NCBI RefSeq assembly: GCF_004803715.2
Contig: NZ_CP039383.2
Coordinates: 2,728,001 to 2,792,000, forward strand
DNA: 64,000 nt
Direction: 5' to 3'
Source: Luteimonas yindakuii
GTDB taxonomy: Bacteria > Pseudomonadota > Gammaproteobacteria > Xanthomonadales > Xanthomonadaceae
Under the pieces are notes generated by a model that searched no databases, was not told the origin of the DNA, and saw only the letters and a program-made list of their open reading frames with translations. A program made the position numbers and the translations under genes. How positions within the stretch are numbered: position 1 is the stretch's first letter; each line of letters begins with the position of its first letter. Of this stretch, positions 1 to 64,000 are shown piece after piece.

Positions 1-259
1 GGTCGCCCGGGTGCGGCAGGATCGCGGTGACACCGGTGCGCACGCCCTCGCCCTCGACCACGGTGGCGTGGCCGACGGCGACGCCCGCAACGTCGATGAT
101 CGCGTTGCGCGGCCCCGTGGGCAGGGCACCGATGACGAGGCCGAGGTCACGCGCGCGCGGGCGCTCCGGAGTCGCAGCCGTGGGCCCTGCGGCGAGCACC
201 GGACCAGCGGCGGCCATCAGCAACGCGCACACGGCAGCGGCGCAGGCGTAATTCTTCAT
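1..259 (-). CDS. P1 family (S58/DmpA-like) peptidase, N-terminal fragment
   Basis: The minus strand from 259 reads a Sec signal peptide (about 25 residues, ending near VLAAG) followed by a segment typical of the amino end of P1/S58 peptidases: RARDLGLVIGALPTG, NAIIDVAGVAVGH and RTGVTAILPHPG. This family are N-terminal nucleophile aminopeptidases that self-cleave; the nucleophile and the rest of the protein lie beyond the window edge, so activity cannot be judged. The signal peptide suggests a periplasmic or exported enzyme. It is transcribed in the same direction as the atp operon but lies behind that operon's terminator, so it probably has its own promoter in 260-440. Confidence 0.85.
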   Translation of the reverse strand, partial: MKNYACAAAVCALLMAAAGPVLAAGPTAATPERPRARDLGLVIGALPTGPRNAIIDVAGVAVGHATVVEGEGVRTGVTAILPHPGD

Positions 260-444
260 GTCGGGCTCCCACGGGACTGTCGCGACCGTAGGCCGGACCG
301 GGCGGCCGGGCAAGCGCACGTTGCGCATTCCACACATTGCGCCCCGCCGCTGCGTGCGGGAGCGTGCGCCGGGGGAATACTCCCGCCGTGCCGGTCGACA
401 GCACCGAGTGGAACCCGCGCGGGAATGCGCCGCCACAAACGGAA

Positions 445-466
445 AAAGCCGCCCGCAGGCGGCTTT
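445..466 (-). terminator. intrinsic terminator of the atp operon
   Basis: A 9-bp perfect stem (AAAGCCGCC / GGCGGCTTT) with a 4-base loop is followed on the minus strand by a run of T. It lies 36 bases beyond the atpC stop. This is the usual form of a rho-independent terminator. Confidence 0.85.
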
Positions 467-501
467 CCCGATACGCCCGGGCAGGCGCCCGGAGCGGATC
501 C

Positions 502-927
502 TCAGTGCTTGAGGTTCTTGCGCAGGCGCTCCAGCGCCTGCAGCTGCGCGGTGACCTCGGCGAGCTTCTGCTGCGCTTCGGCGATTTCCATCGCCTCGCC
601 GCGGCCGGCGAGCACGCGCTCGGCTTCTTCCTTCGCCTTCTTCACCGCCGCCTCGTCGATCTCGTCGGCGCGTACCGCGGTATCGGCGAGGATCGTGACC
701 ACCTGCGGCTGCACTTCGAGCAGGCCACCGGAGATCGCGAAGTCGAGCTTCTCGCCGTTGGCCTGGGTGATCACGACCTTGCCCGGCTTCAGGCGGGTGA
801 TCAGCGGCGCGTGGCGCGGCGCGATGCCGAGCTCGCCCATCTCCCCGGTCGCCACGATCAGGGTGGCCTCGCCGTGGAAGATCTCCGCCTCGGCGCTGAC
901 GATGTCGCAACGGATGGTCGTGGTCAT
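502..927 (-). CDS. atpC: F1Fo ATP synthase subunit epsilon
   Basis: This 141-residue protein is the epsilon subunit of the F1 central stalk. It couples rotation to catalysis and inhibits ATP hydrolysis through its C-terminal helices. The N-terminal beta-sandwich is recognisable from the opening residues [15 protein letters not shown] and the stretch [14 protein letters not shown]; the C-terminal third is Glu/Lys/Ala-rich helical sequence. The length is normal for the family. It is the last gene of the operon, 30 bases after atpD, and a terminator follows. Confidence 0.98.
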
Positions 928-957
928 GGGCTAATGCTCTTCTTCAGGACGCGTGGA

Positions 958-2505
<1,548 letters not shown>

Positions 2506-2511
2506 CCGTCG

Positions 2512-3375
2512 TCATACGGCGGCGGCGCCGCCCACGATCTCGGAGATTTCCTGGGTGATCGCAGCCTGGCGTGCCTTGTTGTAGACCAGGTTCAGCGTCT
2601 CGATCAGCTTGTTCGCGTTGTCGCTCGCGGCCTTCATCGCCACCATGCGCGCGGCATGCTCGGACGCCACGTTCTCCATCACCGCCTGGTACACCAGCGA
2701 TTCGATGTAGCGCATCAGCACGTGCTCGAGCACCGACTCGGCGTCCGGCTCGTAGATGTAGTCCCAGTCGTGCTTGACGATGGTCTCGTCCGACGCCGGC
2801 AGCGGCAGCAGCTGGTCGAACGCCGCGCGCTGGGTCATCGTGTTGACGAAGTCGTTGTAGGCCAGGAACACGCGGTCCAGCGAACCCTCGGTGTAGCCAT
2901 CGAGCATGACCTTGATCACGCCGATCAGCTGCTCGACTTCCGGGTTGTCACCCAGGTGGGTGACGCTGGCCAGCATGCGCACCTTGAGGCGGCGGAAGAA
3001 CACCGTCGCCTTCTGGCCGATGGTGACCACGTCGACCTCGACGCCCTTCTCCTGCCACTGGCGCATTTCCACCAGCAGCTTGCGGAACAGGTTGTTGTTG
3101 AGGCCGCCGGCCAGGCCGCGGTCGGACGAGACGATGATGTAGCCCACCCGCTTCGGCGCCGGGCGCTCGATGAGGTAGGGGTGCTGGAACTCCGAATTCG
3201 CCTGCGCCAGGTGGCCGATCAACTGCTTCATCGCCCGTGCGTACGGGCGCGATGCCTTCATCCGGTCCTGCGCCTTGCGGATCTTGGAGGCCGAGACCAT
3301 TTCCAGCGCACGCGTCACCTTGCGGGTGTTCTGCACGCTCTTGATCTTGGTCTTGATTTCTCTGCCGCCAGCCAT
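2512..3375 (-). CDS. atpG: F1Fo ATP synthase subunit gamma
   Basis: The 287-residue gamma subunit forms the rotating central shaft of F1. Family signatures are visible at both ends: [20 protein letters not shown] at the start, and the C-terminal helix with [12 protein letters not shown] and [20 protein letters not shown], which enters the alpha/beta ring. The segment [15 protein letters not shown] is the usual conserved core. Length is normal. It lies between atpA and atpD in the operon. Confidence 0.98.
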
Positions 3376-3481
3376 TGCTCGCTCCGCTGCGGTGATCCGG
3401 TCGGGGAAGCCCGGTTGCCCGGAACGCTTCCCCTCGCCTCACCTGTGTCGAATCACCAAACCATCAGACAAGCCAACCGGT

Positions 3482-5032
<1,551 letters not shown>

Positions 5033-5118
5033 TTCCGGTTCCTCGGCGCGCCGGATTCGACGACGCGCGGTAGATGAAACTGTGGTGGGCGCGGCCGCGT
5101 GTAGGCGTCCGCTCCTGT

Positions 5119-5646
5119 TTACTGGCTCAGCGCCGACTGCAGGCGTGCGAGCTTGCCGCGCAGGGAGCCGTCGATGACGACATCGCCGGCGCTGATCACC
5201 GCGCCACCGATCAATGCGTCGTCGACCGCGACCTCCAGCTGCACCTCGCGCCCGAAACGACGCGCAAGCGCCGTGCGGATCGCGTCGAGCTCGGCCACCG
5301 GCAACTCCGTCGCCGACGTCACCGTCGCGCGCACCACCTGTTCGGCGTCCGCGCGCAGGTCCTCGTAGAGGCCGGCGATCTCGGGCAGCAGCGCAAGGCG
5401 GCTGTTGCGGGCGAGCAGTGCGAGGAAATCGCGGAAGCCTTCCTGCGCACCCTCGGGTGCCAGCAGTGCCACCGCGTCCTCACGGGCCAGCCCGGGATGG
5501 CCGAGCAGCGGCTGCGCCTGCGGATCCACCGCCACGCGCGCGGCGAACGCGAGCGCGTCCGACCAGGCCGCGAGCGCACCGGCGTCGCGGGCGAGGCCGA
5601 ATGCGGCGCGCGCATAGGGACGTGCGAGGGTGATCTCCTGGCTCAC
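5119..5646 (-). CDS. atpH: F1Fo ATP synthase subunit delta
   Basis: The 175-residue delta subunit (OSCP homologue) links the F1 head to the peripheral stalk. The N-terminal helical domain begins [17 protein letters not shown]. The C-terminal domain contains the family pattern around [22 protein letters not shown]. The start is two bases from the atpF stop, so translation is probably coupled. Confidence 0.97.
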
Positions 5647-5648
5647 GC

Positions 5649-6119
5649 TCAGATCTCCGCGGCCAGTTCGTCGAGCAGGGCCTTGTGGGCGTTGGCGTCG
5701 ATCTCGCGGCGCAGGAGCTTCTCGGCGCCGGTGACCGCCAGCATCGACACATGGCGACGCAGGTCCTCGCGGGCACGGTTGGCCGATGCCTCGATCTCCG
5801 CGTCGACCATCGCCTTGTGGCGCGCGGCCTCGGCCTGCGCCTCGGTGCGTGCCTGCTCCACGATCTGGTTGGCGCGCTGGTGGGCCTGGTCGATGATCTC
5901 GTTGGCCTTGGTGCGCGCCGTCTTGAGCTCGTCGTTGACCTGTTCCTGCGCCTGCGCCAGCGCACGCTGGCTGTTGTCGGCGGCGGCGAGGCCTTCGGCG
6001 ATCTTCTGCTGGCGCTCCTCGATGGCCTTGAGCAACGGCGGCCAGACGAAGGTCGCGATCAGCCAGATCAGGCCGGCAAAGGCCAGTGCCTGGGCGATCA
6101 GGGTCAGATTGATGTTCAT
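5649..6119 (-). CDS. atpF: F1Fo ATP synthase subunit b
   Basis: The 156-residue subunit b forms the peripheral stator. One N-terminal membrane segment ([20 protein letters not shown], extending to about residue 27) is followed by a long charged Ala/Glu/Gln-rich helix that forms the dimeric coiled coil. The length matches the E. coli protein. It sits between atpE and atpH. Confidence 0.97.
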
Positions 6120-6223
6120 GGGTGTGCCACTGCCTGTCGTGATGGTCCGGGCATGCCGGGCATGCCAGCTGTCATCCGGGAAGCGGGCGGCCGATCACGG
6201 CTGCCCGCTTCCGCGCGGCTGGA

Positions 6224-7406
<1,183 letters not shown>

Positions 7407-7443
7407 GTGCCTGTCCGCCTCTGACTGTCTGTACGTGTTCGAA

Positions 7444-7809
7444 TCAACGACTGGCCATGGCCAGCATCTGTGTCACCAGTGCCACGATCACGCCGACGCC
7501 GACCGCGACGGGGGGCAGACCGCCCACACCCACCGCCAGCACCAGCACCGCCAGCACGACCGCCCACTTCGCCAGCGCGCCGACCAGGACGCGCGCGAGC
7601 GCGCCACCTGCCGGTGCAGCTCCGCCACCCAGCGCGATCGCACTGTGCAGCCAGCCACCCACCGCGACCGAACCGCCCCCCGCCAGCGCTGCCAGCGCCC
7701 AATGCCAATCCTTGACCAGGAAAGCCAGCGCGGTCAGCGCCACCGCGACCGCCTGCCAGGCGAGTGCGCGCTGCGCCAGCCGCCGACCCGCAGCGAAGGA
7801 AGTCAACAC
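7444..7809 (-). CDS. atpI: ATP synthase subunit I (AtpI family)
   Basis: A 121-residue membrane protein with four hydrophobic segments, at the position where atpI usually heads the operon; AtpI is thought to help c-ring assembly or magnesium supply. The frame is open further upstream, but the upstream residues are Arg/Pro/Ser-rich and cross the operon promoter. GTG at 7809, preceded by an AGGA sequence, gives a proper start (LTSFAAGRRLAQRALAWQA). The sequence is divergent, as usual for this subunit, so the call rests partly on context. Confidence 0.85.
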   Translation of the reverse strand: MLTSFAAGRRLAQRALAWQAVAVALTALAFLVKDWHWALAALAGGGSVAVGGWLHSAIALGGGAAPAGGALARVLVGALAKWAVVLAVLVLAVGVGGLPPVAVGVGVIVALVTQMLAMASR

Positions 7810-7870
7810 ATGGGGGTCCTGTGACGATGGACGATCCCGGGCCGATGAAACCGCCCGGCGAAGCCGCAGA

Positions 7871-7900
7871 AGTATAACAGTCGCCGGCTTTGCGGGACAA
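7871..7900 (-). promoter_or_regulatory. sigma-70 promoter of the atp operon
   Basis: On the minus strand a -35 element TTGTCC (7895-7900) and a -10 element TATACT (7871-7876) are separated by 18 bases. The promoter lies about 60 bases upstream of the atpI GTG and faces the operon. Confidence 0.75.
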
Positions 7901-7988
7901 CCGGCGGAGGTCCCGCAGCAGCGGGCGCGTACGCCGGGCGGCGGGCGTCCGGGCACCCCGCGCCGGGCCACGCGCATTCACAAAATTC

Positions 7989-8109
7989 TTTCCGGTTTCC
8001 GGGAACTCCGTGTCGAACATGCAGTCCGACCTCCTGCGCGGTCTGCCTCTTCCTCGTCGATCCAGCAGACCCCATCGAAGCCCCGGCCCGTCCGGGGCTT
8101 CTCCTTTTC
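7989..8109 (+). ncRNA. candidate small RNA with pyrimidine-rich loops and intrinsic terminator
   Basis: No protein-coding gene ends just before the strong plus-strand terminator at 8077-8101. Upstream of it three small stems can form: 7989-7995 with 7999-8005; 8021-8024 with 8034-8037, whose loop TCCGACCTC could pair with Shine-Dalgarno sequences; and 8041-8046 with 8065-8070, whose 18-base loop is rich in C and T. Hairpins with unpaired pyrimidine loops before a terminator are a common form of base-pairing regulators. The promoter is weak: only a -10-like CAAAAT at 7981-7986. This is a proposal from sequence only. Confidence 0.4.
8077..8109 (+). terminator. intrinsic terminator, plus strand
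   Basis: A perfect 10-bp stem (GAAGCCCCGG / CCGGGGCTTC) with a 5-base loop is followed by TCCTTTTCC. It terminates transcription in the plus direction, away from atpI, and is the main evidence for a small transcript here. The next 210 bases, up to 8322, show nothing further that I can name. Confidence 0.75.
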
Positions 8110-8322
8110 CGGCACCGGCGCCTCGTCACGGCATCGAACGTCGCTGCCGCATGCGCGCTGCCGCGTCGGCCGCCCGGGCCCCTCATCCGTTGCTCCGAAG
8201 CCTCCATACGCCACCGTCTTCACGGAAGGAAGACCCGCAGGGCGGGGACACTGCGCCCCCCGCGTCGCCGCCCCCCCCTTTTCGCGGCGCGCGTCCGTCT
8301 TCCACGCATAACGAGAACCAGG

Positions 8323-9267
8323 ATGCCCGCACCCACCCCACGCCTGCTTGCCATCTCCCTGCTCGCCACCGTCGTGGGCGTTGCCGCCGCTCCGGCGCAC
8401 GCCCAGGACTCCGAACGCAGCGACCGCCTCACCCTGCGCCTGAGCGCGTTCAATCCCGAGGCGCAGCTGCGCTTCACCGGTGACGGCGTCGCCACCAACG
8501 GCACCGACACCGAGGACTTCTTCGCATCGGAGACCTTCGACGTCGGGAGCAAGTGGCGTCCGCGCGGCGCGTTCGACTTCCGGATGAGCGACCGCCAGTC
8601 GCTGGTCGGCAACTACTACGACTACGAGCGCACCAATGCCTGGGGCTTCGACGGCGACTGGCTGAACCCGGGTGGCCTGCTGGAAGGAATCGACCTGCCC
8701 GACGACATTCCCACCGACCCGGTGCAGGTGCCGGCGGTCGACCTGTCCGGCAAGGTCAAGTTCTCGCTTGCCAGCCTCAACTACGAGTACTCGGTCGTGT
8801 CCACCGAGGCCTTCGAATGGGGCCTGGGGCTGGGCGTCACCTATGCCCAGCTGGAAGCCCGTGCCAACGGCAGCTGGACGGCGACCGACGAGATCGACGC
8901 CGGCGATGCCGAGTACCAGTGGAAGAAGTCCGGCTGGTCGCCGGGCCTGCATACGCGCTTGACCTGGCGGCCGACGGACCAATGGCGGGTCGGCGTGGAA
9001 GGCCAGTACCTCGACACCGAGTGGGGCGATTTCCTCGACGAGCGCGGCCACTTCGAACGCGCCGGCCTGGTGGTCGAATACCTGATCAACGACCGTATCG
9101 GCGTACATGTCGGCTACGACTGGTTCCGGCTGAAGCTCAAGGACGACTACAGCGCGCGCTTCGAAGGCGCTGCGGACATGGACATCGACCCCGTGGATGT
9201 CAACGGACAGCTTGGCGGCCAGCTCAAGGTGCACGGCCCGATGGCCGGCGTGACGTTCCGCTTCTGA
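8323..9267 (+). CDS. outer-membrane beta-barrel protein
   Basis: A 314-residue exported protein. The signal peptide ends at AHAQ (about residue 27). The mature part alternates polar and aromatic residues in strand-like blocks and ends MAGVTFRF, with the terminal Phe recognised by the outer-membrane assembly machinery. A loop region rich in Asp and Pro (DLPDDIPTDPVQVPAVD) separates strands. The substrate is unknown and I cannot assign a named porin family. It stands alone: the preceding gene is divergent and a terminator follows. Confidence 0.75.
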   Translation: MPAPTPRLLAISLLATVVGVAAAPAHAQDSERSDRLTLRLSAFNPEAQLRFTGDGVATNGTDTEDFFASETFDVGSKWRPRGAFDFRMSDRQSLVGNYYDYERTNAWGFDGDWLNPGGLLEGIDLPDDIPTDPVQVPAVDLSGKVKFSLASLNYEYSVVSTEAFEWGLGLGVTYAQLEARANGSWTATDEIDAGDAEYQWKKSGWSPGLHTRLTWRPTDQWRVGVEGQYLDTEWGDFLDERGHFERAGLVVEYLINDRIGVHVGYDWFRLKLKDDYSARFEGAADMDIDPVDVNGQLGGQLKVHGPMAGVTFRF

Positions 9268-9281
9268 CCGCAGCAGTGATG

Positions 9282-9313
9282 GCGAAGGCCCCGGCACATG
9301 CCGGGGCTTTCGC
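9282..9313 (+). terminator. intrinsic terminator after the barrel gene
   Basis: A near-perfect 14-bp stem (GCGAAGGCCCCGGC / GCCGGGGCTTTCGC, one G-T pair) with loop ACAT begins 14 bases after the stop codon at 9267. Confidence 0.75.
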
Positions 9314-9375
9314 GTTCTACGGATCCGTCGCCGAGCTGCACGTCGTGCGCGTTCGACCGCCTGCAGCCGAATCAC

Positions 9376-9425
9376 ACACCCTCTCCCGCATGCGGGAGTG
9401 GGTGCCTCGCAGCGGCGGGTGAGAG
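9376..9425. repeat. short palindromic (REP-like) element
   Basis: The palindrome CTCTCCCGCATGCGGGAG is followed by a second, looser arm ending GGCGGGTGAGAG. It shares the CTCTCCCGC/GCGGGAG core with elements at 10980, 16272 and 33383. It lies just beyond the lpdA stop and may act as the 3' hairpin of that transcript. Confidence 0.65.
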
Positions 9426-9446
9426 CCGCCCTGGGCGACCAGCCGC

Positions 9447-11366
9447 CTACTTGCGCTTGGGCAGGTACAGGTCGGTGATGGTGCCGTCGTAGACCTCGGC
9501 GGCCATGGCCACCGACTCGCTCAGCGTCGGATGCGGATGGATGGTGTGGGCGATGTCGGCGACTTCCGCGCCCATCTCGATCGCCAGTGCAGCTTCGGCG
9601 ATCAGCTCGCCGGCGTGCACGCCGACAATACCGGCGCCGAGGATGCGGTGGGTCGCCTCGTCGAACACCAGCTTGGTGAAGCCCTCCGTGCGATCGAGGC
9701 CGATCGCGCGGCCGCTGGCGGCCCACGGGAACCTGCCGACACCGACCTTCAGGCCCTTGGCCCTGGCCTCGTTCTCGGTGACCCCGACCCAGGCGATTTC
9801 CGGATCGGTGTAGGCCACCGATGGGATCACCCGCGCGACCCACTCCCGGCTCTTATCGGGATCTCCTTCGCCCGCCGCGACTTCCGCCGCCAGCTTGCCC
9901 TCGTGCGTCGCCTTGTGGGCCAGCATCGGCTGGCCGACGAGATCGCCGATGGCGAAGATATGCGGCACGTTGGTGCGCATCTGCCGATCGACCTCGATAA
10001 AGCCGCGCCCGGTAACGTCGATCCCGGCCTTGTCCGCACCGATCCTGCCGCCGTTCGGGCTGCGCCCGACCGCCACCAGCACGCGGTCGAACGCGTTGGC
10101 GTCCGGCATGTTCTCGCCATCGAAGGTCACCTCGATCGCCTGCTCGCCGGCCTTCGCCTCGACCACCTTCGTCTTCAGGTGCACCGACACGCCCTGCTTC
10201 TTCAGGCGGTCGGCCAGCGGCTTGACCAGGTCGCGATCCGCGCCGGGCATCAGCTGGTCGGCAAGCTCCACCACCGTCACCTCGGCGCCCAGCGCGCGGT
10301 ACACCGTGGCCATTTCCAGTCCGATGATGCCGCCGCCCACCACCAGCAGCCGCTGCGGCACTTCGGCCAGTTCCAGCGCGCCGGTGGAATCCATGATCCG
10401 CGGGTCGTCCCACGGGAAGCCCGGCAACTTCAGCGCCTGCGAACCGGCAGCGATGATGCATTGCTCGAAGCGGATGAGCTGCGTGTTGCCGTCGGCGCCG
10501 GCAACTTCGATCTCGTTCGCCGACACGAAGCTGCCGGTGCCGGCCACCACACGCACCTTGCGCTGCTTCGCCATGCCGGCCAGGCCCTTGGTGAGCTGGC
10601 CGACCACCTTGTCCTTGTAGCCACGCAACCTGCCGAGCGTGATCGTCGGCTTGCCGAAGTCGACGCCATACACGCTGGCGTGCTGTGCCTGGTCGATGAC
10701 ATCGGCCGCGTGCAGCAGCGCCTTGGACGGAATGCAGCCGACGTTGAGGCAGACGCCGCCGAGGTTGTCGTAGCGCTCGACCAGCACGGTGTCGAGGCCG
10801 AGGTCGGCGGCGCGGAAGGCGGCGGTGTAGCCACCGGGGCCGGAGCCCAGCACGAGGAGGCGGCATTCGACATCGGCCTTGCGGCCGCTGGCCGGTGCCG
10901 CGGTCGAGGGTTGCGATGGCGCACGCCGGGATTCCGCATCGGCCGACTGCGCCGTGCTGCCGTAACCCTTGGCCGTGGCGCCGCTTCTGCCCTCACCCGA
11001 CGCACTGCGTGCGTCGACCTCTCCCGCAGGCGGGAGAGGTGTGTCACCAGCACCATCACGCGTGTTATGACCACCACCCGCAACGGCACCAGCGTCCGCT
11101 TCGGCGCCGTTACCTGCACCCGCATCGTCCGCTTCGATCACCGCGACCACGCTGCCCTCCGACAGCGTGTCGCCGACCGCGACCTTCAGTTCGCGTACCA
11201 CGCCCGCCACCGACGACGGCACTTCCATGGTCGCCTTGTCCGACTCCAGCGTGACCAGGCCCTGGTCCTTCGCCACGGTGTCGCCGACGGCGACCAGCAC
11301 CTCGATCACCGGCACATCGGCCTGGCCGCCGATGTCGGGCACCTTCACTTCCTGGGGATTTGCCAT
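9447..11366 (-). CDS. lpdA: dihydrolipoyl dehydrogenase (E3) with N-terminal lipoyl domain
   Basis: E3 of the pyruvate dehydrogenase complex: it reoxidises dihydrolipoamide and passes electrons to NAD via FAD. Residues 1-80 are a lipoyl domain with Lys44 in ESDKATME. Residues 81-163 are an Ala/Gly-rich linker. The flavoenzyme follows: FAD loop GSGPGGY (about 174-180), redox disulfide Cys206/Cys211 in [13 protein letters not shown], and the C-terminal His-Glu segment (IHPHPTLSE). MANPQEV at 11366 is the start, 16 bases after the aceF stop; 14 upstream codons are open but unlike the family. Linker residues 109-129 are encoded by a genomic palindromic repeat. Confidence 0.96.
10980..11042. repeat. 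REP-like palindrome inside the lpdA linker
   Basis: CCTCTCCCGC and GCGGGAGAGG form a hairpin, flanked by CCTCACCC and a second small palindrome GACGCA/TGCGTC. It is the same core as the intergenic elements at 9376, 16272 and 33383, but here it is read in frame as linker residues about 109-129 ([20 protein letters not shown]). Confidence 0.75.
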
Positions 11367-11382
11367 CACAGGTCTCCGCGCG

Positions 11383-13122
11383 TCACAGCAGGACGCGGCG
11401 CATGTCACCCAGCAGCTGGGCGAGATACGCGGTGAAGCGCGCGGCGGCGGCGCCGTCGATCACGCGGTGGTCGTAGGACAGCGACAGCGGCAGCACCAGC
11501 CGCGGCTTGAACTTCTCGCCGTTCCAGACCGGCTTCATCGCCGCCCTCGACACGCCGAGGATCGCCACCTCCGGCGCATTGACGATCGGAGTGAACGCGG
11601 TACCGCCGATGCCGCCGAGCGAGCTGATCGAGAAGCAGCCACCTTGCATGTCGGCCGGGCCCAGCTTGCCGTCGCGCGCCTTCTTCGCCAGTGCCGATGT
11701 TTCCTGCGCGATCTCGATCACGCCCTTGCGGTCGACATCGCGCACCACCGGCACCACCAGCCCGTTGGGCGTGTCGGCGGCGAAGCCGACGTTGAAGTAC
11801 TTCTTGAGGGTCAGCGTTTCACCCGATGCATCGAGCGAGGCGTTGAACTCCGGGAAGGTCTTCAGCGCCGAGGCGCTGGCCTTGATCAGGAATGCGAGCA
11901 TGGTCAGCTTGATGCCGGCCTTCTCGTTCTCCCTGTTGAGCTGGACGCGCAGTGCTTCCAGCTCGGTGATGTCGGCATCGTCGTGCTGGGTGACGTGCGG
12001 GATCATTGCCCAGTTGCGCGCGAGGTTGGCGCCGGAGATCCTGCGGATCCGCGACAGCGGCTGCTCTTCGACTTCGCCGAACTTCGAGAAGTCGATCTTC
12101 GGCCACGGCAGCAGGTCGAGCCCGCCACCGCCACTGCCCGCCTTGCCGGCCGACGTCGATGCACCCCCGGCGAGCGCGCCCTTCACGAACTTCTGCACGT
12201 CCTCGCGGGTGATGCGGCTACCGCGTGCGCTGCCGCCGACCTGCGACAGCTCGACGCCGAGTTCGCGCGCGAACAGGCGCACCGCCGGGCTGGCGTACGG
12301 CACCTTCTCGGGCAGCACGGCGTCGGCGTCGAAACGCACCGGCGCGGCGGACTTGCCCGCCGGGCGGTGTTCCATCGAGGCCCGTGCGATGTTGTCCGGG
12401 CGCGTGCCGGGCGAAGCCGGTTCCACCGGCGGGTCGTCGGTATGCGCCTGCGCCTGGCCCTGCGGCTGCGCCGGCAGCTTGCTTCCGGTGCTGGGCTGCT
12501 GCGCCGCGGCCTCGCCCTCGATCCGTGCGACAACGCTGCCGGCCGACACCGTGTCGCCGACCTTGACGGTCAGTTCGACCACGGTGCCCGCGAACGGCGC
12601 CGGCACTTCCATCGTCGCCTTGTCGGATTCAAGCGTGACCAGGCCCTGGTCCTTGTCGACGCGATCGCCCACCGCCACCAGCACTTCGATCACCGGCACG
12701 TCTTCCTGGCCGCCGATGTCGGGCACCGGCGCGTCCTGGACGCCGGCGGACGGCGCGGGCGTTTCCGCAGCGCCGGATGCCGACGCAGCCGGCTTCGACG
12801 CAGCCGGCTTCGACGCGGCCTTCGGTGCATCGGCCTTCGGCGCGGCAGCGGACGCGGCGGCAGCCGGGGCGTCATCGGCGGCGTCGGGCTCGATCATCGC
12901 CACCACCGTGTCCTGCGAGACCTTGTCGCCCTCCTTGACCCGGAATTCGCGCACGGTGCCCGCAAACGGCGCCGGCACTTCCATCGTGGCCTTGTCGGAT
13001 TCCAGCGTCAGCAGGCCCTGGTCCTTTTCCACGCGGTCACCGACCGACACCAGCACTTCGATGACGGGCACGTCGTCATAGCCGCCGATATCCGGCACAC
13101 GTGCTTCTTTGAGGTCGGCCAT
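11383..13122 (-). CDS. aceF: pyruvate dehydrogenase E2, dihydrolipoyllysine acetyltransferase
   Basis: The 579-residue core of the pyruvate dehydrogenase complex transfers acetyl groups from lipoyl arms to CoA. Two lipoyl domains (about 1-78 and 118-195), each with ESDKATME, are joined by a flexible Ala/Pro/Lys linker holding repeats of KPAAS. A peripheral-subunit binding domain follows ([17 protein letters not shown], about 270-310). The C-terminal acetyltransferase domain ends with the active-site motif DHRVIDG. Co-transcribed with lpdA downstream; aceE is not in the window. Confidence 0.97.
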
Positions 13123-13388
13123 GCGGCGCTCCGCGCAAACGTAGGGGGGTGGCTATTGTGTCCCCCCGCGCAGCCCCCGCCAACCGCGGGTCCCGCGCGC
13201 GCGGCGTACACACACGTATGGCCTGAAAGCGCAACGGCCGGGCGACGACGCGCCGGCCAAAAACGCTGAAGCACCTGTGAAGGCTTTCCCGATCGATTCA
13301 CGAACTGCAGGGGGATGTTCATTCGCCTGTCGATAGGGTGGCCGCGCCCTCTCCCCGGGGCACCACAACAAGATCGAGGAGATCCCCC

Positions 13389-14015
13389 ATGACCATTTTC
13401 CGCACCCTGACCCTTGCGTCCGCACTGGCTCTGGCCACCACCCCCGTCCTTGCACAGGAGGGCGGTGACACCGCTTCCGGCAAGCGCTTCTCGGTGGTCG
13501 GCGGCGTCACCCTGATGGAACCGCATTCCGATCCCGCCACCGGTCTCGACATCGACGGCGGTCCCGCGCCGACCCTGAGCGCCACCTGGCACGTCACCGA
13601 CAACTGGGGCGTCGAGCTCTGGGGCGCCGCCGACAAGTTCAACCACCGCGTGCGCGGCCCGGAAGGCAAGATCGGCACCATCGAGCAGCAGCCGATCGCG
13701 CTCAGCGGCCAGTACCACTTCGGCGAGGCCGACAACACCTTCCGTCCGTTCGTGGGCCTGGGCGTGTACGAGTCCAACATCAGCAACGAGGACATCGCCG
13801 GTGGTGGCGACCACATCGGCCTGACCACCCCGCGCGGTGCCATCGGCACCGTGGGCGTGGACCTCAACATCACCCCGACCTGGTTCGCCCGCGCCGATGC
13901 GCGTTACCTGCGCGCACGTTCCGATGCACGCGTGGGCAGCACCGGCGAGACCGTGGCCGGCGACCTCAAGCTGGATCCGTGGACCGTCGGCGTGGGTATC
14001 GGCGCGCGCTTCTGA
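13389..14015 (+). CDS. OmpW family outer-membrane protein
   Basis: A 208-residue protein with a signal peptide (cleaved near VLAQ, about residue 22) and an eight-strand barrel pattern resembling OmpW: PTLSATWHVTDNWGVELWGA, the central PFVGLGVYESN, and VGVDLNITPTWFARADARYL. It ends GVGIGARF with a terminal Phe. OmpW barrels have a hydrophobic channel and are linked to uptake of small hydrophobic compounds and to stress. ATG at 13389 is preceded by GAGGAGA. Monocistronic, ended by the hairpin at 14061. Confidence 0.85.
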   Translation: MTIFRTLTLASALALATTPVLAQEGGDTASGKRFSVVGGVTLMEPHSDPATGLDIDGGPAPTLSATWHVTDNWGVELWGAADKFNHRVRGPEGKIGTIEQQPIALSGQYHFGEADNTFRPFVGLGVYESNISNEDIAGGGDHIGLTTPRGAIGTVGVDLNITPTWFARADARYLRARSDARVGSTGETVAGDLKLDPWTVGVGIGARF

Positions 14016-14060
14016 CCGCGCGCTTCCGACCACCCGTTCACGACAATCGATGCAGCACCG

Positions 14061-14090
14061 GGCGGACCCTTCGGGGTCCGTCCGTCGTTT
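14061..14090 (+). terminator. intrinsic terminator between convergent genes
   Basis: The stem GGCGGACCC / GGGTCCGTC with tetraloop TTCG is followed by CGTCGTTTC. It lies between the OmpW stop (14015) and the stop of the convergent gene at 14090. Confidence 0.7.
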
Positions 14091-14650
14091 CAGCGCCTGA
14101 TCGACGGCCCGCGCCGTGCGCTGGAGTGGCGCAGGCGCCAGCGCAGGCCCCAGGCGTAGCCCAGCGATTGGCCGAGTACCAGCCCGCCCAGCGCGAACAG
14201 CGTGGCCCGCGCGGCGCGCCAGGCCTCGAGCGGGATCGCGCCGTTCCAGGCCTGCCAACCCTGCCAGAGCGTCCACACCACTTTCGCGGTCACCAGCAGT
14301 GACAGGCCCAGCGCGATCCAGCGCTCCGGCGTGTACCAGCGCAGGCCGTCGGGTGACCGGCTCACGCGCGTCATCGCAACCCGCACCGCCCCCAACGCGA
14401 TGCCGGCCAGCGCACCACCCGCCGCCCATGCGGTGGCCGCGGGCGCCCACCACTGCTGCGCCAGCCAGGCACCGAAAAGCAGCATCGGCAGGGCCGGCAG
14501 CAGCAACCAGGCCTGCAATGCGAGTTGCCAGTCGCGCACCGGCCGCAGCACCGGGCCACGGCGGTAGCGCCACCACAAGGACAGCGGCCACGCCGCCACC
14601 ACCAGCACCGGCAGCAGCAGGATCGCGAGCGGGGTCAGCAGCCAGGGCAT
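14090..14650 (-). CDS. DUF1453-like integral membrane protein
   Basis: A 186-residue protein of mostly hydrophobic segments (about five), starting MPWLLTPLAILLLPVLVVAA and ending in a basic tail. A short conserved-looking segment between helices, RSPDGLRWYTPERWIALG, resembles the DUF1453/CcdC-type pattern in which a glycine-rich helix is followed by a YTPN-like motif. Function unknown. It lies 39 bases downstream of the EamA transporter gene on the same strand and may be its operon partner. Confidence 0.55.
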   Translation of the reverse strand: MPWLLTPLAILLLPVLVVAAWPLSLWWRYRRGPVLRPVRDWQLALQAWLLLPALPMLLFGAWLAQQWWAPAATAWAAGGALAGIALGAVRVAMTRVSRSPDGLRWYTPERWIALGLSLLVTAKVVWTLWQGWQAWNGAIPLEAWRAARATLFALGGLVLGQSLGYAWGLRWRLRHSSARRGPSIRR

Positions 14651-14689
14651 CGCGGCCGGTCTCTGCTGGCGGTCATCAGAATGGTGGGC

Positions 14690-15622
14690 TCAAGGCGGGG
14701 TGTCCGCGGGACCGGAGGCCAGGTGATCCTGGGCGCGGATGCGTTCACGCCGCAGCAGGTACAGGCCGCTGGCGATGATGACCGCCGCGCCCATCCAGGT
14801 CATGCCGTCTGGCAATACGCCCCACACCGCGAGGTCCAGCAGCACCACCCACACCAGCCCGGTGTACTCCAGCGGCGCCAGCTGCGAGGCCTCGCCGAGT
14901 CGGAAGGCATGGGTCATCGCCACCTGCCCCAGTGCGCCGCTCACCCCGACCACAAGGATCGGCAGCACGTCGCGCAGCGCGATCGGCTGCCAGTCCGGCA
15001 GCGCCAGTGCACCGGCGCCGACCGCGATCATCGCCAGGAACCAGAACACCATCGACTGCACGCTGTCGCGCTGGGCCAGCATGCGCACGGTGATCGCCGC
15101 CCCCGCATAGCAGGCGGCCGCCAGCACCAGGACCAGCCCGGCGCCGGTGGCCAAGCCATCGGCGGTGGGGCGGAGCACCACCAGCACGCCGAGCAGGCCG
15201 ACCACGATCGCCGCCCAGCGCCGCGGCCCGACCTTCTCGCCCAGCAGCGGCACCGCCAGCGCGCTGACGATCAGCGGCGACACGAACACGATCGAATACG
15301 CCGTGGTCATCGGCATCCGCGCGAGGCCATAGACGAAGCCCCACATCATCAGCACGCCGAGCGCGCCGCGCAGCAGGTGCAGGCGCCAGTGCACGTGCAG
15401 CAGCCCGCGCAGCGCGCCGCTCCAGACCACCCAGGCGAACACCAGCGGCAGCGCGGCCGCACCCCGCAGCGCGGCCACCTGCAGCGGCGGATAGTCGTCC
15501 GACAGCCACTTCATCCCGCCATCCATCAGCGCGAACAGCGCCACGGCCAGCAGCATCCACAGCGTCGCGCGGGTGGGATCGAACTGCGGCGCGGTGGCGT
15601 TCGATGCGGAAGCGGCAGGCAT
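14690..15622 (-). CDS. EamA family transporter (drug/metabolite superfamily)
   Basis: A 310-residue inner-membrane protein with about ten helices arranged as two EamA repeats (first repeat beginning LWMLLAVALFALMDGGMKWL; second repeat with ACYAGAAITVRML). These proteins export or import small metabolites such as amino acids; the substrate here cannot be read from sequence. The frame is open 102 codons further upstream, but that part overlaps the divergent DUF1415 gene and is not family-like; ATG at 15622 gives a normal start. Confidence 0.85.
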   Translation of the reverse strand: MPAASASNATAPQFDPTRATLWMLLAVALFALMDGGMKWLSDDYPPLQVAALRGAAALPLVFAWVVWSGALRGLLHVHWRLHLLRGALGVLMMWGFVYGLARMPMTTAYSIVFVSPLIVSALAVPLLGEKVGPRRWAAIVVGLLGVLVVLRPTADGLATGAGLVLVLAAACYAGAAITVRMLAQRDSVQSMVFWFLAMIAVGAGALALPDWQPIALRDVLPILVVGVSGALGQVAMTHAFRLGEASQLAPLEYTGLVWVVLLDLAVWGVLPDGMTWMGAAVIIASGLYLLRRERIRAQDHLASGPADTPP

Positions 15623-15704
15623 GCGGGCGGCGGCGTGGGCGGGCCAGCTTAGCGCCGGCCTGCGCGCGTGCGCTATCGTGCGCCGCCCGCACGAGCCCAC
15701 CGCC

Positions 15705-16313
15705 ATGTCCGACGCAGCGCTGCCCGCCGACCCGGTCGCCATCACCCGCCGCTGGCTGGAGCGTGCGGTCATCGGCCTCAACCTGTGCCCGTTCGCGAAG
15801 GCGGTGGTGGTCAAGGACCAGGTGCGCTTCGTGGTCAGCGCGGCCACCACCGAGGAGGCGCTGCTGGAGGATCTCGCCGCCGAACTGGTGCACCTGCGCG
15901 ACACCCCGGCCGAGCTCACCGATACCACCCTGCTGATCCATCCGCAGGTGCTCGGCGACTTTCTCGACTACAACGATTTCCTCGGCATCGCCGAGGGACT
16001 GGTGGCCGAACTCGACCTCGAGGGCGTGCTGCAGGTGGCGAGCTTCCATCCGCACTATCGCTTCGACGGCACCGCCGACGACGACATCGCCAATTACACC
16101 AACCGCTCGCCGTTTCCGACCCTGCACCTGCTGCGCGAGGACAGCGTCAGCCGCGCGGTCGATGCCTATCCGGATCCCGACGTGATCGTCGAGCGCAACG
16201 TGCGCACCCTCGACCGGCTCGGCCACGACGGTTGGCGGCGCTTGTTCGCAGACGCCACATCCGACGCGCCGCTCTCCACCCCTCTCCCGCACGCGGGAGA
16301 GGGGCAGGGGTGA
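15705..16313 (+). CDS. DUF1415 domain protein with repeat-derived C-terminus
   Basis: A 202-residue cytoplasmic protein of the DUF1415 family: the N-terminal WLERAVIGLNLCPFAK motif with its conserved cysteine, LLIHPQVLGDFLDYNDFL, and FHPHYRFDG followed by NYTNRSPFPTLHLLRE. Function unknown. The last 14 residues or so (PLSTPLPHAGEGQG) are encoded by a palindromic genomic repeat that also supplies the stop codon, so the native C-terminus probably ended a little earlier. The ATG at 15705 lies 82 bases from the divergent EamA start. Confidence 0.9.
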   Translation: MSDAALPADPVAITRRWLERAVIGLNLCPFAKAVVVKDQVRFVVSAATTEEALLEDLAAELVHLRDTPAELTDTTLLIHPQVLGDFLDYNDFLGIAEGLVAELDLEGVLQVASFHPHYRFDGTADDDIANYTNRSPFPTLHLLREDSVSRAVDAYPDPDVIVERNVRTLDRLGHDGWRRLFADATSDAPLSTPLPHAGEGQG

Positions 16314-16316
16314 GGG
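16272..16316. repeat. REP-like palindrome at the end of the DUF1415 gene
   Basis: CCCCTCTCCCGC and GCGGGAGAGGGG form a strong hairpin, flanked by CACC and GGGTGAGGG. It has the same core as the elements at 9376, 10980 and 33383. The TGA stop of the upstream gene is inside the element. Confidence 0.75.
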
Positions 16317-16394
16317 CAGGCACCACCGCTGCGCACACGCCGAATCAAACCCGGTTTCTTCCTGATCGAGGGGAGCTCGTCAGCATTCCGGGTG

Positions 16395-16822
16395 GCCCGC
16401 CACGGCCACAGGGGGATGCCCAGCCGGATATCTCCGCGTCCTGCTCCCACATCCGGCCGCCGGCCATCCATGGCCGGCTCTGGACATCCCCCTGCGGCCG
16501 CGGCGCGCTCCGACCTGTCGGCGCGTCTGGGAGAAGGTCAACGACGAAGGACGTCACGCCGTGATGGCAGTCGACGACTTCAGCTGCGCCGCTGTTGACT
16601 TCCATGCGGACTGCCGAACGCGCGAACGTGGTCGGCTGCAGGCGACGCAGCAGGAACCGCTGTTGATCCCGTCACCGGAGCCTGCGGACGCCTGAGCCCG
16701 TCGCGTGCACCGGGGGGTGTGCGGACAGCCGGCCATGGATGGCCGGCGGCCGGCCGTGGTAGCTGGACGCGGACTCCGGCCGGGGGAGCACACCCCCCGG
16801 TGCGCGCGGCGGGCAGCGCGGA
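16395..16822. repeat. double-hairpin intergenic element, copy 1
   Basis: The element consists of two hairpins. Hairpin A (16409-16494, 86 bases) is closed by CAGGGGGATG / CATCCCCCTG. Hairpin B (16707-16803, 97 bases) is closed by a perfect 16-bp inverted repeat, GCACCGGGGGGTGTGC and its complement. The roughly 60-base interior of B is the reverse complement of that of A (both hold the GGCCATGGATGGCCGGC type core and a GCTGGACGCGGA-like segment). The spacer is 212 bases. Copy 2 at 32478 has the same hairpin lengths. It occupies most of the 668-base gene-free stretch 16314-16981; the rest shows nothing I recognise except the promoter at 16926. Confidence 0.85.
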
Positions 16823-16925
16823 TCACAACGAAGCACTCCCGGGAACATTGCAGCCACGCCATCGCCTGTCAGTACTCGGCCAGTGATCTTCACTTCGCCC
16901 GCAGCAGCCATGCCGCCCCTCCGCG

Positions 16926-16953
16926 TTGAAACATAAACATATGTAGATATCAT
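16926..16953 (+). promoter_or_regulatory. zinc exporter promoter with probable ArsR/SmtB operator
   Basis: A -35 TTGAAA (16926-16931) and -10 TATCAT (16948-16953) are 16 bases apart. Over them lies an AT-rich imperfect inverted repeat, ACATAAACAT / ATGTAGATAT (16931-16950, 7 of 10 pairs), in otherwise very GC-rich DNA. ArsR/SmtB zinc repressors bind such inverted repeats across promoters and leave on binding zinc. The repressor encoded at 18010 is the obvious candidate. Confidence 0.65.
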
Positions 16954-16981
16954 CGCTACGACCATCCCAGTACCGCCGGCC

Positions 16982-18022
16982 ATGACCCCCGACCCCCACC
17001 ACCAGCATCGACCCCACCCCGCCGCGGCCTCGCCCTGCGGCGATGGGCACGGTCACGGGCATGGCGACGATCACCACTCCGCCGGCCACGCGCACGTCGG
17101 CCATGACCACGGCCATGCGCACGCAGTGTCGGCACGCAACGAGAAGGTGGTCCTGACCGCGCTGGTGCTGACGGCGACGTTCATGGTGGTCGAGGTGATC
17201 GGCGGAGTGATCTCCGGCTCGCTGGCCCTGATCGCCGATGCCGGCCACATGCTCACCGATGCCGCCGCGCTGGGGCTGGCCTGGGCGGGTTTCCGCATCG
17301 GCCGCCGCGCCTCGGATGCACGCCGCACCTTCGGCTACATGCGGCTGGAGGTGCTCGCCGGCCTGGTCAATGCGCTGACCCTGTTCGCGCTGGTGGCGTG
17401 GATCCTGTGGGAGGCATTGCAGCGCCTGCGCGACCCGGGCGAGGTGCTGGCGGGCCCGATGCTGGTGGTGGCGGTGGCCGGGCTGCTGGTGAACCTGGCG
17501 GTGTTCGCGATCCTGCATCGCGGCGACCGCGACCACGTCAACATCCGCGGCGCGATGCTGCACGTGCTGGGCGACCTGCTCGGCTCGGTCGCCGCCATCA
17601 TCGCCGCGCTGGTGATCCACGCCACCGGCTGGATGGCGATCGACCCGATCCTGTCGGCGCTGGTCTGCCTGCTGATCCTGCGCAGCGCGTGGTCGCTGCT
17701 GCGCGGTGCGTTCCACATCCTGATGGAGGGCGCGCCACCGGATATCGACGTGCATGCATTGCGCGACCACCTGCTCAGCGCCGTGCCGGGCGTCACCGAA
17801 GTGCAGCATGTGCATGTGTGGTCGATCACCTCCGGGCGCGTACTCGCCACGCTTGAGCTCGGTCTCGACGGCGGCGTCCATCCCGGCACCACGGTGGCTA
17901 CCGTCAAGCGCGAACTGGCCGAACGCTTCGGCATCGGCCACGCCACGGTGGAGGTGCTGTGCGAACCACGCGGCGGCTGCGCGCTGGAGCGCACGCCGGC
18001 ATCGACGGGATGCGGGCATTGA
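16982..18022 (+). CDS. CDF family zinc (divalent cation) exporter
   Basis: A 346-residue inner-membrane exporter of the CzcD/ZitB group that swaps cytoplasmic zinc (or Co/Cd) for protons. A very His-rich N-terminal tail (about residues 5-48) is followed by six membrane helices. The intramembrane metal site is visible as HxxxD in ADAGHMLTDAA (helix 2) and HVLGD (helix 5), the arrangement of zinc-selective members. A soluble C-terminal domain (HVWSITSGRVLATLEL) follows. The gene overlaps the repressor gene by 13 bases, and an AT-rich operator-like site lies on its promoter. Confidence 0.93.
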   Translation: MTPDPHHQHRPHPAAASPCGDGHGHGHGDDHHSAGHAHVGHDHGHAHAVSARNEKVVLTALVLTATFMVVEVIGGVISGSLALIADAGHMLTDAAALGLAWAGFRIGRRASDARRTFGYMRLEVLAGLVNALTLFALVAWILWEALQRLRDPGEVLAGPMLVVAVAGLLVNLAVFAILHRGDRDHVNIRGAMLHVLGDLLGSVAAIIAALVIHATGWMAIDPILSALVCLLILRSAWSLLRGAFHILMEGAPPDIDVHALRDHLLSAVPGVTEVQHVHVWSITSGRVLATLELGLDGGVHPGTTVATVKRELAERFGIGHATVEVLCEPRGGCALERTPASTGCGH

Positions 18023-18312
18023 TCAGCGCTGACGACCGCATCGACACCATCGCCGCCACCTACCGGCTGCTCGGCGATCCCACCCGCCTGCGCGTGCTGC
18101 TGGCCTGCCTCGACGGCCCGATCGCCGTCGGTGACATCGCCACACGCACCGGCGCCTCGCAGCCGCTGGTCAGCCACCACCTGCGGCTGCTGCGCGGCGC
18201 ACGCCTGGTGCGCGGCGAACGCCGCCAGCGGCAGGTGTTCTACAGCACCGCGGATGCGCATATCCGCGACATGCTCATCGACATGCTCGAACACGTGGCG
18301 GAGCCGCAGTAG
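18010..18312 (+). CDS. ArsR/SmtB family zinc-responsive repressor
   Basis: A 100-residue winged-helix repressor. The recognition helix region reads TRTGASQPLVSHHLRLLRGARLV. The C-terminal helix holds DAHIRDMLIDMLEHVAE, which fits exactly the alpha-5 zinc pattern DxHx10HxxE of SmtB/CzrA-type sensors; no cysteine ELCVCD arsenic-type site is present. ATG at 18010 overlaps the exporter gene end, so the two are translationally linked. It most likely represses this operon until zinc is in excess. Confidence 0.9.
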   Translation: MRALISADDRIDTIAATYRLLGDPTRLRVLLACLDGPIAVGDIATRTGASQPLVSHHLRLLRGARLVRGERRQRQVFYSTADAHIRDMLIDMLEHVAEPQ

Positions 18313-18397
18313 TCCACCCGCGTGCATGCCCGGCCTCCACGGCCGCTTCGCCAGCACGCCGCCACGCTGCAGCCATCGCCGCTCTGCGAGCACGTCC

Positions 18398-19204
18398 ATG
18401 TCGATCGTTCCCGCTTCGCTTCCCTGGCTTCCACGCCCCCTGGCGGGGCGCGTGGTACTCGTTACCGGTGGTGCGCAGGGCATCGGCCGCGCGATCGCGC
18501 AGGCGGTGCTCGGCGCCGGCGGCCGCGTGGCCATCGGCGACCTCGATGCCGATGCAGGACGCGCCTGCCTCGCCGAATGGAACGCCGGCGACCACGCACT
18601 GTTCCGTCGCGTCGATGTCATGCGCGAACGCAGCGTGGCGGCGTTCGTCGAGGCCGCGCTGGCACGCTTCGGCCGCATCGACGGCGTGGTCAACAACGCC
18701 GGCGTGGTCGATCCGGTAGTGCCACCGCTGCCGGAGCTCGACTTCGCGGAGTGGAACCGGCGCCTGTCCAGCCTGCATGGTGCGTTCCTGTGCATTAGAC
18801 ATGCACTGCCCGCACTCGCGCGCAGCGAAGGCGGCGGTGCGGTCGTCAACATCGCCTCGACCCGCGCGCACCAGTCCGAGCCGCATGGCGAAGCCTATGC
18901 CGCGGCCAAGGGCGGACTGGTCGCCTTCACCCATGCGCTGGCGATCAGCGCCGGGCCACGGGTGCGGGTGAACTGCATCAGCCCGGGCTGGATTGCCACC
19001 GAAGCGTGGCAGGCACCGTCACGGCGGCGGCGGCCGAAACTGTCGCGCGGCGACCATGCGCAACATCCGGCCGGTCGCGTCGGGACGCCAGAAGACATCG
19101 CGACACTCGCGGTGTACCTGCTCGCCCCGGCGCTGTCGGGCTTCACCACCGGCCAGGAGTTCATCGTCGACGGCGGGATGTCGCGGAAGATGCAGTACGC
19201 CTGA
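18398..19204 (+). CDS. SDR family oxidoreductase
   Basis: A 268-residue short-chain dehydrogenase. The Rossmann glycine motif is VTGGAQGIGRAIA; NNAG follows; the catalytic Ser is in NIASTRA and the YxxxK pair in EAYAAAKGG. The C-terminal ISPGWIATE region is typical. The N-terminus IGDLDAD, with an acidic residue at the end of strand 2, points to NAD(H) preference. The substrate is unknown. It lies 85 bases after the zinc repressor and could be read from the same promoter, but no functional link is evident. Confidence 0.85.
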   Translation: MSIVPASLPWLPRPLAGRVVLVTGGAQGIGRAIAQAVLGAGGRVAIGDLDADAGRACLAEWNAGDHALFRRVDVMRERSVAAFVEAALARFGRIDGVVNNAGVVDPVVPPLPELDFAEWNRRLSSLHGAFLCIRHALPALARSEGGGAVVNIASTRAHQSEPHGEAYAAAKGGLVAFTHALAISAGPRVRVNCISPGWIATEAWQAPSRRRRPKLSRGDHAQHPAGRVGTPEDIATLAVYLLAPALSGFTTGQEFIVDGGMSRKMQYA

Positions 19205-19238
19205 GCGGTGCGTCGGGAAGACCGGCGCACCACCGGGG

Positions 19239-19955
19239 TCACTTGCGCGCTGCCGTGGAAGACGTGCGCGGCAGTGTCCGCAGCAGCGGCTCGAGCAACG
19301 CCTGCGCATGGGCGAGTGAATCGACGATGCGGTGGCCGAGCGCGCGCACGTCGTCGTCCGGCGCCAGCAGGTCGGGGACCTGCACCGGCGTCATGCCGGC
19401 CGCGAGTGCGGCGCGCACGCCGGTCGGCGAATCCTCCAGCACCAGGCAGTGCGCGGGATCCACGCCCAGTTGCCGTGCCGCCAGCAGATAGACATCCGGT
19501 GCCGGCTTGGGACGCGCAACGTCGCTGCTGGTGCACACCGCATCGAACCGCCACAGCAGGTCCGCCGCCGCGAGCTTGCGCAGCGCCAGCGGCCGCCAGG
19601 TGGACGTGGCCACCGCGCGCGGGATGCCATGCGCGGCCAGCAACTCGAGCAGGGCGACGATGCCCGGCCGGTGCGCGATGCCGGCTTCGGCGACCGCGAT
19701 GTACAGCGCATGCCCGCGCGCCAGTACCGCCTGCGCGGCAGCGTCACCGATCAGGGCACCAAACTGCCGACGACACACCTCGTCCGAATGGCCGATCAGG
19801 CCCAGCCACCAGTCGTGGTCGATCCGCATGCCGTGTTCGGTGGCCGCGGTGCGCAGCGCATCGAGGATCGCGCGCTCGCTGTCGAGCATCAGCCCGTCCA
19901 TGTCGAAGATCACGGCCGCCGGCAGGAACGGCAGCGGTGCGACCGGACTCATCAC
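19239..19955 (-). CDS. HAD-superfamily hydrolase (phosphatase/phosphoglucomutase-like)
   Basis: A 238-residue HAD subfamily IA protein. Motif I is FDMDGLMLDSE with the two aspartates; motif II is probably ATSTW; the motif III lysine is in ARPKPAPD; motif IV is LVLEDSPTG. The cap domain lies between motifs I and II. Relatives hydrolyse or isomerise sugar phosphates and similar small molecules; the substrate cannot be told. It starts 4 bases inside the rsuA end, so it is the third gene of a coupled rsmC-rsuA-HAD unit. Confidence 0.88.
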   Translation of the reverse strand: MMSPVAPLPFLPAAVIFDMDGLMLDSERAILDALRTAATEHGMRIDHDWWLGLIGHSDEVCRRQFGALIGDAAAQAVLARGHALYIAVAEAGIAHRPGIVALLELLAAHGIPRAVATSTWRPLALRKLAAADLLWRFDAVCTSSDVARPKPAPDVYLLAARQLGVDPAHCLVLEDSPTGVRAALAAGMTPVQVPDLLAPDDDVRALGHRIVDSLAHAQALLEPLLRTLPRTSSTAARK

Positions 19956-20656
19956 GACGTCGCGAACAGCGCCTGCACGTCGTCGGCTGTGAGCGCGCGC
20001 CAGTGGCCCTCGTCGAGTCCGTCGAGCGCAAGGCCACCGACGCGTTCGCGACGCAACGCGACCACGTGGTTGCCGACCGCGGCGAACATCCGTCGCACCT
20101 GGTGGTAGCGGCCTTCGTGCAGGACCAGCCGCGCCTGTCGCGGACCGAGCACGTCGAGTTCGGCAGGCAGCAGCGGCTTGTCGTCGGATTCCAGCAGCAA
20201 CGTGCCGCTGGCGAACAGCTGCACTTCGTCGCCACGCAGGTCGGCGTCGAGGGTGGCGACATAGACCTTGGGCAGCGCCGACTTCGGCGAGATGATCCGG
20301 TGCAGCAGTGCGCCGTCATCGGTCATCAGCAGCAGGCCGGAAGTGTCGCGATCGAGACGCCCGACCGGTGACAGTACCGGGTTGCGCAGGCGGAAGCGCG
20401 GCGGCAGCAGGTCGTAGATCACCCGACCCGGGTCCCTGGTCGAGCAGGTGTAGCCGACCGGCTTGTGCAGCATCAACGCCAGGCCCTGCGGCGGATCCAG
20501 CGGCTCGCCATCGACGAACACCGCGCCTGGATCGACCACGTCATCGGCGTACAGCACGTCGCCGGCGGCATCGGTCACCCGGCCCTGGCGGCACAGCAGC
20601 ATCGCCTGCTTGCGGCTGCCGTAGCCGAGGTTGGCGAGCAGGCGCAGCAGCTTCAT
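19952..20656 (-). CDS. rsuA: 16S rRNA pseudouridine(516) synthase
   Basis: A 234-residue RsuA/RluB-family enzyme that converts one uridine of 16S rRNA to pseudouridine. An N-terminal S4-like RNA-binding part (LANLGYGSRKQAMLLCRQGRV) precedes the catalytic domain, in which GRLDRDTSGLLLMTDD carries the catalytic aspartate. The C-terminal HQVRRMFAAVGN is conserved. It overlaps rsmC by 4 bases (ATGA) and the HAD gene by 4 bases. The choice of rsuA over rluB or rluE is from length and overall pattern. Confidence 0.82.
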   Translation of the reverse strand: MKLLRLLANLGYGSRKQAMLLCRQGRVTDAAGDVLYADDVVDPGAVFVDGEPLDPPQGLALMLHKPVGYTCSTRDPGRVIYDLLPPRFRLRNPVLSPVGRLDRDTSGLLLMTDDGALLHRIISPKSALPKVYVATLDADLRGDEVQLFASGTLLLESDDKPLLPAELDVLGPRQARLVLHEGRYHQVRRMFAAVGNHVVALRRERVGGLALDGLDEGHWRALTADDVQALFATS

Positions 20657-21681
20657 GCGCGGCGCCTCGCGGTGATCACCTTGAACGCACCGCGCCCGGC
20701 CACGCTACGCACGTCGGTGAAGCCTTCCGCCAGCACCTGCTCGTACGGCAGTTGCCGGTTGGCGACCAGCCACAGTTCGCCACGTGGCCGCAGCGCCTGC
20801 GCCGCGGCGCGGACAAAGGCCTGGCCGAGTTCGGGGCGCGGCTCGCGCTGCTGCGCATGGAACGGCGGATTGCTGACGATGGCGTCGTAACGCCGCGGCA
20901 GGCCCGTGGTCACGTCGTGCCAGTGGAAGTCGAGCGTGGCGCGTGCCGCATGCGGTGCAAGGTTGCGCTCGGCCAGCGCCAGCGCGCGTGCGTCGGCTTC
21001 GTACAGATCCACCGTGCGCACGCCGGGACACTGGCGCAGCAGTGCATCGGCAATCACGCCGGCGCCGGCCCCGAGGTCGGCGACATCGCCGGCCAGGGTC
21101 GAGGGCAGGTGTTCGATCAGCAATGCGGTGGCGGCGTCGATGCGGTCCCAGGCGAACACGCCCGGCCGGCTCCACCAGCCCGGCGCGACTTCGCGCACCG
21201 CGTCGCCCTGGCGCCACTGCGCCGCCAACGCGGCATCACCGCCGCCACCGGCACGCGCCCAGAACACCCGGCATTTGTGCTTGGAAAGCGACGCCACCGG
21301 CCCGGCGATGCGGGCGAAATCGGCTTCGGCCGACTTCGCGCCCTCGTCGTTGGCCACACTGACCACCACGGTGGCGCCGTCGTCGGCCAGCGCAAGCGCC
21401 TGCGCGTACAGGGCGCGCGCCTCGTCGCGCTGGCGCGGCGGCAGCAGCAGCACCAGCGGCCAGCGCCGGCCGGCGTCGGCGTCCAGCGAAACCGCGAAAC
21501 CGGCACGCTCCAGCGCCTGCGCCTGCGGGCGGAAGGTCTGCACGCAGGCCAGCTGCGGCCACTGCGAGGCATGCAGGGCAACCCCCGCACGCGCACCCAG
21601 GAACAGCGCATCCGGCACGCGCGCGATGCGTCCTTCGTTGAACGGCAGCATCAACGCATCGAGGGCGGAATCACTGGGCAC
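20653..21681 (-). CDS. rsmC: rRNA guanine-N2 methyltransferase, RsmC/RlmG-like
   Basis: A 342-residue two-domain methyltransferase. The C-terminal SAM-binding fold shows VADLGAGAGVIADALL (motif I) and SNPPFHA (motif IV, typical of N-methylation of guanine or adenine). The N-terminal half is a degenerate copy of the fold that binds RNA, as in RsmC. It is likely to methylate G1207 of 16S rRNA. Coupling with rsuA, another 16S modification gene, supports the role. RlmG is the alternative. Confidence 0.82.
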   Translation of the reverse strand: MPSDSALDALMLPFNEGRIARVPDALFLGARAGVALHASQWPQLACVQTFRPQAQALERAGFAVSLDADAGRRWPLVLLLPPRQRDEARALYAQALALADDGATVVVSVANDEGAKSAEADFARIAGPVASLSKHKCRVFWARAGGGGDAALAAQWRQGDAVREVAPGWWSRPGVFAWDRIDAATALLIEHLPSTLAGDVADLGAGAGVIADALLRQCPGVRTVDLYEADARALALAERNLAPHAARATLDFHWHDVTTGLPRRYDAIVSNPPFHAQQREPRPELGQAFVRAAAQALRPRGELWLVANRQLPYEQVLAEGFTDVRSVAGRGAFKVITARRRA

Positions 21682-21826
21682 ACGGACACCGGGCAGGACG
21701 GAACAGACCGTGCATTCTACGCGGCGGCGTCTCGTGGCTCCGCGTCAACGCCGCAGGGCGCATCGTTTTCATCGTTCGGCAACGTCGGCGGCGGCACCCT
21801 GCAGGCATCCCCCAAGGAGACAGTCC

Positions 21827-22087
21827 ATGCGCGCTCTTTTCGTTGGCGGCACGGTCGACAACAGCGAACTCGACATCGAGGGCGATACCCCGCCGACCCA
21901 CTACCCGCCCGATACCGGCACAGGCACGCCGCGTTACCGGCTGCGCCGGATCGGTCGCCACGCCGACACCATCGCGTACGTGGTCTACGGCGCACCGGAA
22001 CTGCCCGACGAGGAGGTGCAGCGCGTGGCCGAAGAGCGTGCCTATGCGCGCCGGTTCGAGGCGGAGGAATCAGCCGCGGCGGACTGA
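21827..22087 (+). CDS. small conserved-looking protein of unknown function
   Basis: An 86-residue hydrophilic protein, preceded by the clear ribosome site AAGGAGA seven bases before the ATG. The N-terminal half holds a Thr/Pro segment (DTPPTHYPPDTGTGTPRYRL) and the C-terminal half is acidic and helical. No signal peptide, cysteine or known motif. It is a single gene divergent from rsmC and convergent with the ABC permease. I do not recognise the family. Confidence 0.7.
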   Translation: MRALFVGGTVDNSELDIEGDTPPTHYPPDTGTGTPRYRLRRIGRHADTIAYVVYGAPELPDEEVQRVAEERAYARRFEAEESAAAD

Positions 22088-22110
22088 GCCGCAGACACGA
22101 CGCGGAGTCA

Positions 22111-22128
22111 GCGCATCCCCGGATGCGC
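22111..22128. terminator. palindrome between convergent genes
   Basis: The perfect inverted repeat GCGCATCC / GGATGCGC with a 2-base centre lies 23 bases after the stop at 22087 and before the ybbP stop. It may terminate either direction. The next bases (GCTTCGCGCCTACCCGGGC) resemble the GTAGCCCGG/CCGGGCTAC repeats seen in related genomes. Confidence 0.4.
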
Positions 22129-22169
22129 TTCGCGCCTACCCGGGCGACACGGCAGACCGCTCCCCGCGC

Positions 22170-24668
22170 TCAGCCCTGCAGCTCGCGCAGCGTCAGCGCC
22201 GGTGGCGCATCGAGCACGCGGCGGGTGGCGACCAGTCCCGCGACCAGCGTCACCGCCATGCCGAGCGCGCCGCCGACCGCGGCCATCGCCCAGTTGGGCT
22301 GCCACGGCAGGTCGAACACGCGGGTGGCGACCACGCCCGACAGCACCGACGCGGCGATCGCCGCCACCAGCCCGGACAGCAGGCCGATCGCGGCGAACTC
22401 CGATGCCTGCGCGGAGCGCAGCTGGCGCCGGCTGGCACCGAGCACGCGCATCACCCCGCCTTCGAGCAGGCGCTCGTCCTGGCTGGCGCTGACCGCCGCC
22501 AGCAGCACCAGCACGCCGGCCACCATCGAGAACCAGAACACCGCCTGCACCACCACCGAGACCTGGTCGGCGGTGGTGCGCACCTGCGCCAGCACCGCGT
22601 CGATGTCGATCACCGACAGGTTGGGGAAGGCGCCGACGAGATCCGCGGTGAAGCGCACGTCGTCGGCCGGCACGCTGACCGCGGTGATATGGCTGGCCGG
22701 GAAGCCGTCGAGCGTGCCCGGGGATGCCAGCACGAAGAAGTTCGGACGGAAGCTTTCCCAGTCGATGGTGCGCAGGCTGGTGATCGGCGCCTCGACGGTG
22801 CGACCGGCGATATCGAAGGTGATGCGGTCGCCCACCTGCCAGCCGAGCTGGCGGGCGAAGTTCTCCTCCACCGAGAACTCCGGCGCGGTCGCGTCCGCCG
22901 CCCAGATACGACCGTCGACCACGCGGTTGTCATCGCGCAGCGCCGCCACCGTCGACAGGTTGAACTCGCGCTCGGCACGCCGCCGGGTCTGGCCGTCCTC
23001 GTCGGCATAGGTCTGCGTGGTGACCGCTTCGCCGTTGCGCGCGATGAAGCGTGCGCGGACCATCGGGAACAGCTCCGGTGCATCCAGCCCGCGCTCGGCC
23101 ATGAACGCACGCACGGGATCGAGCTGCGGCGGCTGCACGTTGACGATGAAACGGTTGGGCGCGGTTTCCGACAGCTGCAGCTGCCAGCGGTCGAGCAGGT
23201 CGGTGCGCACGAAGGTCAGCAGCAGCAGCGCCATCAGCCCGAGCCCGAGCGCGGAGACCTGCGCGATGCTGGTGCCGGCGCGCCGGCTTACGTTCGCCAG
23301 GCCGTAGCGCAGGCCGCCACGCAGGCGCCCGCGCAGGCGGCGCACGACGACGATCAGCGCCCAGGCGATCAGCGCCAGTACCGCCAGCGTGGCGGCGATG
23401 CCGGCCAGCATCGCGCCGGCCAGGTCCGCCGAGCCGGCCTTCCACCACAGCAGCGCGCCGAGGCCGGCGAAGCCGGTCACGGCCACCACCAGCGCGGTCG
23501 GCTCCACCGGGTCGAGGTCGCGACGGATCACCCGCAGCGCCGGCACCCGGCGCAGGGCGAGCACCGGCGGCGCGCCGAACGCCAGCAGCACCACCAGTCC
23601 CACGCCTAGGCCCTGCAGCGCCGGCAACACGGTGGCGGCCGGCAGGTCGAGTTCGAGCTCGCGCGCGATCCAGCCACCGACGAACCACTGCAGCGCGAAC
23701 GCAAGCGCAATGCCGATCGCGCTCGCCAGCACGCCCAGCAGCACCAGCTCGCCGACATGGATGCCGACCAGCGTGCGCTGGCTGGCGCCGAGGCAGCGCA
23801 TCACCGCCGCGCCCGACAGGTGCCGCTCGCTGTGCCGGCGCGCGGCCATTGCCACTGCCACCGCGGCCAGGACCACCGACACCAGCGCGGCGAGGCCGAG
23901 GAAGCGGCCGGCACGGTCGAGGCCGGAGCGCACTTCCGGGCGCGCGTCCTGGATCGTCTCCAGGCGCTGGCCACGGCCGAGGGTGTCGCGCACGCCGTCG
24001 GCGAAGCCTTCCACCGCCGCGGTGTCGCCCGCCACCACCAGCCGGTAACGGATGCGGCTGCCCTCCTGCACCAGGCCGGTGGCGGGCAGGTCGGCGAGGT
24101 TGAGGAACACCTTGGGCGCGACGTTGAAGTAGTCGATCGAGGCGTCCGGCTCCTGCGCCACCAGGGCCGCGAGGCGGAAGCTCGCCTCCCCCAGCACCAC
24201 GGTGTCGCCGACGCGCGCATCGAGGGTGTCGGCACCGGCGCGGCTCAGCCACACACTCCCGGGTTCGGGGATGCCGGCGGCATCGCGCTCGGCACCGCCG
24301 GCCGCGTCGACGAGGCGGAACGCGCCGCGCAACGGGTAGCCCTCGCCGATCGCGCTGAGGTCACCCAGGCGCAGGTCGTCGCCGACCCGGATCATGCTGT
24401 CGAGCGCGACCGTTGCGGTCTGCCGCAGGCCGGCGGCGCGCGCGGCCTCGCGCACGCTGTCGTCGATCGGCGCATCCGAGCGCAGGATCGCGTCGCCGCC
24501 GAGCAGGCGGTTGGCCTGCTGCGCGAGCGCGCGTTCGGCGCGGTCGGTGACGAAGCCGACCGCGGTCACCGCCAGCACCGCCAGCACCAGTGCGGCCAGC
24601 ATGATGCGGACCTCGCCGGCGGCGAGATCGCGCCTGAACTGGATCCACGCGAGGCGTGCGGTCCTCAT
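22170..24668 (-). CDS. ybbP: ABC transporter permease, FtsX/YbbP type
   Basis: An 832-residue inner-membrane protein. After a first helix (about 20-40) comes a large periplasmic domain, then groups of helices at about 255-420 and, after a second periplasmic domain, at about 700-830: the duplicated FtsX-type layout of YbbP. Such permeases do not form a classical channel but act mechanically on lipids or envelope proteins. MRTARLAWIQFRRDL at 24668 is the natural start and overlaps the ATPase gene by 4 bases. Next to tesA, as in E. coli, where ybbA, ybbP and tesA are neighbours. Confidence 0.87.
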   Translation of the reverse strand: MRTARLAWIQFRRDLAAGEVRIMLAALVLAVLAVTAVGFVTDRAERALAQQANRLLGGDAILRSDAPIDDSVREAARAAGLRQTATVALDSMIRVGDDLRLGDLSAIGEGYPLRGAFRLVDAAGGAERDAAGIPEPGSVWLSRAGADTLDARVGDTVVLGEASFRLAALVAQEPDASIDYFNVAPKVFLNLADLPATGLVQEGSRIRYRLVVAGDTAAVEGFADGVRDTLGRGQRLETIQDARPEVRSGLDRAGRFLGLAALVSVVLAAVAVAMAARRHSERHLSGAAVMRCLGASQRTLVGIHVGELVLLGVLASAIGIALAFALQWFVGGWIARELELDLPAATVLPALQGLGVGLVVLLAFGAPPVLALRRVPALRVIRRDLDPVEPTALVVAVTGFAGLGALLWWKAGSADLAGAMLAGIAATLAVLALIAWALIVVVRRLRGRLRGGLRYGLANVSRRAGTSIAQVSALGLGLMALLLLTFVRTDLLDRWQLQLSETAPNRFIVNVQPPQLDPVRAFMAERGLDAPELFPMVRARFIARNGEAVTTQTYADEDGQTRRRAEREFNLSTVAALRDDNRVVDGRIWAADATAPEFSVEENFARQLGWQVGDRITFDIAGRTVEAPITSLRTIDWESFRPNFFVLASPGTLDGFPASHITAVSVPADDVRFTADLVGAFPNLSVIDIDAVLAQVRTTADQVSVVVQAVFWFSMVAGVLVLLAAVSASQDERLLEGGVMRVLGASRRQLRSAQASEFAAIGLLSGLVAAIAASVLSGVVATRVFDLPWQPNWAMAAVGGALGMAVTLVAGLVATRRVLDAPPALTLRELQG

Positions 24669-25378
24669 GCCACCAGCCGCCCGCCGTCGATGCGCAGCAC
24701 GCGCCGGCAACGGCTGGCGAGATGGTCATCGTGCGTCACCAGCACCAGCGTGGTGCCGGTGTCGTGGTTCATCGCGAACAGCAGGTCGATCACCGCCTGG
24801 CCGGTGCGGGTATCGAGGTTGCCGGTGGGTTCGTCGGCAAACAGCACCGAAGGCCGGGTCACGAACGCGCGCGCCAGCGCGACGCGCTGCTGCTCGCCGC
24901 CCGACAGCTGCCGCGGATAGTGTTGCAGGCGCTCGCCCAGCCCCACGCGCGTCAGCTCCGCTTCGGCCGGGCCACGCGCGTCGGCGTCGCCACGCAGCTC
25001 CAGCGGCAGCATCACGTTCTCCAGCGCGGTCAGCGACGGCAGCAGCTGGAAGTTCTGGAACACGAAGCCGACCTTGTCGGCGCGCACGCGGGCGCGGCCA
25101 TCCTCGTCGAGCCGCGAGAGCTCGGTGCCGTCGAGTTCCACCGTGCCCGAGGACGGCACGTCAAGTCCCGCCAGCAGCGACAGCAGCGTGCTCTTGCCGG
25201 AGCCGGAGGCGCCGACCACGGCCACGCTGTCGCCGCGTGCGATCTCGAAATCGATTCCGTCGAGGATGACCAGTTCACCCGAGGCCAGGGCGACGCGTTT
25301 GCCCAGGCCCTGCACGCGCAGCACGGGTTCGCCAGTGGCGGTCGATGACGGGATGGCGGACGGCGACGAATCGGGCAT
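24665..25378 (-). CDS. ybbA: ABC transporter ATP-binding protein, LolD/YbbA type
   Basis: A 237-residue ATPase. Walker A GASGSGKST, Q-loop FVFQNFQLLPSL, signature LSGGEQQRVALARA, Walker B VLFADEPTGNLD and the H-loop LVTHDDHLAS are complete. This is the MacB/LolD branch that works with FtsX-type permeases. The frame stays open 44 codons upstream, but that stretch is low-complexity; MPDSSPS at 25378 is taken. It is translated together with ybbP and lies divergent from tesA. Confidence 0.9.
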   Translation of the reverse strand: MPDSSPSAIPSSTATGEPVLRVQGLGKRVALASGELVILDGIDFEIARGDSVAVVGASGSGKSTLLSLLAGLDVPSSGTVELDGTELSRLDEDGRARVRADKVGFVFQNFQLLPSLTALENVMLPLELRGDADARGPAEAELTRVGLGERLQHYPRQLSGGEQQRVALARAFVTRPSVLFADEPTGNLDTRTGQAVIDLLFAMNHDTGTTLVLVTHDDHLASRCRRVLRIDGGRLVA

Positions 25379-25568
25379 GCGGGATCCTGTTGCGGGCGCG
25401 GCGCGCCTGCACGGCGCCGGCATCGACATGGGGGCGTCGAGTGTACGGGCCGGCCCGCACGGTCGTGCATGTGCCACATGGGATGGAGCGGGCCGCGCCG
25501 CGCCGTCCACGCGCGGTTGTGCGCGCCGGGCCTAAGCTGTGCGGGCCCTGCCGAATGGAACCATCCGC

Positions 25569-26270
25569 ATGCCCCCTCGCCTGTCGCCTGCCGCCCTCAT
25601 GCGTGCTCCGTGGCTGCTCGTCGCCTGGCTGCTGCTGGCCCTGTTGCCGACCCAGGCAATCGCACAGGACGCCGCGGCGACCGTTCCACCGCCGCCGACG
25701 CGCACGCTGCTGGTGATGGGCGACTCGCTGTCGGCCGGCTACGGCATGGCCGCGAACGAGGGCTGGGTGGGCCTGCTGGCGGACCGCCTGCGCGGCAGCC
25801 ATCCCGGCTGGACCGTGGTCAACGCCAGCATCAGCGGCGAGACCTCCGCGGGCGGTTCCGCGCGCATCGTCGACGAGGTGGTGCGCCACCGCCCGGGCGT
25901 GGTGGTGATCGCGCTCGGTGCCAACGACGGCCTGCGCGGCCTGCCGCTGCGCGAGATGCGCCGCAACCTCGCGCGGATGATCGGTGCCGCACAGTTCGTC
26001 GGCGCCGACGTGCTGCTGGTCGGCATGCGCATGCCACCCAACCTCGGTGCCGACTACACCCGCGGCTTCGAGGCCGTGTACCGCGACCTGGCGAAGCTGT
26101 TCGACGTCGAGCTGGTGCCATTCCTGCTGGAGCCGGTGGCGATGGACCGCGGCAGTTTCCAGCCCGACAACCTGCATCCCACCGCGCGTGTGCAGCCGGC
26201 GCTGCGCGACCATGTGTGGGCGTCGCTGGCGCCGATGGTCGGGCGTGCCGAGGCGTCGATGCACGACTGA
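25569..26270 (+). CDS. tesA: arylesterase / acyl-CoA thioesterase I (SGNH hydrolase)
   Basis: A 233-residue periplasmic esterase. The signal peptide ends at AIAQ (about residue 33). The SGNH blocks are all present: GDSLSAGYG with the nucleophile Ser, the Gly block in ISGETSAGG, the Asn block GAND, and the catalytic Asp-x-x-His in DNLHPTA. The enzyme hydrolyses acyl esters and thioesters, including lysophospholipids. It is divergent from ybbA-ybbP, the same pairing as in E. coli. Confidence 0.92.
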   Translation: MPPRLSPAALMRAPWLLVAWLLLALLPTQAIAQDAAATVPPPPTRTLLVMGDSLSAGYGMAANEGWVGLLADRLRGSHPGWTVVNASISGETSAGGSARIVDEVVRHRPGVVVIALGANDGLRGLPLREMRRNLARMIGAAQFVGADVLLVGMRMPPNLGADYTRGFEAVYRDLAKLFDVELVPFLLEPVAMDRGSFQPDNLHPTARVQPALRDHVWASLAPMVGRAEASMHD

Positions 26271-26376
26271 ACATGGCGACAACTGCACGCATCGGATCCG
26301 CTACGCGGCACCGTGATCGCTTGAACGTCACCTGCCGCGCTCGCACACTGCATCGACACACCGCTGGAGCGTCGCG

Positions 26377-26949
26377 ATGAACCTGTCCGCCTTTCCGCGC
26401 ACCGCGGCCACCGCCCTCGCGATGTCGTTCACCCTGCTGCTCTCCGCCTGTGCCGGCACCCCCGTACGCGACGTGACCGCTGCCGACGCCCCGCGCGCAT
26501 TGCCGGAAACCTCCGGCGTGTCGGTGTCGTGGAGCGACCCTGCCAATTTCTCCGACCTGCGTCGCAGCTCCAACCGCTGGGAATCGAAGCGCGGCGACTG
26601 GGTCAACGATCTCGCGTCGCACCTGCAGCAGTCCGTCACGCGGGCGCTGCCGGCCGGCGAGCGCGCGGCGATCACCATTACCGACATCCGCCGTGCCGGC
26701 GATTACGAGCCGTGGAACGGCCCGCAGATGAACGACGTCCGCATCATGCGCGACATCTACTGGCCGCAGATCACCCTGCAGCTGCGCCGCACCGATGCGA
26801 CCGGACGCGAACTCGAGGGTGGCGAGCGCGTGCTGCGCGATCCGGCGTATCTCACCTCCGGCGTGCGTTCTCCGCGTGGCAACGAGGCGCTGTACTACGA
26901 GAAGCGCATGGTCGACGACTGGGTGCGCCGCGAGTTCGGGGCACGCTGA
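26377..26949 (+). CDS. DUF3016 lipoprotein
   Basis: A 190-residue predicted lipoprotein: a signal peptide ends in the lipobox LLSAC at about residue 25. The mature part begins with a low-complexity stretch and then VSWSDPANFSDLRRSS, with WVNDLASHLQQSVTRALPAGERAAITITDI, a pattern I associate with DUF3016. Function unknown. The DUF4031 gene follows 6 bases later, so the two are likely co-transcribed. Confidence 0.8.
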   Translation: MNLSAFPRTAATALAMSFTLLLSACAGTPVRDVTAADAPRALPETSGVSVSWSDPANFSDLRRSSNRWESKRGDWVNDLASHLQQSVTRALPAGERAAITITDIRRAGDYEPWNGPQMNDVRIMRDIYWPQITLQLRRTDATGRELEGGERVLRDPAYLTSGVRSPRGNEALYYEKRMVDDWVRREFGAR

Positions 26950-26955
26950 GCGCGG

Positions 26956-27240
26956 ATGGCGGTCTACGTCGACGATGCGGTCACGCTGTGGCGCGGGCGT
27001 CGCTGGGCCCATCTGATGGCCGACACCCTCGACGAGTTGCATGCGTTCGCGGCCGAACTGGGCATTCCGCGCCATGCCTTCCAGAACCGCACCAGCGGCG
27101 CGCACTACGACGTGCCGGCGGACCTGCGCGAACGCGCACTGGCGCTGGGCGCGGTACCGATCTCGCGGCACCGCGACCGCGAACAGGTACGCGCGGTGAT
27201 CGCCAATGCACGCGCGCAGGGGCGTGGCGAAGCGGATTAG
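26956..27240 (+). CDS. DUF4031 domain protein
   Basis: A 94-residue protein beginning MAVYVDDAVTLWRGRRWAHL, with DELHAFAAELGIPRHAFQ and HYDVPADLRERALALGA, the usual DUF4031 pattern (small proteins with conserved Asp, Trp, His and Tyr). No function is established. It lies 6 bases after the DUF3016 gene. Confidence 0.85.
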   Translation: MAVYVDDAVTLWRGRRWAHLMADTLDELHAFAAELGIPRHAFQNRTSGAHYDVPADLRERALALGAVPISRHRDREQVRAVIANARAQGRGEAD

Positions 27241-27484
27241 CCCATCCGCGCCGCGCCTTGCGCGTGTCTGCCTTCGAGCGCGTTTTGCCGGACACACGCG
27301 GAACGTGGCCATCCCGGCCCGGCCCAAGCCGGAGCGGACGCGCGAGTTCCACCACTCATGCGAGGTTGGGCAGGATGAAGGCCGTAAGCGTTTCCCGTTC
27401 ATCCGCACGCCCATCCGGTCACGTCTCTTGAACGTACGTGGCGAAACACTCGCCCCACACCTTCGCAACACGAGAGGTACCGCC

Positions 27485-27898
27485 ATGAACCGTTTCCGCA
27501 CTTCGCAAACCGCGCTCGCCCTGGCCCTGTCGGCCGGCCTCGTGTTCGCCGCTGGCACCGCGCTGGCCGACGACACACGCGCGCAGACCACGGACCGCCT
27601 GGCCAAAGCCGATTCCGACCAGCCGGTCAACGACACCTGGATCACCACCAAGGTGAAGTCGAGCCTGCTGGCCGACAGCGATGTCGCCGGCATGGACATC
27701 CGCGTGGTCACCAACAACGGCGTCGTCGGCCTGTCGGGCAATGTCGAAAGCCAGGCCCAGGCCGACCGCGCGAAGCAGATCGCGCAGGACATCGAAGGCG
27801 TATCGCGCGTCGATGATTCCGGCCTGACCGTAGGCAGCACCGATGCCAACCGCGGCAGCGACGAGAACGCGCGCGACAACACCCGCGACCGCAACTGA
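27485..27898 (+). CDS. BON domain periplasmic protein (OsmY-like)
   Basis: A 137-residue exported protein: the signal peptide ends at ALAD (about residue 29), and one BON domain follows (about 49-116; WITTKVKSSLLADSDVAGMDIRV, GVVGLSGNVESQAQADRAKQIA, GVSRVDDSGLTV). The tail is rich in Asp, Asn and Arg. BON domains bind phospholipid or envelope surfaces, and relatives are induced by osmotic stress. GAGAGGT lies before the ATG; a strong terminator follows. The 244 bases upstream contain no other gene. Confidence 0.88.
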   Translation: MNRFRTSQTALALALSAGLVFAAGTALADDTRAQTTDRLAKADSDQPVNDTWITTKVKSSLLADSDVAGMDIRVVTNNGVVGLSGNVESQAQADRAKQIAQDIEGVSRVDDSGLTVGSTDANRGSDENARDNTRDRN

Positions 27899-27936
27899 GT
27901 GCATCGACGCGGCGTGCCTGACGCCGCACGCGACAG

Positions 27937-27969
27937 AAAACGCGGCGCCTTCGGGCGTCGCGTTTTTTT
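27937..27969 (+). terminator. intrinsic terminator after the BON gene
   Basis: A 13-bp stem (AAAACGCGGCGCC / GGCGTCGCGTTTT, one mismatch) with tetraloop TTCG and a run of seven T. One of the clearest terminators in the window. Confidence 0.9.
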
Positions 27970-28107
27970 GCGGCGCCTCAACCGGACGCATACAGATTGG
28001 CCGTCGCGCGCGCTGGAAGCGCATTCACGCGACCTGCCCACAGCGGTCGCTAGCGTGTGCACCGCGTCGAGCATGGCGCGGGGACTGTTCGAGGACCACG
28101 GACCACG

Positions 28108-28827
28108 ATGCGGCGCCATCACCGCTCCTTCCTGATCGCCTGCGGGACGCTGGCGCTGCTGGCCGCCTGCGTGCGTGGCCCGCAGTCCACGCTCGATCCC
28201 GCCGGTCCCGCCGCGCATGGCATCGCGCAGACCTGGTGGCTGATGTTCTGGCTGTTCGCCGCCATCTGGCTGATGGTGATGGTGATGGTGTGCTGGGCAC
28301 TGTTCCGTGGCCGCAACACGCGTGCACTGGGCAGGCCGACGCGGCTGATCGTGGCCGGTGGCCTGCTGATGCCGACTACCGTGCTGGTCGGCCTGCTGGC
28401 CTGGGGCACCGCCACCAGCAGCCGCGTCACCGGTCTTGGCGAGACGCAGCAGCATGTGATCGACGTGGTCGGCCGGCAGTGGGAATGGGAATTCCAGTAC
28501 CGCGACGACGAAGGCCGCGTGCGCGCCACCAGCGACGTGGTCCTGCATCTGCCACGCGGCGAGATGGTGGAGTTCAACATCACCAGCGAGGACGTGGTCC
28601 ACAGCTTCTGGATCCCGCGGCTGGGCGGCAAGATGGATGCGGTGCCCGGGCGCATCAACACGCTGCGCCTGCGCGTGGATGACGACGGCGGCCGTCCGCT
28701 GCGCGGCCAGTGCGCGGAGTTCTGCGGCCTCGAGCACACCCACATGATCTTCGCCGTGCAGGTGATGGAGCCCGACGCCTGGCGCGCATGGCGCGACGGC
28801 GGCGGCACGGCCGGGACGGCACGATGA
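28108..28827 (+). CDS. coxB: cytochrome c oxidase subunit II
   Basis: A 239-residue lipoprotein-type subunit II: the lipobox LLAAC is at about residue 21, two membrane helices lie at about 40-65 and 78-100, and the periplasmic cupredoxin domain follows. The CuA ligands are complete: His in VVHSFWIP, and CAEFCGLEHTHM giving Cys, Glu, Cys, His and Met. There is no fused cytochrome c domain, so electrons must come from a separate cytochrome. ATG at 28108 is chosen because the lipoprotein signal follows directly. It overlaps coxA by 4 bases. Confidence 0.93.
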   Translation: MRRHHRSFLIACGTLALLAACVRGPQSTLDPAGPAAHGIAQTWWLMFWLFAAIWLMVMVMVCWALFRGRNTRALGRPTRLIVAGGLLMPTTVLVGLLAWGTATSSRVTGLGETQQHVIDVVGRQWEWEFQYRDDEGRVRATSDVVLHLPRGEMVEFNITSEDVVHSFWIPRLGGKMDAVPGRINTLRLRVDDDGGRPLRGQCAEFCGLEHTHMIFAVQVMEPDAWRAWRDGGGTAGTAR

Positions 28828-31355
28828 CCACCGCGCACGGCCCCGGACGCATCGACGAGGTCGAGAACCGCCGTCGGCTCGATGCGCTCGCGCAGATCTG
28901 GGGCACCGGCCGCGGCATCGTCGCCCAGCTGACCGCGGTCAACCACAGCACCGTGGCGATGCGCTTCATCGTCACCGGCCTGGCCTTCCTGCTGATCGGC
29001 GGGATGCTGTCGATGTTCATCCGCCTGCAGCTGGCGTGGTTCGGCATGGAGGTGCTGGACCCGCGACGCTACGCGCAGTTCGTGACCATGCACGGCACCA
29101 CGATGATGTTCCTGTTCGCGGTGCCGATCATGGAAGGCTTCGCGATGTACCTGGTGCCGAAGATGCTCGGCGCGCGCGACCTGCCGTTCCCGCGGATGTC
29201 GGCGTTCGGCTGGTGGTGCTACCTGTTCGGCGGCCTGTTCCTGTACGCCAGCTTCCTGTTCGATGCCGCACCCGACGGCGGCTGGTTCATGTACGTGCCA
29301 CTGACCGATGCAACCTACTCGCCCGGGCTGGGCGCGGACTTCTGGTTGATCGGGGTGACGTTTGCCGAGATCGCCGCGGTGACCGCCGCGGTCGAGCTCA
29401 TCGTCGCGATCCTGATCACCCGTGCGCCGGGCATGGGCATCCAGCGCATGCCGCTGTTCTGCTGGGCGATCCTGGTGATGGCCTTCATGATCGCGTTCGG
29501 CTTCCCGCCACTGATCCTCGCCAGCATCCTGCTGGAGATCCAGCGCGCGTTCGATTTCGCCTTCTTCGATGTGCCGCGCGGTGGCGACCCGCTGCTGTGG
29601 CAGCACCTGTTCTGGCTGTTCGGCCATCCCGAGGTCTACATCATCTTCCTGCCGGCCTCGGGCGTGGTGTCGATGCTGGTGGCCACCTTCGCGCGGCGGC
29701 CGATGGTCGGCTACACCTGGATCGTGCTGGCCTATGTCGGCACCGGCTTCCTCAGCTTCGGGTTGTGGGTGCACCACATGTACACGGTGGGCATCCCGCT
29801 GCTGGCACTCGCCTTCTTCAGCGCGGCGAGCATGGCGGTGGCGATCCCGATGGGCATCCAGGTGTTCGCCTGGATCGCCACCCTGTGGGCGGGGCGGCCG
29901 CAGTTCCGGCTGCCGATGCTGCACCTGTTCGGGTTCTTCTTCGTGTTCGTGCTCGGCGGGCTGACCGGGGTGATGCTGGCCTTCGTGCCGTTCGACTGGC
30001 AGGCGCACGACACCCATTTCGTGGTCGCGCACCTGCACTACGTGCTGATCGGCGGGTTGATGTTCCCGATGTTCGCCGGGCTGTACTACTGGCTGCCGAT
30101 GGCGAGCGGGCGGATGCCGTCGGAGAGCATCGGCCGCACCGCGTTCTGGATGGTGTTCATCGGCTTCAACCTCGCGTTCCTGCCGATGCACCTGACCGGC
30201 CTGCTCGGGCTGCCGCGCCGCGTCTACACCTACCCCGCCGACCTCAACGTCGAATGGCTCAACCTGCTGTCGACGGCGGCCGGCTTCGTGCTGGCGGTGG
30301 GCATGCTGGCGATCCTGATCGATCTCGGGCTGTCGTTCCGCCTCGGTCGCCGCGCCGCGCAGCGCAATCCGTGGGAAGCGGGCACGCTGGAGTGGGCGCT
30401 GGCATGGCCGGTACCGCACTACAACTTCGCCTCGGTGCCCGTGGTCGATGACCGCTACCCGGTGTGGTCCCGCCCCGCCCTTGCCGACGAGAGCGCACGC
30501 GCCGACGGCCTGCTCGGCGATCCACGCGATGGCCGCCGCGAGCTGCTCGGCACCGGCGTGCTCGGCGCCGAGCCCGAACAGGTCATCCGCGTCTCGCACT
30601 CGACCTGGTGGCCGCTGCTGGCGGCGCTCAACATCGCCGCGCTGCTGGCCTGCTTCATCGCCAAGGTCTACTGGGGTGCCGCACTGCTCGTGTTGCCGCT
30701 GCTGGCGATGTTCGCCGGCTGGCTGTGGACCACCGGCGACCGCCACGCCCCGGCCACCGTGGATATCGGCGATGGCCGCCTGCTGCCCACGCAGTACAGC
30801 GCGCGCAATGCGCCGGGCTGGTGGGCACTGGTGATCACCCTGCTGATAGACGGCTCGCTGTTCGCTTCGCTGGTGTTCGCCTATTTCTACCTGTGGCTGG
30901 ACACGGCGGCGTGGCCACCGCCGGGCATCGCGATTGGCTGGCTCGCCCTGCCGCTCACTGCGCTTGCGTTGCTGCTGCTGCAGGGCGTGGCGACGTGGTG
31001 GGCGGGCCGCGCGCTGCGGCGTGGTGCCATCGGTGGCACTGCGATCGCGCTGCTGGCTGCGGCTGGCCTGGGCGCGGCCTTCATCGGCGTGGAAGCCTGG
31101 GCACTGGCCGGACCGGTGGGCGTCCCGCAGGCGCATGCCTATGCCTCGGTGGTGTGGACGCTGGCCGGCTTCCACATGCTGCACGTGGCGATCGCGGCAC
31201 TGATGTCGGTGTTCATCGCCGCACGCGCACGCGCGGGCTACGTGACCGCCGTGCGCACGCTGGAGCCGCGGGTCGTGGTCGGGTTCTGGCGCTACACGGT
31301 CGGCATCGGACTGATCGCCTGGGTGGTGATCCACGTGTTTCCGAGGGTGATCTGA
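28824..31355 (+). CDS. ctaD: cytochrome c oxidase subunit I-III fusion
   Basis: The 843-residue protein joins the catalytic subunit I (to about residue 560) to subunit III (about 590-843). Haem and copper ligands are all visible: VTMHGTTMMF (haem a), GHPEVY with the CuB His, the D-channel Glu and the cross-linking Tyr, WVHHMYT (CuB), and HDTHFVVAHLHY (haem a3 and a). The subunit III part has its usual helices (LFASLVFAYFYLWLD) and ends at FHMLHVAIAALM and IHVFPRVI. Start MTTAHGPGRIDEVEN overlaps coxB by ATGA; the stop overlaps the next start by one base. Confidence 0.93.
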   Translation: MTTAHGPGRIDEVENRRRLDALAQIWGTGRGIVAQLTAVNHSTVAMRFIVTGLAFLLIGGMLSMFIRLQLAWFGMEVLDPRRYAQFVTMHGTTMMFLFAVPIMEGFAMYLVPKMLGARDLPFPRMSAFGWWCYLFGGLFLYASFLFDAAPDGGWFMYVPLTDATYSPGLGADFWLIGVTFAEIAAVTAAVELIVAILITRAPGMGIQRMPLFCWAILVMAFMIAFGFPPLILASILLEIQRAFDFAFFDVPRGGDPLLWQHLFWLFGHPEVYIIFLPASGVVSMLVATFARRPMVGYTWIVLAYVGTGFLSFGLWVHHMYTVGIPLLALAFFSAASMAVAIPMGIQVFAWIATLWAGRPQFRLPMLHLFGFFFVFVLGGLTGVMLAFVPFDWQAHDTHFVVAHLHYVLIGGLMFPMFAGLYYWLPMASGRMPSESIGRTAFWMVFIGFNLAFLPMHLTGLLGLPRRVYTYPADLNVEWLNLLSTAAGFVLAVGMLAILIDLGLSFRLGRRAAQRNPWEAGTLEWALAWPVPHYNFASVPVVDDRYPVWSRPALADESARADGLLGDPRDGRRELLGTGVLGAEPEQVIRVSHSTWWPLLAALNIAALLACFIAKVYWGAALLVLPLLAMFAGWLWTTGDRHAPATVDIGDGRLLPTQYSARNAPGWWALVITLLIDGSLFASLVFAYFYLWLDTAAWPPPGIAIGWLALPLTALALLLLQGVATWWAGRALRRGAIGGTAIALLAAAGLGAAFIGVEAWALAGPVGVPQAHAYASVVWTLAGFHMLHVAIAALMSVFIAARARAGYVTAVRTLEPRVVVGFWRYTVGIGLIAWVVIHVFPRVI

Positions 31356-31727
31356 TGCAGGCGCTGTCGCCGCACCGGTTGACCGGCATCGCCGCGCCGT
31401 GGGCGGTGTGGGCGCTGCATTTCGTCACCGTCTACAGCCTGCAGGGCGTGGTCTGCGCGGAGGACGTGCTGCGGTGGGAGCTTGCCGGTGCCGAAGCCGC
31501 CACGTGGATCCTGGTTGCGATCGGCACCGTCGCCGTGGCTGCCACCGTGTGGCTGGGGCTGCGTGGGCTGCGCGCTTGGCGCCACGCACGGCGCGACGTG
31601 CAGCCGGATGTCGCGACGCGCCGCGAACGCTTCTCGACGGCGGTCGTCGCCCTGTCCGGGCTGCTGGCCACCATCGCGATCACCTTCACCACGAATTCCC
31701 GTCCTCATGCTGCCGCCCTGTGCCTGA
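31355..31727 (+). pseudogene. small three-helix membrane gene of the oxidase operon, frameshifted at its end
   Basis: The ATG at 31355 overlaps the oxidase stop (TGATG). The protein starts MQALSPHRLTGIAAPWAVWA and has three hydrophobic helices over about 120 residues. Near the end an extra A in ACGAATTCCC (31694-31695) shifts the frame. Without it the protein would finish TTIPVLMLPPCA at a TGA (31725-31727) that overlaps the ATG of the next gene, repeating the overlap style of this operon. As given, the frame runs on through the next gene, making one 300-codon reading frame (31355-32257). Probably an assembly or accessory factor; no known name. Confidence 0.7.
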
Positions 31728-32257
31728 TGCGCAAGACCCTCGAACAACCCAAGCCCCGCACCACCACCCACTCGGTGCGCAGCCGGGTGGCGATCGCCAA
31801 GCATCCGCTGCACCCGATGCTGGTGGTCTACCCGGTCGCCCTGCTGAGCCTGGTATTCCCGGCCGACCTGCTGTCGCTGTGGTTCGACACCGTGTTCTGG
31901 TCGCAGACCGCGTTCTGGATGAACGCCGTGGGCCTGGCGATCGGCGTGGTCGCGGGCATTGCCGGCACCGCCGACATGTTCCTGATCCGCGTGGTGCGCC
32001 GGCACGTCTCGGCATGGAACCACTTCATCGTCGCGGTGATGGTGCTGGCGATGGCCGGGCTGGGCGTCTGGCTGCGCGCGCCGGATCCCGCTGCCGCGGT
32101 ATGGCCGTGGGGCCTGCTGCAGTCGGGCGTGCTGTTGCTGCTGGTAATGATCGCCGGCTGGCTCGGCGGCACGCTGAGCTTCCGCCATGGCATCGGCGTC
32201 TACGGCGAAGGCAATCCGCACGAGCACGAAGCCGACGACAAGCCGCCGGCGGAGTGA
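31727..32257 (+). CDS. DUF2231 family membrane protein
   Basis: A 176-residue membrane protein. HPLHPMLVVYPVALL is the typical DUF2231 opening, followed by four hydrophobic helices, with GIAGTADMFLI and AWNHFIVAVMVLA between them, and a His/Glu-rich cytoplasmic tail. Function unknown; relatives often sit near respiratory genes. ATG at 31727 (MRKTLEQPKP) is inferred; in the present sequence it is in the same open frame as the upstream gene because of the base insertion described there. Confidence 0.82.
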   Translation: MRKTLEQPKPRTTTHSVRSRVAIAKHPLHPMLVVYPVALLSLVFPADLLSLWFDTVFWSQTAFWMNAVGLAIGVVAGIAGTADMFLIRVVRRHVSAWNHFIVAVMVLAMAGLGVWLRAPDPAAAVWPWGLLQSGVLLLLVMIAGWLGGTLSFRHGIGVYGEGNPHEHEADDKPPAE

Positions 32258-32477
32258 GTCCGCGGCCGTTGATCCGGATGTCTGCGCGACGGCGCGCAAC
32301 CTGATGGGCGGAATGAGCGTCTGATGTTCTCCGGATCGGCGGCGTTCCTGTCGAACCAGAGCAGCGGTTTCAGCTGGAACCGGGAAAGGGGGTTTGGCTG
32401 GCACCGATCGAGCAGGTGTTCACCAGGGTGACGTGAGCGTCCTCCGCATGGGCGGCGGTTGGCTGGCACCGGGCCAG
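32258..32477. other. gene-free stretch before repeat copy 2
   Basis: I see no gene, terminator or promoter that I can support. The stretch holds two GGTTGGCTGGCACCG-like segments (32392-32406 and 32458-32472), a direct duplication of unknown meaning next to the double-hairpin element. Confidence 0.5.
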
Positions 32478-32833
32478 CCCGCCACGGCCACAGGGGGATG
32501 CCCAGCCGGATATCTCCGCGTCCAGCTACCACATCCGGCCGCCGACCATCCATGGCCGGCTCTGGACATCCCCCTGCGTCCGCGGCGGGCCCCGAGCTGG
32601 CGTCGCGTCTGGGCGAGGATCAACAGCGAAGGCAGCCGGGTGGTCTTGGCACGCGCCGCCGGCTGCAACCGCTCGGATTTCGGTGCCGAAGCCTGCGGAC
32701 GCACGAGCCCGTCGCGTGCACCGGGGGGTGTGCGGACAGCCGGCCATGGATGGCCGGCGGCCGGCCGTGGCAGCTGGACGCGGACTCCGGCCGGGGGAGC
32801 ACACCCCCCGGTGCGCGTGACGGGCAGCGCGGA
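32478..32833. repeat. double-hairpin intergenic element, copy 2
   Basis: Same design as copy 1: hairpin A at 32491-32576 (86 bases) closed by CAGGGGGATG / CATCCCCCTG, and hairpin B at 32718-32814 (97 bases) closed by the same perfect 16-bp inverted repeat. The spacer is 141 bases against 212 in copy 1. Parts of the spacer are also shared (GTCTGGG...GATCAAC...CGAAGG next to A; GCCTGCGGACGC next to B). Neither copy contains a credible gene; the reading frames across them are by-products of the GC-rich repeats. Confidence 0.85.
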
Positions 32834-32871
32834 CACATCGAGGAGCCACCCAGGGCGCATGAACCCGCTCG

Positions 32872-33336
32872 TCAATCCTCGCGGTCGACTCCATGCACCG
32901 GCGGTGGCGGCAGGTCGCCGATGGTGCGTGGCTTGGCGCCGGTGATGGCGGCGATCGCCAGCAGCAACACCAGTGGCACCGCGCCCAGCGCACGGAAGAA
33001 CCACGCGCCGTGGCGGTCGTTGCCCTTGCCGAGCTGGTAGAGCAGCAGGCCGAAATACAGATGGAACAGCACCGCCACCGCGACCACGGCGAGCTTCATC
33101 ACCAGCCAGGCGCCCTCCGGCCGCCATGCGATCAGCACCAGCCCGAGGGTGATGGTGACGATCGCGGCGGGCGTCGCGATGCCGAAGAACAGCGTGTTGG
33201 CGACCGGGTTGAAGTACGCGGCCTCGCCATCGGCTTCCTTGCGCTGGAAGGCCACGAACAGCCGCGGCAGGAAGAACAGGCCGGTGAACCAGACCGCCAT
33301 CGCCGCGATGTGGAAGAACTTGAGCCAGAAGTACAT
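32872..33336 (-). CDS. HemJ/CopD-like membrane protein
   Basis: A 154-residue membrane protein starting MYFWLKFFHIAAMAVWFTGL then FFLPRLFVAF, close to the HemJ (protoporphyrinogen oxidase) opening, with four helices. The histidine in the first helix and the Arg in LPRLF are the conserved features. HemJ makes protoporphyrin IX; CopD-like relatives are tied to copper handling. Both would suit the oxidase neighbourhood. The frame is open upstream to 33471, across a palindromic repeat, and that part is not family-like. It is convergent with the oxidase operon and divergent from ctaG. Confidence 0.78.
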   Translation of the reverse strand: MYFWLKFFHIAAMAVWFTGLFFLPRLFVAFQRKEADGEAAYFNPVANTLFFGIATPAAIVTITLGLVLIAWRPEGAWLVMKLAVVAVAVLFHLYFGLLLYQLGKGNDRHGAWFFRALGAVPLVLLLAIAAITGAKPRTIGDLPPPPVHGVDRED

Positions 33337-33382
33337 GGGGTCTCCGCAAAGCGCATGCTTGATGGGCGAACGTGCTCGTCGT

Positions 33383-33428
33383 GCCCTCATCCGGCCCTTC
33401 GGGCAATCCCGCATGCGGGAGAAGGGTC
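33383..33428. repeat. REP-like palindrome upstream of the HemJ-like gene
   Basis: CCCTCATCCGGCCCTTCGGG then ATCCCGCATGCGGGAGAAGGG: two adjacent palindromes, the second with the same CCCGC/GCGGGAG core as the elements at 9376, 10980 and 16272. It lies between the divergent HemJ-like and ctaG genes. Confidence 0.65.
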
Positions 33429-33563
33429 GGCGGAAGACAGCGAGCCGCGTCGTGCGACAGCCGGGTGACACCGCGCCATCGCGACCCTAGACGAGCACGC
33501 GCGGGCATCGCGTGTACGGGGTATCTACATGCCTGCGGCCACTGGCTTGTTACGGTGTCGCCC

Positions 33564-34484
33564 ATGCGTCGACTCCGACCTTCGATGACCGCCATGGCCG
33601 TTGCTGCCACGGCGCCCCTGTGGCCATGGGCTGCCTTTGCCCACGACGGCCACCCGCATCCACCCACGCTGGCGCAGGCGTGGACGCTGTCGCCGATGGT
33701 GCTGGTGCCGTTCGTGCTGCTGGCGGCGCTGTATGCGCTTGGGCTGCTGCGGCTGTGGCGGCAGGCCGGCATCGGCCGCGGCGTCAGGATCGCCGACGTC
33801 GCGGGGTTCTGGGCCGGCATGCTGGCACTGGCGCTGGCGGCGATCTGGCCGCTGGACGCCTACGGCGCCTGGTCGCTGGCCGCGCACATGGCCCAGCACA
33901 TGTTGCTGCTCGCGCTGGTACCGCCGCTGCTGCTGGCCGGCAAGCCGTTCGCGGTGGCCGCGTACGCGCTGCCCAGGCGCTGGTCGTCGGCATTGCACGC
34001 CGGCCTGCATGCGCCACTGACCAGGGTATCCACCTGGCTGGTACCGGCGGCCGTCGCCCACAGCGCGGTGATGTGGGCCTGGCATCTGCCCGGTGCGCTC
34101 GAGGCGGTACTGGCCAGCGAGCCGCTGCACCACCTGATGCACCTGTCGTTCCTGCTCGCCGGCATGTGGTTCTGGGCGGCGGCATGGCGACGCCTGCGCG
34201 ATCCCGGCAGCGGCGCCGGTGGCGGCGTGGTCGCGCTGCTGGCGGTGATGATGCAGATGGGGTTCCTCGGCGCGCTGCTGGCGTTCTCGCAACGCGCGCT
34301 GTACCCCGTTTACGCGTTGCGCGCGCCCGAAGTCGGCCTGTCCGCGCTGGCCGACCAGCAGCTGGCCGGGATCCTGATGTGGGTGCCCAGCTGCATTCCC
34401 TATCTCGCCGGCGGCCTGTGGCTGCTGTGGCAGGGCCTGGGCCGGAACGAACGGCGCAACCGGACGCGGGAAACGGGGCCGTAA
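33564..34484 (+). CDS. ctaG: cytochrome c oxidase assembly factor, caa3_CtaG family
   Basis: A 306-residue membrane protein with a signal-like N-terminus (to about residue 26; AFAHDGHPHPP) and seven or so helices. Family motifs: MAQHMLLLALVPPLLLAGKP, AAVAHSAVMWAWHLP and LHHLMHLSFLLAGMWFW, with the conserved histidines in membrane segments. Members help build the CuB site of haem-copper oxidases. ATG at 33564 is chosen over upstream codons because the signal sequence follows at once. It is about 1.3 kb from coxA-coxC. Confidence 0.88.
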   Translation: MRRLRPSMTAMAVAATAPLWPWAAFAHDGHPHPPTLAQAWTLSPMVLVPFVLLAALYALGLLRLWRQAGIGRGVRIADVAGFWAGMLALALAAIWPLDAYGAWSLAAHMAQHMLLLALVPPLLLAGKPFAVAAYALPRRWSSALHAGLHAPLTRVSTWLVPAAVAHSAVMWAWHLPGALEAVLASEPLHHLMHLSFLLAGMWFWAAAWRRLRDPGSGAGGGVVALLAVMMQMGFLGALLAFSQRALYPVYALRAPEVGLSALADQQLAGILMWVPSCIPYLAGGLWLLWQGLGRNERRNRTRETGP

Positions 34485-34508
34485 GCCGGCCGGCGTGGCG
34501 GCCGGGCG

Positions 34509-34542
34509 GAGCGTAGGGGAGCGTAGCGGCGCGTAGCGGCGC
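34509..34542. repeat. short tandem GCGTAGCGG repeat
   Basis: Three near-copies of GAGCGTAGGG / GCGTAGCGGC stand in tandem in the 153-base gap between ctaG and the next gene. No function is evident. Confidence 0.5.
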
Positions 34543-34637
34543 CGCCGGTTGGAACGGACGGGATGCGGCGGGCGGGCTTTCACCACATGATTGCCTTTCG
34601 AACCCGACCATGCGGGCTCCGCCCCGAAGGAACGACC

Positions 34638-35381
34638 ATGCGCCTGCTCGTGCTGATCGCCGCCCTCGCCATGCCGGTAGTGGCATGGTTTTCCGTCCAG
34701 GGCGTGTTCGGCCCCGACCAGTCGGAAATCTCCTCGCGCTATCCGTTGCTGGTGCAGCCGGCCGGGTATGCGTTCTCGATCTGGAGCCTGATCTTCCTGC
34801 TCGACGTCGGCTATGCGCTGCGCCAGGCCACCGGGCCGCGCAAGCGTGACCGGCTCTTGGCACGGATCGCCCCGGCCACGGCGCTGGGCTTCGCCTGCAC
34901 GGCCGTGTGGATGCCGGTGTACTCGCGGGAATGGCTGTGGCTCTGCGTGCTGCTGATCCTGGTCGCGCTGGGCACGCTGTTGTGGGCCGCATGGACGGCG
35001 CACCGCGGCAAGGCCGACCTGTGGACGCGCACCGCGCTCGGGATGCATGCCGGCTGGCTGTCGATCGCGGCGGTGCTCAACCTGGCGCAGGCACTGCTCG
35101 GCGCCGGCGTGCTTCCCGCCGACAACCAGCTGGGCTGGAGCTTCGGGCTGCTCGCGCTTGCCATACTGCTGGCATTCGCTGCCAATGCGGCGCTGCGCGG
35201 CGCCTACAGCTACGCGGCGGCGGCGGCGTGGGGTTTCCTCGGCGTCACCGTGGCACTGGCCCGCGGCAGCGAGGCGCCCGTGCTGGGCTGGACCGCACTG
35301 GCGCTGGCGATTGCGCTGCTGGTGCAGACCGCATGGCTGCGCCGGCGCCGCCGCGGACGCGGATCCGGCTTCAGCCGCTGA
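34638..35381 (+). CDS. TspO-like tryptophan-rich membrane protein
   Basis: A 247-residue protein of about seven hydrophobic helices. VQPAGYAFSIWSLIFLLDVGYA resembles the Pro-Gly-Tyr-Ala-Phe-x-Ile-Trp motif of the long TspO-like (tryptophan-rich sensory) family, and WTRTALGMHAGWLSIAAVLN is also typical. True TspO proteins (about 160 residues) bind porphyrins and sterols; the role of this longer branch is not established. AAGGAA precedes ATG 34638. The basic C-terminus is cytoplasmic. Confidence 0.68.
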   Translation: MRLLVLIAALAMPVVAWFSVQGVFGPDQSEISSRYPLLVQPAGYAFSIWSLIFLLDVGYALRQATGPRKRDRLLARIAPATALGFACTAVWMPVYSREWLWLCVLLILVALGTLLWAAWTAHRGKADLWTRTALGMHAGWLSIAAVLNLAQALLGAGVLPADNQLGWSFGLLALAILLAFAANAALRGAYSYAAAAAWGFLGVTVALARGSEAPVLGWTALALAIALLVQTAWLRRRRRGRGSGFSR

Positions 35382-35411
35382 CAGGTATCGCGTTCGCCTG
35401 CGCACACGAAA

Positions 35412-35433
35412 ATGCCCGGCACGTGCCGGGCAT
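35412..35433. terminator. bidirectional hairpin between convergent genes
   Basis: A perfect 22-base palindrome (ATGCCCGGCAC / GTGCCGGGCAT) lies 30 bases after the stop at 35381 and 25 bases beyond the stop of the convergent PepSY gene. GAAA on one side and CGTCGTT on the other give weak tails in both directions. Confidence 0.65.
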
Positions 35434-35458
35434 CGTCGTTCCGGTCGGCCGACCTGCG

Positions 35459-35950
35459 TCAGTCGATGCGTTCGTGCAGCACCCGGCCATCGGTGGGGGC
35501 GATGCGCAGGTTCAACTTCTGGCCCTCGGCGTTGCGTGCCTCGGCTTTCCAGATGCCGTCGTCGAATTCGACATCGTCGATGTGCTGGTAGCCGCCGGCG
35601 GTGAGGCTGGCGCGCACCTCGTTCTCGGAGATGCGTGCAGGCGCGTTGTCGGGGAAGACGTCGCCGGTGGCGGGATCGAGATACACATCGTTCTTGTTGC
35701 CGTCGGCGCTGTCGACATCGGCGCTCCACAGGCCGTGTTCGAACTCGAGGTCGCGCACATTGCGGAAACCCTCGCCCTCGAGCGCCGCGCGCGCCTGGGC
35801 CTCGGTCATCGTGGTCTGGTGGGCGCCGTGGTGGCTGGTGTCGGCCTGCATCGCGCCGGCAGTGTCGGCGCGCTGCGCGGAGGCGGTTCCGGCCGCGGAC
35901 AGTGCCAGCGCCAGCAGCGCGACGCGGACGTGGGAATGACGATGCTTCAT
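35459..35950 (-). CDS. exported protein with two PepSY-like domains
   Basis: A 163-residue secreted protein. The signal peptide ends at ASAQ (about residue 26). Two PepSY-like repeats follow: EAQARAALEGEGFRNVRDLEFEHGLWSADV (about 50-100) and ENEVRASLTAGGYQHIDDVEFDDGIWKAEA (about 108-163), each followed by a short beta hairpin. PepSY domains often inhibit peptidases or sense small molecules in the periplasm. Stand-alone gene; target unknown. Confidence 0.83.
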   Translation of the reverse strand: MKHRHSHVRVALLALALSAAGTASAQRADTAGAMQADTSHHGAHQTTMTEAQARAALEGEGFRNVRDLEFEHGLWSADVDSADGNKNDVYLDPATGDVFPDNAPARISENEVRASLTAGGYQHIDDVEFDDGIWKAEARNAEGQKLNLRIAPTDGRVLHERID

Positions 35951-36074
35951 GGCTTCGGCTCCGTATCGGGTGTGTCCGGAGTGTCCGCGCGAGCGGCGCA
36001 ATCCGCGGTGAAACCCGCCAATGTCGCTGCGGCGGCCGCGCCCTGCGTTCACCGCCGTCCAGGGCAGGTGACGA

Positions 36075-37532
36075 TCAGCCGACGTGGTCGACCAGCAACC
36101 GCAGGTCGTCGACGAATCCCGCATAGGCCAGGTCGCGCGACGCCGCATCACCCTGGCGCAGCACCCAGGCCGGATGCACGGTGGCCAGGCCACGTGCGCC
36201 CTCCAGCGCGTGCCAGCGGCCGCGCCCCTCCATCAACCGGAAGCCGCCGCCGAACACCGCCTGCGCGGCGGTCGCGCCCAGGCACACCACGACCTCCGGC
36301 TGCAGCGCGGCCAGTTCCTGCTGCAGCCACGGCCGGCAGGCACGCACATGCGAGACCTCCGGGTTGCGGTGCAGGCGGCGCTTGCCGCGCGGCTCGAAAC
36401 GGAAGTGCTTGACCGCGTTGGTCAGCCACAGGCGCTCGCGTGCGATGCCGAGCTCGGCCAGTGCGCGATCGAGCAGGCGCCCGGCGGGGCCGACAAACGG
36501 GCGCCCGCTGAGGTCCTCCTCGTCGCCGGGCTGTTCGCCGACCACCACCACCCGCGCATCGTGCGGACCTTCGCCGAACACGGTGCGCGTGGCCGGTTCC
36601 CACAGCGGACAGCGGCGGCACGCGGCGGCCGCCTCGCGCAACGCGTCCAGGCCCTGCACCGTCGATGCCGGCTCGGGCGCCGGTGCGGGAATGCGTCGAC
36701 GCGGCAACTCCGGCGCACGTTCCGCCATCGCCTGCACGCGCGGCCCCGCCTCGCGCAGCAGGGTCGGCAACAGCGCCGCCTCGGGCAGGCCCTTCCAGTA
36801 TTTCTGCGGCATCTCCGAACGCATCATCGTCGGGTTGAGCCGCGCCGGATTGAAGATGTGCGCGTAATAGGTGCGCCACAGCGCTTCCTGCGCATCGTCG
36901 GAAGGCGCATCGCCACGCGTCGCGCCCGGGCCGTAGACGAGCGCCTCGCCCGCCCAGGCCACGCTGCGGTACGGGGTGAGGATGGCCCAGTGCATGCCGG
37001 CGAAGCGGCGGGCGAAGAACGGCGCCACCCGGTCGAGAATGCGATGTGCCGGTTCGAACCAGGCGATGTAATGGTCGTCCTGCCCCGGCACCTCGCGGAA
37101 GCGCACGAACGCCTTCATCTTGTGGCTGTCGCGGCGCACCGCCTTTTCCAGCATGCGCACGCGCTGCACATCGGGATCGCTGGCGCGTTCGAGCAGCCGA
37201 GGCTCACCGGACGCCATCCGCCACAGCAGCCGGTACAGCAGGGCGAAGCGCTGCGGATCGGTGTGGCAGGCGACCGTCGACACCAACGCGGGGAAGTCGG
37301 CATCCACCCGCGGCGGCGGCCGCGTCGCCGGCAAGGCCTGCAACGAAGGCCCTGCCACCAGCATCGCCTGCGGATCGCCGTCCCAGACCAGGTGCTCCGG
37401 AGCGAGGCCGGCGCACCATGCCTGGCGTGCCAAGGTGCGCCAGGCATCGCCATCCCAGGGCGGATCGACGACTGCCTGCACCGCCCCCGCCGTCGGCGCG
37501 GCAGAGGCGTCGCCGAACAGATCCGCGCTCAC
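36075..37532 (-). CDS. DUF4130 - UdgX fusion (uracil-DNA binding/repair protein)
   Basis: A 485-residue two-part protein. The first half (about 30-250) is the DUF4130/TIGR03915 type (VACHTDPQRFALLYRLLWRM, KMKAFVRFREV, RFAGMHWAILTPYRSVAW). The second half (about 300-485) is a family-4-like uracil glycosylase fold with GEQPGDEEDLSGRPFVGPAG and the UdgX-specific loop KRRLH, His388 being the residue that in UdgX bonds covalently to uracil-excised DNA; the final motif is VHPAWVLR. Cysteines for an Fe-S cluster are present (AACRRCPLWEP). It overlaps the upstream radical SAM gene by 4 bases (ATGA). Confidence 0.92.
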   Translation of the reverse strand: MSADLFGDASAAPTAGAVQAVVDPPWDGDAWRTLARQAWCAGLAPEHLVWDGDPQAMLVAGPSLQALPATRPPPRVDADFPALVSTVACHTDPQRFALLYRLLWRMASGEPRLLERASDPDVQRVRMLEKAVRRDSHKMKAFVRFREVPGQDDHYIAWFEPAHRILDRVAPFFARRFAGMHWAILTPYRSVAWAGEALVYGPGATRGDAPSDDAQEALWRTYYAHIFNPARLNPTMMRSEMPQKYWKGLPEAALLPTLLREAGPRVQAMAERAPELPRRRIPAPAPEPASTVQGLDALREAAAACRRCPLWEPATRTVFGEGPHDARVVVVGEQPGDEEDLSGRPFVGPAGRLLDRALAELGIARERLWLTNAVKHFRFEPRGKRRLHRNPEVSHVRACRPWLQQELAALQPEVVVCLGATAAQAVFGGGFRLMEGRGRWHALEGARGLATVHPAWVLRQGDAASRDLAYAGFVDDLRLLVDHVG

Positions 37533-38776
37533 GCGAACAGGTCCGCCTGCTGCGGCGGTGGCGCCAGCTGCGCGCGCAGTCGTGCGGGATTGTCGAGCCC
37601 CCCGCGCGGCACATGGTCGGGCAGCAGCAGGAACGGCAGCGTCTTGCGCAATGGCACCCGCAGCCGCGCGAGATCGTCCACCCGCAACGCACCCTGCCGG
37701 CGCGACGCGACGATGCGGTCGACATTGCGGGTGCCGAGCCCCGGCACCCGCAGCAACAATTCGCGCGAGGCACGGTTGATGTCCACCGGAAACTGCTCCG
37801 GATGGCGCAGCGCCCAGGCGAGCTTGGGGTCGATGTCGAGGTCGAGCATGCCGCCGGCATCCGCCGGCGCGATGTCGTCGACGCCGAAGCCATAGAAACG
37901 CAGCAGCCAGTCGGCCTGGTAGAGGCGGTGTTCGCGCACCAGCGGCGGCGCCTTCGACGGCAGGCGGATCGAGGCGTCGGGGATCGGCGAGAACGCCGAG
38001 TAGTAGACGCGTCGCAGGCGGTAGTTGCCGTAGAGGTTGTCGCTGGTGTGCAGGATGCTGCGGTCGTTGGCGCCATCGGCGCCGACGATCATCTGCGTGC
38101 TCTGCCCCGCCGGTGCGAAACGTGGCGGCTTCGCGCGCCCCGCGCCACGATCACGGCGCTGCTCGCGGTTCTCCTCGATGCGCCAGCGCAGCTCGCCCAT
38201 CGCCGCGCGGATACCGGGCAGCTTCTTCTCCGGAGCCAGCTCGGCAAGCCCGGCCTCGGTCGGCAGTTCGACGTTGATGCTCAGGCGGTCGGCGTAGCGC
38301 CCGGCCGCGGCCAGCAGCTCGGGTGCGGCGTCGGGAATCGTCTTGAGGTGGATGTAGCCGGCGAAGCGATGGTCCTCGCGCAGGCTGCGCGCCACCTCCA
38401 CCAGCTGCTCCATCGTGTAGTCGCTGGAGCGGATGATGCCGCTGGAGAGGAACAGGCCCTCGATGTAGTTGCGCTTGTAGAAATCCAGGGTGAGCTTCAC
38501 CACCTCGTCGGTGTTGAAGCGCGCGCGGCGCACGTTGCTGCTGACGCGGTTGACGCAATAGGCGCAGTCGTAGATGCAGAAATTGGTGAGCAGGATCTTC
38601 AGCAGCGAGACGCAGCGGCCGTCCGGCGTGTACGAATGGCAGATCCCCATGCCTTCGGTGCTGCCGATCCCGCCGGTGCCGAGCGAATGGCGCTTCGATG
38701 CGCCGCTCGACGCGCAGGACGCGTCGTACTTGGCCGCATCGGCCAGGATCGCAAGCTTGTCGACGGTCTCCACCAC
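37529..38776 (-). CDS. putative DNA modification/repair radical SAM protein
   Basis: About 415 residues. The radical SAM cysteines are in NFCIYDCAYCVNR (C-x3-C-x2-C). The opening VDKLAILADAAKYDASCASSG and the later HTSDNLYGNYRLRRVYYSAF are those of the TIGR03916 family. The C-terminus has helix-hairpin-helix DNA-binding sequence (INRASRELLLRVPGLGTRNVDRI). The substrate is not established. No ATG fits; GTG at 38776 gives a family-like N-terminus but lacks a good ribosome site. It is translated together with the DUF4130-UdgX protein, so the two probably act in one DNA-repair step. Confidence 0.88.
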   Translation of the reverse strand: MVETVDKLAILADAAKYDASCASSGASKRHSLGTGGIGSTEGMGICHSYTPDGRCVSLLKILLTNFCIYDCAYCVNRVSSNVRRARFNTDEVVKLTLDFYKRNYIEGLFLSSGIIRSSDYTMEQLVEVARSLREDHRFAGYIHLKTIPDAAPELLAAAGRYADRLSINVELPTEAGLAELAPEKKLPGIRAAMGELRWRIEENREQRRDRGAGRAKPPRFAPAGQSTQMIVGADGANDRSILHTSDNLYGNYRLRRVYYSAFSPIPDASIRLPSKAPPLVREHRLYQADWLLRFYGFGVDDIAPADAGGMLDLDIDPKLAWALRHPEQFPVDINRASRELLLRVPGLGTRNVDRIVASRRQGALRVDDLARLRVPLRKTLPFLLLPDHVPRGGLDNPARLRAQLAPPPQQADLFA

Positions 38777-39032
38777 GCAAGCGTGGCGGGTCGATGTCTC
38801 AATCCGTGAGACAAGGCATTGGAGCGGTTCATCCGACTGAACAGCACCGCCTCGCAAACCGCTGATTCCATGCGGTTTTTCACGCCGCCCTACAGGGACG
38901 CCGACTACGTTGGGACACGCGCCGCGCCCGACCGTCTCCGTGGATCACGGCCAGTCCCGCGCAGCGCGACCAGATTCCCCGGCGAGCCGATGGTTGCACC
39001 ATCGTGCCGATGCCTGAAACAGAGGTTGTCCC

Positions 39033-39230
39033 ATGTCCCGCCCCGAACTCGATCGTCGCCTGACCGATCTCCGCCAACGCCTGCCGCAGATGCGCCAGCA
39101 GAATCCGCACGACAGCGATTTCTGGGCCGCGTTCTCGCACGAGACCCGCTCCCTGTCGCGCGACACGTTGTCCGCCGAGGACACCAGCTGGCTGCAGAAC
39201 CGTATCGTCTCGATCCTCGCGACCCCCTGA
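39033..39230 (+). CDS. small protein of unknown function (65 residues)
   Basis: ATG 39033 follows a GAGG ribosome-site sequence at a fair distance. The product is hydrophilic and helical, with an N-terminal Arg/Gln-rich amphipathic segment (RRLTDLRQRLPQMRQQN) and a central DFWAAFSHETRSL. No signal, cysteine or known domain. It is likely real because of the ribosome site and the protein-like composition, but I do not recognise a family. Confidence 0.55.
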   Translation: MSRPELDRRLTDLRQRLPQMRQQNPHDSDFWAAFSHETRSLSRDTLSAEDTSWLQNRIVSILATP

Positions 39231-39314
39231 GCGCGCGCGGCGGCATCGCCGCCCGGCGCCGCCTTGCGGCCGGTCCTGCTGGAATCCGACCGGTCGCGCC
39301 CCCACCATCCGGGG

Positions 39315-41369
39315 ATGACCAACCCCCTCCTCGACTTCTCCGCACTGCCGCGCTTCGATGCGATCCGGCCCGATCATGTCGTGCCCGCGATCGATACCCT
39401 GCTGGCCGAGGCCGCGGCCGCGCTCACCCGTGCCACCACGGCGGCCGCCGTCAGCTGGGACGACCTCGTCGAACCCCTGCACGACGCCACCGAACGCCTC
39501 GGCCGCGCCTGGAACCAGGTCGGCCATCTCAATGCGGTGGTCAACACGCCCGCTCTACGCGAGGCCTACAACGCCGCGTTGCCGAAGGTGACGCAGTTCC
39601 ACAGCGCGTTGCGACAGGACCCGGCGCTGTACCAGCGCTTCAGGGCGCTGGCCGCGGCACCCGAAGCCGCTGGCTGGAGCGTCGCGCGCCGGCGCGTCGT
39701 CGACAACGCGCTGCGCGATTTCCGCCTCGGTGGTGCCGAACTCGAACCCCACGCACGCGCGCGCTTCGCGCAGATCCAGCAGGAACTGGCGGCGCTGTCG
39801 GCGAAGTTTTCCGAGCACGTGCTCGACGCCACCGATGCGTGGTCCTGGACCACCACCGACGAGGCCGAACTCGTCGGCCTGCCCGCCGACGTGCTCGCGC
39901 AGTGCCGTGCGGATGCGCGGGACGCGGGCGAGGACGGCTGGCGCCTGAACCTGAAGATGCCGTGCTATCTGCCGGTGCAGGCCTACGCCGACAACCGTGC
40001 ACTGCGCGAGCGGCTGTACCGCGCCCATGGCGTCCTCGCCTCCGACGCCGGTCCTTCCGAGCTCGACAACGGCCCGCTGATCGACCGCATCCTGGCGCTG
40101 CGTGCGGAGCAGGCCCGACTGCTCGGGCACGCCGACTACGCCGAGCTGTCGCTGACCACCCGCATGGCGCGCAGCGCCGACGAGGTGCTGGCGTTCCTGC
40201 GTGACCTCGCCGGCCGCGCGCTGCCGCATGCGCGCCGCGACCGGGTCGAACTCGAAACCTTTGCGCGCGACACGCTCGGCCTCGACGCGCTGCAGCCGTG
40301 GGATCTGGCGTGGGCATCGCAGAAGCTGCGCGAGGCGCGTTACAGCTATTCCGGGCAGGAGGTGAAGCGTTACTTCACCGGGCCGCGCGTGCTGGCCGGC
40401 CTGTTCGATGTGATCCACAGCCTGTACGGTCTGCGCGTCGAGGAGGACAGCGCTCCGGTGTGGCACGCCGACGTGCGCTTCTACCGGCTGGTGGATGGCG
40501 ACGGCCGCCCGGTCGGGCAGTTCTACCTCGACCTCCATGCACGCGAGGGCAAGCGTGGCGGTGCGTGGATGGACGACTGCCGCAACCGCCGCGATCGCGC
40601 CGACGGCTCGACGCAGACCCCGATCGTGTACCTGGTCTGCAACTTCGGCCGTGGTGTCGACGGCGCGCCCGCGACCTTCAGCCACGACGAGGTCGTGACC
40701 CTGTTCCACGAGATGGGCCACGGCCTGCACCAGCTGCTGACGGAGGTCGGCGAGCTTCCAGTGGCCGGCATCAACGGCGTGGAGTGGGACGCGGTGGAAC
40801 TGCCCAGCCAGTTCATGGAGAACTTCTGCTGGGAATGGCCGCGGGTGGAAGCGATGACCGCGCATGTCGACAGCGGCGCGCCACTGCCGCGCGACCTGTT
40901 CCAACGCATGCTGGCGGCGCGCAACTTCCAGAGCGGCATGCAGACCGTGCGCCAGCTGGAGTTCGCGCTGTTCGACATGGAACTGCACGTGGGCGATCCA
41001 CCGGCCGACGTGCTGGCGCTGCTCGAACGCATCCGCGACGAGGTCGCGGTGAACCGGCCGCCGTCGTGGCACCGGTTCCCGCACCAGTTCGCGCATATCT
41101 TCGCTGGCGGCTATGCGGCCGGGTACTACAGCTACAAATGGGCCGAGGTACTCAGCGCCGATGCCTACGCCGCGTTCGAGGAACAACCCGATGCGGTGGC
41201 CGCAACCGGCGCGCGCTTCCGTGCCGAGATCTTGGCCCGTGGCGGCAGCCGCCCGGCGCTGGAGAACTTCCGCGCCTTCCGTGGCCGTGACCCCAGGATC
41301 GATGCCCTGCTGCGGCACGGCGGGATGGCGCCCGAGGCCTCCGCCGCAGGCGCGGGATCACCGGCCTAG
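39315..41369 (+). CDS. prlC: oligopeptidase A (M3 family zinc metallopeptidase)
   Basis: A 684-residue cytoplasmic peptidase that degrades short peptides, including cleaved signal peptides. The zinc motif HEMGH is in VTLFHEMGHGLHQLLTEV, with the third ligand Glu downstream in MENFCWEW. The start MTNPLLDFSALPRFDAI, with DHVVPAI after it, is the standard beginning; upstream codons are not family-like. The length is normal. The stop codon shares the palindrome CTAG with the stop of the convergent AraC gene. Confidence 0.95.
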   Translation: MTNPLLDFSALPRFDAIRPDHVVPAIDTLLAEAAAALTRATTAAAVSWDDLVEPLHDATERLGRAWNQVGHLNAVVNTPALREAYNAALPKVTQFHSALRQDPALYQRFRALAAAPEAAGWSVARRRVVDNALRDFRLGGAELEPHARARFAQIQQELAALSAKFSEHVLDATDAWSWTTTDEAELVGLPADVLAQCRADARDAGEDGWRLNLKMPCYLPVQAYADNRALRERLYRAHGVLASDAGPSELDNGPLIDRILALRAEQARLLGHADYAELSLTTRMARSADEVLAFLRDLAGRALPHARRDRVELETFARDTLGLDALQPWDLAWASQKLREARYSYSGQEVKRYFTGPRVLAGLFDVIHSLYGLRVEEDSAPVWHADVRFYRLVDGDGRPVGQFYLDLHAREGKRGGAWMDDCRNRRDRADGSTQTPIVYLVCNFGRGVDGAPATFSHDEVVTLFHEMGHGLHQLLTEVGELPVAGINGVEWDAVELPSQFMENFCWEWPRVEAMTAHVDSGAPLPRDLFQRMLAARNFQSGMQTVRQLEFALFDMELHVGDPPADVLALLERIRDEVAVNRPPSWHRFPHQFAHIFAGGYAAGYYSYKWAEVLSADAYAAFEEQPDAVAATGARFRAEILARGGSRPALENFRAFRGRDPRIDALLRHGGMAPEASAAGAGSPA

Positions 41370-42358
41370 GCCTCCGGCAGCAACTCACCCCGTGGCAGCC
41401 ACCCCTGGGCGATCGCCATCGATCCGCCGCCCTCCAGCATCACGGATGACGGGCTGGCGGTCATGCGGTCCGTTGCAGAGCCCGGGGCAGGCAGGCCATC
41501 GCGCCGCGCGCTGGTCGCGGTGCAGCCGAAGGCCTGCTTGAACGCACGGCAGAACGCGCTCTCGCTCTCGAAGCCCAGCGTCTCGGCGATCTCGCACACC
41601 GGCATCGACGTCCCGCACACCAGCTCCCGGGCGCGCTGGCAGCGCAGGCGCGCGGCGTACTCGTTGGGTGTCTCGCCGAACACGTTGCGGTAGAGGCGGA
41701 CCAGGTGGCAGGGCGAGTAGCTGGCGCTCGCCGCAAGCCGGCCAAGCGCCATGTGGTCCTCGAGGTGGCAGCGGATCAGGTGCTGCACGCGCAGCAGCCG
41801 CAGCAGGGTCTGTTGCCTGCGCAGCCGCGTGCGGCCGCTGCAGCGTTGCAGGTGCGTGTGCAGGTCCTGCTGGTGTTCGAAGATCGCGTGACGCAGGTCG
41901 GCGACGATCCCTGCAACGGTGGCCGGATCCTGCGCCTCCGCGCGCCTGCCGCTGCGTGCGAGCCGAACCAGCGGCCGCATGACCGCACGCGGGCACGCGG
42001 CCTCCCAGGGCAGCATGTCGGTCACCGGCGCGCGCGTGCCGGGATGCCATGCGGTGGCCGGCCCGGTCAGCATCAGCCACCAGCCATGGCCATGGCTGGC
42101 ACAGCGCAGCGATCCTTCGAGCCATAGCTGGTAGCGGCCCCGCGACAACGGCCAGTCCGTGTCCTGGCTCCGCAGCTCCAGGCAACCCGACAGCACCACG
42201 CACAGGCTGATCCAGCCGGCAGGCACCTGCATCCGGTTGCCCCGGCCGCGGCCCCGCACCAGGTTGAGACACTCGCTGTCGAGGGTGGCCGGTGCCAGCG
42301 ACTGGGATCCGTGCAGCAGATGGTGCTGGACTCGCACGCGAGCGTCCTCCCGGATCAT
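41366..42358 (-). CDS. AraC family transcriptional regulator
   Basis: About 330 residues. The N-terminal half is a divergent sensing domain (beta-rich, Trp/His-containing). The C-terminal domain carries two helix-turn-helix units: LGRLAASASYSPCHLVRLYR then the linker FGETPNEY, and VCEIAETLGFESESAFCRAF. An extra Ser/Gly/Met-rich tail of about 40 residues follows the domain. ATG 42358 (MIREDARVRVQ) is taken; upstream codons are Arg/Ser-rich and overlap the promoter region. It is divergent from the TPR-sulfotransferase gene, which is its most likely target. The inducer is unknown. Confidence 0.85.
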   Translation of the reverse strand: MIREDARVRVQHHLLHGSQSLAPATLDSECLNLVRGRGRGNRMQVPAGWISLCVVLSGCLELRSQDTDWPLSRGRYQLWLEGSLRCASHGHGWWLMLTGPATAWHPGTRAPVTDMLPWEAACPRAVMRPLVRLARSGRRAEAQDPATVAGIVADLRHAIFEHQQDLHTHLQRCSGRTRLRRQQTLLRLLRVQHLIRCHLEDHMALGRLAASASYSPCHLVRLYRNVFGETPNEYAARLRCQRARELVCGTSMPVCEIAETLGFESESAFCRAFKQAFGCTATSARRDGLPAPGSATDRMTASPSSVMLEGGGSMAIAQGWLPRGELLPEA

Positions 42359-42629
42359 CCGGCAGCTGTCGGCAGGTTCCGCCCGTGGCCGCGGCCCGGG
42401 CAGTGCAGGAAGTACCGCCTGCGAAAACGTTCTCCGCGATCGTTGACGGACAGCTGTTGACCGGAGATGAACGCATCCGCCGACGGCGCGGCGCGGCGCG
42501 AGCACGTTGGCTCGATCACGCACCACCGACCGCGCACGCAACCGGATGCACGCCGCCGGCATGGTTGTACGCGTGCAGGTGCAGGCGGATAGTCCGCTGC
42601 GGACCCGCCACGAGCCTCCGGAGTGCCCG

Positions 42630-44453
42630 ATGCGCCCTGACAGTCCAGCGGAGCTGGAGACCGCCGAGCAGTTGTTGCGGCAGGGCGATGCGCAGGCGGC
42701 GCTGCGACACGCATCGGCAGCACGCGCGGACGGCACGCACGAACCGGGCTGGATGCGCTTGCGGGCGCTGGCGCTGGCCGCCAGCGGTCGTGCGGAGGAG
42801 GCGCGCGCGCTGTTCGCCGCCTACGCGCAACAGCGGCCGCAGGAGGCGGACGCTTGGGTGAACCTCGGCAATGCGTGCCTCGACTGCACGGACGGCGAGG
42901 GCGCCCTGCAGGCGTTCATGCGCGCCGGTGCCGCCGGGGCGCAGGGCGTGCCGTACCTGCTCGGGCACGGTCTGGCGCTGATGGCGCAGGGCCGGTTTGG
43001 CGACGCGCTCGCCTGGCTGCAGCGCGCGCAGTCCGAAGAGCCGGATGCCGCCGACGTCCGCCTGGCCCACGGCCAATGCCTGGCCGAGCTGGAGCGTTAC
43101 GACGACCTGGCCGCCTGCGTGGCTGCGATCGATGCGGCAGGCCTGTCGTTCGAGCAACGCACGGTGCTGGCCTGGCTGCTGGCGCATGCCGGACACGAAG
43201 GTGCCGCACAGGCGCTGTTCGCCGAACTGCTGGCCGAACGGCCCGGGGCCTCGGCGCCACGGGTGCGGCTGGCGTTGCTGCTGGAACGCCTGAACCGCGT
43301 GCAGGAGGCGGAGGCGCTGCTCGCGGTAGTCGGTGAAGTGGATACCGCCATGGCATCGATGGCGGCGTTGGCGACGGCACGCATGGCGCGCCGTCGCGGA
43401 GAACCCGGCGAGGCCGTCCTCGTCCTCGCACCGGCCGCCGACCGCGAGGGCGATCCCGCGATGGCCGCGCAGTTGTGGTTCGAGCTCGCCGCATGCCACG
43501 ACCGCCAGCAGCACGCCGATGCCGCGATTCAGGCGCTGGCCCGGGCCCATGCCCACGCGCGCCGCGCGCTGCGCCAGCGGCACCCGGATCTGGAACAGTC
43601 ACAGGTGCTGGGCTGGCTGCGGCAGCGTCTGCACCGTCCGCTGCCGGCGCCGTACCCGCCGCGCACCGGCGATCCGCCTGACCCGGTGTTCCTCGTCGGC
43701 TTTCCGCGCTCGGGCACCACGCTGCTGGAACAGATGCTGGGACAGCACCCGGCGCTGCAGGTGCTCGACGAGCGCCCTGCACTCGAACGCGTGATCGAGG
43801 TGATGCGCCGCGCTCCAGGCTGGCGCGACGACGACCTCGATGGCGCGCTGGCACGGCTGGACGCCGGGCAACACCGCGCGCTGCGCGCCCACTACCGCGA
43901 CGAGGTGGCGCGCCACCTGCCGCCGGGCGGACGGCTGGTCGACAAGTACCCGCTGTACCTGACGCGCGCGAGCTACATCCAGTGGCTGTTCCCACGCAGC
44001 GACTGGCTGCTGCTGCTGCGCCATCCCTGCGACTGCGTGCTGAGCTGCCATTTCCAGGCCTTCGGCCTCAACGGCGGTGCGCTCGCCTTCGATTCGCTCG
44101 AATCCACCGCACGCACCTACGCCGCGGTGATGGGCCACTGGGAGAAACAGCGCGTGCTCGCCGGCCCGCGCGTGCACACGCTGCGCTACGAGGATCTCGC
44201 CGCTGCACCCGGCGACACCGTGGCCGCGTTGATGGCATTCCTGTCGCTGGTGCCACAGCCCGGGCAGCATGCGTTCCACGCGTCGGTGGTCGAACGCGGA
44301 CAGCGCATCCGCACGCCCAGCTACGCGCAGGTGGCCGAGCCGGTGCATGTGCGTGCGGTCGGGCGCTGGCAGCGCTACCGCGCGCATTTCAGCCCGGGCA
44401 CGCTCGAGCTGCTGGCGCCCTTCGTCGAACGCTACGGCTACACGCTGGACTGA
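42630..44453 (+). CDS. TPR-repeat sulfotransferase
   Basis: A 607-residue protein. About eight TPR-like helical repeats (residues 8-330) precede a sulfotransferase domain of the Sulfotransfer_3 type: the PAPS 5'-phosphate loop VFLVGFPRSGTTLLEQML (about 350-370), the 3'-phosphate region LLLLRHPCDCVLSC, and LRYEDLAAAPG near the end. The TPR part probably binds a protein or peptide acceptor. GGAG precedes ATG 42630. Its last 16 bases overlap the end of the convergent 2OG oxygenase gene. No signal peptide, so the reaction is cytoplasmic. Confidence 0.88.
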   Translation: MRPDSPAELETAEQLLRQGDAQAALRHASAARADGTHEPGWMRLRALALAASGRAEEARALFAAYAQQRPQEADAWVNLGNACLDCTDGEGALQAFMRAGAAGAQGVPYLLGHGLALMAQGRFGDALAWLQRAQSEEPDAADVRLAHGQCLAELERYDDLAACVAAIDAAGLSFEQRTVLAWLLAHAGHEGAAQALFAELLAERPGASAPRVRLALLLERLNRVQEAEALLAVVGEVDTAMASMAALATARMARRRGEPGEAVLVLAPAADREGDPAMAAQLWFELAACHDRQQHADAAIQALARAHAHARRALRQRHPDLEQSQVLGWLRQRLHRPLPAPYPPRTGDPPDPVFLVGFPRSGTTLLEQMLGQHPALQVLDERPALERVIEVMRRAPGWRDDDLDGALARLDAGQHRALRAHYRDEVARHLPPGGRLVDKYPLYLTRASYIQWLFPRSDWLLLLRHPCDCVLSCHFQAFGLNGGALAFDSLESTARTYAAVMGHWEKQRVLAGPRVHTLRYEDLAAAPGDTVAALMAFLSLVPQPGQHAFHASVVERGQRIRTPSYAQVAEPVHVRAVGRWQRYRAHFSPGTLELLAPFVERYGYTLD

Positions 44454-45058
44454 GTGCCCGGCGCCGCCGCCGGGCCTGTCTGCACGAAGCGCAGGTAGGT
44501 GGACAGGATGTACTTGTCCTGGCGTGGCGACGGCTCTCCCTGGTGCGCGTACAGCCAGTACGGCGGGAACATCAGCAGCCGCCCCGCCTTCGGCGCCACG
44601 CCGGTCTGCAGGCCGGGAAACCACGTCCGGCCGCCTTCCTCGACATCGTTGAGGTACCACAGGAACACCAGGTAGCGGTCGCAGACCTCGTTGATCGAGT
44701 CGAAATGGGTCTGGAACTTCTCCTGCCCGCCGGCGCGGTAACGCTTGAGGATCAGCGGACTGAGCAGCGGGCTGTCCGGCACCGGGATCGGAAGTCGCAC
44801 GTCGGCGTTGTAGCGCTGCAGCTGGCGGCTGACCAGCTGGCGGAACCAGGCGAGGAACGGCGCGTCCGACAGCCGGCTGACATCGAGCTCGGTCCACGCG
44901 CTGTCATCCAGGCCGGGGCGCACGCCGCGCCCGTTGACCTGCTGGAAGCGGGCCAGCGCATCGAAGGAGTCGATGAGCTTGCGGCACATCGCCGGTTCCA
45001 GCCCGTCGTCGTAGACGCGGATGTAGTGCGCGAGTTCCGCATCGCACGTCCCCGCCAC
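44438..45058 (-). CDS. 2OG-Fe(II) oxygenase (prolyl-hydroxylase-like)
   Basis: About 206 residues. The Fe(II) site is HFD in FQTHFDSINEV and a distal His in YAHQGEP; the Arg for 2-oxoglutarate is in SPRQDKYIL. LVFLWYLNDVEEGGRTWFPG is typical of prolyl-4-hydroxylase-like proteins that hydroxylate protein or peptide side chains. The start is uncertain: GTG 45058 gives a family-like N-terminus (AELAHYIRVYDDGL); ATG codons at 45142 and 45169 are also in frame but overlap the TonB receptor gene. It is directly downstream of that receptor and tail-to-tail with the TPR-sulfotransferase. Confidence 0.87.
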   Translation of the reverse strand: MAGTCDAELAHYIRVYDDGLEPAMCRKLIDSFDALARFQQVNGRGVRPGLDDSAWTELDVSRLSDAPFLAWFRQLVSRQLQRYNADVRLPIPVPDSPLLSPLILKRYRAGGQEKFQTHFDSINEVCDRYLVFLWYLNDVEEGGRTWFPGLQTGVAPKAGRLLMFPPYWLYAHQGEPSPRQDKYILSTYLRFVQTGPAAAPGTQSSV

Positions 45059-45095
45059 GGCGGTGGCCGCGGCGGGGAGCGATGCGGCCCCGTAC

Positions 45096-48050
45096 TCAGA
45101 AACGGGCTGTCCAGCGCATCCAGTAGAACCGGCCGATGGCATCGTAGGTCCGCATGTCGGTGGAGGCATTGAAGCCAGAATAGATCAGCGGCGGCTGCCT
45201 GTCGGTGAGGTTGCGGATGCCGACCTGGATCGAGCTGTTGTTGAGCTCGGCGAAGCGGTAACCGATCTGCAGGTCGGTCTGGGTGAACGACGGCACCCGC
45301 CGCCTCGCCACGTAGCCCGGGTCGGTGACATCGGCGACATCCGGCGCCTCGTAGACGTGGTGCACGTAGCGCGTGGTGAGGCTGGCGCTGAAGTCGCCCA
45401 GCGTCCAGCTGATGTCGTTGAGCGCGCGCCAGCGGGCCATGTTGCCGAAGCCGGACGACGCGTTGTCGACGAACGTGCCGGCCAGGCCGACGCTACCGGG
45501 AATGCCCGGGAACGCACCGACGTTGCTGCTGGGATCGCCCGACAACAGCTGCACCTCGTACTCGGCCAGGTAGGTGGTGTCGAGGTTCCAGCGGAAGCTG
45601 CCCCAGTCGGTTTCCGGGAACAGGTAGCGCAGTCCCAGGTCGACGCCGGACGTCTCCAGGCTGCCGAAGTTGCCGATGAGGTTGGTCATCTGCGCCACGT
45701 CGCCGGCATCGTCGCGGATGAAGGTGTCGCAGAAGCGCCCGAAGTTGAAACACTGGTTGAGCATCACGTTCTCGGGCAGGTTGACGATGAACTCGTCCAG
45801 CTTCACCCGCCAGAAATCCGCCGTGAGCGAGAAGCCCTCGAACCAGCCCGGGCTGTACACGAACCCGTAGGTGAGCACGTCGCCCTGCTCCGGCAGCAGG
45901 TTCGGGTTGGCGACCTGGAACGAGGTGACCTGGTTGTTGCTCTGCCGGAACGAGCCATCGGTCGGCACCCCGGCGCACGCACGCGGATCGGCGGTGGCCT
46001 GGCCGGTGTAGCCGTTGCACGGGTCGGTGTACGTGTTGGCGCTGGGTACGGTCGGTGCGAACAGGTCACCGATGGTCGGCGCACGGAAGGCGTCGGCGAA
46101 CGTCGCGCGCACCAGCAGGTCGGCGAACGGCTTCCACTCCAGGCCGATCTTGGAGTTGGTGGTGTCGCCGAAGTTGGAGTAGTCGGAGTACCGCGTGCCG
46201 AGCGAGACGCTCAGCCGTTCGGCGAACGGCACGTCTTCCAGCAACGGGATCAGCGCTTCGGCGTAGAGCTCGCTGACGTCGAACTTGCCGTTGATGTCGC
46301 CGAACGTACAGGCCTCCTGGGTGATCAGGCACACCGTTTCGCCCGGCGGGATGATGGTCAGGAAGTCGCTGCTGGAACTCGCCGCCTCCCTGCGGTGTTC
46401 GACACCCACCGCCAGCGACACGACGCCGGCGGGGATCTCGAACAGGTCGCCGGTGACGTTGGCATTGAACACCTCGAGGTCGTTCTCGTTGGTGTTGTGG
46501 ATGGTCGGGTTGATGAGCTCCAGCGCCGCGAGCTGCGCCTGTCCCGCCGGGGTGGTCGGATCCGGCGGCGGGCCCATGAAGTTCACCGGCAGGCAGCCGG
46601 CGATCGCGGTGGCGGGGTTGCCCGGCGTGCGCACGCAGATCGGGTTGCCGGTGGCGGGGTCGATCATCGACGGGCCCAGCGCATCGGTCAGGCCCGGGCT
46701 GTACAGGTAGCCGCGCACCGTCGACGACTGCGGCGTGCGGCCGTAGCCATAGGAGGCGTCCCAACTCCAGCTGCTGCCGCCGAAGTTGCCGCGAAGCCCG
46801 CCGGTGATCTGGTAGGTCTCGGTCTCGAAGCGCGTCGTGCGGGTGGGGATGAAGTCGCGCAGGCGCAGGCGGGCGTCGGCGATGTCGACGCCGAAGGGGT
46901 TGTAGAGGCTGTCGCCGCTGATCGGCACGTTGTCCACCGCCGCACGGCCGTCGAACGGCAGCGGCGCGATGAAGAACGAGGATTCGGTGCGCAGCCAGGA
47001 GCCGAGCAGGAACGCCTCGATGTTGTCGCTGACCTGGTAGTTGCCGCTCAGGAACAGCGCGGTGCGTTCCTGCGGGGTCAGGTTGAGGTTGCCGTCGGCC
47101 TGGAAGTTGTAGGTGTCGTTGACCGGATCGAAACAGCGGAAGTCGGTGGGCGCGGTGCCGGGGCGGCCGTCGATGCGGGTCAGCACGACGTTGGCGCCGG
47201 CCCCGCAGTTCGGATCGGCGAGGTTGACTCCGGTCGCCGAGGCGCGCGGCACCACATAGCGGCCGGTGAGGATGCGGCTGGTGCCGCCGATGCCGTGCTC
47301 GCCGGCGTACAGCTGGTAGGGCTGGCTGGAATACGCGCGGTCGGCGGCGCTGACCTGGTCTTCCTTGTCGTAGCTGGCGCCGAGCATCAACCGCGCGCGG
47401 TCGCTGACCATGCCGAACACGCCGTCGAACCGCTGCGTGTCGGCGTCGCCGCGCGACGAGTTGCCGTAGAAGACGCTGGCTTCCAGGCCCTCGAAATCCT
47501 TGCGCAGGATGAAGTTCACCACGCCGCCGATGGCATCCGAACCGTAGATGGCCGAGGCGCCGTCCTTGAGCACCTCCACGCGTTCGATCAACGCCATCGG
47601 GATGGAGTTGATGTCGACCGCGCCATTGGCATTGGTGACGGTGCCGATCCAGCGCCGCCCGTCGACCAGCACCAGCGAGCGGTTCACGCCGAGGCCGCGC
47701 AGGTCGACCGTGGCCGCGCCCGCACCGCCGCCGTTGTTGACCTGCGGATTGGTGGCGGCGCCGGAGATCGCCGGCGTGCGCTGCAGGAAGTCGCCGACGG
47801 TGACCGCACCGGACGACTCGATCGACTGCCGGTCGATGGTGAACACAGGGCTCGAGGTCTCCATGTCCGCACGGCGGATGCGCGTGCCGGTGACCTCGAT
47901 GCGATCAAGGGTAGTGGGCTGGTTGGACTGCCCGCTGGCCTGGGCGAAAACGGCACCGGGCGCGACGACGGCGACGACGGCGGAGATCGGCAGCAGTGCG
48001 CGCCGGATGGCTTGATGGAGGGGCTTGATGGTCACGGACGCACTCTTCAC
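45096..48050 (-). CDS. TonB-dependent outer-membrane receptor
   Basis: A 984-residue receptor with a signal peptide (to about residue 36, ending VFAQ), a TonB-box-like LDRIEVTGTRI, the plug domain (TVGDFLQRTPAI, GLGVNRSLVLVDGRRW) and a 22-strand barrel ending YWMRWTARF with the terminal Phe. Large extracellular loops contain several cysteines (for example PCNGYTG, NQCFNFGRFCDT). The ligand is unknown; relatives take up siderophores, sugars or peptides. GTG at 48050 is the first in-frame start, and a second GTG five codons later is possible. The 2OG oxygenase follows downstream, possibly co-transcribed. Confidence 0.92.
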   Translation of the reverse strand: MKSASVTIKPLHQAIRRALLPISAVVAVVAPGAVFAQASGQSNQPTTLDRIEVTGTRIRRADMETSSPVFTIDRQSIESSGAVTVGDFLQRTPAISGAATNPQVNNGGGAGAATVDLRGLGVNRSLVLVDGRRWIGTVTNANGAVDINSIPMALIERVEVLKDGASAIYGSDAIGGVVNFILRKDFEGLEASVFYGNSSRGDADTQRFDGVFGMVSDRARLMLGASYDKEDQVSAADRAYSSQPYQLYAGEHGIGGTSRILTGRYVVPRASATGVNLADPNCGAGANVVLTRIDGRPGTAPTDFRCFDPVNDTYNFQADGNLNLTPQERTALFLSGNYQVSDNIEAFLLGSWLRTESSFFIAPLPFDGRAAVDNVPISGDSLYNPFGVDIADARLRLRDFIPTRTTRFETETYQITGGLRGNFGGSSWSWDASYGYGRTPQSSTVRGYLYSPGLTDALGPSMIDPATGNPICVRTPGNPATAIAGCLPVNFMGPPPDPTTPAGQAQLAALELINPTIHNTNENDLEVFNANVTGDLFEIPAGVVSLAVGVEHRREAASSSSDFLTIIPPGETVCLITQEACTFGDINGKFDVSELYAEALIPLLEDVPFAERLSVSLGTRYSDYSNFGDTTNSKIGLEWKPFADLLVRATFADAFRAPTIGDLFAPTVPSANTYTDPCNGYTGQATADPRACAGVPTDGSFRQSNNQVTSFQVANPNLLPEQGDVLTYGFVYSPGWFEGFSLTADFWRVKLDEFIVNLPENVMLNQCFNFGRFCDTFIRDDAGDVAQMTNLIGNFGSLETSGVDLGLRYLFPETDWGSFRWNLDTTYLAEYEVQLLSGDPSSNVGAFPGIPGSVGLAGTFVDNASSGFGNMARWRALNDISWTLGDFSASLTTRYVHHVYEAPDVADVTDPGYVARRRVPSFTQTDLQIGYRFAELNNSSIQVGIRNLTDRQPPLIYSGFNASTDMRTYDAIGRFYWMRWTARF

Positions 48051-48267
48051 GGGAAGGGTGCGGAGAAATTACGAAACGTTAACGGCCCCACGTATGCGGA
48101 TAGCGCCCGAAATGATGTGCCGCGATGAACATTCCAGCGACCGCCCGCGTCCGATGCCCGGGTGCCGCGCCCGGGGACTGAACAGGTATTGACGTCGACG
48201 CGCCTAGAATCCGGTCGTTGCCACGCGTCCGTCCGTCGCCCCGCCAACCCAACGAGGAAGCCCCGCC

Positions 48268-48639
48268 ATGACCATGTCCCGCCTTGCCCTCGCCGTCCTT
48301 GCCCTGCTGCCGCTCGCCCTTGCCGCGCAGACCCGGACACAACCGTTGCCACAGGACGGGCACGCGCCGGCTCCGGCCAGTGCACAGGGCTCGCAGACGG
48401 GCATCACCACCTTCGGCAACCCCGGCGAACAGCAGGTGATCGTGCGTTCCTACGAGCCCGACGCGGTGCTGCGCAACCAGTACCGCATCGTCTTCGATGC
48501 CCTCGACACCAATGGCGACGAGTACCTGGACCGCGCTGAAGCCGCCGCCCATCCGACCCTGGCGGCCGAATTCGGCGGCGTCGACACCGATACCGACGGG
48601 CGCCTCAGCAAAGAGGAACTGCGTGGCTGGATCCAGTGA
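48268..48639 (+). CDS. secreted EF-hand protein
   Basis: A 123-residue exported protein. The signal peptide ends near ALAAQ (about residue 20). A Gln/Pro/Ala-rich linker precedes two canonical EF-hand loops, DTNGDEYLDRAE (about 80-91) and DTDTDGRLSKEE (about 106-117), with all calcium-coordinating positions acidic or polar. It is likely a periplasmic calcium-binding protein. Stand-alone gene; partner unknown. Confidence 0.85.
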   Translation: MTMSRLALAVLALLPLALAAQTRTQPLPQDGHAPAPASAQGSQTGITTFGNPGEQQVIVRSYEPDAVLRNQYRIVFDALDTNGDEYLDRAEAAAHPTLAAEFGGVDTDTDGRLSKEELRGWIQ

Positions 48640-48694
48640 CCCGGCGGGAGGGTGACCGGGCGGCGGCGCGACGCGCACGCCGTCTGCACGCTGC

Positions 48695-49252
48695 CTAGCG
48701 CTCGTCCTCGACCTCGCGCACATGCGCGGGCAGGTAATGGCCGAGGCGTTCGAAGAACCGGCTGTAGAACTCCGCATCCTGCACCGTACTGCTGGCCACC
48801 CGCACCAGCGAGTCCTCGGTGCTGCCGATCGGCAGCGACACCGAGCCCAGCGCGCTCACGCCGAGGCTTGCCGAGTTGGCACTGCGGCGCAACGCGTAGC
48901 GGTCCTGCAATGCGCTGACGAACACCAGCGCGTGGCCGTCCTGCGGCACGCACGACACCCGTACCGCGAGTTGCAGGTGCGAATCGGACTCGGGCTGGAA
49001 ATTCTTGCTCGCCTCCACCGACGCCGCCTCCGCGCGTCCCACCGCGTAGCCCTGCCCGAGCAATGCGCGGCGCGCGGCCTCGCAGGCCACGTCGGGTCGG
49101 GTGGCGAAGGTGCGCGAGTACATGTCGTCGAACGCAAAGGTCTCGCCGAGCAGCGCGGGCCGCGCCTTGCCGGCCTGGCCACCGCCACAGGCGGCGAGCA
49201 ACGAAGCGACGAGACAGGCGAACAGGACGACGCGGGGCAGGGAAGCGGGCAT
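48695..49252 (-). CDS. DUF2242 lipoprotein
   Basis: A 185-residue predicted lipoprotein with lipobox LLAAC at about residue 22. The mature part contains DDMYSRTFATRPDVACEAARRALLGQGY and VSCVPQDGHALVFVSALQDRYALRRS, which match my memory of the DUF2242 family. Function unknown. ATG 49252 precedes a proper signal sequence; the longer open frame upstream is not protein-like. Confidence 0.78.
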   Translation of the reverse strand: MPASLPRVVLFACLVASLLAACGGGQAGKARPALLGETFAFDDMYSRTFATRPDVACEAARRALLGQGYAVGRAEAASVEASKNFQPESDSHLQLAVRVSCVPQDGHALVFVSALQDRYALRRSANSASLGVSALGSVSLPIGSTEDSLVRVASSTVQDAEFYSRFFERLGHYLPAHVREVEDER

Positions 49253-49402
49253 GGGCAGGTGATCCGGAACGACCGCATAGCTTAGGGCGGTGCATGCCCG
49301 CCCGTTGGTGAATGGCTGGATGCGGCACCGCCAACCGGCTGCACGTCGCCTGCACGTCGCGCTGCACGACAGTGGCGGCATCGACCCCTGCGGAGAATCC
49401 AC

Positions 49403-50179
49403 ATGAGCGACAAGCACACGCCCCGCCAGCCCGACGCCAACCGCGATCCGATCTCCGGCGCCGCCGGCGCACATCCCGGCGGCGTGGCCGCAGGCGGCAC
49501 CCTGGGCGCCGTGGCCGGCGCCGCGGTGGGCAGCCTGTTCGGCCCGATCGGCACCCTGGTCGGCGGTGCGATCGGCACCCTGGGTGGCGCCGCCGGCGGC
49601 AAGGCCGTCGCAGAACGCGTGGACCCGACCGTGGAAGTGGAGTACTGGCGCGACAGTGCGCCCGCCCGCGACTACTACCGCGCCGATGCCGACTACGAGC
49701 GTGACTACGCGCCCGCCTACCGCTACGGCACCGAGTCGCGCAACGCCGACATCCGCGCGTTCGACGAGGCGGAGCCGGAACTGCGCGACCGCTGGGAAAC
49801 CGCGCGCGGCGCCTCGATGCTGTCGTGGAACGACGCCCGGCCCGCGGTCGCCGACGCCTGGCAGCGCACCGACCAGACCTGGCGCACCTACGAGGATCTC
49901 GACGCCCATTACGGCGAGACCTACAACCGTGCCGATTACTACAGCGGCGAACACGATTACGACGACTACCGCCCGGCGTACCGGTACGGCACGCGTGCGC
50001 GCGCCAGGGACCGCGACGCACGCTGGGACGAGGCCACCGAAGCACGGCTCGAACGCGACTGGGAACATGAGCGCGGCGGCTCGCGCCTGTCCTGGCAGCA
50101 GGCCAGGCACGCGGTGCGCGATGCCTGGCATCGCGTCGAACGCGCCCTGCCCGGCGACGCCGACCGCGACGGGCGCTGA
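49403..50179 (+). CDS. protein with glycine-zipper helix and duplicated YRYG domain
   Basis: A 258-residue protein. Residues about 20-70 are a Gly/Ala-rich hydrophobic stretch (TLGAVAGAAVGSLFGPIGTL) like glycine-zipper helices that insert in membranes. After it come two copies of a domain of about 75 residues: each starts with PAYRYGT, passes through a charged segment ending in WE(T/H)(A/E)RG, then LSW..AR.AV.DAW.R. The rest is rich in Tyr, Asp and Arg. No signal peptide. It resembles stress-related hypothetical proteins, but I cannot name a family. Confidence 0.78.
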   Translation: MSDKHTPRQPDANRDPISGAAGAHPGGVAAGGTLGAVAGAAVGSLFGPIGTLVGGAIGTLGGAAGGKAVAERVDPTVEVEYWRDSAPARDYYRADADYERDYAPAYRYGTESRNADIRAFDEAEPELRDRWETARGASMLSWNDARPAVADAWQRTDQTWRTYEDLDAHYGETYNRADYYSGEHDYDDYRPAYRYGTRARARDRDARWDEATEARLERDWEHERGGSRLSWQQARHAVRDAWHRVERALPGDADRDGR

Positions 50180-50265
50180 TCGTTCGACCGCCGCGTCGAG
50201 GATGACCGTGGCCCGGACAGGACCGCGCCGCACCCGCGACAACGGCTGCGAGCCGCCGGCGCCGA

Positions 50266-51501
50266 TCAGCCGGTGATGGCGGCCTCGCGCAGGCGCCGGG
50301 CGTCGCGGCGTGCCCACGCGTACAGCAGCAACCCGGCCACCGCGGTGGCGGCGCCGACGTAGCCGGTCGAGGTCCAGCCCCAGCCGGCATTGATCGCCAG
50401 TCCGCCGAGCCACGGGCCCAGTGCGTTGGCGGTATTGAACGCGGAATGGTTGGAAGCCGCGGCCAGCGTCTGCGCGCCGCCGGCCACGTCCATCAGGTGT
50501 GCCTGCAGCACCGTTGCCAATGCGCCCATGCTGCCCACGGCGACCACCGCCAGCAGGATCGACCACGCCGAACGCGTCGCCAGCGGGAACAGCAGCAGCA
50601 CCACCAGCGACCACACCAGCACGATGCCGGCGGCGCGGAAGCGGTAGCGGTCGGAGAGCCAGCCGCCGACCAGGTTGCCGACGATGGCGCCGATGCCGAA
50701 CGCGACCAGCCCCAGCGGCACGTGGCGCGGCGCAATGCCCGTCACCTCGATCATCGTCGGTGCGAGGTAGCTGAAGACGCAGAACATGCCGGCGAAGCCG
50801 ATCGCGCCGATCGCCAGCGCCAGCCACACCTGCGAGCGGTTGAAGTCGCGCAGTTCGCGGCGGATGTCGTGCCGGGGTTCGTGCGGATCGGGCGGCAGCA
50901 GCCAGGCCACCAGCACCATGGTCAGCACCGCGAGTACAGCCACCAGCGCGAACGCCCAGCGCCAGTCGGCCACCTGCGCCAGCCATGCCGCCAGCGGATT
51001 GCCGACCAGCAGCGCCACCGACAGGCCCAGCATCACCCGCGCCATCGCCGTGCCGCGGCGCCCGGGCGGGCTGATCGACGCCGCCACCAGCGCCGCCACG
51101 CCGAAATAGGCGCCGTGCGGCAGGCCGGCCAGGAAGCGCATCGCGATCAACGACAGGTAACCGGGCGCCAGCGCACTGGCGAGGTTGCCGAGCACGTACA
51201 GCGCCATCGTCGCCAGCAGTAGCGCGCGTCGCGACAGACGCGCACCGAGCACGGCCAGCAGCGGTGCGCCGACCACCACGCCCAGCGCATAGGCGCTGAT
51301 CGAATGGCCGAGCTGCGGTTCGCTGACGCCGAGGTCGGCGACCATGTCCGGCATCATCCCCATCGGCGCGAACTCGCTGGTGCCGATGGCGAAGCCGCCG
51401 ATGGCAAGCGCGAACAGCACCCAGCCCTGCTGGCGCGGGCTGAGCGGGTGATGATGGAGGACGGGCGGCGGGGTCATCGGTTCTGCGTCGGGAAGCCGCA
51501 T
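50266..51501 (-). CDS. MFS transporter, DHA1 (AraJ-like) family
   Basis: A 411-residue protein with 12 hydrophobic helices. FAIGTSEFAPMGMMPDMVADLG and SEPQLGHSISAYALGVVVGAPL are typical of AraJ/YdhP-type exporters, and GARLSRRALLLATMALY is the loop 2-3 motif of the superfamily. Such proteins export sugars or drugs; the substrate is unknown. A second ATG at 51477 (MTPPPV) is a possible start. It is convergent with the duplicated-domain gene. Confidence 0.88.
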   Translation of the reverse strand: MRLPDAEPMTPPPVLHHHPLSPRQQGWVLFALAIGGFAIGTSEFAPMGMMPDMVADLGVSEPQLGHSISAYALGVVVGAPLLAVLGARLSRRALLLATMALYVLGNLASALAPGYLSLIAMRFLAGLPHGAYFGVAALVAASISPPGRRGTAMARVMLGLSVALLVGNPLAAWLAQVADWRWAFALVAVLAVLTMVLVAWLLPPDPHEPRHDIRRELRDFNRSQVWLALAIGAIGFAGMFCVFSYLAPTMIEVTGIAPRHVPLGLVAFGIGAIVGNLVGGWLSDRYRFRAAGIVLVWSLVVLLLFPLATRSAWSILLAVVAVGSMGALATVLQAHLMDVAGGAQTLAAASNHSAFNTANALGPWLGGLAINAGWGWTSTGYVGAATAVAGLLLYAWARRDARRLREAAITG

Positions 51502-51601
51502 ATTGTGCGACGCAGCATCCGGCCTGCCTACCCGCGCGCCGCTTCGCGGCAGTCGGGGTTCAGGCCACCGAAGCCATCGCCGGCCCGCCGAGTCAGCCGG
51601 G

Positions 51602-53494
51602 TCAGCCGGTCACGGGATCCGCGCCCGCCGCCTGCCCGACCAGTGCCCGATGCGCGTCCTGCAGCAGCGAACGCAGCAGCGCGATGTCCGGCGGCTTGGT
51701 CATGTGGTGGTCGAAGCCGGCGGCTTCGGTGCCGGCACGGTCGCGCGCCTGTCCCCAGCCGGTGATCGCGATCAGGCGCATGCCCGCCCCACCCGGCACC
51801 GCGCGCAGCCGTTGCGCCACCTCCAGCCCGCTCAGTTCCGGCATGCCGAGGTCGAGCAGCGCGACGTGCGGCATGTGCATCTGCGCCATCGTGAGTGCGG
51901 CGTGGCCGTCGTGGACGACGATGGTCTCGGCACCGAATGCGCTCAGCCACTCGCCCATGCTTTCGGCGGCATCGCGGTTGTCATCGGCCACCAGCACGCG
52001 CAGTCCGCCGAACGGCTTGGCCGCGTTGTCCTCGACCCGCGACGGCGTTTCGCCACCCGGCGTCTGCAACGGCAGCCGCACCACGAATTCGGCGCCCTGC
52101 CCGGCGCCGTCGCTGCGCGCGCTCACGTTGCCGCCGTGCATCTGCACCAGGCTGCGCACCAGGGCCAGGCCGATGCCCAGGCCGCGGGTATCGGCGCTGC
52201 GCTGGCGGTCGACCTGGGTGAACAGGTCGAAGATGCTCTGCAGGTGCTCGCGCGCGATGCCCATGCCCTCGTCGCACACGGAGACCACCGCCTCGCCGCC
52301 CTCGGCCTTCGCCGTCACCCGGATGGTGGTGTCCTCGCGGCTGTAGCGCGCGGCGTTGTTGAGCAGGTTGACGAACACCTGCCCCAGCCGCACGGGATCG
52401 GCACGCAGCCACAACGGATCCGCCGGCAGGTCGACCTGCAGCGTTTGGCGGTTCTGGTCCAGCGTCGGCTGCACGCTCTCGGCGGCATTGCGCAGCACCG
52501 AGCCCAGCGGAATGTCCACCGCGCGCAGTTCGATGCGGCCGCGGGTGATCCGCGACACCTCGGTGAGGTCGTCGACGAGATGGGTGAGCTGGTCCACCTG
52601 CCGCATCAGGATGTCCAGCATGCGGGCGCCGGTTTCCGGATCCTGGTTGAGCTTGAGCACGTACAGCGAGGTGCGGATCGGCGCCAGCGGATTGCGCAGT
52701 TCATGGGCCAGGGTGGCGAGGAACTCGTCCTTGCGCTGGTCGGCCTCGCGCAACGCCTGCTGCTGGCGACGACGCGCGGTGATGTCGGTGAACAGCAGGG
52801 CCACCAGGCGCTCAGCCGGATCGCCGATGCGGAAGGCATAGACCTCGAACCAGCGGTCCATAGCGTCCGAGCCCGCTTCGAAGCGCTCCGGTTCACCGGT
52901 GACCGCGATGCGGCCGTAGATCTCGAACCAGTGCGGCTCGAGGTCGGGCAGCATCTCGCGCGCGGTGTGTCCCACCGGGTCGACCAGCCCGGTGTGGCGC
53001 GAGAACGCCGGGTTGACCTCGAGGAAGCGGTAGTCGCGCGGCTGCGTCCTGTCGTCGAACAGCATCTGCACGATGCAGAAGCCCTCCTCGATCGAGTCGA
53101 ACAGCGCGCGGTACTTGTCCTCCGAGCGGCGCCGGTCGTCGATGTCGATGACCGAGCCGGCAAAGCCGGCGAAGCTGCCGTCGGCGGCATGCCGCGGGTT
53201 GGCCGCATCCAGCATCCAGCGGTAGCGCCCATCCCGGCAGCGCACCCGGTAGTCGATCGTGAACGGCTTCACCAGGCGCTGGGCACGGGCGAGCCGGGTA
53301 CGCGCGATGGGCAGGTCGTCGGGATGCAGGGCGTCGAGCCATCCGAAGCCGAGCGACTCCGCTTCGCTCTGCCCGGTCATCTCGTGCCAGCCGCGCGACA
53401 TGAAGGTGCAGTGGCCGTCGGCATCGGTCACCCACAGGATTGCCGGCGCGGTATCGGCGAGCCTGCGGAATTCGAGGGGTTCGTTGGGGCTCAT
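51602..53494 (-). CDS. PAS-PAS hybrid sensor histidine kinase
   Basis: A 630-residue cytoplasmic kinase. Two PAS domains (about 5-125 and 130-255), the second followed by a coiled linker, precede the H-box FLATLAHELRNPLAPI (phosphorylated His), the N-box VNLLNNAARY, G-boxes DEGMGIA and GLGIGLA, and a C-terminal receiver domain with the phospho-acceptor Asp in ALLDLGMPELSG and the switch Lys in MTKPP. There is no membrane segment, so the signal is internal. No DNA-binding response regulator is beside it; the phosphate must pass to a distant partner. MSPNEPLEF at 53494 starts the first PAS domain. Confidence 0.92.
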   Translation of the reverse strand: MSPNEPLEFRRLADTAPAILWVTDADGHCTFMSRGWHEMTGQSEAESLGFGWLDALHPDDLPIARTRLARAQRLVKPFTIDYRVRCRDGRYRWMLDAANPRHAADGSFAGFAGSVIDIDDRRRSEDKYRALFDSIEEGFCIVQMLFDDRTQPRDYRFLEVNPAFSRHTGLVDPVGHTAREMLPDLEPHWFEIYGRIAVTGEPERFEAGSDAMDRWFEVYAFRIGDPAERLVALLFTDITARRRQQQALREADQRKDEFLATLAHELRNPLAPIRTSLYVLKLNQDPETGARMLDILMRQVDQLTHLVDDLTEVSRITRGRIELRAVDIPLGSVLRNAAESVQPTLDQNRQTLQVDLPADPLWLRADPVRLGQVFVNLLNNAARYSREDTTIRVTAKAEGGEAVVSVCDEGMGIAREHLQSIFDLFTQVDRQRSADTRGLGIGLALVRSLVQMHGGNVSARSDGAGQGAEFVVRLPLQTPGGETPSRVEDNAAKPFGGLRVLVADDNRDAAESMGEWLSAFGAETIVVHDGHAALTMAQMHMPHVALLDLGMPELSGLEVAQRLRAVPGGAGMRLIAITGWGQARDRAGTEAAGFDHHMTKPPDIALLRSLLQDAHRALVGQAAGADPVTG

Positions 53495-53721
53495 ACCGGG
53501 TCCGTGGGGCCGAAGGCACCTGGGCCGCGAACGCTGCGCGTTGGCATGTCCAGGCATTGGCAGGACGGCCAATGTAGCCGACCCCGTGTGGAGCGGCGAG
53601 CACGCCGCCGGTGCGCTTTCCTCGCGCGAGGGCGCCGGCGAACCGCTGCTGGCGGCGCGCAGGCGACGCCGGTGGACGGCACCTGCGCTATACATCCCCT
53701 GCTCCCGCTTCGAGGAATTGC

Positions 53722-54963
53722 ATGCGCACCCACCGCCTGATGCCGTCGAGCCTGCTGGTGCTGGCCCTGGCGTCCACCACACTGCACGCCGCCGAACCGG
53801 TGGCGACGGTGCGGATCGCCTTCGACCGCGCGCACGTCACCGATGTGCAGGCGACCGGCCACGCGGACCTGCAGGGCGCGCGTGCGGTCACCGCCGATGA
53901 TCCGGTGCGGATCGCCTCGATCTCCAAGCTGGTGGTCGCGCTGGGGGTGATGCGCCTGGTCGAGACGGGTGCGCTGGATCTCGACGCCGACGTGTCCGCA
54001 TTGCTGGGCTGGCGCCTGCGCCACCCGGTGTATCCGGACGTGCCGATCACCCTGCGCCTACTGCTGTCGCACCAGGCCGGGCTGACCGACGACGCCGGCT
54101 ACTGGCAGGTGCCGCTGGATGGCGCGCTGCGCGAGCTGCTGGCCGATCCGCGCGCCTGGGATGCCGCGCATGCGCCAGGGCAGTACTTCCGCTACGCCAA
54201 CCTCAACTTCCCGATCGTCGCCTCGGTGATGGAACGCGCCACCGGCGAGCGCTTCGACCTGTTGATGCAGCGGCTGCTGTTCGCGCCGCTGGGGCTGTCG
54301 GCCTGCTACGGCTGGGCCAGCTGCGACGACGCCCGCGTGTCGCGCGCGGTGATCCTCTACGACAGCGACCGCGAGTCCGGTACCGACGACATGCGTGCGG
54401 GCCGTCCTGCATGTGCGGTGCGCCCGGCCAGCGATGGCAGCTGCGACCTCGCGCACTGGCAGGCGGGTCGCAACGGCGCGTTGTTCTCGCCGCAGGGCGG
54501 ACTGCGCATTTCAGCGCGCGAGCTCGCCACCATCGGGCGCCTGCTGCTGGGCGATGGCGAGGTCGACGGCGTGCGCCTGCTGTCGCCGGCATCGGTGGCG
54601 ACGCTGCTGGCACCCGCATGGACGCGCGCCGGCGACAACGGCGTCACCGCGGAAGAGGACGCCAGCGGGCAGTCGCGCGAGGGCTTCTTCTGCCGCTACG
54701 GCCTGGCGGCGCAGACCCTCGCGACCGCCATGCCCGGCTGCCGCGACGATCCCTTCGGCGATGGCCGCGAGCGCGTCGGCCACGCGGGCTCCGCATACGG
54801 CCTGCTGTCCGGGCTGTGGCTGGACCGCGCCGACGGCACCGGCGTGGTGTACTTCGCCACCGGCATGCACGACGCCGCGCCGGGCACGCGCTCCGCGTTC
54901 ACCGCGATCGAAGAGCGTCTTGCCGCCGGCGGGATTCCCGCCGCCACCACCGGCAGCGAATAG
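53722..54963 (+). CDS. beta-lactamase-family serine hydrolase
   Basis: A 413-residue exported hydrolase of the class C/DD-peptidase fold. The signal peptide ends at LHAAE (about residue 24). The nucleophile motif SISK is at about residue 74, the second motif YAN is in FRYANLNFP, and a C-terminal HAGSAYG motif takes the place of KTG. LLLSHQAGL is typical of esterase-like members. Four or more cysteines (CYGWASC, C near 255-270) may form disulfides. It may cleave peptides, esters or beta-lactams; resistance cannot be claimed. GAGGAA precedes ATG 53722. Confidence 0.88.
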   Translation: MRTHRLMPSSLLVLALASTTLHAAEPVATVRIAFDRAHVTDVQATGHADLQGARAVTADDPVRIASISKLVVALGVMRLVETGALDLDADVSALLGWRLRHPVYPDVPITLRLLLSHQAGLTDDAGYWQVPLDGALRELLADPRAWDAAHAPGQYFRYANLNFPIVASVMERATGERFDLLMQRLLFAPLGLSACYGWASCDDARVSRAVILYDSDRESGTDDMRAGRPACAVRPASDGSCDLAHWQAGRNGALFSPQGGLRISARELATIGRLLLGDGEVDGVRLLSPASVATLLAPAWTRAGDNGVTAEEDASGQSREGFFCRYGLAAQTLATAMPGCRDDPFGDGRERVGHAGSAYGLLSGLWLDRADGTGVVYFATGMHDAAPGTRSAFTAIEERLAAGGIPAATTGSE

Positions 54964-54964
54964 C

Positions 54965-55015
54965 CGTAGCCCGGAGGACAAGCGCAGCGCATCCGCGAGG
55001 CGCCTGCCCGTAGCA
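54965..55015. repeat. partial GTAGCCCGG-type repeat
   Basis: CGTAGCCCGGAGGACAAGCG, then CAGCGCATCCG and GCCCGTAGC, is a decayed form of palindromic repeats built on GTAGCCCGGA and its complement, which are common in Xanthomonadaceae by my recollection. Similar fragments lie near 22121 and 61909. It occupies the gap between two convergent genes. Confidence 0.45.
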
Positions 55016-55027
55016 ACCGATCCGCGT

Positions 55028-55867
55028 TTACAGGATCGGCGTGCCACCGGTGACCGCGTAGCGCCCACCCGTCATGTAGCTCGCCTCGTCGGAGGCCAGC
55101 AACACGAAGATCGGCGCCACTTCCGCCGGCTGGCCCGGACGCTTCAACGGCACCTGGTTGCCGAACTCCTTCACTGAATCCGGCGGCAGCGTGGCCGGGA
55201 TCAGCGGCGTCCAGATCGGGCCCGGTGCCACCGAGTTCACCCGGATGCCCTGGTCGGCCAGCATCTGCGCCAGGCCCGCGGTGAAGTTGGCGATCGCGCC
55301 CTTGGTCGCGGCGTACGGCAACAGCCCCGGGTTGGGCTTGTCGGAGTTGATCGAGGTGGTGTTGATGATCGACGCGCCCGACTTCATGTGCGGCACCGCG
55401 GCCTTGCACAGGTGGAACATCGCGGTGATGTTGACCTGGAAGGTGTAGTCCCACTCCTCGTCGGGGATGTCGTCCAGCGACTCGCGCGACATCTGGAAGG
55501 CGGCGTTGTTGACCAGCACGTCGATGCGGCCGAATTCATCGACCGCCTGCTGCACGATCGCGCGGCAGTGCGCGGGATCGGCGAGTTCGCCGGGCACCAG
55601 CACGCAGCGGCGACCGGCCTCCTCGACCCAGCGCTTGGTTTCCGCGGCGTCCTCGTCCTCGCTGAGATAGCTCACCAGCACGTCGGCACCTTCGCGTGCA
55701 AACGCGATCGCGACGGCACGGCCGATGCCGCTGTCGCCACCGGTGATCACCGCGACCTTGCCCTCGAGCCGGCCGCTGCCGCGATAGCTGGTCTCGCCAT
55801 GGTCGGCCGGCGGATCGAGCTTCTTCTCGACGCCGGGGACTTCCTGCTGCTGTGCGGGCTGGTTCAT
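55028..55867 (-). CDS. SDR family oxidoreductase (general-stress type)
   Basis: A 279-residue NAD(P)-dependent dehydrogenase of the YghA/YhdF type: an N-terminal extension with PADHGETSYRGSGRLEGK, the glycine motif TGGDSGIGRAVA, NNAA, the catalytic Ser in NTTSINS, YAATK, and a C-terminus GGRYAVTGG. Relatives are induced in general stress. It overlaps the end of no gene, but its first 4 bases overlap the stop of the upstream catalase-family gene (ATGA), so the two are translated together. Confidence 0.9.
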   Translation of the reverse strand: MNQPAQQQEVPGVEKKLDPPADHGETSYRGSGRLEGKVAVITGGDSGIGRAVAIAFAREGADVLVSYLSEDEDAAETKRWVEEAGRRCVLVPGELADPAHCRAIVQQAVDEFGRIDVLVNNAAFQMSRESLDDIPDEEWDYTFQVNITAMFHLCKAAVPHMKSGASIINTTSINSDKPNPGLLPYAATKGAIANFTAGLAQMLADQGIRVNSVAPGPIWTPLIPATLPPDSVKEFGNQVPLKRPGQPAEVAPIFVLLASDEASYMTGGRYAVTGGTPIL

Positions 55868-57030
55868 GTCGCCTCCGGAGGTCTGGGGGCGCCCACGCTA
55901 GGCCCGGCGCCGTCCAGATGCCGTGAGCCATCCACCCCGTGCATGCCCTCGAACGGGCAACCGATGGCGAACGGTCCCATCCGGTCCTCGCGGAACGCCT
56001 GCGAACGTTCGTAGGTGCGGCGACGCAGACGCATGATCTGCCCCAGCGGACGGTGCGCTTCCACGCCGAGCCACGGACTGAAGGCCATGCCGTCGTCGAC
56101 CACCGCACTGCGCGCCTCGCTCCACGCGGTCTGAGCGGGTACACGCACGGTGGCGATGGTGCGGTACGGGCTGAGGCCGGTGTCCCATTCCGCACTGGCG
56201 TCCTCGAGCGGCATCTCGTCGATCGAGGTGCACAGCTGCGCACGCAGCTCCCACACCGCCTCGTCGCGGGCGAAGTGGTCGATGAGCGCGGTGCGCAGGG
56301 CGTCGTCATCGGCAAGATCGAGCCGCTGGTCCGCCAGCGCCTGCATCGTCGGCGTCATCGGCACCAGTTGCAGTTTCGCGATGTGGTCGCCGAAGCGGTG
56401 CGGCACCTGGGTGAAATACGCCTCGCCCAGCGGATGCACCGGCGGCTGGCCACCCATCGCCTTGAGCGCACTGCTTTCGCCGCCCAGCGCTTCCAGCGCG
56501 CGCTCCGTGCCGCGGGCAATCGCCGAGACCAGCTCCTTGGTGCGCGGCACGCGGTCGGTGGTCTTCGCCAGCAGCCGCAACCCCTGCAGGAAGGCGTGCC
56601 CGTCGGGCGCGTTGAAGCGCGGCGCGTTGACCAGCAGGAAATCCTGGCTGCGCAGGTGTTGCGCGCCGTCGAGGCGCTCGCCAGGCACGTCGCACAGGCG
56701 CAGCGCGATGCCACGCGGCGTCGATACGCGGTCCGGCAGCAGGTCGCCCGGCGTGGTCGACAACCGCAACATCGCGCGGTACTTGGCCGGCTGCCCGAAC
56801 ACGCCCTGCGCAAGCTCGGGTGGCAACGCCGGCACCTCGACTTCCGCGGCCAACAACGCATGGCTCTTGGCATGCACGGCGCGCAACGCACGACCCTCGT
56901 GCTCCCAGGTCGTGCGGACGATCTCCATCAGCACATGGCCAAGCTCGAGCTCGAGTTCCGCTTCGCCTTCGCGCGGTTCGGCCATGCGGTCGTCATAGCG
57001 CGCGTAGTGAATCGCGTCGGATGCGGTCAT
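55864..57030 (-). CDS. catalase-family haem protein
   Basis: A 388-residue protein of the smaller catalase-related group (y4iL-like). The distal His is in VHAKSHALLAAEVEV, the Asn region is FLLVNAPRFNA, and GEAYFTQVPHRFGDHIAKLQLVP is the conserved middle. It is shorter than classical catalases (about 480 residues) and lacks a signal peptide. Peroxidase or lipid-hydroperoxide activity is likely, rather than strong catalase activity. MTASDAIHYARYDD at 57030 is the start. The stop overlaps the SDR start, suggesting a joint oxidative-stress role. Confidence 0.8.
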   Translation of the reverse strand: MTASDAIHYARYDDRMAEPREGEAELELELGHVLMEIVRTTWEHEGRALRAVHAKSHALLAAEVEVPALPPELAQGVFGQPAKYRAMLRLSTTPGDLLPDRVSTPRGIALRLCDVPGERLDGAQHLRSQDFLLVNAPRFNAPDGHAFLQGLRLLAKTTDRVPRTKELVSAIARGTERALEALGGESSALKAMGGQPPVHPLGEAYFTQVPHRFGDHIAKLQLVPMTPTMQALADQRLDLADDDALRTALIDHFARDEAVWELRAQLCTSIDEMPLEDASAEWDTGLSPYRTIATVRVPAQTAWSEARSAVVDDGMAFSPWLGVEAHRPLGQIMRLRRRTYERSQAFREDRMGPFAIGCPFEGMHGVDGSRHLDGAGPSVGAPRPPEAT

Positions 57031-57161
57031 CGGGCAGCTCCATCGGGACCAGGGCAGCAGACAGTGCTGCGCGGCCGGTCGCGGGATCGTGCACGTCGCC
57101 GATGTCGCCCCACACCGGAGCCCGGGCTTCTGGCGCGATGGCGCGCACGACTCTCCGTAAG

Positions 57162-57190
57162 GAACGGGCGCCACGAGGTGGCGCCCGTTC
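57162..57190. terminator. hairpin after the outer-membrane protein gene
   Basis: A perfect 13-bp stem (GAACGGGCGCCAC / GTGGCGCCCGTTC) with loop GAG begins 20 bases beyond the stop at 57211 on the minus strand. It lacks a strong T run but is well placed as the terminator of that gene. Confidence 0.65.
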
Positions 57191-57210
57191 GGGGACTGCT
57201 GGACGTCAGC

Positions 57211-57918
57211 TCAGAACGCGTATTCCGCCGTCAGTCCAAGCAGCGCGGTGGAGCGCTTGGGACCCTCGAAGGTCACGCCGCTGACCGGATCGCGCAGGTC
57301 GCCGGACTTGGCGCGGAAGTAGTCGTAGTGCAGGCCGACGCTGAAGTTCTCGGTGGCGTTCCAGCCCGTGCCCACGCCGGCGTACCAGCTGTTGCGGCCA
57401 TCGCGGCCGCCACTCTCGAGGCCGAGGTCCTGGCCGACCGAGTTGTAGTAGGTCGCGCTGTTGTCGGAGGCACGGAAATAGCCGCCGCGCGCACCGACGT
57501 ACCACGCCGGGGTGACGTGCCAGCGCGCGTTGCCGCCGACATGCCAGCCGCGCAACGCGTTCTCGTCATCACGCTGGTCGACGCTGTCGTCGCGGAACGC
57601 ATTGCGTACTTCGAGGTTGCCCAGGTCGGTGTAACCGCCTTCGATACCGAGGCCAAAGGCCGGCGCCAGCTTCCAGCGATACCCGGCGGCGAGGCCGTAA
57701 CCGGTGCGGCGGCCTTCGCGGCTTTCGAAGACATTGAAGTCGCCGGTGCCGAAGCGATCGGCGGTGCCGCCATCGGTACGGCCGACGTTGCCAGCCACGA
57801 ACCAGTTGCCTTCGCCCACGGCAAGATCCGGGCGATAGGTATCGCCACCGGACTGGGCGAACGCAGCGGGGCTCAAGGCGATGGCCGCAAGCGCGACCGG
57901 GAGCATGGATTTCTTCAT
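57211..57918 (-). CDS. outer-membrane beta-barrel protein (OmpA-like small barrel)
   Basis: A 235-residue exported protein. The signal peptide ends at AFAQ (about residue 22). The mature protein alternates strands such as GNWFVAGNVGRTDGG, GYGLAAGYRWKLAPAFGLGIEGGY and SWYAGVGTGWNATENFSVGLHYDYF, ending LGLTAEYAF with the terminal Phe. The pattern is that of an eight-strand barrel of the OmpA/PagN size class. The role is unknown, perhaps structural or adhesive. Monocistronic, with its own hairpin terminator. Confidence 0.82.
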   Translation of the reverse strand: MKKSMLPVALAAIALSPAAFAQSGGDTYRPDLAVGEGNWFVAGNVGRTDGGTADRFGTGDFNVFESREGRRTGYGLAAGYRWKLAPAFGLGIEGGYTDLGNLEVRNAFRDDSVDQRDDENALRGWHVGGNARWHVTPAWYVGARGGYFRASDNSATYYNSVGQDLGLESGGRDGRNSWYAGVGTGWNATENFSVGLHYDYFRAKSGDLRDPVSGVTFEGPKRSTALLGLTAEYAF

Positions 57919-58192
57919 CGGGGGACTCTCCTGTTCTTTGGCATTGACCCGCGACTGCGCGGGTGAGCGGTGGCCTGATGGCGAAGCCGCGGCGGCAGTT
58001 AAGGGATGCCCGACTGAAGCGCATCACAACGTTGACGCCGTGCTGACGCGTCGTTAACGCGCGGGTTCAAGGCCTGTTCAAGGCGATGACACCGGCGTGT
58101 GCATGCACGGGCCCTGCGCCGTGATCGCCGACACATGTCGCGGCCAGGACGCGACCGTTTACGATGCGCGCCTCCCCGCGACTCCCATTGCC

Positions 58193-59029
58193 ATGTCCCG
58201 ATACGACGGACCGTTGCTCACCCGCGAAACCGCGACCGCACTGCTGTCCGCACGCGCTGCAGGCACGTGGACGGGCTCGCTGGATCTGGGACGCAGCGAA
58301 GACACCGTGACGCTCGGCGATGAAGACTGGCTCTGGCGGAGCCAGCCGCAGCCGTATCCGGGCGTGCTCAAGGACCGCACCATCTACATCCGCGACGGCA
58401 CCGACTGGATGCCGGCCGCGCGTTACGCGCGCTCGCTGATCAAGCTGGTGCCGACACCGTGGGGCGTGCCGACGTTCGAGATCGACGGCATCAAGATGCT
58501 GCCGACCGCGCGCGAATCGCCGCTCGACGATGCGCGCCGCAAGGTCGCGCTGGTGGCGCCCCGCGGTAAGGTGATCCTCGATACCTGCGGCGGTCTCGGC
58601 TATTTCGCCGCCTGTTGCCTGGCCGCGGGCGTCGCGCGCATCCATTCGTTCGAGAAGAACGAGGACGTGCTGTGGCTGCGCAGCCTCAATCCGTGGTCGC
58701 CCGATCCCGATGCGGCCGACACGGGCGGTCGCCTGCAGCTGCAGCATGCCGATATCACCGCGGCGATCACCGCGCTGCCGGCGGCATCGATGGATGCGGC
58801 GCTGCACGATCCACCGCGCTTCGGCATCGCCGGCGAACTCTACGCCCAGGCGTTCTACGACCAGCTGGCACGGGTGCTGCGCCCGCGCGGCAGCCTGTTC
58901 CACTACACCGGCAGTCCCAACCGCCTGACCAGTGGCCGCGATGTGCCGCGCGAAGTGGTGCGCCGGCTGGAGAAGGCGGGCTTCCGCGCCCGGCCCGAAC
59001 TCGACGGCGTGTTCGCCACGCGCCGCTGA
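58193..59029 (+). CDS. class I SAM-dependent methyltransferase
   Basis: A 278-residue predicted methyltransferase. VILDTCGGLGYFAACCLAAG is motif I of the SAM site, FEKNEDV the acidic second strand, and LHDPPRFGIAGELY the motif IV region (DPPR), as in the COG2521-type archaeal/bacterial RNA or small-molecule methyltransferases. A C-terminal LFHYTGSPN follows. The substrate is unknown. ATG 58193 is chosen; upstream codons are not protein-like. Confidence 0.82.
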   Translation: MSRYDGPLLTRETATALLSARAAGTWTGSLDLGRSEDTVTLGDEDWLWRSQPQPYPGVLKDRTIYIRDGTDWMPAARYARSLIKLVPTPWGVPTFEIDGIKMLPTARESPLDDARRKVALVAPRGKVILDTCGGLGYFAACCLAAGVARIHSFEKNEDVLWLRSLNPWSPDPDAADTGGRLQLQHADITAAITALPAASMDAALHDPPRFGIAGELYAQAFYDQLARVLRPRGSLFHYTGSPNRLTSGRDVPREVVRRLEKAGFRARPELDGVFATRR

Positions 59030-59060
59030 GCTCGCGTTCCGGGCGCGCGCACGGCCGGCC

Positions 59061-61736
59061 TCAGTCGCGCTGGAACACCACCCGTTCCGGCATGTGCAGG
59101 GCGAAACCCTGGCCGTAATCGACGCCGAGTTCGTCGAGCACGCCGCGGGCGCCATCGTTGTCCACCCATTCGGCGACGACCTTCAGCCCGCGCTGGTGGC
59201 CGATCTGCACGATCGCGCTGACGATGGTGCGACTCATGGCGTCGGTATCGACTTCGCGGATGAAGCTGCCGTCGATCTTGATCACGTCGACCGGCAGGTT
59301 CTTGAGGTAGCCGAACGAGGACATGCCCGAACCGAAGTCGTCGAGCGCGATGCGGCAGCCGGCCGCACGCAGGCGCTCGATCACCCGGGTGACCTTGAGC
59401 AGGCTGCGCACGGCGACGGTCTCGGTGATCTCGAAGCAGATCCGCTGCGCCGGCACCTGGTGGCGGGCGATGCACTCGAGGATGAAATCGGCGAGGTCCT
59501 CGTCGTCGATGCTCGCGCCGGAAAGATTGATGGCGCAGGTCTGCAGACCGGCCGCGGCGGGGTGCAGCCGGGCGAAGTTGGACAGCACCGTCCCGATGAC
59601 CCAGCGGTCCACCGCCGGCATCAGGCCATAGCGTTCGGCCGCGGGCAGGAACGCGCCCGGCATCACCACCGTGCCCGCCTCGTCGCGCAGGCGCAGCAGC
59701 AGTTCGATATACGGACCATCCAGCACGGCCGTGGTCAGCGGCACCACCTCCTGGTAGTCGAGCAACAGGCGGCCCTGTTCGAGCGCGCCGCGCATGCGGT
59801 TGGCCCATTCCATTTCGCCATGCCGGCGGGTGGTGTCGTCGTCCTCGCGGTACAGGTGCACGCGGTTGCGGCCGTTCTCCTTGGCCAGGTAGCAGGCGCT
59901 GTCGGCCCAGGCCATCACGTCCTGCAGCGTCGCGCCGGCGCGGTCGGACATCACCACGCCGATGCTGGCGCTGACCGAATGCGTGCGGCCCTCCCAGACG
60001 AAGCGCACGCTGTCGATGCAGCGGCGCAGCCGCTCCGCCAGCGCCAGCGCTTCCTCCTCGTTGACCGCGTAGGCCAGCAGGCCGAACTCGTCGCCGCCCA
60101 GGCGCGCGAACAGGTCGCCTTCGCGCAGGTTCTGGCTGATCGCCAGCACCATTTCCACCAGCATCTGGTCGCCGGCGCGGTGCCCGGACAGGTCGTTGAT
60201 CAGCTTGAACTGGTCAACATCGAAGTACAGCAGTGCGAACGGCGGCGTCTCGGGGTGCGCGCGGTGCGTGGCCAGCGCCAGCGTGAGCCGGCGTTCGAAT
60301 TCGCGGCGGTTGCACAGCTCGGTGAGCGCGTCGTGCGAGGCCTGGTAGCGCAGCCGCGCATTGAGTTCGCGCTGCTCGCTGATGTCGGTTGCGGTCAACA
60401 GCATGTGCGGCTGGCCGTCGACCACGACCGGCGCCAGCGACACCCGCGCCCAGAAGGTGCCTTCGCTGGTGGTGATCTCCATCTCGCGCTCGTCCCAGCC
60501 GGCCTCGCGCCCGCTGGCATCGGCCACCTCCATGCGCGGTCCGGGGTCCTTGTAAAGCGCATCCAGGCGGGTGCCGACCACCTCGCCAAGGCGCCTGCGC
60601 GCGAACTGGTTGGCGTAGGTGATGGTGCCGTCGCTGCCGGCCAGCAACACCAGTGCCGGCAACAGCTCGTTGAGGGTGCGGAAGCGCGCCTCGCTCTCGA
60701 TGAAACGCGCGCTCATCCGCTGGCCCAGCGCCAATGCCCGCCGGTGGGTACCGGCGATCGACCACAACAGCAGCGCCGCAAGCACGCTGACCAGCGTGCC
60801 GAACAGCAGGATCGACCGCGAACGATCGCTGTCGAGTCGCGGCGCCAGCGGCTGCAGCCGCAACTCCCAGCGACGGTCGCCGAACTCCAGCAGGCGGGTC
60901 AACGTCGGCGTCGGTCCGCCGGCTGCCGGCTGCGTCCGGCTGGTGAACACACGATCGTCGCCGACGGCGTCGAGGTCGCGCAGGTCGACGTGCATGTATT
61001 CGAGGATCCGCCCCTGCAGCGCGGTACGCACCAGCGGCTCCAGCCGCAGACTGATCGCCAGGGCACCGAGTTCGCGGGCGCGGCGCTCTTCCACGCTGTC
61101 GGGCACCTGCCCGCGCGAGTACACCGGCAGGCGCAGGGTGATGCCGCGGCCGGCATCATCGGCGTCACTGAACTGGGCGAGGTGGAACGGTGCCGACATC
61201 GACGGGTGGTCCGCGTCGCGCGCTTTTTCCAGCGCGGCGAGGTTGTCGGGCTGGGTGGTGACGTCGAGCCACAGCAGCGCTTCGTTGCCTTCCAGCGGCG
61301 ACAGCAGTTCGTACCGGTAGAACGGCGCGCTGTCGGGCACGCCGGGGTAGCGTCGCGCGAACGCGGTGACGATGTACCCGGGCAGGTCGTCCACCGCGCG
61401 CAGGTTGTCGTGGTAGCGGGTGAAGGTCGGCTGGTCGATGTCGCCGGCCGACAGGAACACGGTCTGCATCGCCCGCAACGCCACTGCGGCATCGTCGAGC
61501 CCGTCGCGCAACCGTGCCTGCGCGGCATCAGCCAGGGAGTTGTAGAGCATGTCCGCACGCGCGCCGGCATCACGCATCTCGCGCCGTGCCAGCTCGGCGG
61601 TCAGCGCAAGCCCCACCACCAGCACCAGCAGCGCCCACACCAGCGGCGGCAGGGCCTGGAACACTCCGCGGCCGGCAACACGCTCTCCAGGTGGCTGGGC
61701 TGGAACGGAAACGGCCTGTCTGTCCTTGTTGCGCAT
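59061..61736 (-). CDS. membrane CHASE-PAS-GGDEF-EAL cyclic-di-GMP enzyme
   Basis: An 891-residue protein. A first membrane helix (about 30-50) is followed by a periplasmic CHASE-like domain (about 55-300), a second helix (about 308-330), a PAS domain (about 350-470), a GGDEF domain with intact GGDEF and the inhibitory RxxD site (REGD, five residues upstream), and an EAL domain in which the first motif reads ELL but the other catalytic residues (Asn in INLSG, EITE, DDFGSG, KIDG, AEWVD, Gln in YGQGF) are kept. It may therefore make and degrade c-di-GMP in response to an external ligand. Confidence 0.93.
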   Translation of the reverse strand: MRNKDRQAVSVPAQPPGERVAGRGVFQALPPLVWALLVLVVGLALTAELARREMRDAGARADMLYNSLADAAQARLRDGLDDAAVALRAMQTVFLSAGDIDQPTFTRYHDNLRAVDDLPGYIVTAFARRYPGVPDSAPFYRYELLSPLEGNEALLWLDVTTQPDNLAALEKARDADHPSMSAPFHLAQFSDADDAGRGITLRLPVYSRGQVPDSVEERRARELGALAISLRLEPLVRTALQGRILEYMHVDLRDLDAVGDDRVFTSRTQPAAGGPTPTLTRLLEFGDRRWELRLQPLAPRLDSDRSRSILLFGTLVSVLAALLLWSIAGTHRRALALGQRMSARFIESEARFRTLNELLPALVLLAGSDGTITYANQFARRRLGEVVGTRLDALYKDPGPRMEVADASGREAGWDEREMEITTSEGTFWARVSLAPVVVDGQPHMLLTATDISEQRELNARLRYQASHDALTELCNRREFERRLTLALATHRAHPETPPFALLYFDVDQFKLINDLSGHRAGDQMLVEMVLAISQNLREGDLFARLGGDEFGLLAYAVNEEEALALAERLRRCIDSVRFVWEGRTHSVSASIGVVMSDRAGATLQDVMAWADSACYLAKENGRNRVHLYREDDDTTRRHGEMEWANRMRGALEQGRLLLDYQEVVPLTTAVLDGPYIELLLRLRDEAGTVVMPGAFLPAAERYGLMPAVDRWVIGTVLSNFARLHPAAAGLQTCAINLSGASIDDEDLADFILECIARHQVPAQRICFEITETVAVRSLLKVTRVIERLRAAGCRIALDDFGSGMSSFGYLKNLPVDVIKIDGSFIREVDTDAMSRTIVSAIVQIGHQRGLKVVAEWVDNDGARGVLDELGVDYGQGFALHMPERVVFQRD

Positions 61737-62118
61737 GGCTGGCGTCGATCGGCGTCAGGCCGACCCGTGGCTCCTGCGACCCGTGGCCGGCGGTGACCCT
61801 GGCGGTATCGGGTTGAACAGGATTTTCTTGACCATCGGCAGGGTTCCATTCCGGCAGCGAGCGACCCGCACGTCCGCCGCGAGGCCCGCAGTCATCCTAG
61901 CCCGGAGCCGCGTACGCGGCGCAAGACGCAAGGCCGGCGATGACGAAACCGTGCAATCGAACATCGACGTCGACGGCGTTGCGTGGCTGAACAGCGCGCG
62001 CCATGTCGACGCGTCATCGCGGTGTTGAGCGCCGATTAAACGCATGGCCGGGAAGTCACATCGGGATCACCGGACGCATGTCCATTCTGCGCACCCGTCC
62101 AGACAAATGGAGACAGAA
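61737..62118. other. gene-free divergent region
   Basis: This 382-base stretch separates the divergent cyclic-di-GMP gene and Gly/Ser-repeat gene. It should hold both promoters, but I cannot point to a convincing -10/-35 pair. A short TAGCCCGGAGCCGCGTACGC segment near 61909 resembles the GTAGCCCGG repeat type. No gene is evident. Confidence 0.5.
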
Positions 62119-62844
62119 ATGGGACTTTTCCGATTGATCGCGGCCAGTGCGGTGGGCGTGGTTGCCTATCGCGCATGGCAGCGCCGCCAGGGCACCGGCA
62201 ACACGATGTTCTCCAGGAGCCACTCCAGCAGCGCCGACGACGGTGGACGCACGCAACCACATGGCGATCCGCTCGATGACATGGAAGGCTCGACCTACGG
62301 CAAGTCCGGTTCCTCTTCGATGGGGAACGGCGGCCAGTCCGGTCGCGGCGCAGGTGGCGCCGGCGGCAGCGGCAGCGCCGGCTCGTCCGCGGGCGGCATG
62401 GGTGGCTCCAGTTCTTCGGGCACGTCCGGCATGGGCGGCTCGGGCTCGGGCAGCTCGGGCAGCCAGGGCGGTTCCAGCGGCAGCGGTGGCGGGTCCACGA
62501 CGGGCAGCCACGGTAGCGGCGCCACGGGCGGCGCCGGCGGCTCCAGCGGCTCGGGTTATTCGGGCAGCGCGGGTTCGGGCAGCAGCAGCGGTTCGAGCGG
62601 AAGCAGCGGCTCGGGCAGCAGCACCACGGGCTCCGGCTCGGGCAGCAGCTCGGCTTCGGGCAGCACCGGTTCGGGCAGCGGCTCGGGCAGCAGCGGCTCC
62701 AGCGGTTCGGGCAGCACGGGCTCCGGCTCGGGCGGTAGCTCCGGCTCGGGCAGCAGCGGTTCGGGCAGCACGGGCTCGGGTAGCACGGGCTCTGGCAGCG
62801 GCACGTCCGGTTCGGGCAGCAGCGGCTCCGGCAGCAGGATGTAG
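62119..62844 (+). CDS. glycine/serine-repeat protein with N-terminal membrane helix
   Basis: A 241-residue protein. A short hydrophobic N-terminus (LFRLIAASAVGVVAYRAW) is followed by a polar segment (to about residue 65) and then about 170 residues made almost only of Gly and Ser with some Thr and Ala, in repeats such as GSGSSGSG. On the DNA this is a run of GGTTCGGGCAGC-like units. GGAG precedes ATG 62119 at the proper distance; an upstream in-frame ATG (62107) is weaker. Function unknown; it could be a flexible surface or cell-wall linker. The repeat makes long shadow frames on the other strand. Confidence 0.7.
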   Translation: MGLFRLIAASAVGVVAYRAWQRRQGTGNTMFSRSHSSSADDGGRTQPHGDPLDDMEGSTYGKSGSSSMGNGGQSGRGAGGAGGSGSAGSSAGGMGGSSSSGTSGMGGSGSGSSGSQGGSSGSGGGSTTGSHGSGATGGAGGSSGSGYSGSAGSGSSSGSSGSSGSGSSTTGSGSGSSSASGSTGSGSGSGSSGSSGSGSTGSGSGGSSGSGSSGSGSTGSGSTGSGSGTSGSGSSGSGSRM

Positions 62845-62852
62845 GTTCCACA

Positions 62853-62877
62853 CCCGCCCGGCGCATTGCCGGGCGGG
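62853..62877 (+). terminator. intrinsic terminator after the Gly/Ser-repeat gene
   Basis: A perfect 10-bp stem (CCCGCCCGGC / GCCGGGCGGG) with loop GCATT, 8 bases after the stop, followed by CGTTGGTTGG. It also lies before the stop of the convergent gene at 62906. Confidence 0.65.
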
Positions 62878-62905
62878 CGTTGGTTGGCCAGTAGCCCGCT
62901 ATCCG

Positions 62906-63406
62906 TCAGCCACCATAGCTCCAGGTCTGCGCCTGACCGCCATGGTCGCGCACCCGCCACATCGAACGTGACAGTTCTCCCTTGGAGCGGCTGCGGCTCA
63001 GCAGTCGTCCACCAAGGCGCGCAGTGCTGGTCGCCTCGACCACCGCCCTGCGTCCACCCGGCATGATCTCGATCCGGGTGATCTCATAGCCGAAGTCGAT
63101 GCCCACCAGACCACCGGTCTGGTTGTTGATCACGCGCATCAGCGCGATCGCGTCTTCCATCTGCTGGCATGCCGCGCGACGGTCCATCGTCTGGCGATGC
63201 GCGGTGCCGTCCACGTGCTCGACATTGCGCAACTCGAAATCGGCCGCCATCGGCTTGCAGATGGCCTCACTGTCGAACGCGATCAACGCTTCCAGCTGTT
63301 GGCGGTAATGCGCACGTACGTCGGCTTCCGAGATGCGCCGGCCGTTCTCGTGCGCCACCAGCGCCACCACGGCAAGCAGCAATGCGACAAGCAAGTTCCT
63401 GACCAT
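62906..63406 (-). CDS. membrane-anchored or exported protein of unknown function
   Basis: A 166-residue protein beginning MVRNLLVALLLAVVALVAHE, one hydrophobic segment that may be a signal or an anchor. The rest is a mixed alpha/beta soluble domain with two cysteines (ICKP, ACQQ), a QTMDRRAACQQMEDAI helix and ITRIEIMPGGRRAVVEATST strands; the fold pattern resembles NTF2-like small domains, but this is a guess. ATG 63406 is preceded by AAGGGGGAAAAGG. Family not recognised. Confidence 0.65.
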   Translation of the reverse strand: MVRNLLVALLLAVVALVAHENGRRISEADVRAHYRQQLEALIAFDSEAICKPMAADFELRNVEHVDGTAHRQTMDRRAACQQMEDAIALMRVINNQTGGLVGIDFGYEITRIEIMPGGRRAVVEATSTARLGGRLLSRSRSKGELSRSMWRVRDHGGQAQTWSYGG

Positions 63407-63708
63407 TCCTTTTCCCCCTTGGTGTCCATGCGATGGCTGCCAATGCAGCCCTGCAGCCGGACATCCCCATGCCGGTTGCAGGCGGCCATCGTAGTCGCTG
63501 TGCTTCATTTTTCGAATCACCGGCGGCCGATGGATCGACGCAGCCAATCACTGCGCGGGGCTGCGCATGTGCCCGCATGAAGCCATGCGCGCGCCGGTCG
63601 CTGTTTTCCACGCCGCATGCGCGGAGGTTCGCATCGCCTTGATCCCCTGCAGGCGGAGACTGGCTCCCGGTTGTCGTCCTGGCAGCCGGCCACAGGAGAG
63701 AACCCCCC
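63407..63708. other. gene-free divergent region before the manganese catalase
   Basis: These 302 bases lie between two divergent genes. I find no gene and no promoter good enough to list. AGGAGAG just before 63709 is the ribosome site of the catalase. Confidence 0.5.
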
Positions 63709-64000
63709 ATGTTCAGCCACAACAAGCGACTGCAATACACGGTCCGCGTGAGCGATCCGAATCCCGCGCTGGCCAACCTGCTGCTGGAACAGTTCGGCGG
63801 CCCGCAGGGCGAACTCGCCGCTGCGATGCGTTACTTCACCCAGGCCCTGGCCGACGAGGATGCAGGCCGTCGCGACATGCTGTTCGACATCGCCACCGAA
63901 GAGCTCAGCCACCTCGAGGTGATCGGCTCGCTGGTCGCGATGCTCAACAAGGGCGCCAAGGGCCGCCTGGCCGAGGCGGTCGAGACCGAGGCCGAACTGT
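63709..64000 (+). CDS. manganese catalase, N-terminal fragment
   Basis: The first 97 residues of a non-haem manganese catalase, cut by the window edge. GGPQGELAAAMRYFTQA holds the first bridging Glu; EELSHLEVIGSLVAML holds the Glu-x-x-His ligand pair of the di-manganese centre. It disproportionates hydrogen peroxide in the cytoplasm. A clear AGGAGAG ribosome site precedes the ATG. Together with the catalase-family gene at 55864 it suggests strong peroxide defence. Confidence 0.93.
   Translation, partial: MFSHNKRLQYTVRVSDPNPALANLLLEQFGGPQGELAAAMRYFTQALADEDAGRRDMLFDIATEELSHLEVIGSLVAMLNKGAKGRLAEAVETEAEL

Follow-up and report, generated by a model that had tools for sequence, protein, structure and literature searches.

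Two intergenic stretches in the window (the whole 64,000-nucleotide stretch of Luteimonas DNA analysed here) raise the question of what kind of element carries two large hairpins in opposite orientations and what these hairpins might do. An earlier note on this DNA described them, at 16395-16822 and 32478-32833, as a two-copy double-hairpin element. Both elements are present at these places. The closing repeats are CAGGGGGATG/CATCCCCCTG in arm A and GCACCGGGGGGTGTGC/GCACACCCCCCGGTGC in arm B, the latter a perfect match over 16 bp; the interiors of the two arms are reverse complementary, the outer stems are unlike, and the spacers are of unequal length, all as described in that note. The arms are not the simple hairpins that it assumed, as each is predicted to fold into a T-shaped three-way junction, and the closing stems that it quoted are real and extend further. 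The explanation that we consider probable is that the window elements are old MITE copies with worn ends and that the MITEs carry RNA hairpins predicted to bind CsrA/RsmA. The features of both copies are included in Table 1.

Table 1. Coordinates of the two window elements and the genes that flank them
Feature	Positions	Strand	Evidence
DUF1415 gene, upstream of copy 1	15573..16313	+	PF07209, E 2.3e-70
Left terminal inverted repeat of copy 1, worn	16351..16373	+	Loose match, <=6 edits to GGTTCTTCTCCCGATCGAGGGG, expected place
Arm A of copy 1, T-shaped hairpin	16395..16505	- (GGA sense)	R1 match 16399-16502, 45.3 bits, E 1.6e-7; fold
Variable spacer of copy 1	16506..16694	.	75% identity to G017 orthologous copy vs arms 97%
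Arm B of copy 1, T-shaped hairpin	16695..16812	+ (GGA sense)	R1 match 16704-16808, 52.5 bits, E 3.3e-9; fold
Right subterminal stretch of copy 1, conserved	16813..16834	+	Alignment to L. granuli reference element L137 ends at 16834
Cation efflux gene, downstream of copy 1, tandem arrangement	16982..18022	+	PF01545, E 4.2e-43
DUF2231 gene, left of copy 2	30464..32257	+	PF09990, E 1.3e-28
Arm A of copy 2	32477..32588	- (GGA sense)	R1 match 32481-32584, 44.2 bits, E 2.8e-7
Variable spacer of copy 2	32589..32705	.	51% identity to G017 orthologous copy vs arms 97% and 94%
Arm B of copy 2	32706..32823	+ (GGA sense)	R1 match 32715-32819, 54.1 bits, E 1.4e-9
UPF0093 gene, right of copy 2, convergent arrangement	32872..33471	-	PF03653, E 1.2e-25

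Copies, ends and insertion targets

A search of the 3.04-Mb Luteimonas genome that contains the window returned about 28 loci including both window elements (103 BLAST pieces, grouped by hand), which replaces the view of a two-copy element and rules out a single segmental duplication as its origin. Covariance model R1 found 51 arms in this genome. Many copies are also present in four other Luteimonas genomes, and a covariance model detected the T-shaped hairpin in 39 of 149 genomes sampled from the family, representing 18 of 54 genera. The neighbouring genes at 60 loci, called with a rough gene caller, are convergent at 29, tandem at 26, divergent at 2 and unresolved at 3, and among 20 single hairpins the upstream gene is on the same strand in 11 cases, on the opposite strand in 7 and unassigned in 2. 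At six orthologous loci arm identity is 87-98% and spacer identity is 32-75%, and the arms of paralogues are about as similar as those of orthologues. Judging from these identities, the conservation of the arms could be partly due to gene conversion. When G000 and G017 are compared, most loci with both flanks matched carry a copy or a remnant in both genomes; for L032, one flank has its counterpart in a part of G017 in which the search for arms found none.

The whole unit can be seen in L. granuli and L. padinae, which have young copies. These units are mostly 350-680 bp long, with inverted repeats beginning GGTTCTTCTCCC, and by length they have no room for a transposase gene when set against the 413-446 aa frames in full-length ISL3 matches. 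Each arm of the young L. granuli elements is separated from the terminal repeat on its side by another 45-115 bp or so, and the unit thus reaches further out on both sides than the element ends given previously. The MITE ends are GGTTCTTCTCCCGA or ...CCCAA. Of the ISL3 elements of the genus, 4 of 16 scanned loci have GGTTCTTC[AT]CCCAA-like ends, and these span 1308-1310 bp and encode PF01610 transposases.

Twenty-five units with two end motifs (21 MITE-like units and 4 ISL3 elements) were chosen from 36 end pairs, and the other 11 were left out because they were worn, composite or paired by chance; two of these 11 (L062 and L078) had near-duplications. The target duplication typical of ISL3 is 8 bp in length. 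An exact 8-bp duplication flanks 4 of 21 MITE-like units and 1 of 4 ISL3 elements, and one with a single mismatch flanks 3 of 21 and 3 of 4, respectively, although at targets rich in A or T a partial duplication is likely to arise by chance. The insertions of both MITE-like units and ISL3 elements are often within the T-tract of an intrinsic terminator, with a terminator-like flank at 16 of 25 insertions as compared to 17 of 560 random positions drawn from all DNA and not from intergenic DNA alone. In a further examination of 25 loci, clear terminal repeats were seen only at L231. By eye, L243 has a probable one at its right end and those of L157 and L207 are worn; the remaining loci of this set had inverted repeats at chance level only.

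Because their ends and targets match those of the ISL3 insertion sequences of the genus, the units are ISL3-type MITEs. This agrees with the non-autonomous mobile unit proposed in the earlier note, as the copies are dispersed, have ISL3-like terminal inverted repeats and, in the best young units, are flanked by the target-site duplications that it recommended looking for. An ISL3 transposase search gave no match above the cut-off in G000, G016, G017 and G018 (matches below the cut-off in G000 and G017, none in G016 and G018), and the single match above the cut-off in G003 has no such end motif. A partner transposase with these ends was not found in the window's genome, and since a MITE may outlive its partner, this bears on the activity of the units and not on their kind. 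In the window, a loose match to the terminal repeat is present only at the left end of copy 1, with none at the other three ends, and a target duplication is not visible in either worn copy.

Fold and pairing bias of the arms

Both window elements fold far better than shuffled sequences (z -7.85 and -10.32, with 0 of 100 shuffles as good in each case). The stems that were examined, 26 pairs in B and 22 pairs in A, are nearly all paired in the consensus; G.U pairs occur, and A has a single A-G mismatch. Over 20 sequences both sides changed in 13 of 31 pairs, and none of 500 shuffles reached the observed percentage paired or covariation score. The number of additional pair types in alignment A1 is unremarkable, as 43 of 500 shuffles reach the observed value. 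The alignment of window-type arms (A3) was left out of the covariation analysis because gaps shift the A and B stems out of register.

The outer stems also differ in the kind of imperfect pair that they tolerate. In 62 outer stems there are 111 G.U and 22 A.C, with a G.U excess in 45 hairpins and a deficit in 2. The sign is the same in 16 exact-pattern hairpins (38 vs 9; 15 vs 0 hairpins) and in the window-type arms of the window's genome, which lie on opposite strands (34 vs 4 in B and 28 vs 3 in A). When only rare changes in window-type arms are counted, G.U and A.C number 10 vs 5 (p 0.30) and 11 vs 3 (p 0.057), which is not significant, and these p-values are optimistic because the copies are related. 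Three B arms of G003/G018 have 2 G.U and 2 A.C. A bias of G.U over A.C in one strand sense is a sign of selection on RNA rather than DNA, and these comparisons of sequence point to a folded RNA under selection. The suggestion of selection on the fold, which the earlier note had left between RNA and DNA, is thereby upheld in favor of RNA. The covariance model and search for compensatory changes that it advised show stems that covary, and these together with about 28 loci stand against the outcome that it named as fatal, namely two copies from one duplication with no compensatory change. If this is true, comparing G.U with A.C is a simple way to separate RNA-selected from DNA-selected palindromes in repeats.

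CsrA-type loops and the competing explanations

In the GGA sense the terminal loops are mostly ANGGAN or CAGGA(U/C/A)G, and the same loops are given in a review for published CsrA/RsmA (RsmE) sites. In 40 model-found hairpins GGA is fully unpaired in 104 of 178 cases and TCC in 1 of 44, as compared to 46 of 248 and 51 of 240, respectively, in 180 control segments. The hairpins have about ten times as much unpaired GGA per segment as the controls (104 in 40 vs 46 in 180). In a count made by hand from the folds, with the closing pair taken as part of the predicted terminal loop, hairpin 1 has a loop GGA in 39 of 40 arms and hairpin 2 in 37 of 40, the first value being partly built in because the R1 seeds were chosen by a pattern that fixes hairpin 1. 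The second hairpin is modified in window-type arms. The window's genome has a csrA gene encoding L4 and R44, the CsrA residues named in the review. With GGA in the terminal loops and at the junction, the arm should bind host-encoded CsrA/RsmA. Rfam searches gave no match to the window at gathering scores and none to 16300-16950 at E values up to 5, and 11 related loci gave 3 sub-threshold matches, none of which is a Csr/Rsm RNA. Xanthomonas RsmU is reported to bind RsmA even when all four of its GGA are changed (PMC7694677), and GGA therefore does not fully explain binding even where binding is proven.

In the explanation that we favor, an ISL3-family transposase would mobilise the MITE in trans and insertion would favor T-tracts of intrinsic terminators. 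Its cargo would be a pair of T-shaped RNA hairpins that are inverted relative to each other and both face outward, and the GGA-sense hairpin would offer GGA in its terminal loops (ANGGAN, CAGGANG) and at the junction for binding by CsrA/RsmA. Transcripts that pass the terminator from either flanking gene, or that start inside the unit, would carry one hairpin in the 3' region, and many copies together may act as a distributed CsrA decoy or may tether CsrA to neighbouring mRNAs. More tentatively, these MITEs may form a transposon family with a CsrA/RsmA decoy cargo, in which transposition adds and removes sites at gene ends, copy number and position tune the regulator, and such an RNA has been captured or has re-evolved more than once in separate MITE lineages across Lysobacteraceae.

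The units might also be ordinary ISL3-type MITEs with palindromic arms that matter only as DNA, in transposition or template-switch mending, and with GGA loops that have no regulatory role. Their ends, target duplications and target preference account for the spread in Luteimonas, near-identical paralogous arms are expected from a MITE or from gene conversion, and L. padinae has a second MITE family with the same ends and a different paired interior. We regard this as rather unlikely, because selection at the DNA level predicts that G.T equals A.C, in conflict with the 111 vs 22 (45 vs 2 hairpins) above, because the loops retain GGA while adjoining and stem positions vary, and because the same hairpin is found in 18 of 54 genera, often without clear ends. 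A role as RNA that is independent of CsrA, in which hairpins in 3' regions would block exonucleases or read-through as proposed for BIME/REP hairpins, would fit the RNA-type pairing bias, the strong folds and the 3'-side location (29 convergent and 26 tandem of 60 loci). A plain protective hairpin in the 3' region needs no GGA in two loops and at a junction, and the roughly tenfold excess of unpaired GGA over controls makes this role quite improbable. Transposition as single-stranded DNA by a Y1 transposase, as in REP/RAYT-type elements, was considered as well, given hairpins in inverted pairs and one Y1_Tnp match in the window's genome. That sole match, at 1360083, is in an apparently frame-broken gene (two overlapping frames) about 50 kb from the nearest R1 arms, and the young copies have inverted ends and exact 8-bp duplications that contradict such a mechanism; this reading has a very small probability and was rejected.

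Comparison with known systems

The earlier note had neither the link to ISL3 nor the spread across the family nor the CsrA-type loops. Like ISL3-family insertion sequences and the MITEs derived from them, the Luteimonas units have GGTTCTTC... terminal repeats, insert at T-tracts and, at best, are flanked by 8-bp duplications. They differ from the insertion sequences in being too short for a transposase gene and in carrying paired RNA-type hairpins. They resemble the CsrB/CsrC and RsmX/Y/Z decoys in having CAGGA(U/A/C)G and ANGGAN hairpin loops with several GGA per molecule; unlike these decoys, they are dispersed in tens of copies, T-shaped, without an Rfam match, and mobile in Luteimonas. The QMITE1 and QMITE2 elements of Coxiella burnetii are reported to be MITEs that give rise to small RNAs, with the difference that the direct repeats of QMITE1 are 2-3 nt; the main text of that paper uses neither of the terms CsrA and GGA (PMC5896051). 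ISL3, CsrA and Xanthomonas are not mentioned in a 2024 review of prokaryotic MITEs (PMC10969869), and among the open-licence literature matches listed there was nothing on CsrA-type hairpins in MITEs or on the Luteimonas repeat.

CsrA/RsmA is a global regulator, and RsmU is the only decoy RNA for it in this bacterial branch among the open-licence matches listed. If our explanation is true, a transposon spreads binding sites for an RNA-binding regulator, and the dispersed RNA with CsrA-type loops in 18 of 54 sampled genera would provide many candidate decoys or 3'-UTR sites. RsmU of Xanthomonas campestris, a related bacterium, is described as a 3'-UTR RNA that binds RsmA, is 77-117 nt long and contains three or four GGA motifs; it is present at a single locus after comEA and is reported only in Xanthomonas (PMC7694677). 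For the two R1 loci that were inspected, L233 and L235 from genus g31, the view that they are RsmU homologues was rejected, as they sit, read from the sequence, between aldolase-like and efflux-pump-like genes and not at comEA.

Structure and distribution of the elements

Both double-hairpin elements are present in the window as the earlier note described, arm A having the design of arm B reversed with unlike outer stems, and both fold far better than their dinucleotide shuffles. The arm fold is a T-shaped three-way junction, in which a long outer stem meets two hairpins, the first of them small. In the GGA sense (the strand whose loops read GGA; minus for arm A, plus for arm B) the first hairpin reads GCCGGCCAUGGAUGGCCGGC. 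R1, a covariance model of the T-shaped hairpin, matched all four window arms, both A arms on the minus strand and both B arms on the plus strand.

Coordinates of the features discussed
Feature	Sequence	Position	Remarks
Copy 1	window	16395-16822	tandem genes, 3' of a DUF1415 gene (Pfam); called divergent by the rough gene caller
Copy 2	window	32478-32833	convergent genes (Pfam)
Small repeat adjoining copy 1	window	16280-16312	CCCCTCTCCC...GGGAGAGGGG hairpin; similar stretch within the element spacers of loci L015 and L028
Single arm	L. yindakuii genome	2894694	wider type
L094	L. yindakuii genome	1358583-1361792	Y1 (RAYT-like) transposase gene, apparently frame-broken; the genome's only PF01797 match

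The description of the element as two-copy did not hold. BLAST of copy 1 against the L. yindakuii genome (one contig, 3,040,302 bases) returned 103 pieces that we grouped into about 28 loci, and the covariance model found 51 arms at 27 loci (also our grouping), of which 22 have two arms, one has three and four, including the wider-type one, have a single arm. The arm order is minus then plus in 22 of 22 two-arm loci. Across 41 genomes, counting that of the window, 12 contain element matches; five from the genus (L. yindakuii, G017, and those taken as L. padinae, L. granuli and L. colneyensis) have at least 29 matches apiece and the seven others have 1-5. Several L. colneyensis draft contigs begin inside the repeat, which seems to break short-read assemblies.

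One exact core pattern gave 76 stretches in Luteimonas, Lysobacter, Pseudoxanthomonas and other Lysobacteraceae. The R1 hairpin was found in 39 of 149 family genomes and 18 of 54 genera, which are lower bounds as strict filters were used and at most 26 candidates were scored per genome. Ten of 160 genomes from the order match, nine from the same family and one, weakly, from another (E 3.2e-4); the hairpin in the latter (L291, genome G040) is T-shaped with loops AUGGAU and CAGGGAUG.

Selection on the arms

A1, an alignment of twenty diverse hairpins, has 92.7% paired cells. Both sides have changed in 13 of 31 pairs (reached by 4 of 500 shuffles), and the covariation score is 0.307 as compared to 0.113 in shuffles (reached by 0 of 500), dropping to 0.036-0.113 when the partners are slid. 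There are 29 further pair types versus 25.7 in shuffles, 43 of 500 of which reach 29. The conservation of hairpin 1 is partly built in by the search pattern; the outer stem and hairpin 2 lie outside its demands. At six same-orientation, hand-chosen loci orthologous between L. yindakuii and G017 (L025/L101 and L027/L100 were left out), the arms are 87-98% identical, the spacers 32-75% and the 120-bp flanks 52-87%. Paralogues are about as similar as orthologues, so gene conversion may have contributed to the identity of the arms.

Selection on the palindrome as DNA predicts equal frequencies of G.T and A.C departures on either strand. In 62 outer stems read in the GGA sense with strand-symmetric scoring, there are 111 G.U and 22 A.C pairs, with more G.U in 45 hairpins, more A.C in two and equal numbers in the others. 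The 16 exact-pattern hairpins contribute 38 versus 9 (15 versus 0 hairpins) and 40 model-found hairpins 60 versus 11 (25 versus 2); the other six were counted only in the total. The same excess is seen, on both strands, in most groups of window-type arms whose stems the search could place. When each kind of position and pair is counted once, G.U exceeds A.C by 22 to 5 in arm B (66 hairpins) and 15 to 3 in arm A (36), while for kinds in at most two copies the counts (10 to 5 and 11 to 3) are not significantly different. The p-values are optimistic because the copies are related. Together with the covariation in A1, the G.U excess bears out, on the RNA side, the earlier suggestion of selection on the fold, and there is good support for selection of the arms as RNA.

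G.U versus A.C pairs in window-type arms (number of hairpins in brackets)
Group	Arm B	Arm A
L. yindakuii	34 vs 4 (20)	28 vs 3 (16)
G017	29 vs 2 (20)	33 vs 0 (16)
L. granuli	18 vs 2 (22)	2 vs 0 (1)
NML and L. arsenica loci	18 vs 1 (10)	8 vs 0 (7)
L. padinae and L. colneyensis	2 vs 2 (3)	3 vs 0 (2)

GGA loops and CsrA

Among fully unpaired trinucleotides in the 40 model-found hairpins, GGA is the most frequent (104 of 178; TCC 1 of 44), as compared to 46 of 248 for GGA and 51 of 240 for TCC in 180 stable control segments from the same loci. In the predicted folds, 39 of 40 first terminal loops and 37 of 40 second ones contain GGA. The usual first loop is AUGGAU, with ACGGAU, AGGGAU and AAGGAU also found, and second loops are mostly AGGAU, AUGGAU, CAGGACG, CAGGAAG or CAGGAGG. 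Read from the alignment, loop 2 has GGA in 19 of the 20 seeds, and the seed pattern left this loop free. The window arms retain AUGGAU in hairpin 1, and their second loop has UGGACG or CAGGACG; 5/5, 4/6, 4/5 and 3/6 of their GGA triplets have at least two unpaired bases.

According to a review (PMC7652899), CsrB repeats are CAGGA(U/A/C)G, the SELEX sequence is RUACARGGAUGU, and RsmE recognition involves an ANGGAN hexaloop. The genome search gave one match to CsrA, a global RNA-binding regulator. The best reading of the loops is that the arm RNA would bind CsrA/RsmA.

The transposon unit and its target sites

In young L. granuli copies, conserved DNA lies outside both arms and terminates in GGTTCTTCTCCCGA and its reverse complement. 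With at most one mismatch, this 14-mer has 41 occurrences in L. granuli, 15 in L. padinae, five in G017, four in L. colneyensis and one in L. yindakuii; its reversed control pattern has a single one, in L. colneyensis. Thirty-six facing end pairs were found and 25 carried forward, 11 being dropped as worn, composite or chance. An 8-bp duplication is exact in four and has one mismatch in three of 21 MITE-like (short non-autonomous transposon) units, and is exact in one and has one mismatch in three of four ISL3-family insertion sequences. The latter encode PF01610 transposases, are 1308-1310 bp long and have GGTTCTTC[AT]CCCAA-like ends. The inverted ends, the target duplications in some units and the likeness to ISL3 ends agree with the mobile unit proposed in the earlier note; there is good support for assigning the units to an ISL3-type MITE family. 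The terminal repeats of the window copies are worn and no ISL3 match above the cut-off was found in the L. yindakuii genome, so these copies look inactive.

The insertion target is common to the MITEs and the ISL3 insertion sequences: a terminator-like hairpin and T-tract adjoins 16 of 25 insertions versus 17 of 560 random positions, which were not confined to intergenic DNA. This preference helps explain the copies at gene ends. At 60 loci in three genomes, the rough gene caller gave 29 convergent, 26 tandem, two divergent and three unresolved contexts. L. yindakuii and G017 have several orthologous copies in common, some of which are oppositely oriented; at L017/L112, L023/L069 and L030/L101 the intergenic site is the same and the outer stems are reversed as well. 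The opposite orientations probably arose by inversion, or by more than one insertion into the same terminators.

Two very short two-ended units, L141 (176 bp, with an exact 8-bp duplication) and L150 (121 bp), are probably internal-deletion forms. L147-L151 of L. padinae form a second MITE family that shares the GGTTCTTCTCCC ends but has another two-arm interior, whose arms have a common conserved AAGGAGGA / GGGGGACA internal loop and unlike inner and outer stems. At L083, L087 and L088 of L. granuli, ~40-bp tandem repeats are multiplied in a subterminal part of the MITE, on its left or its right side.
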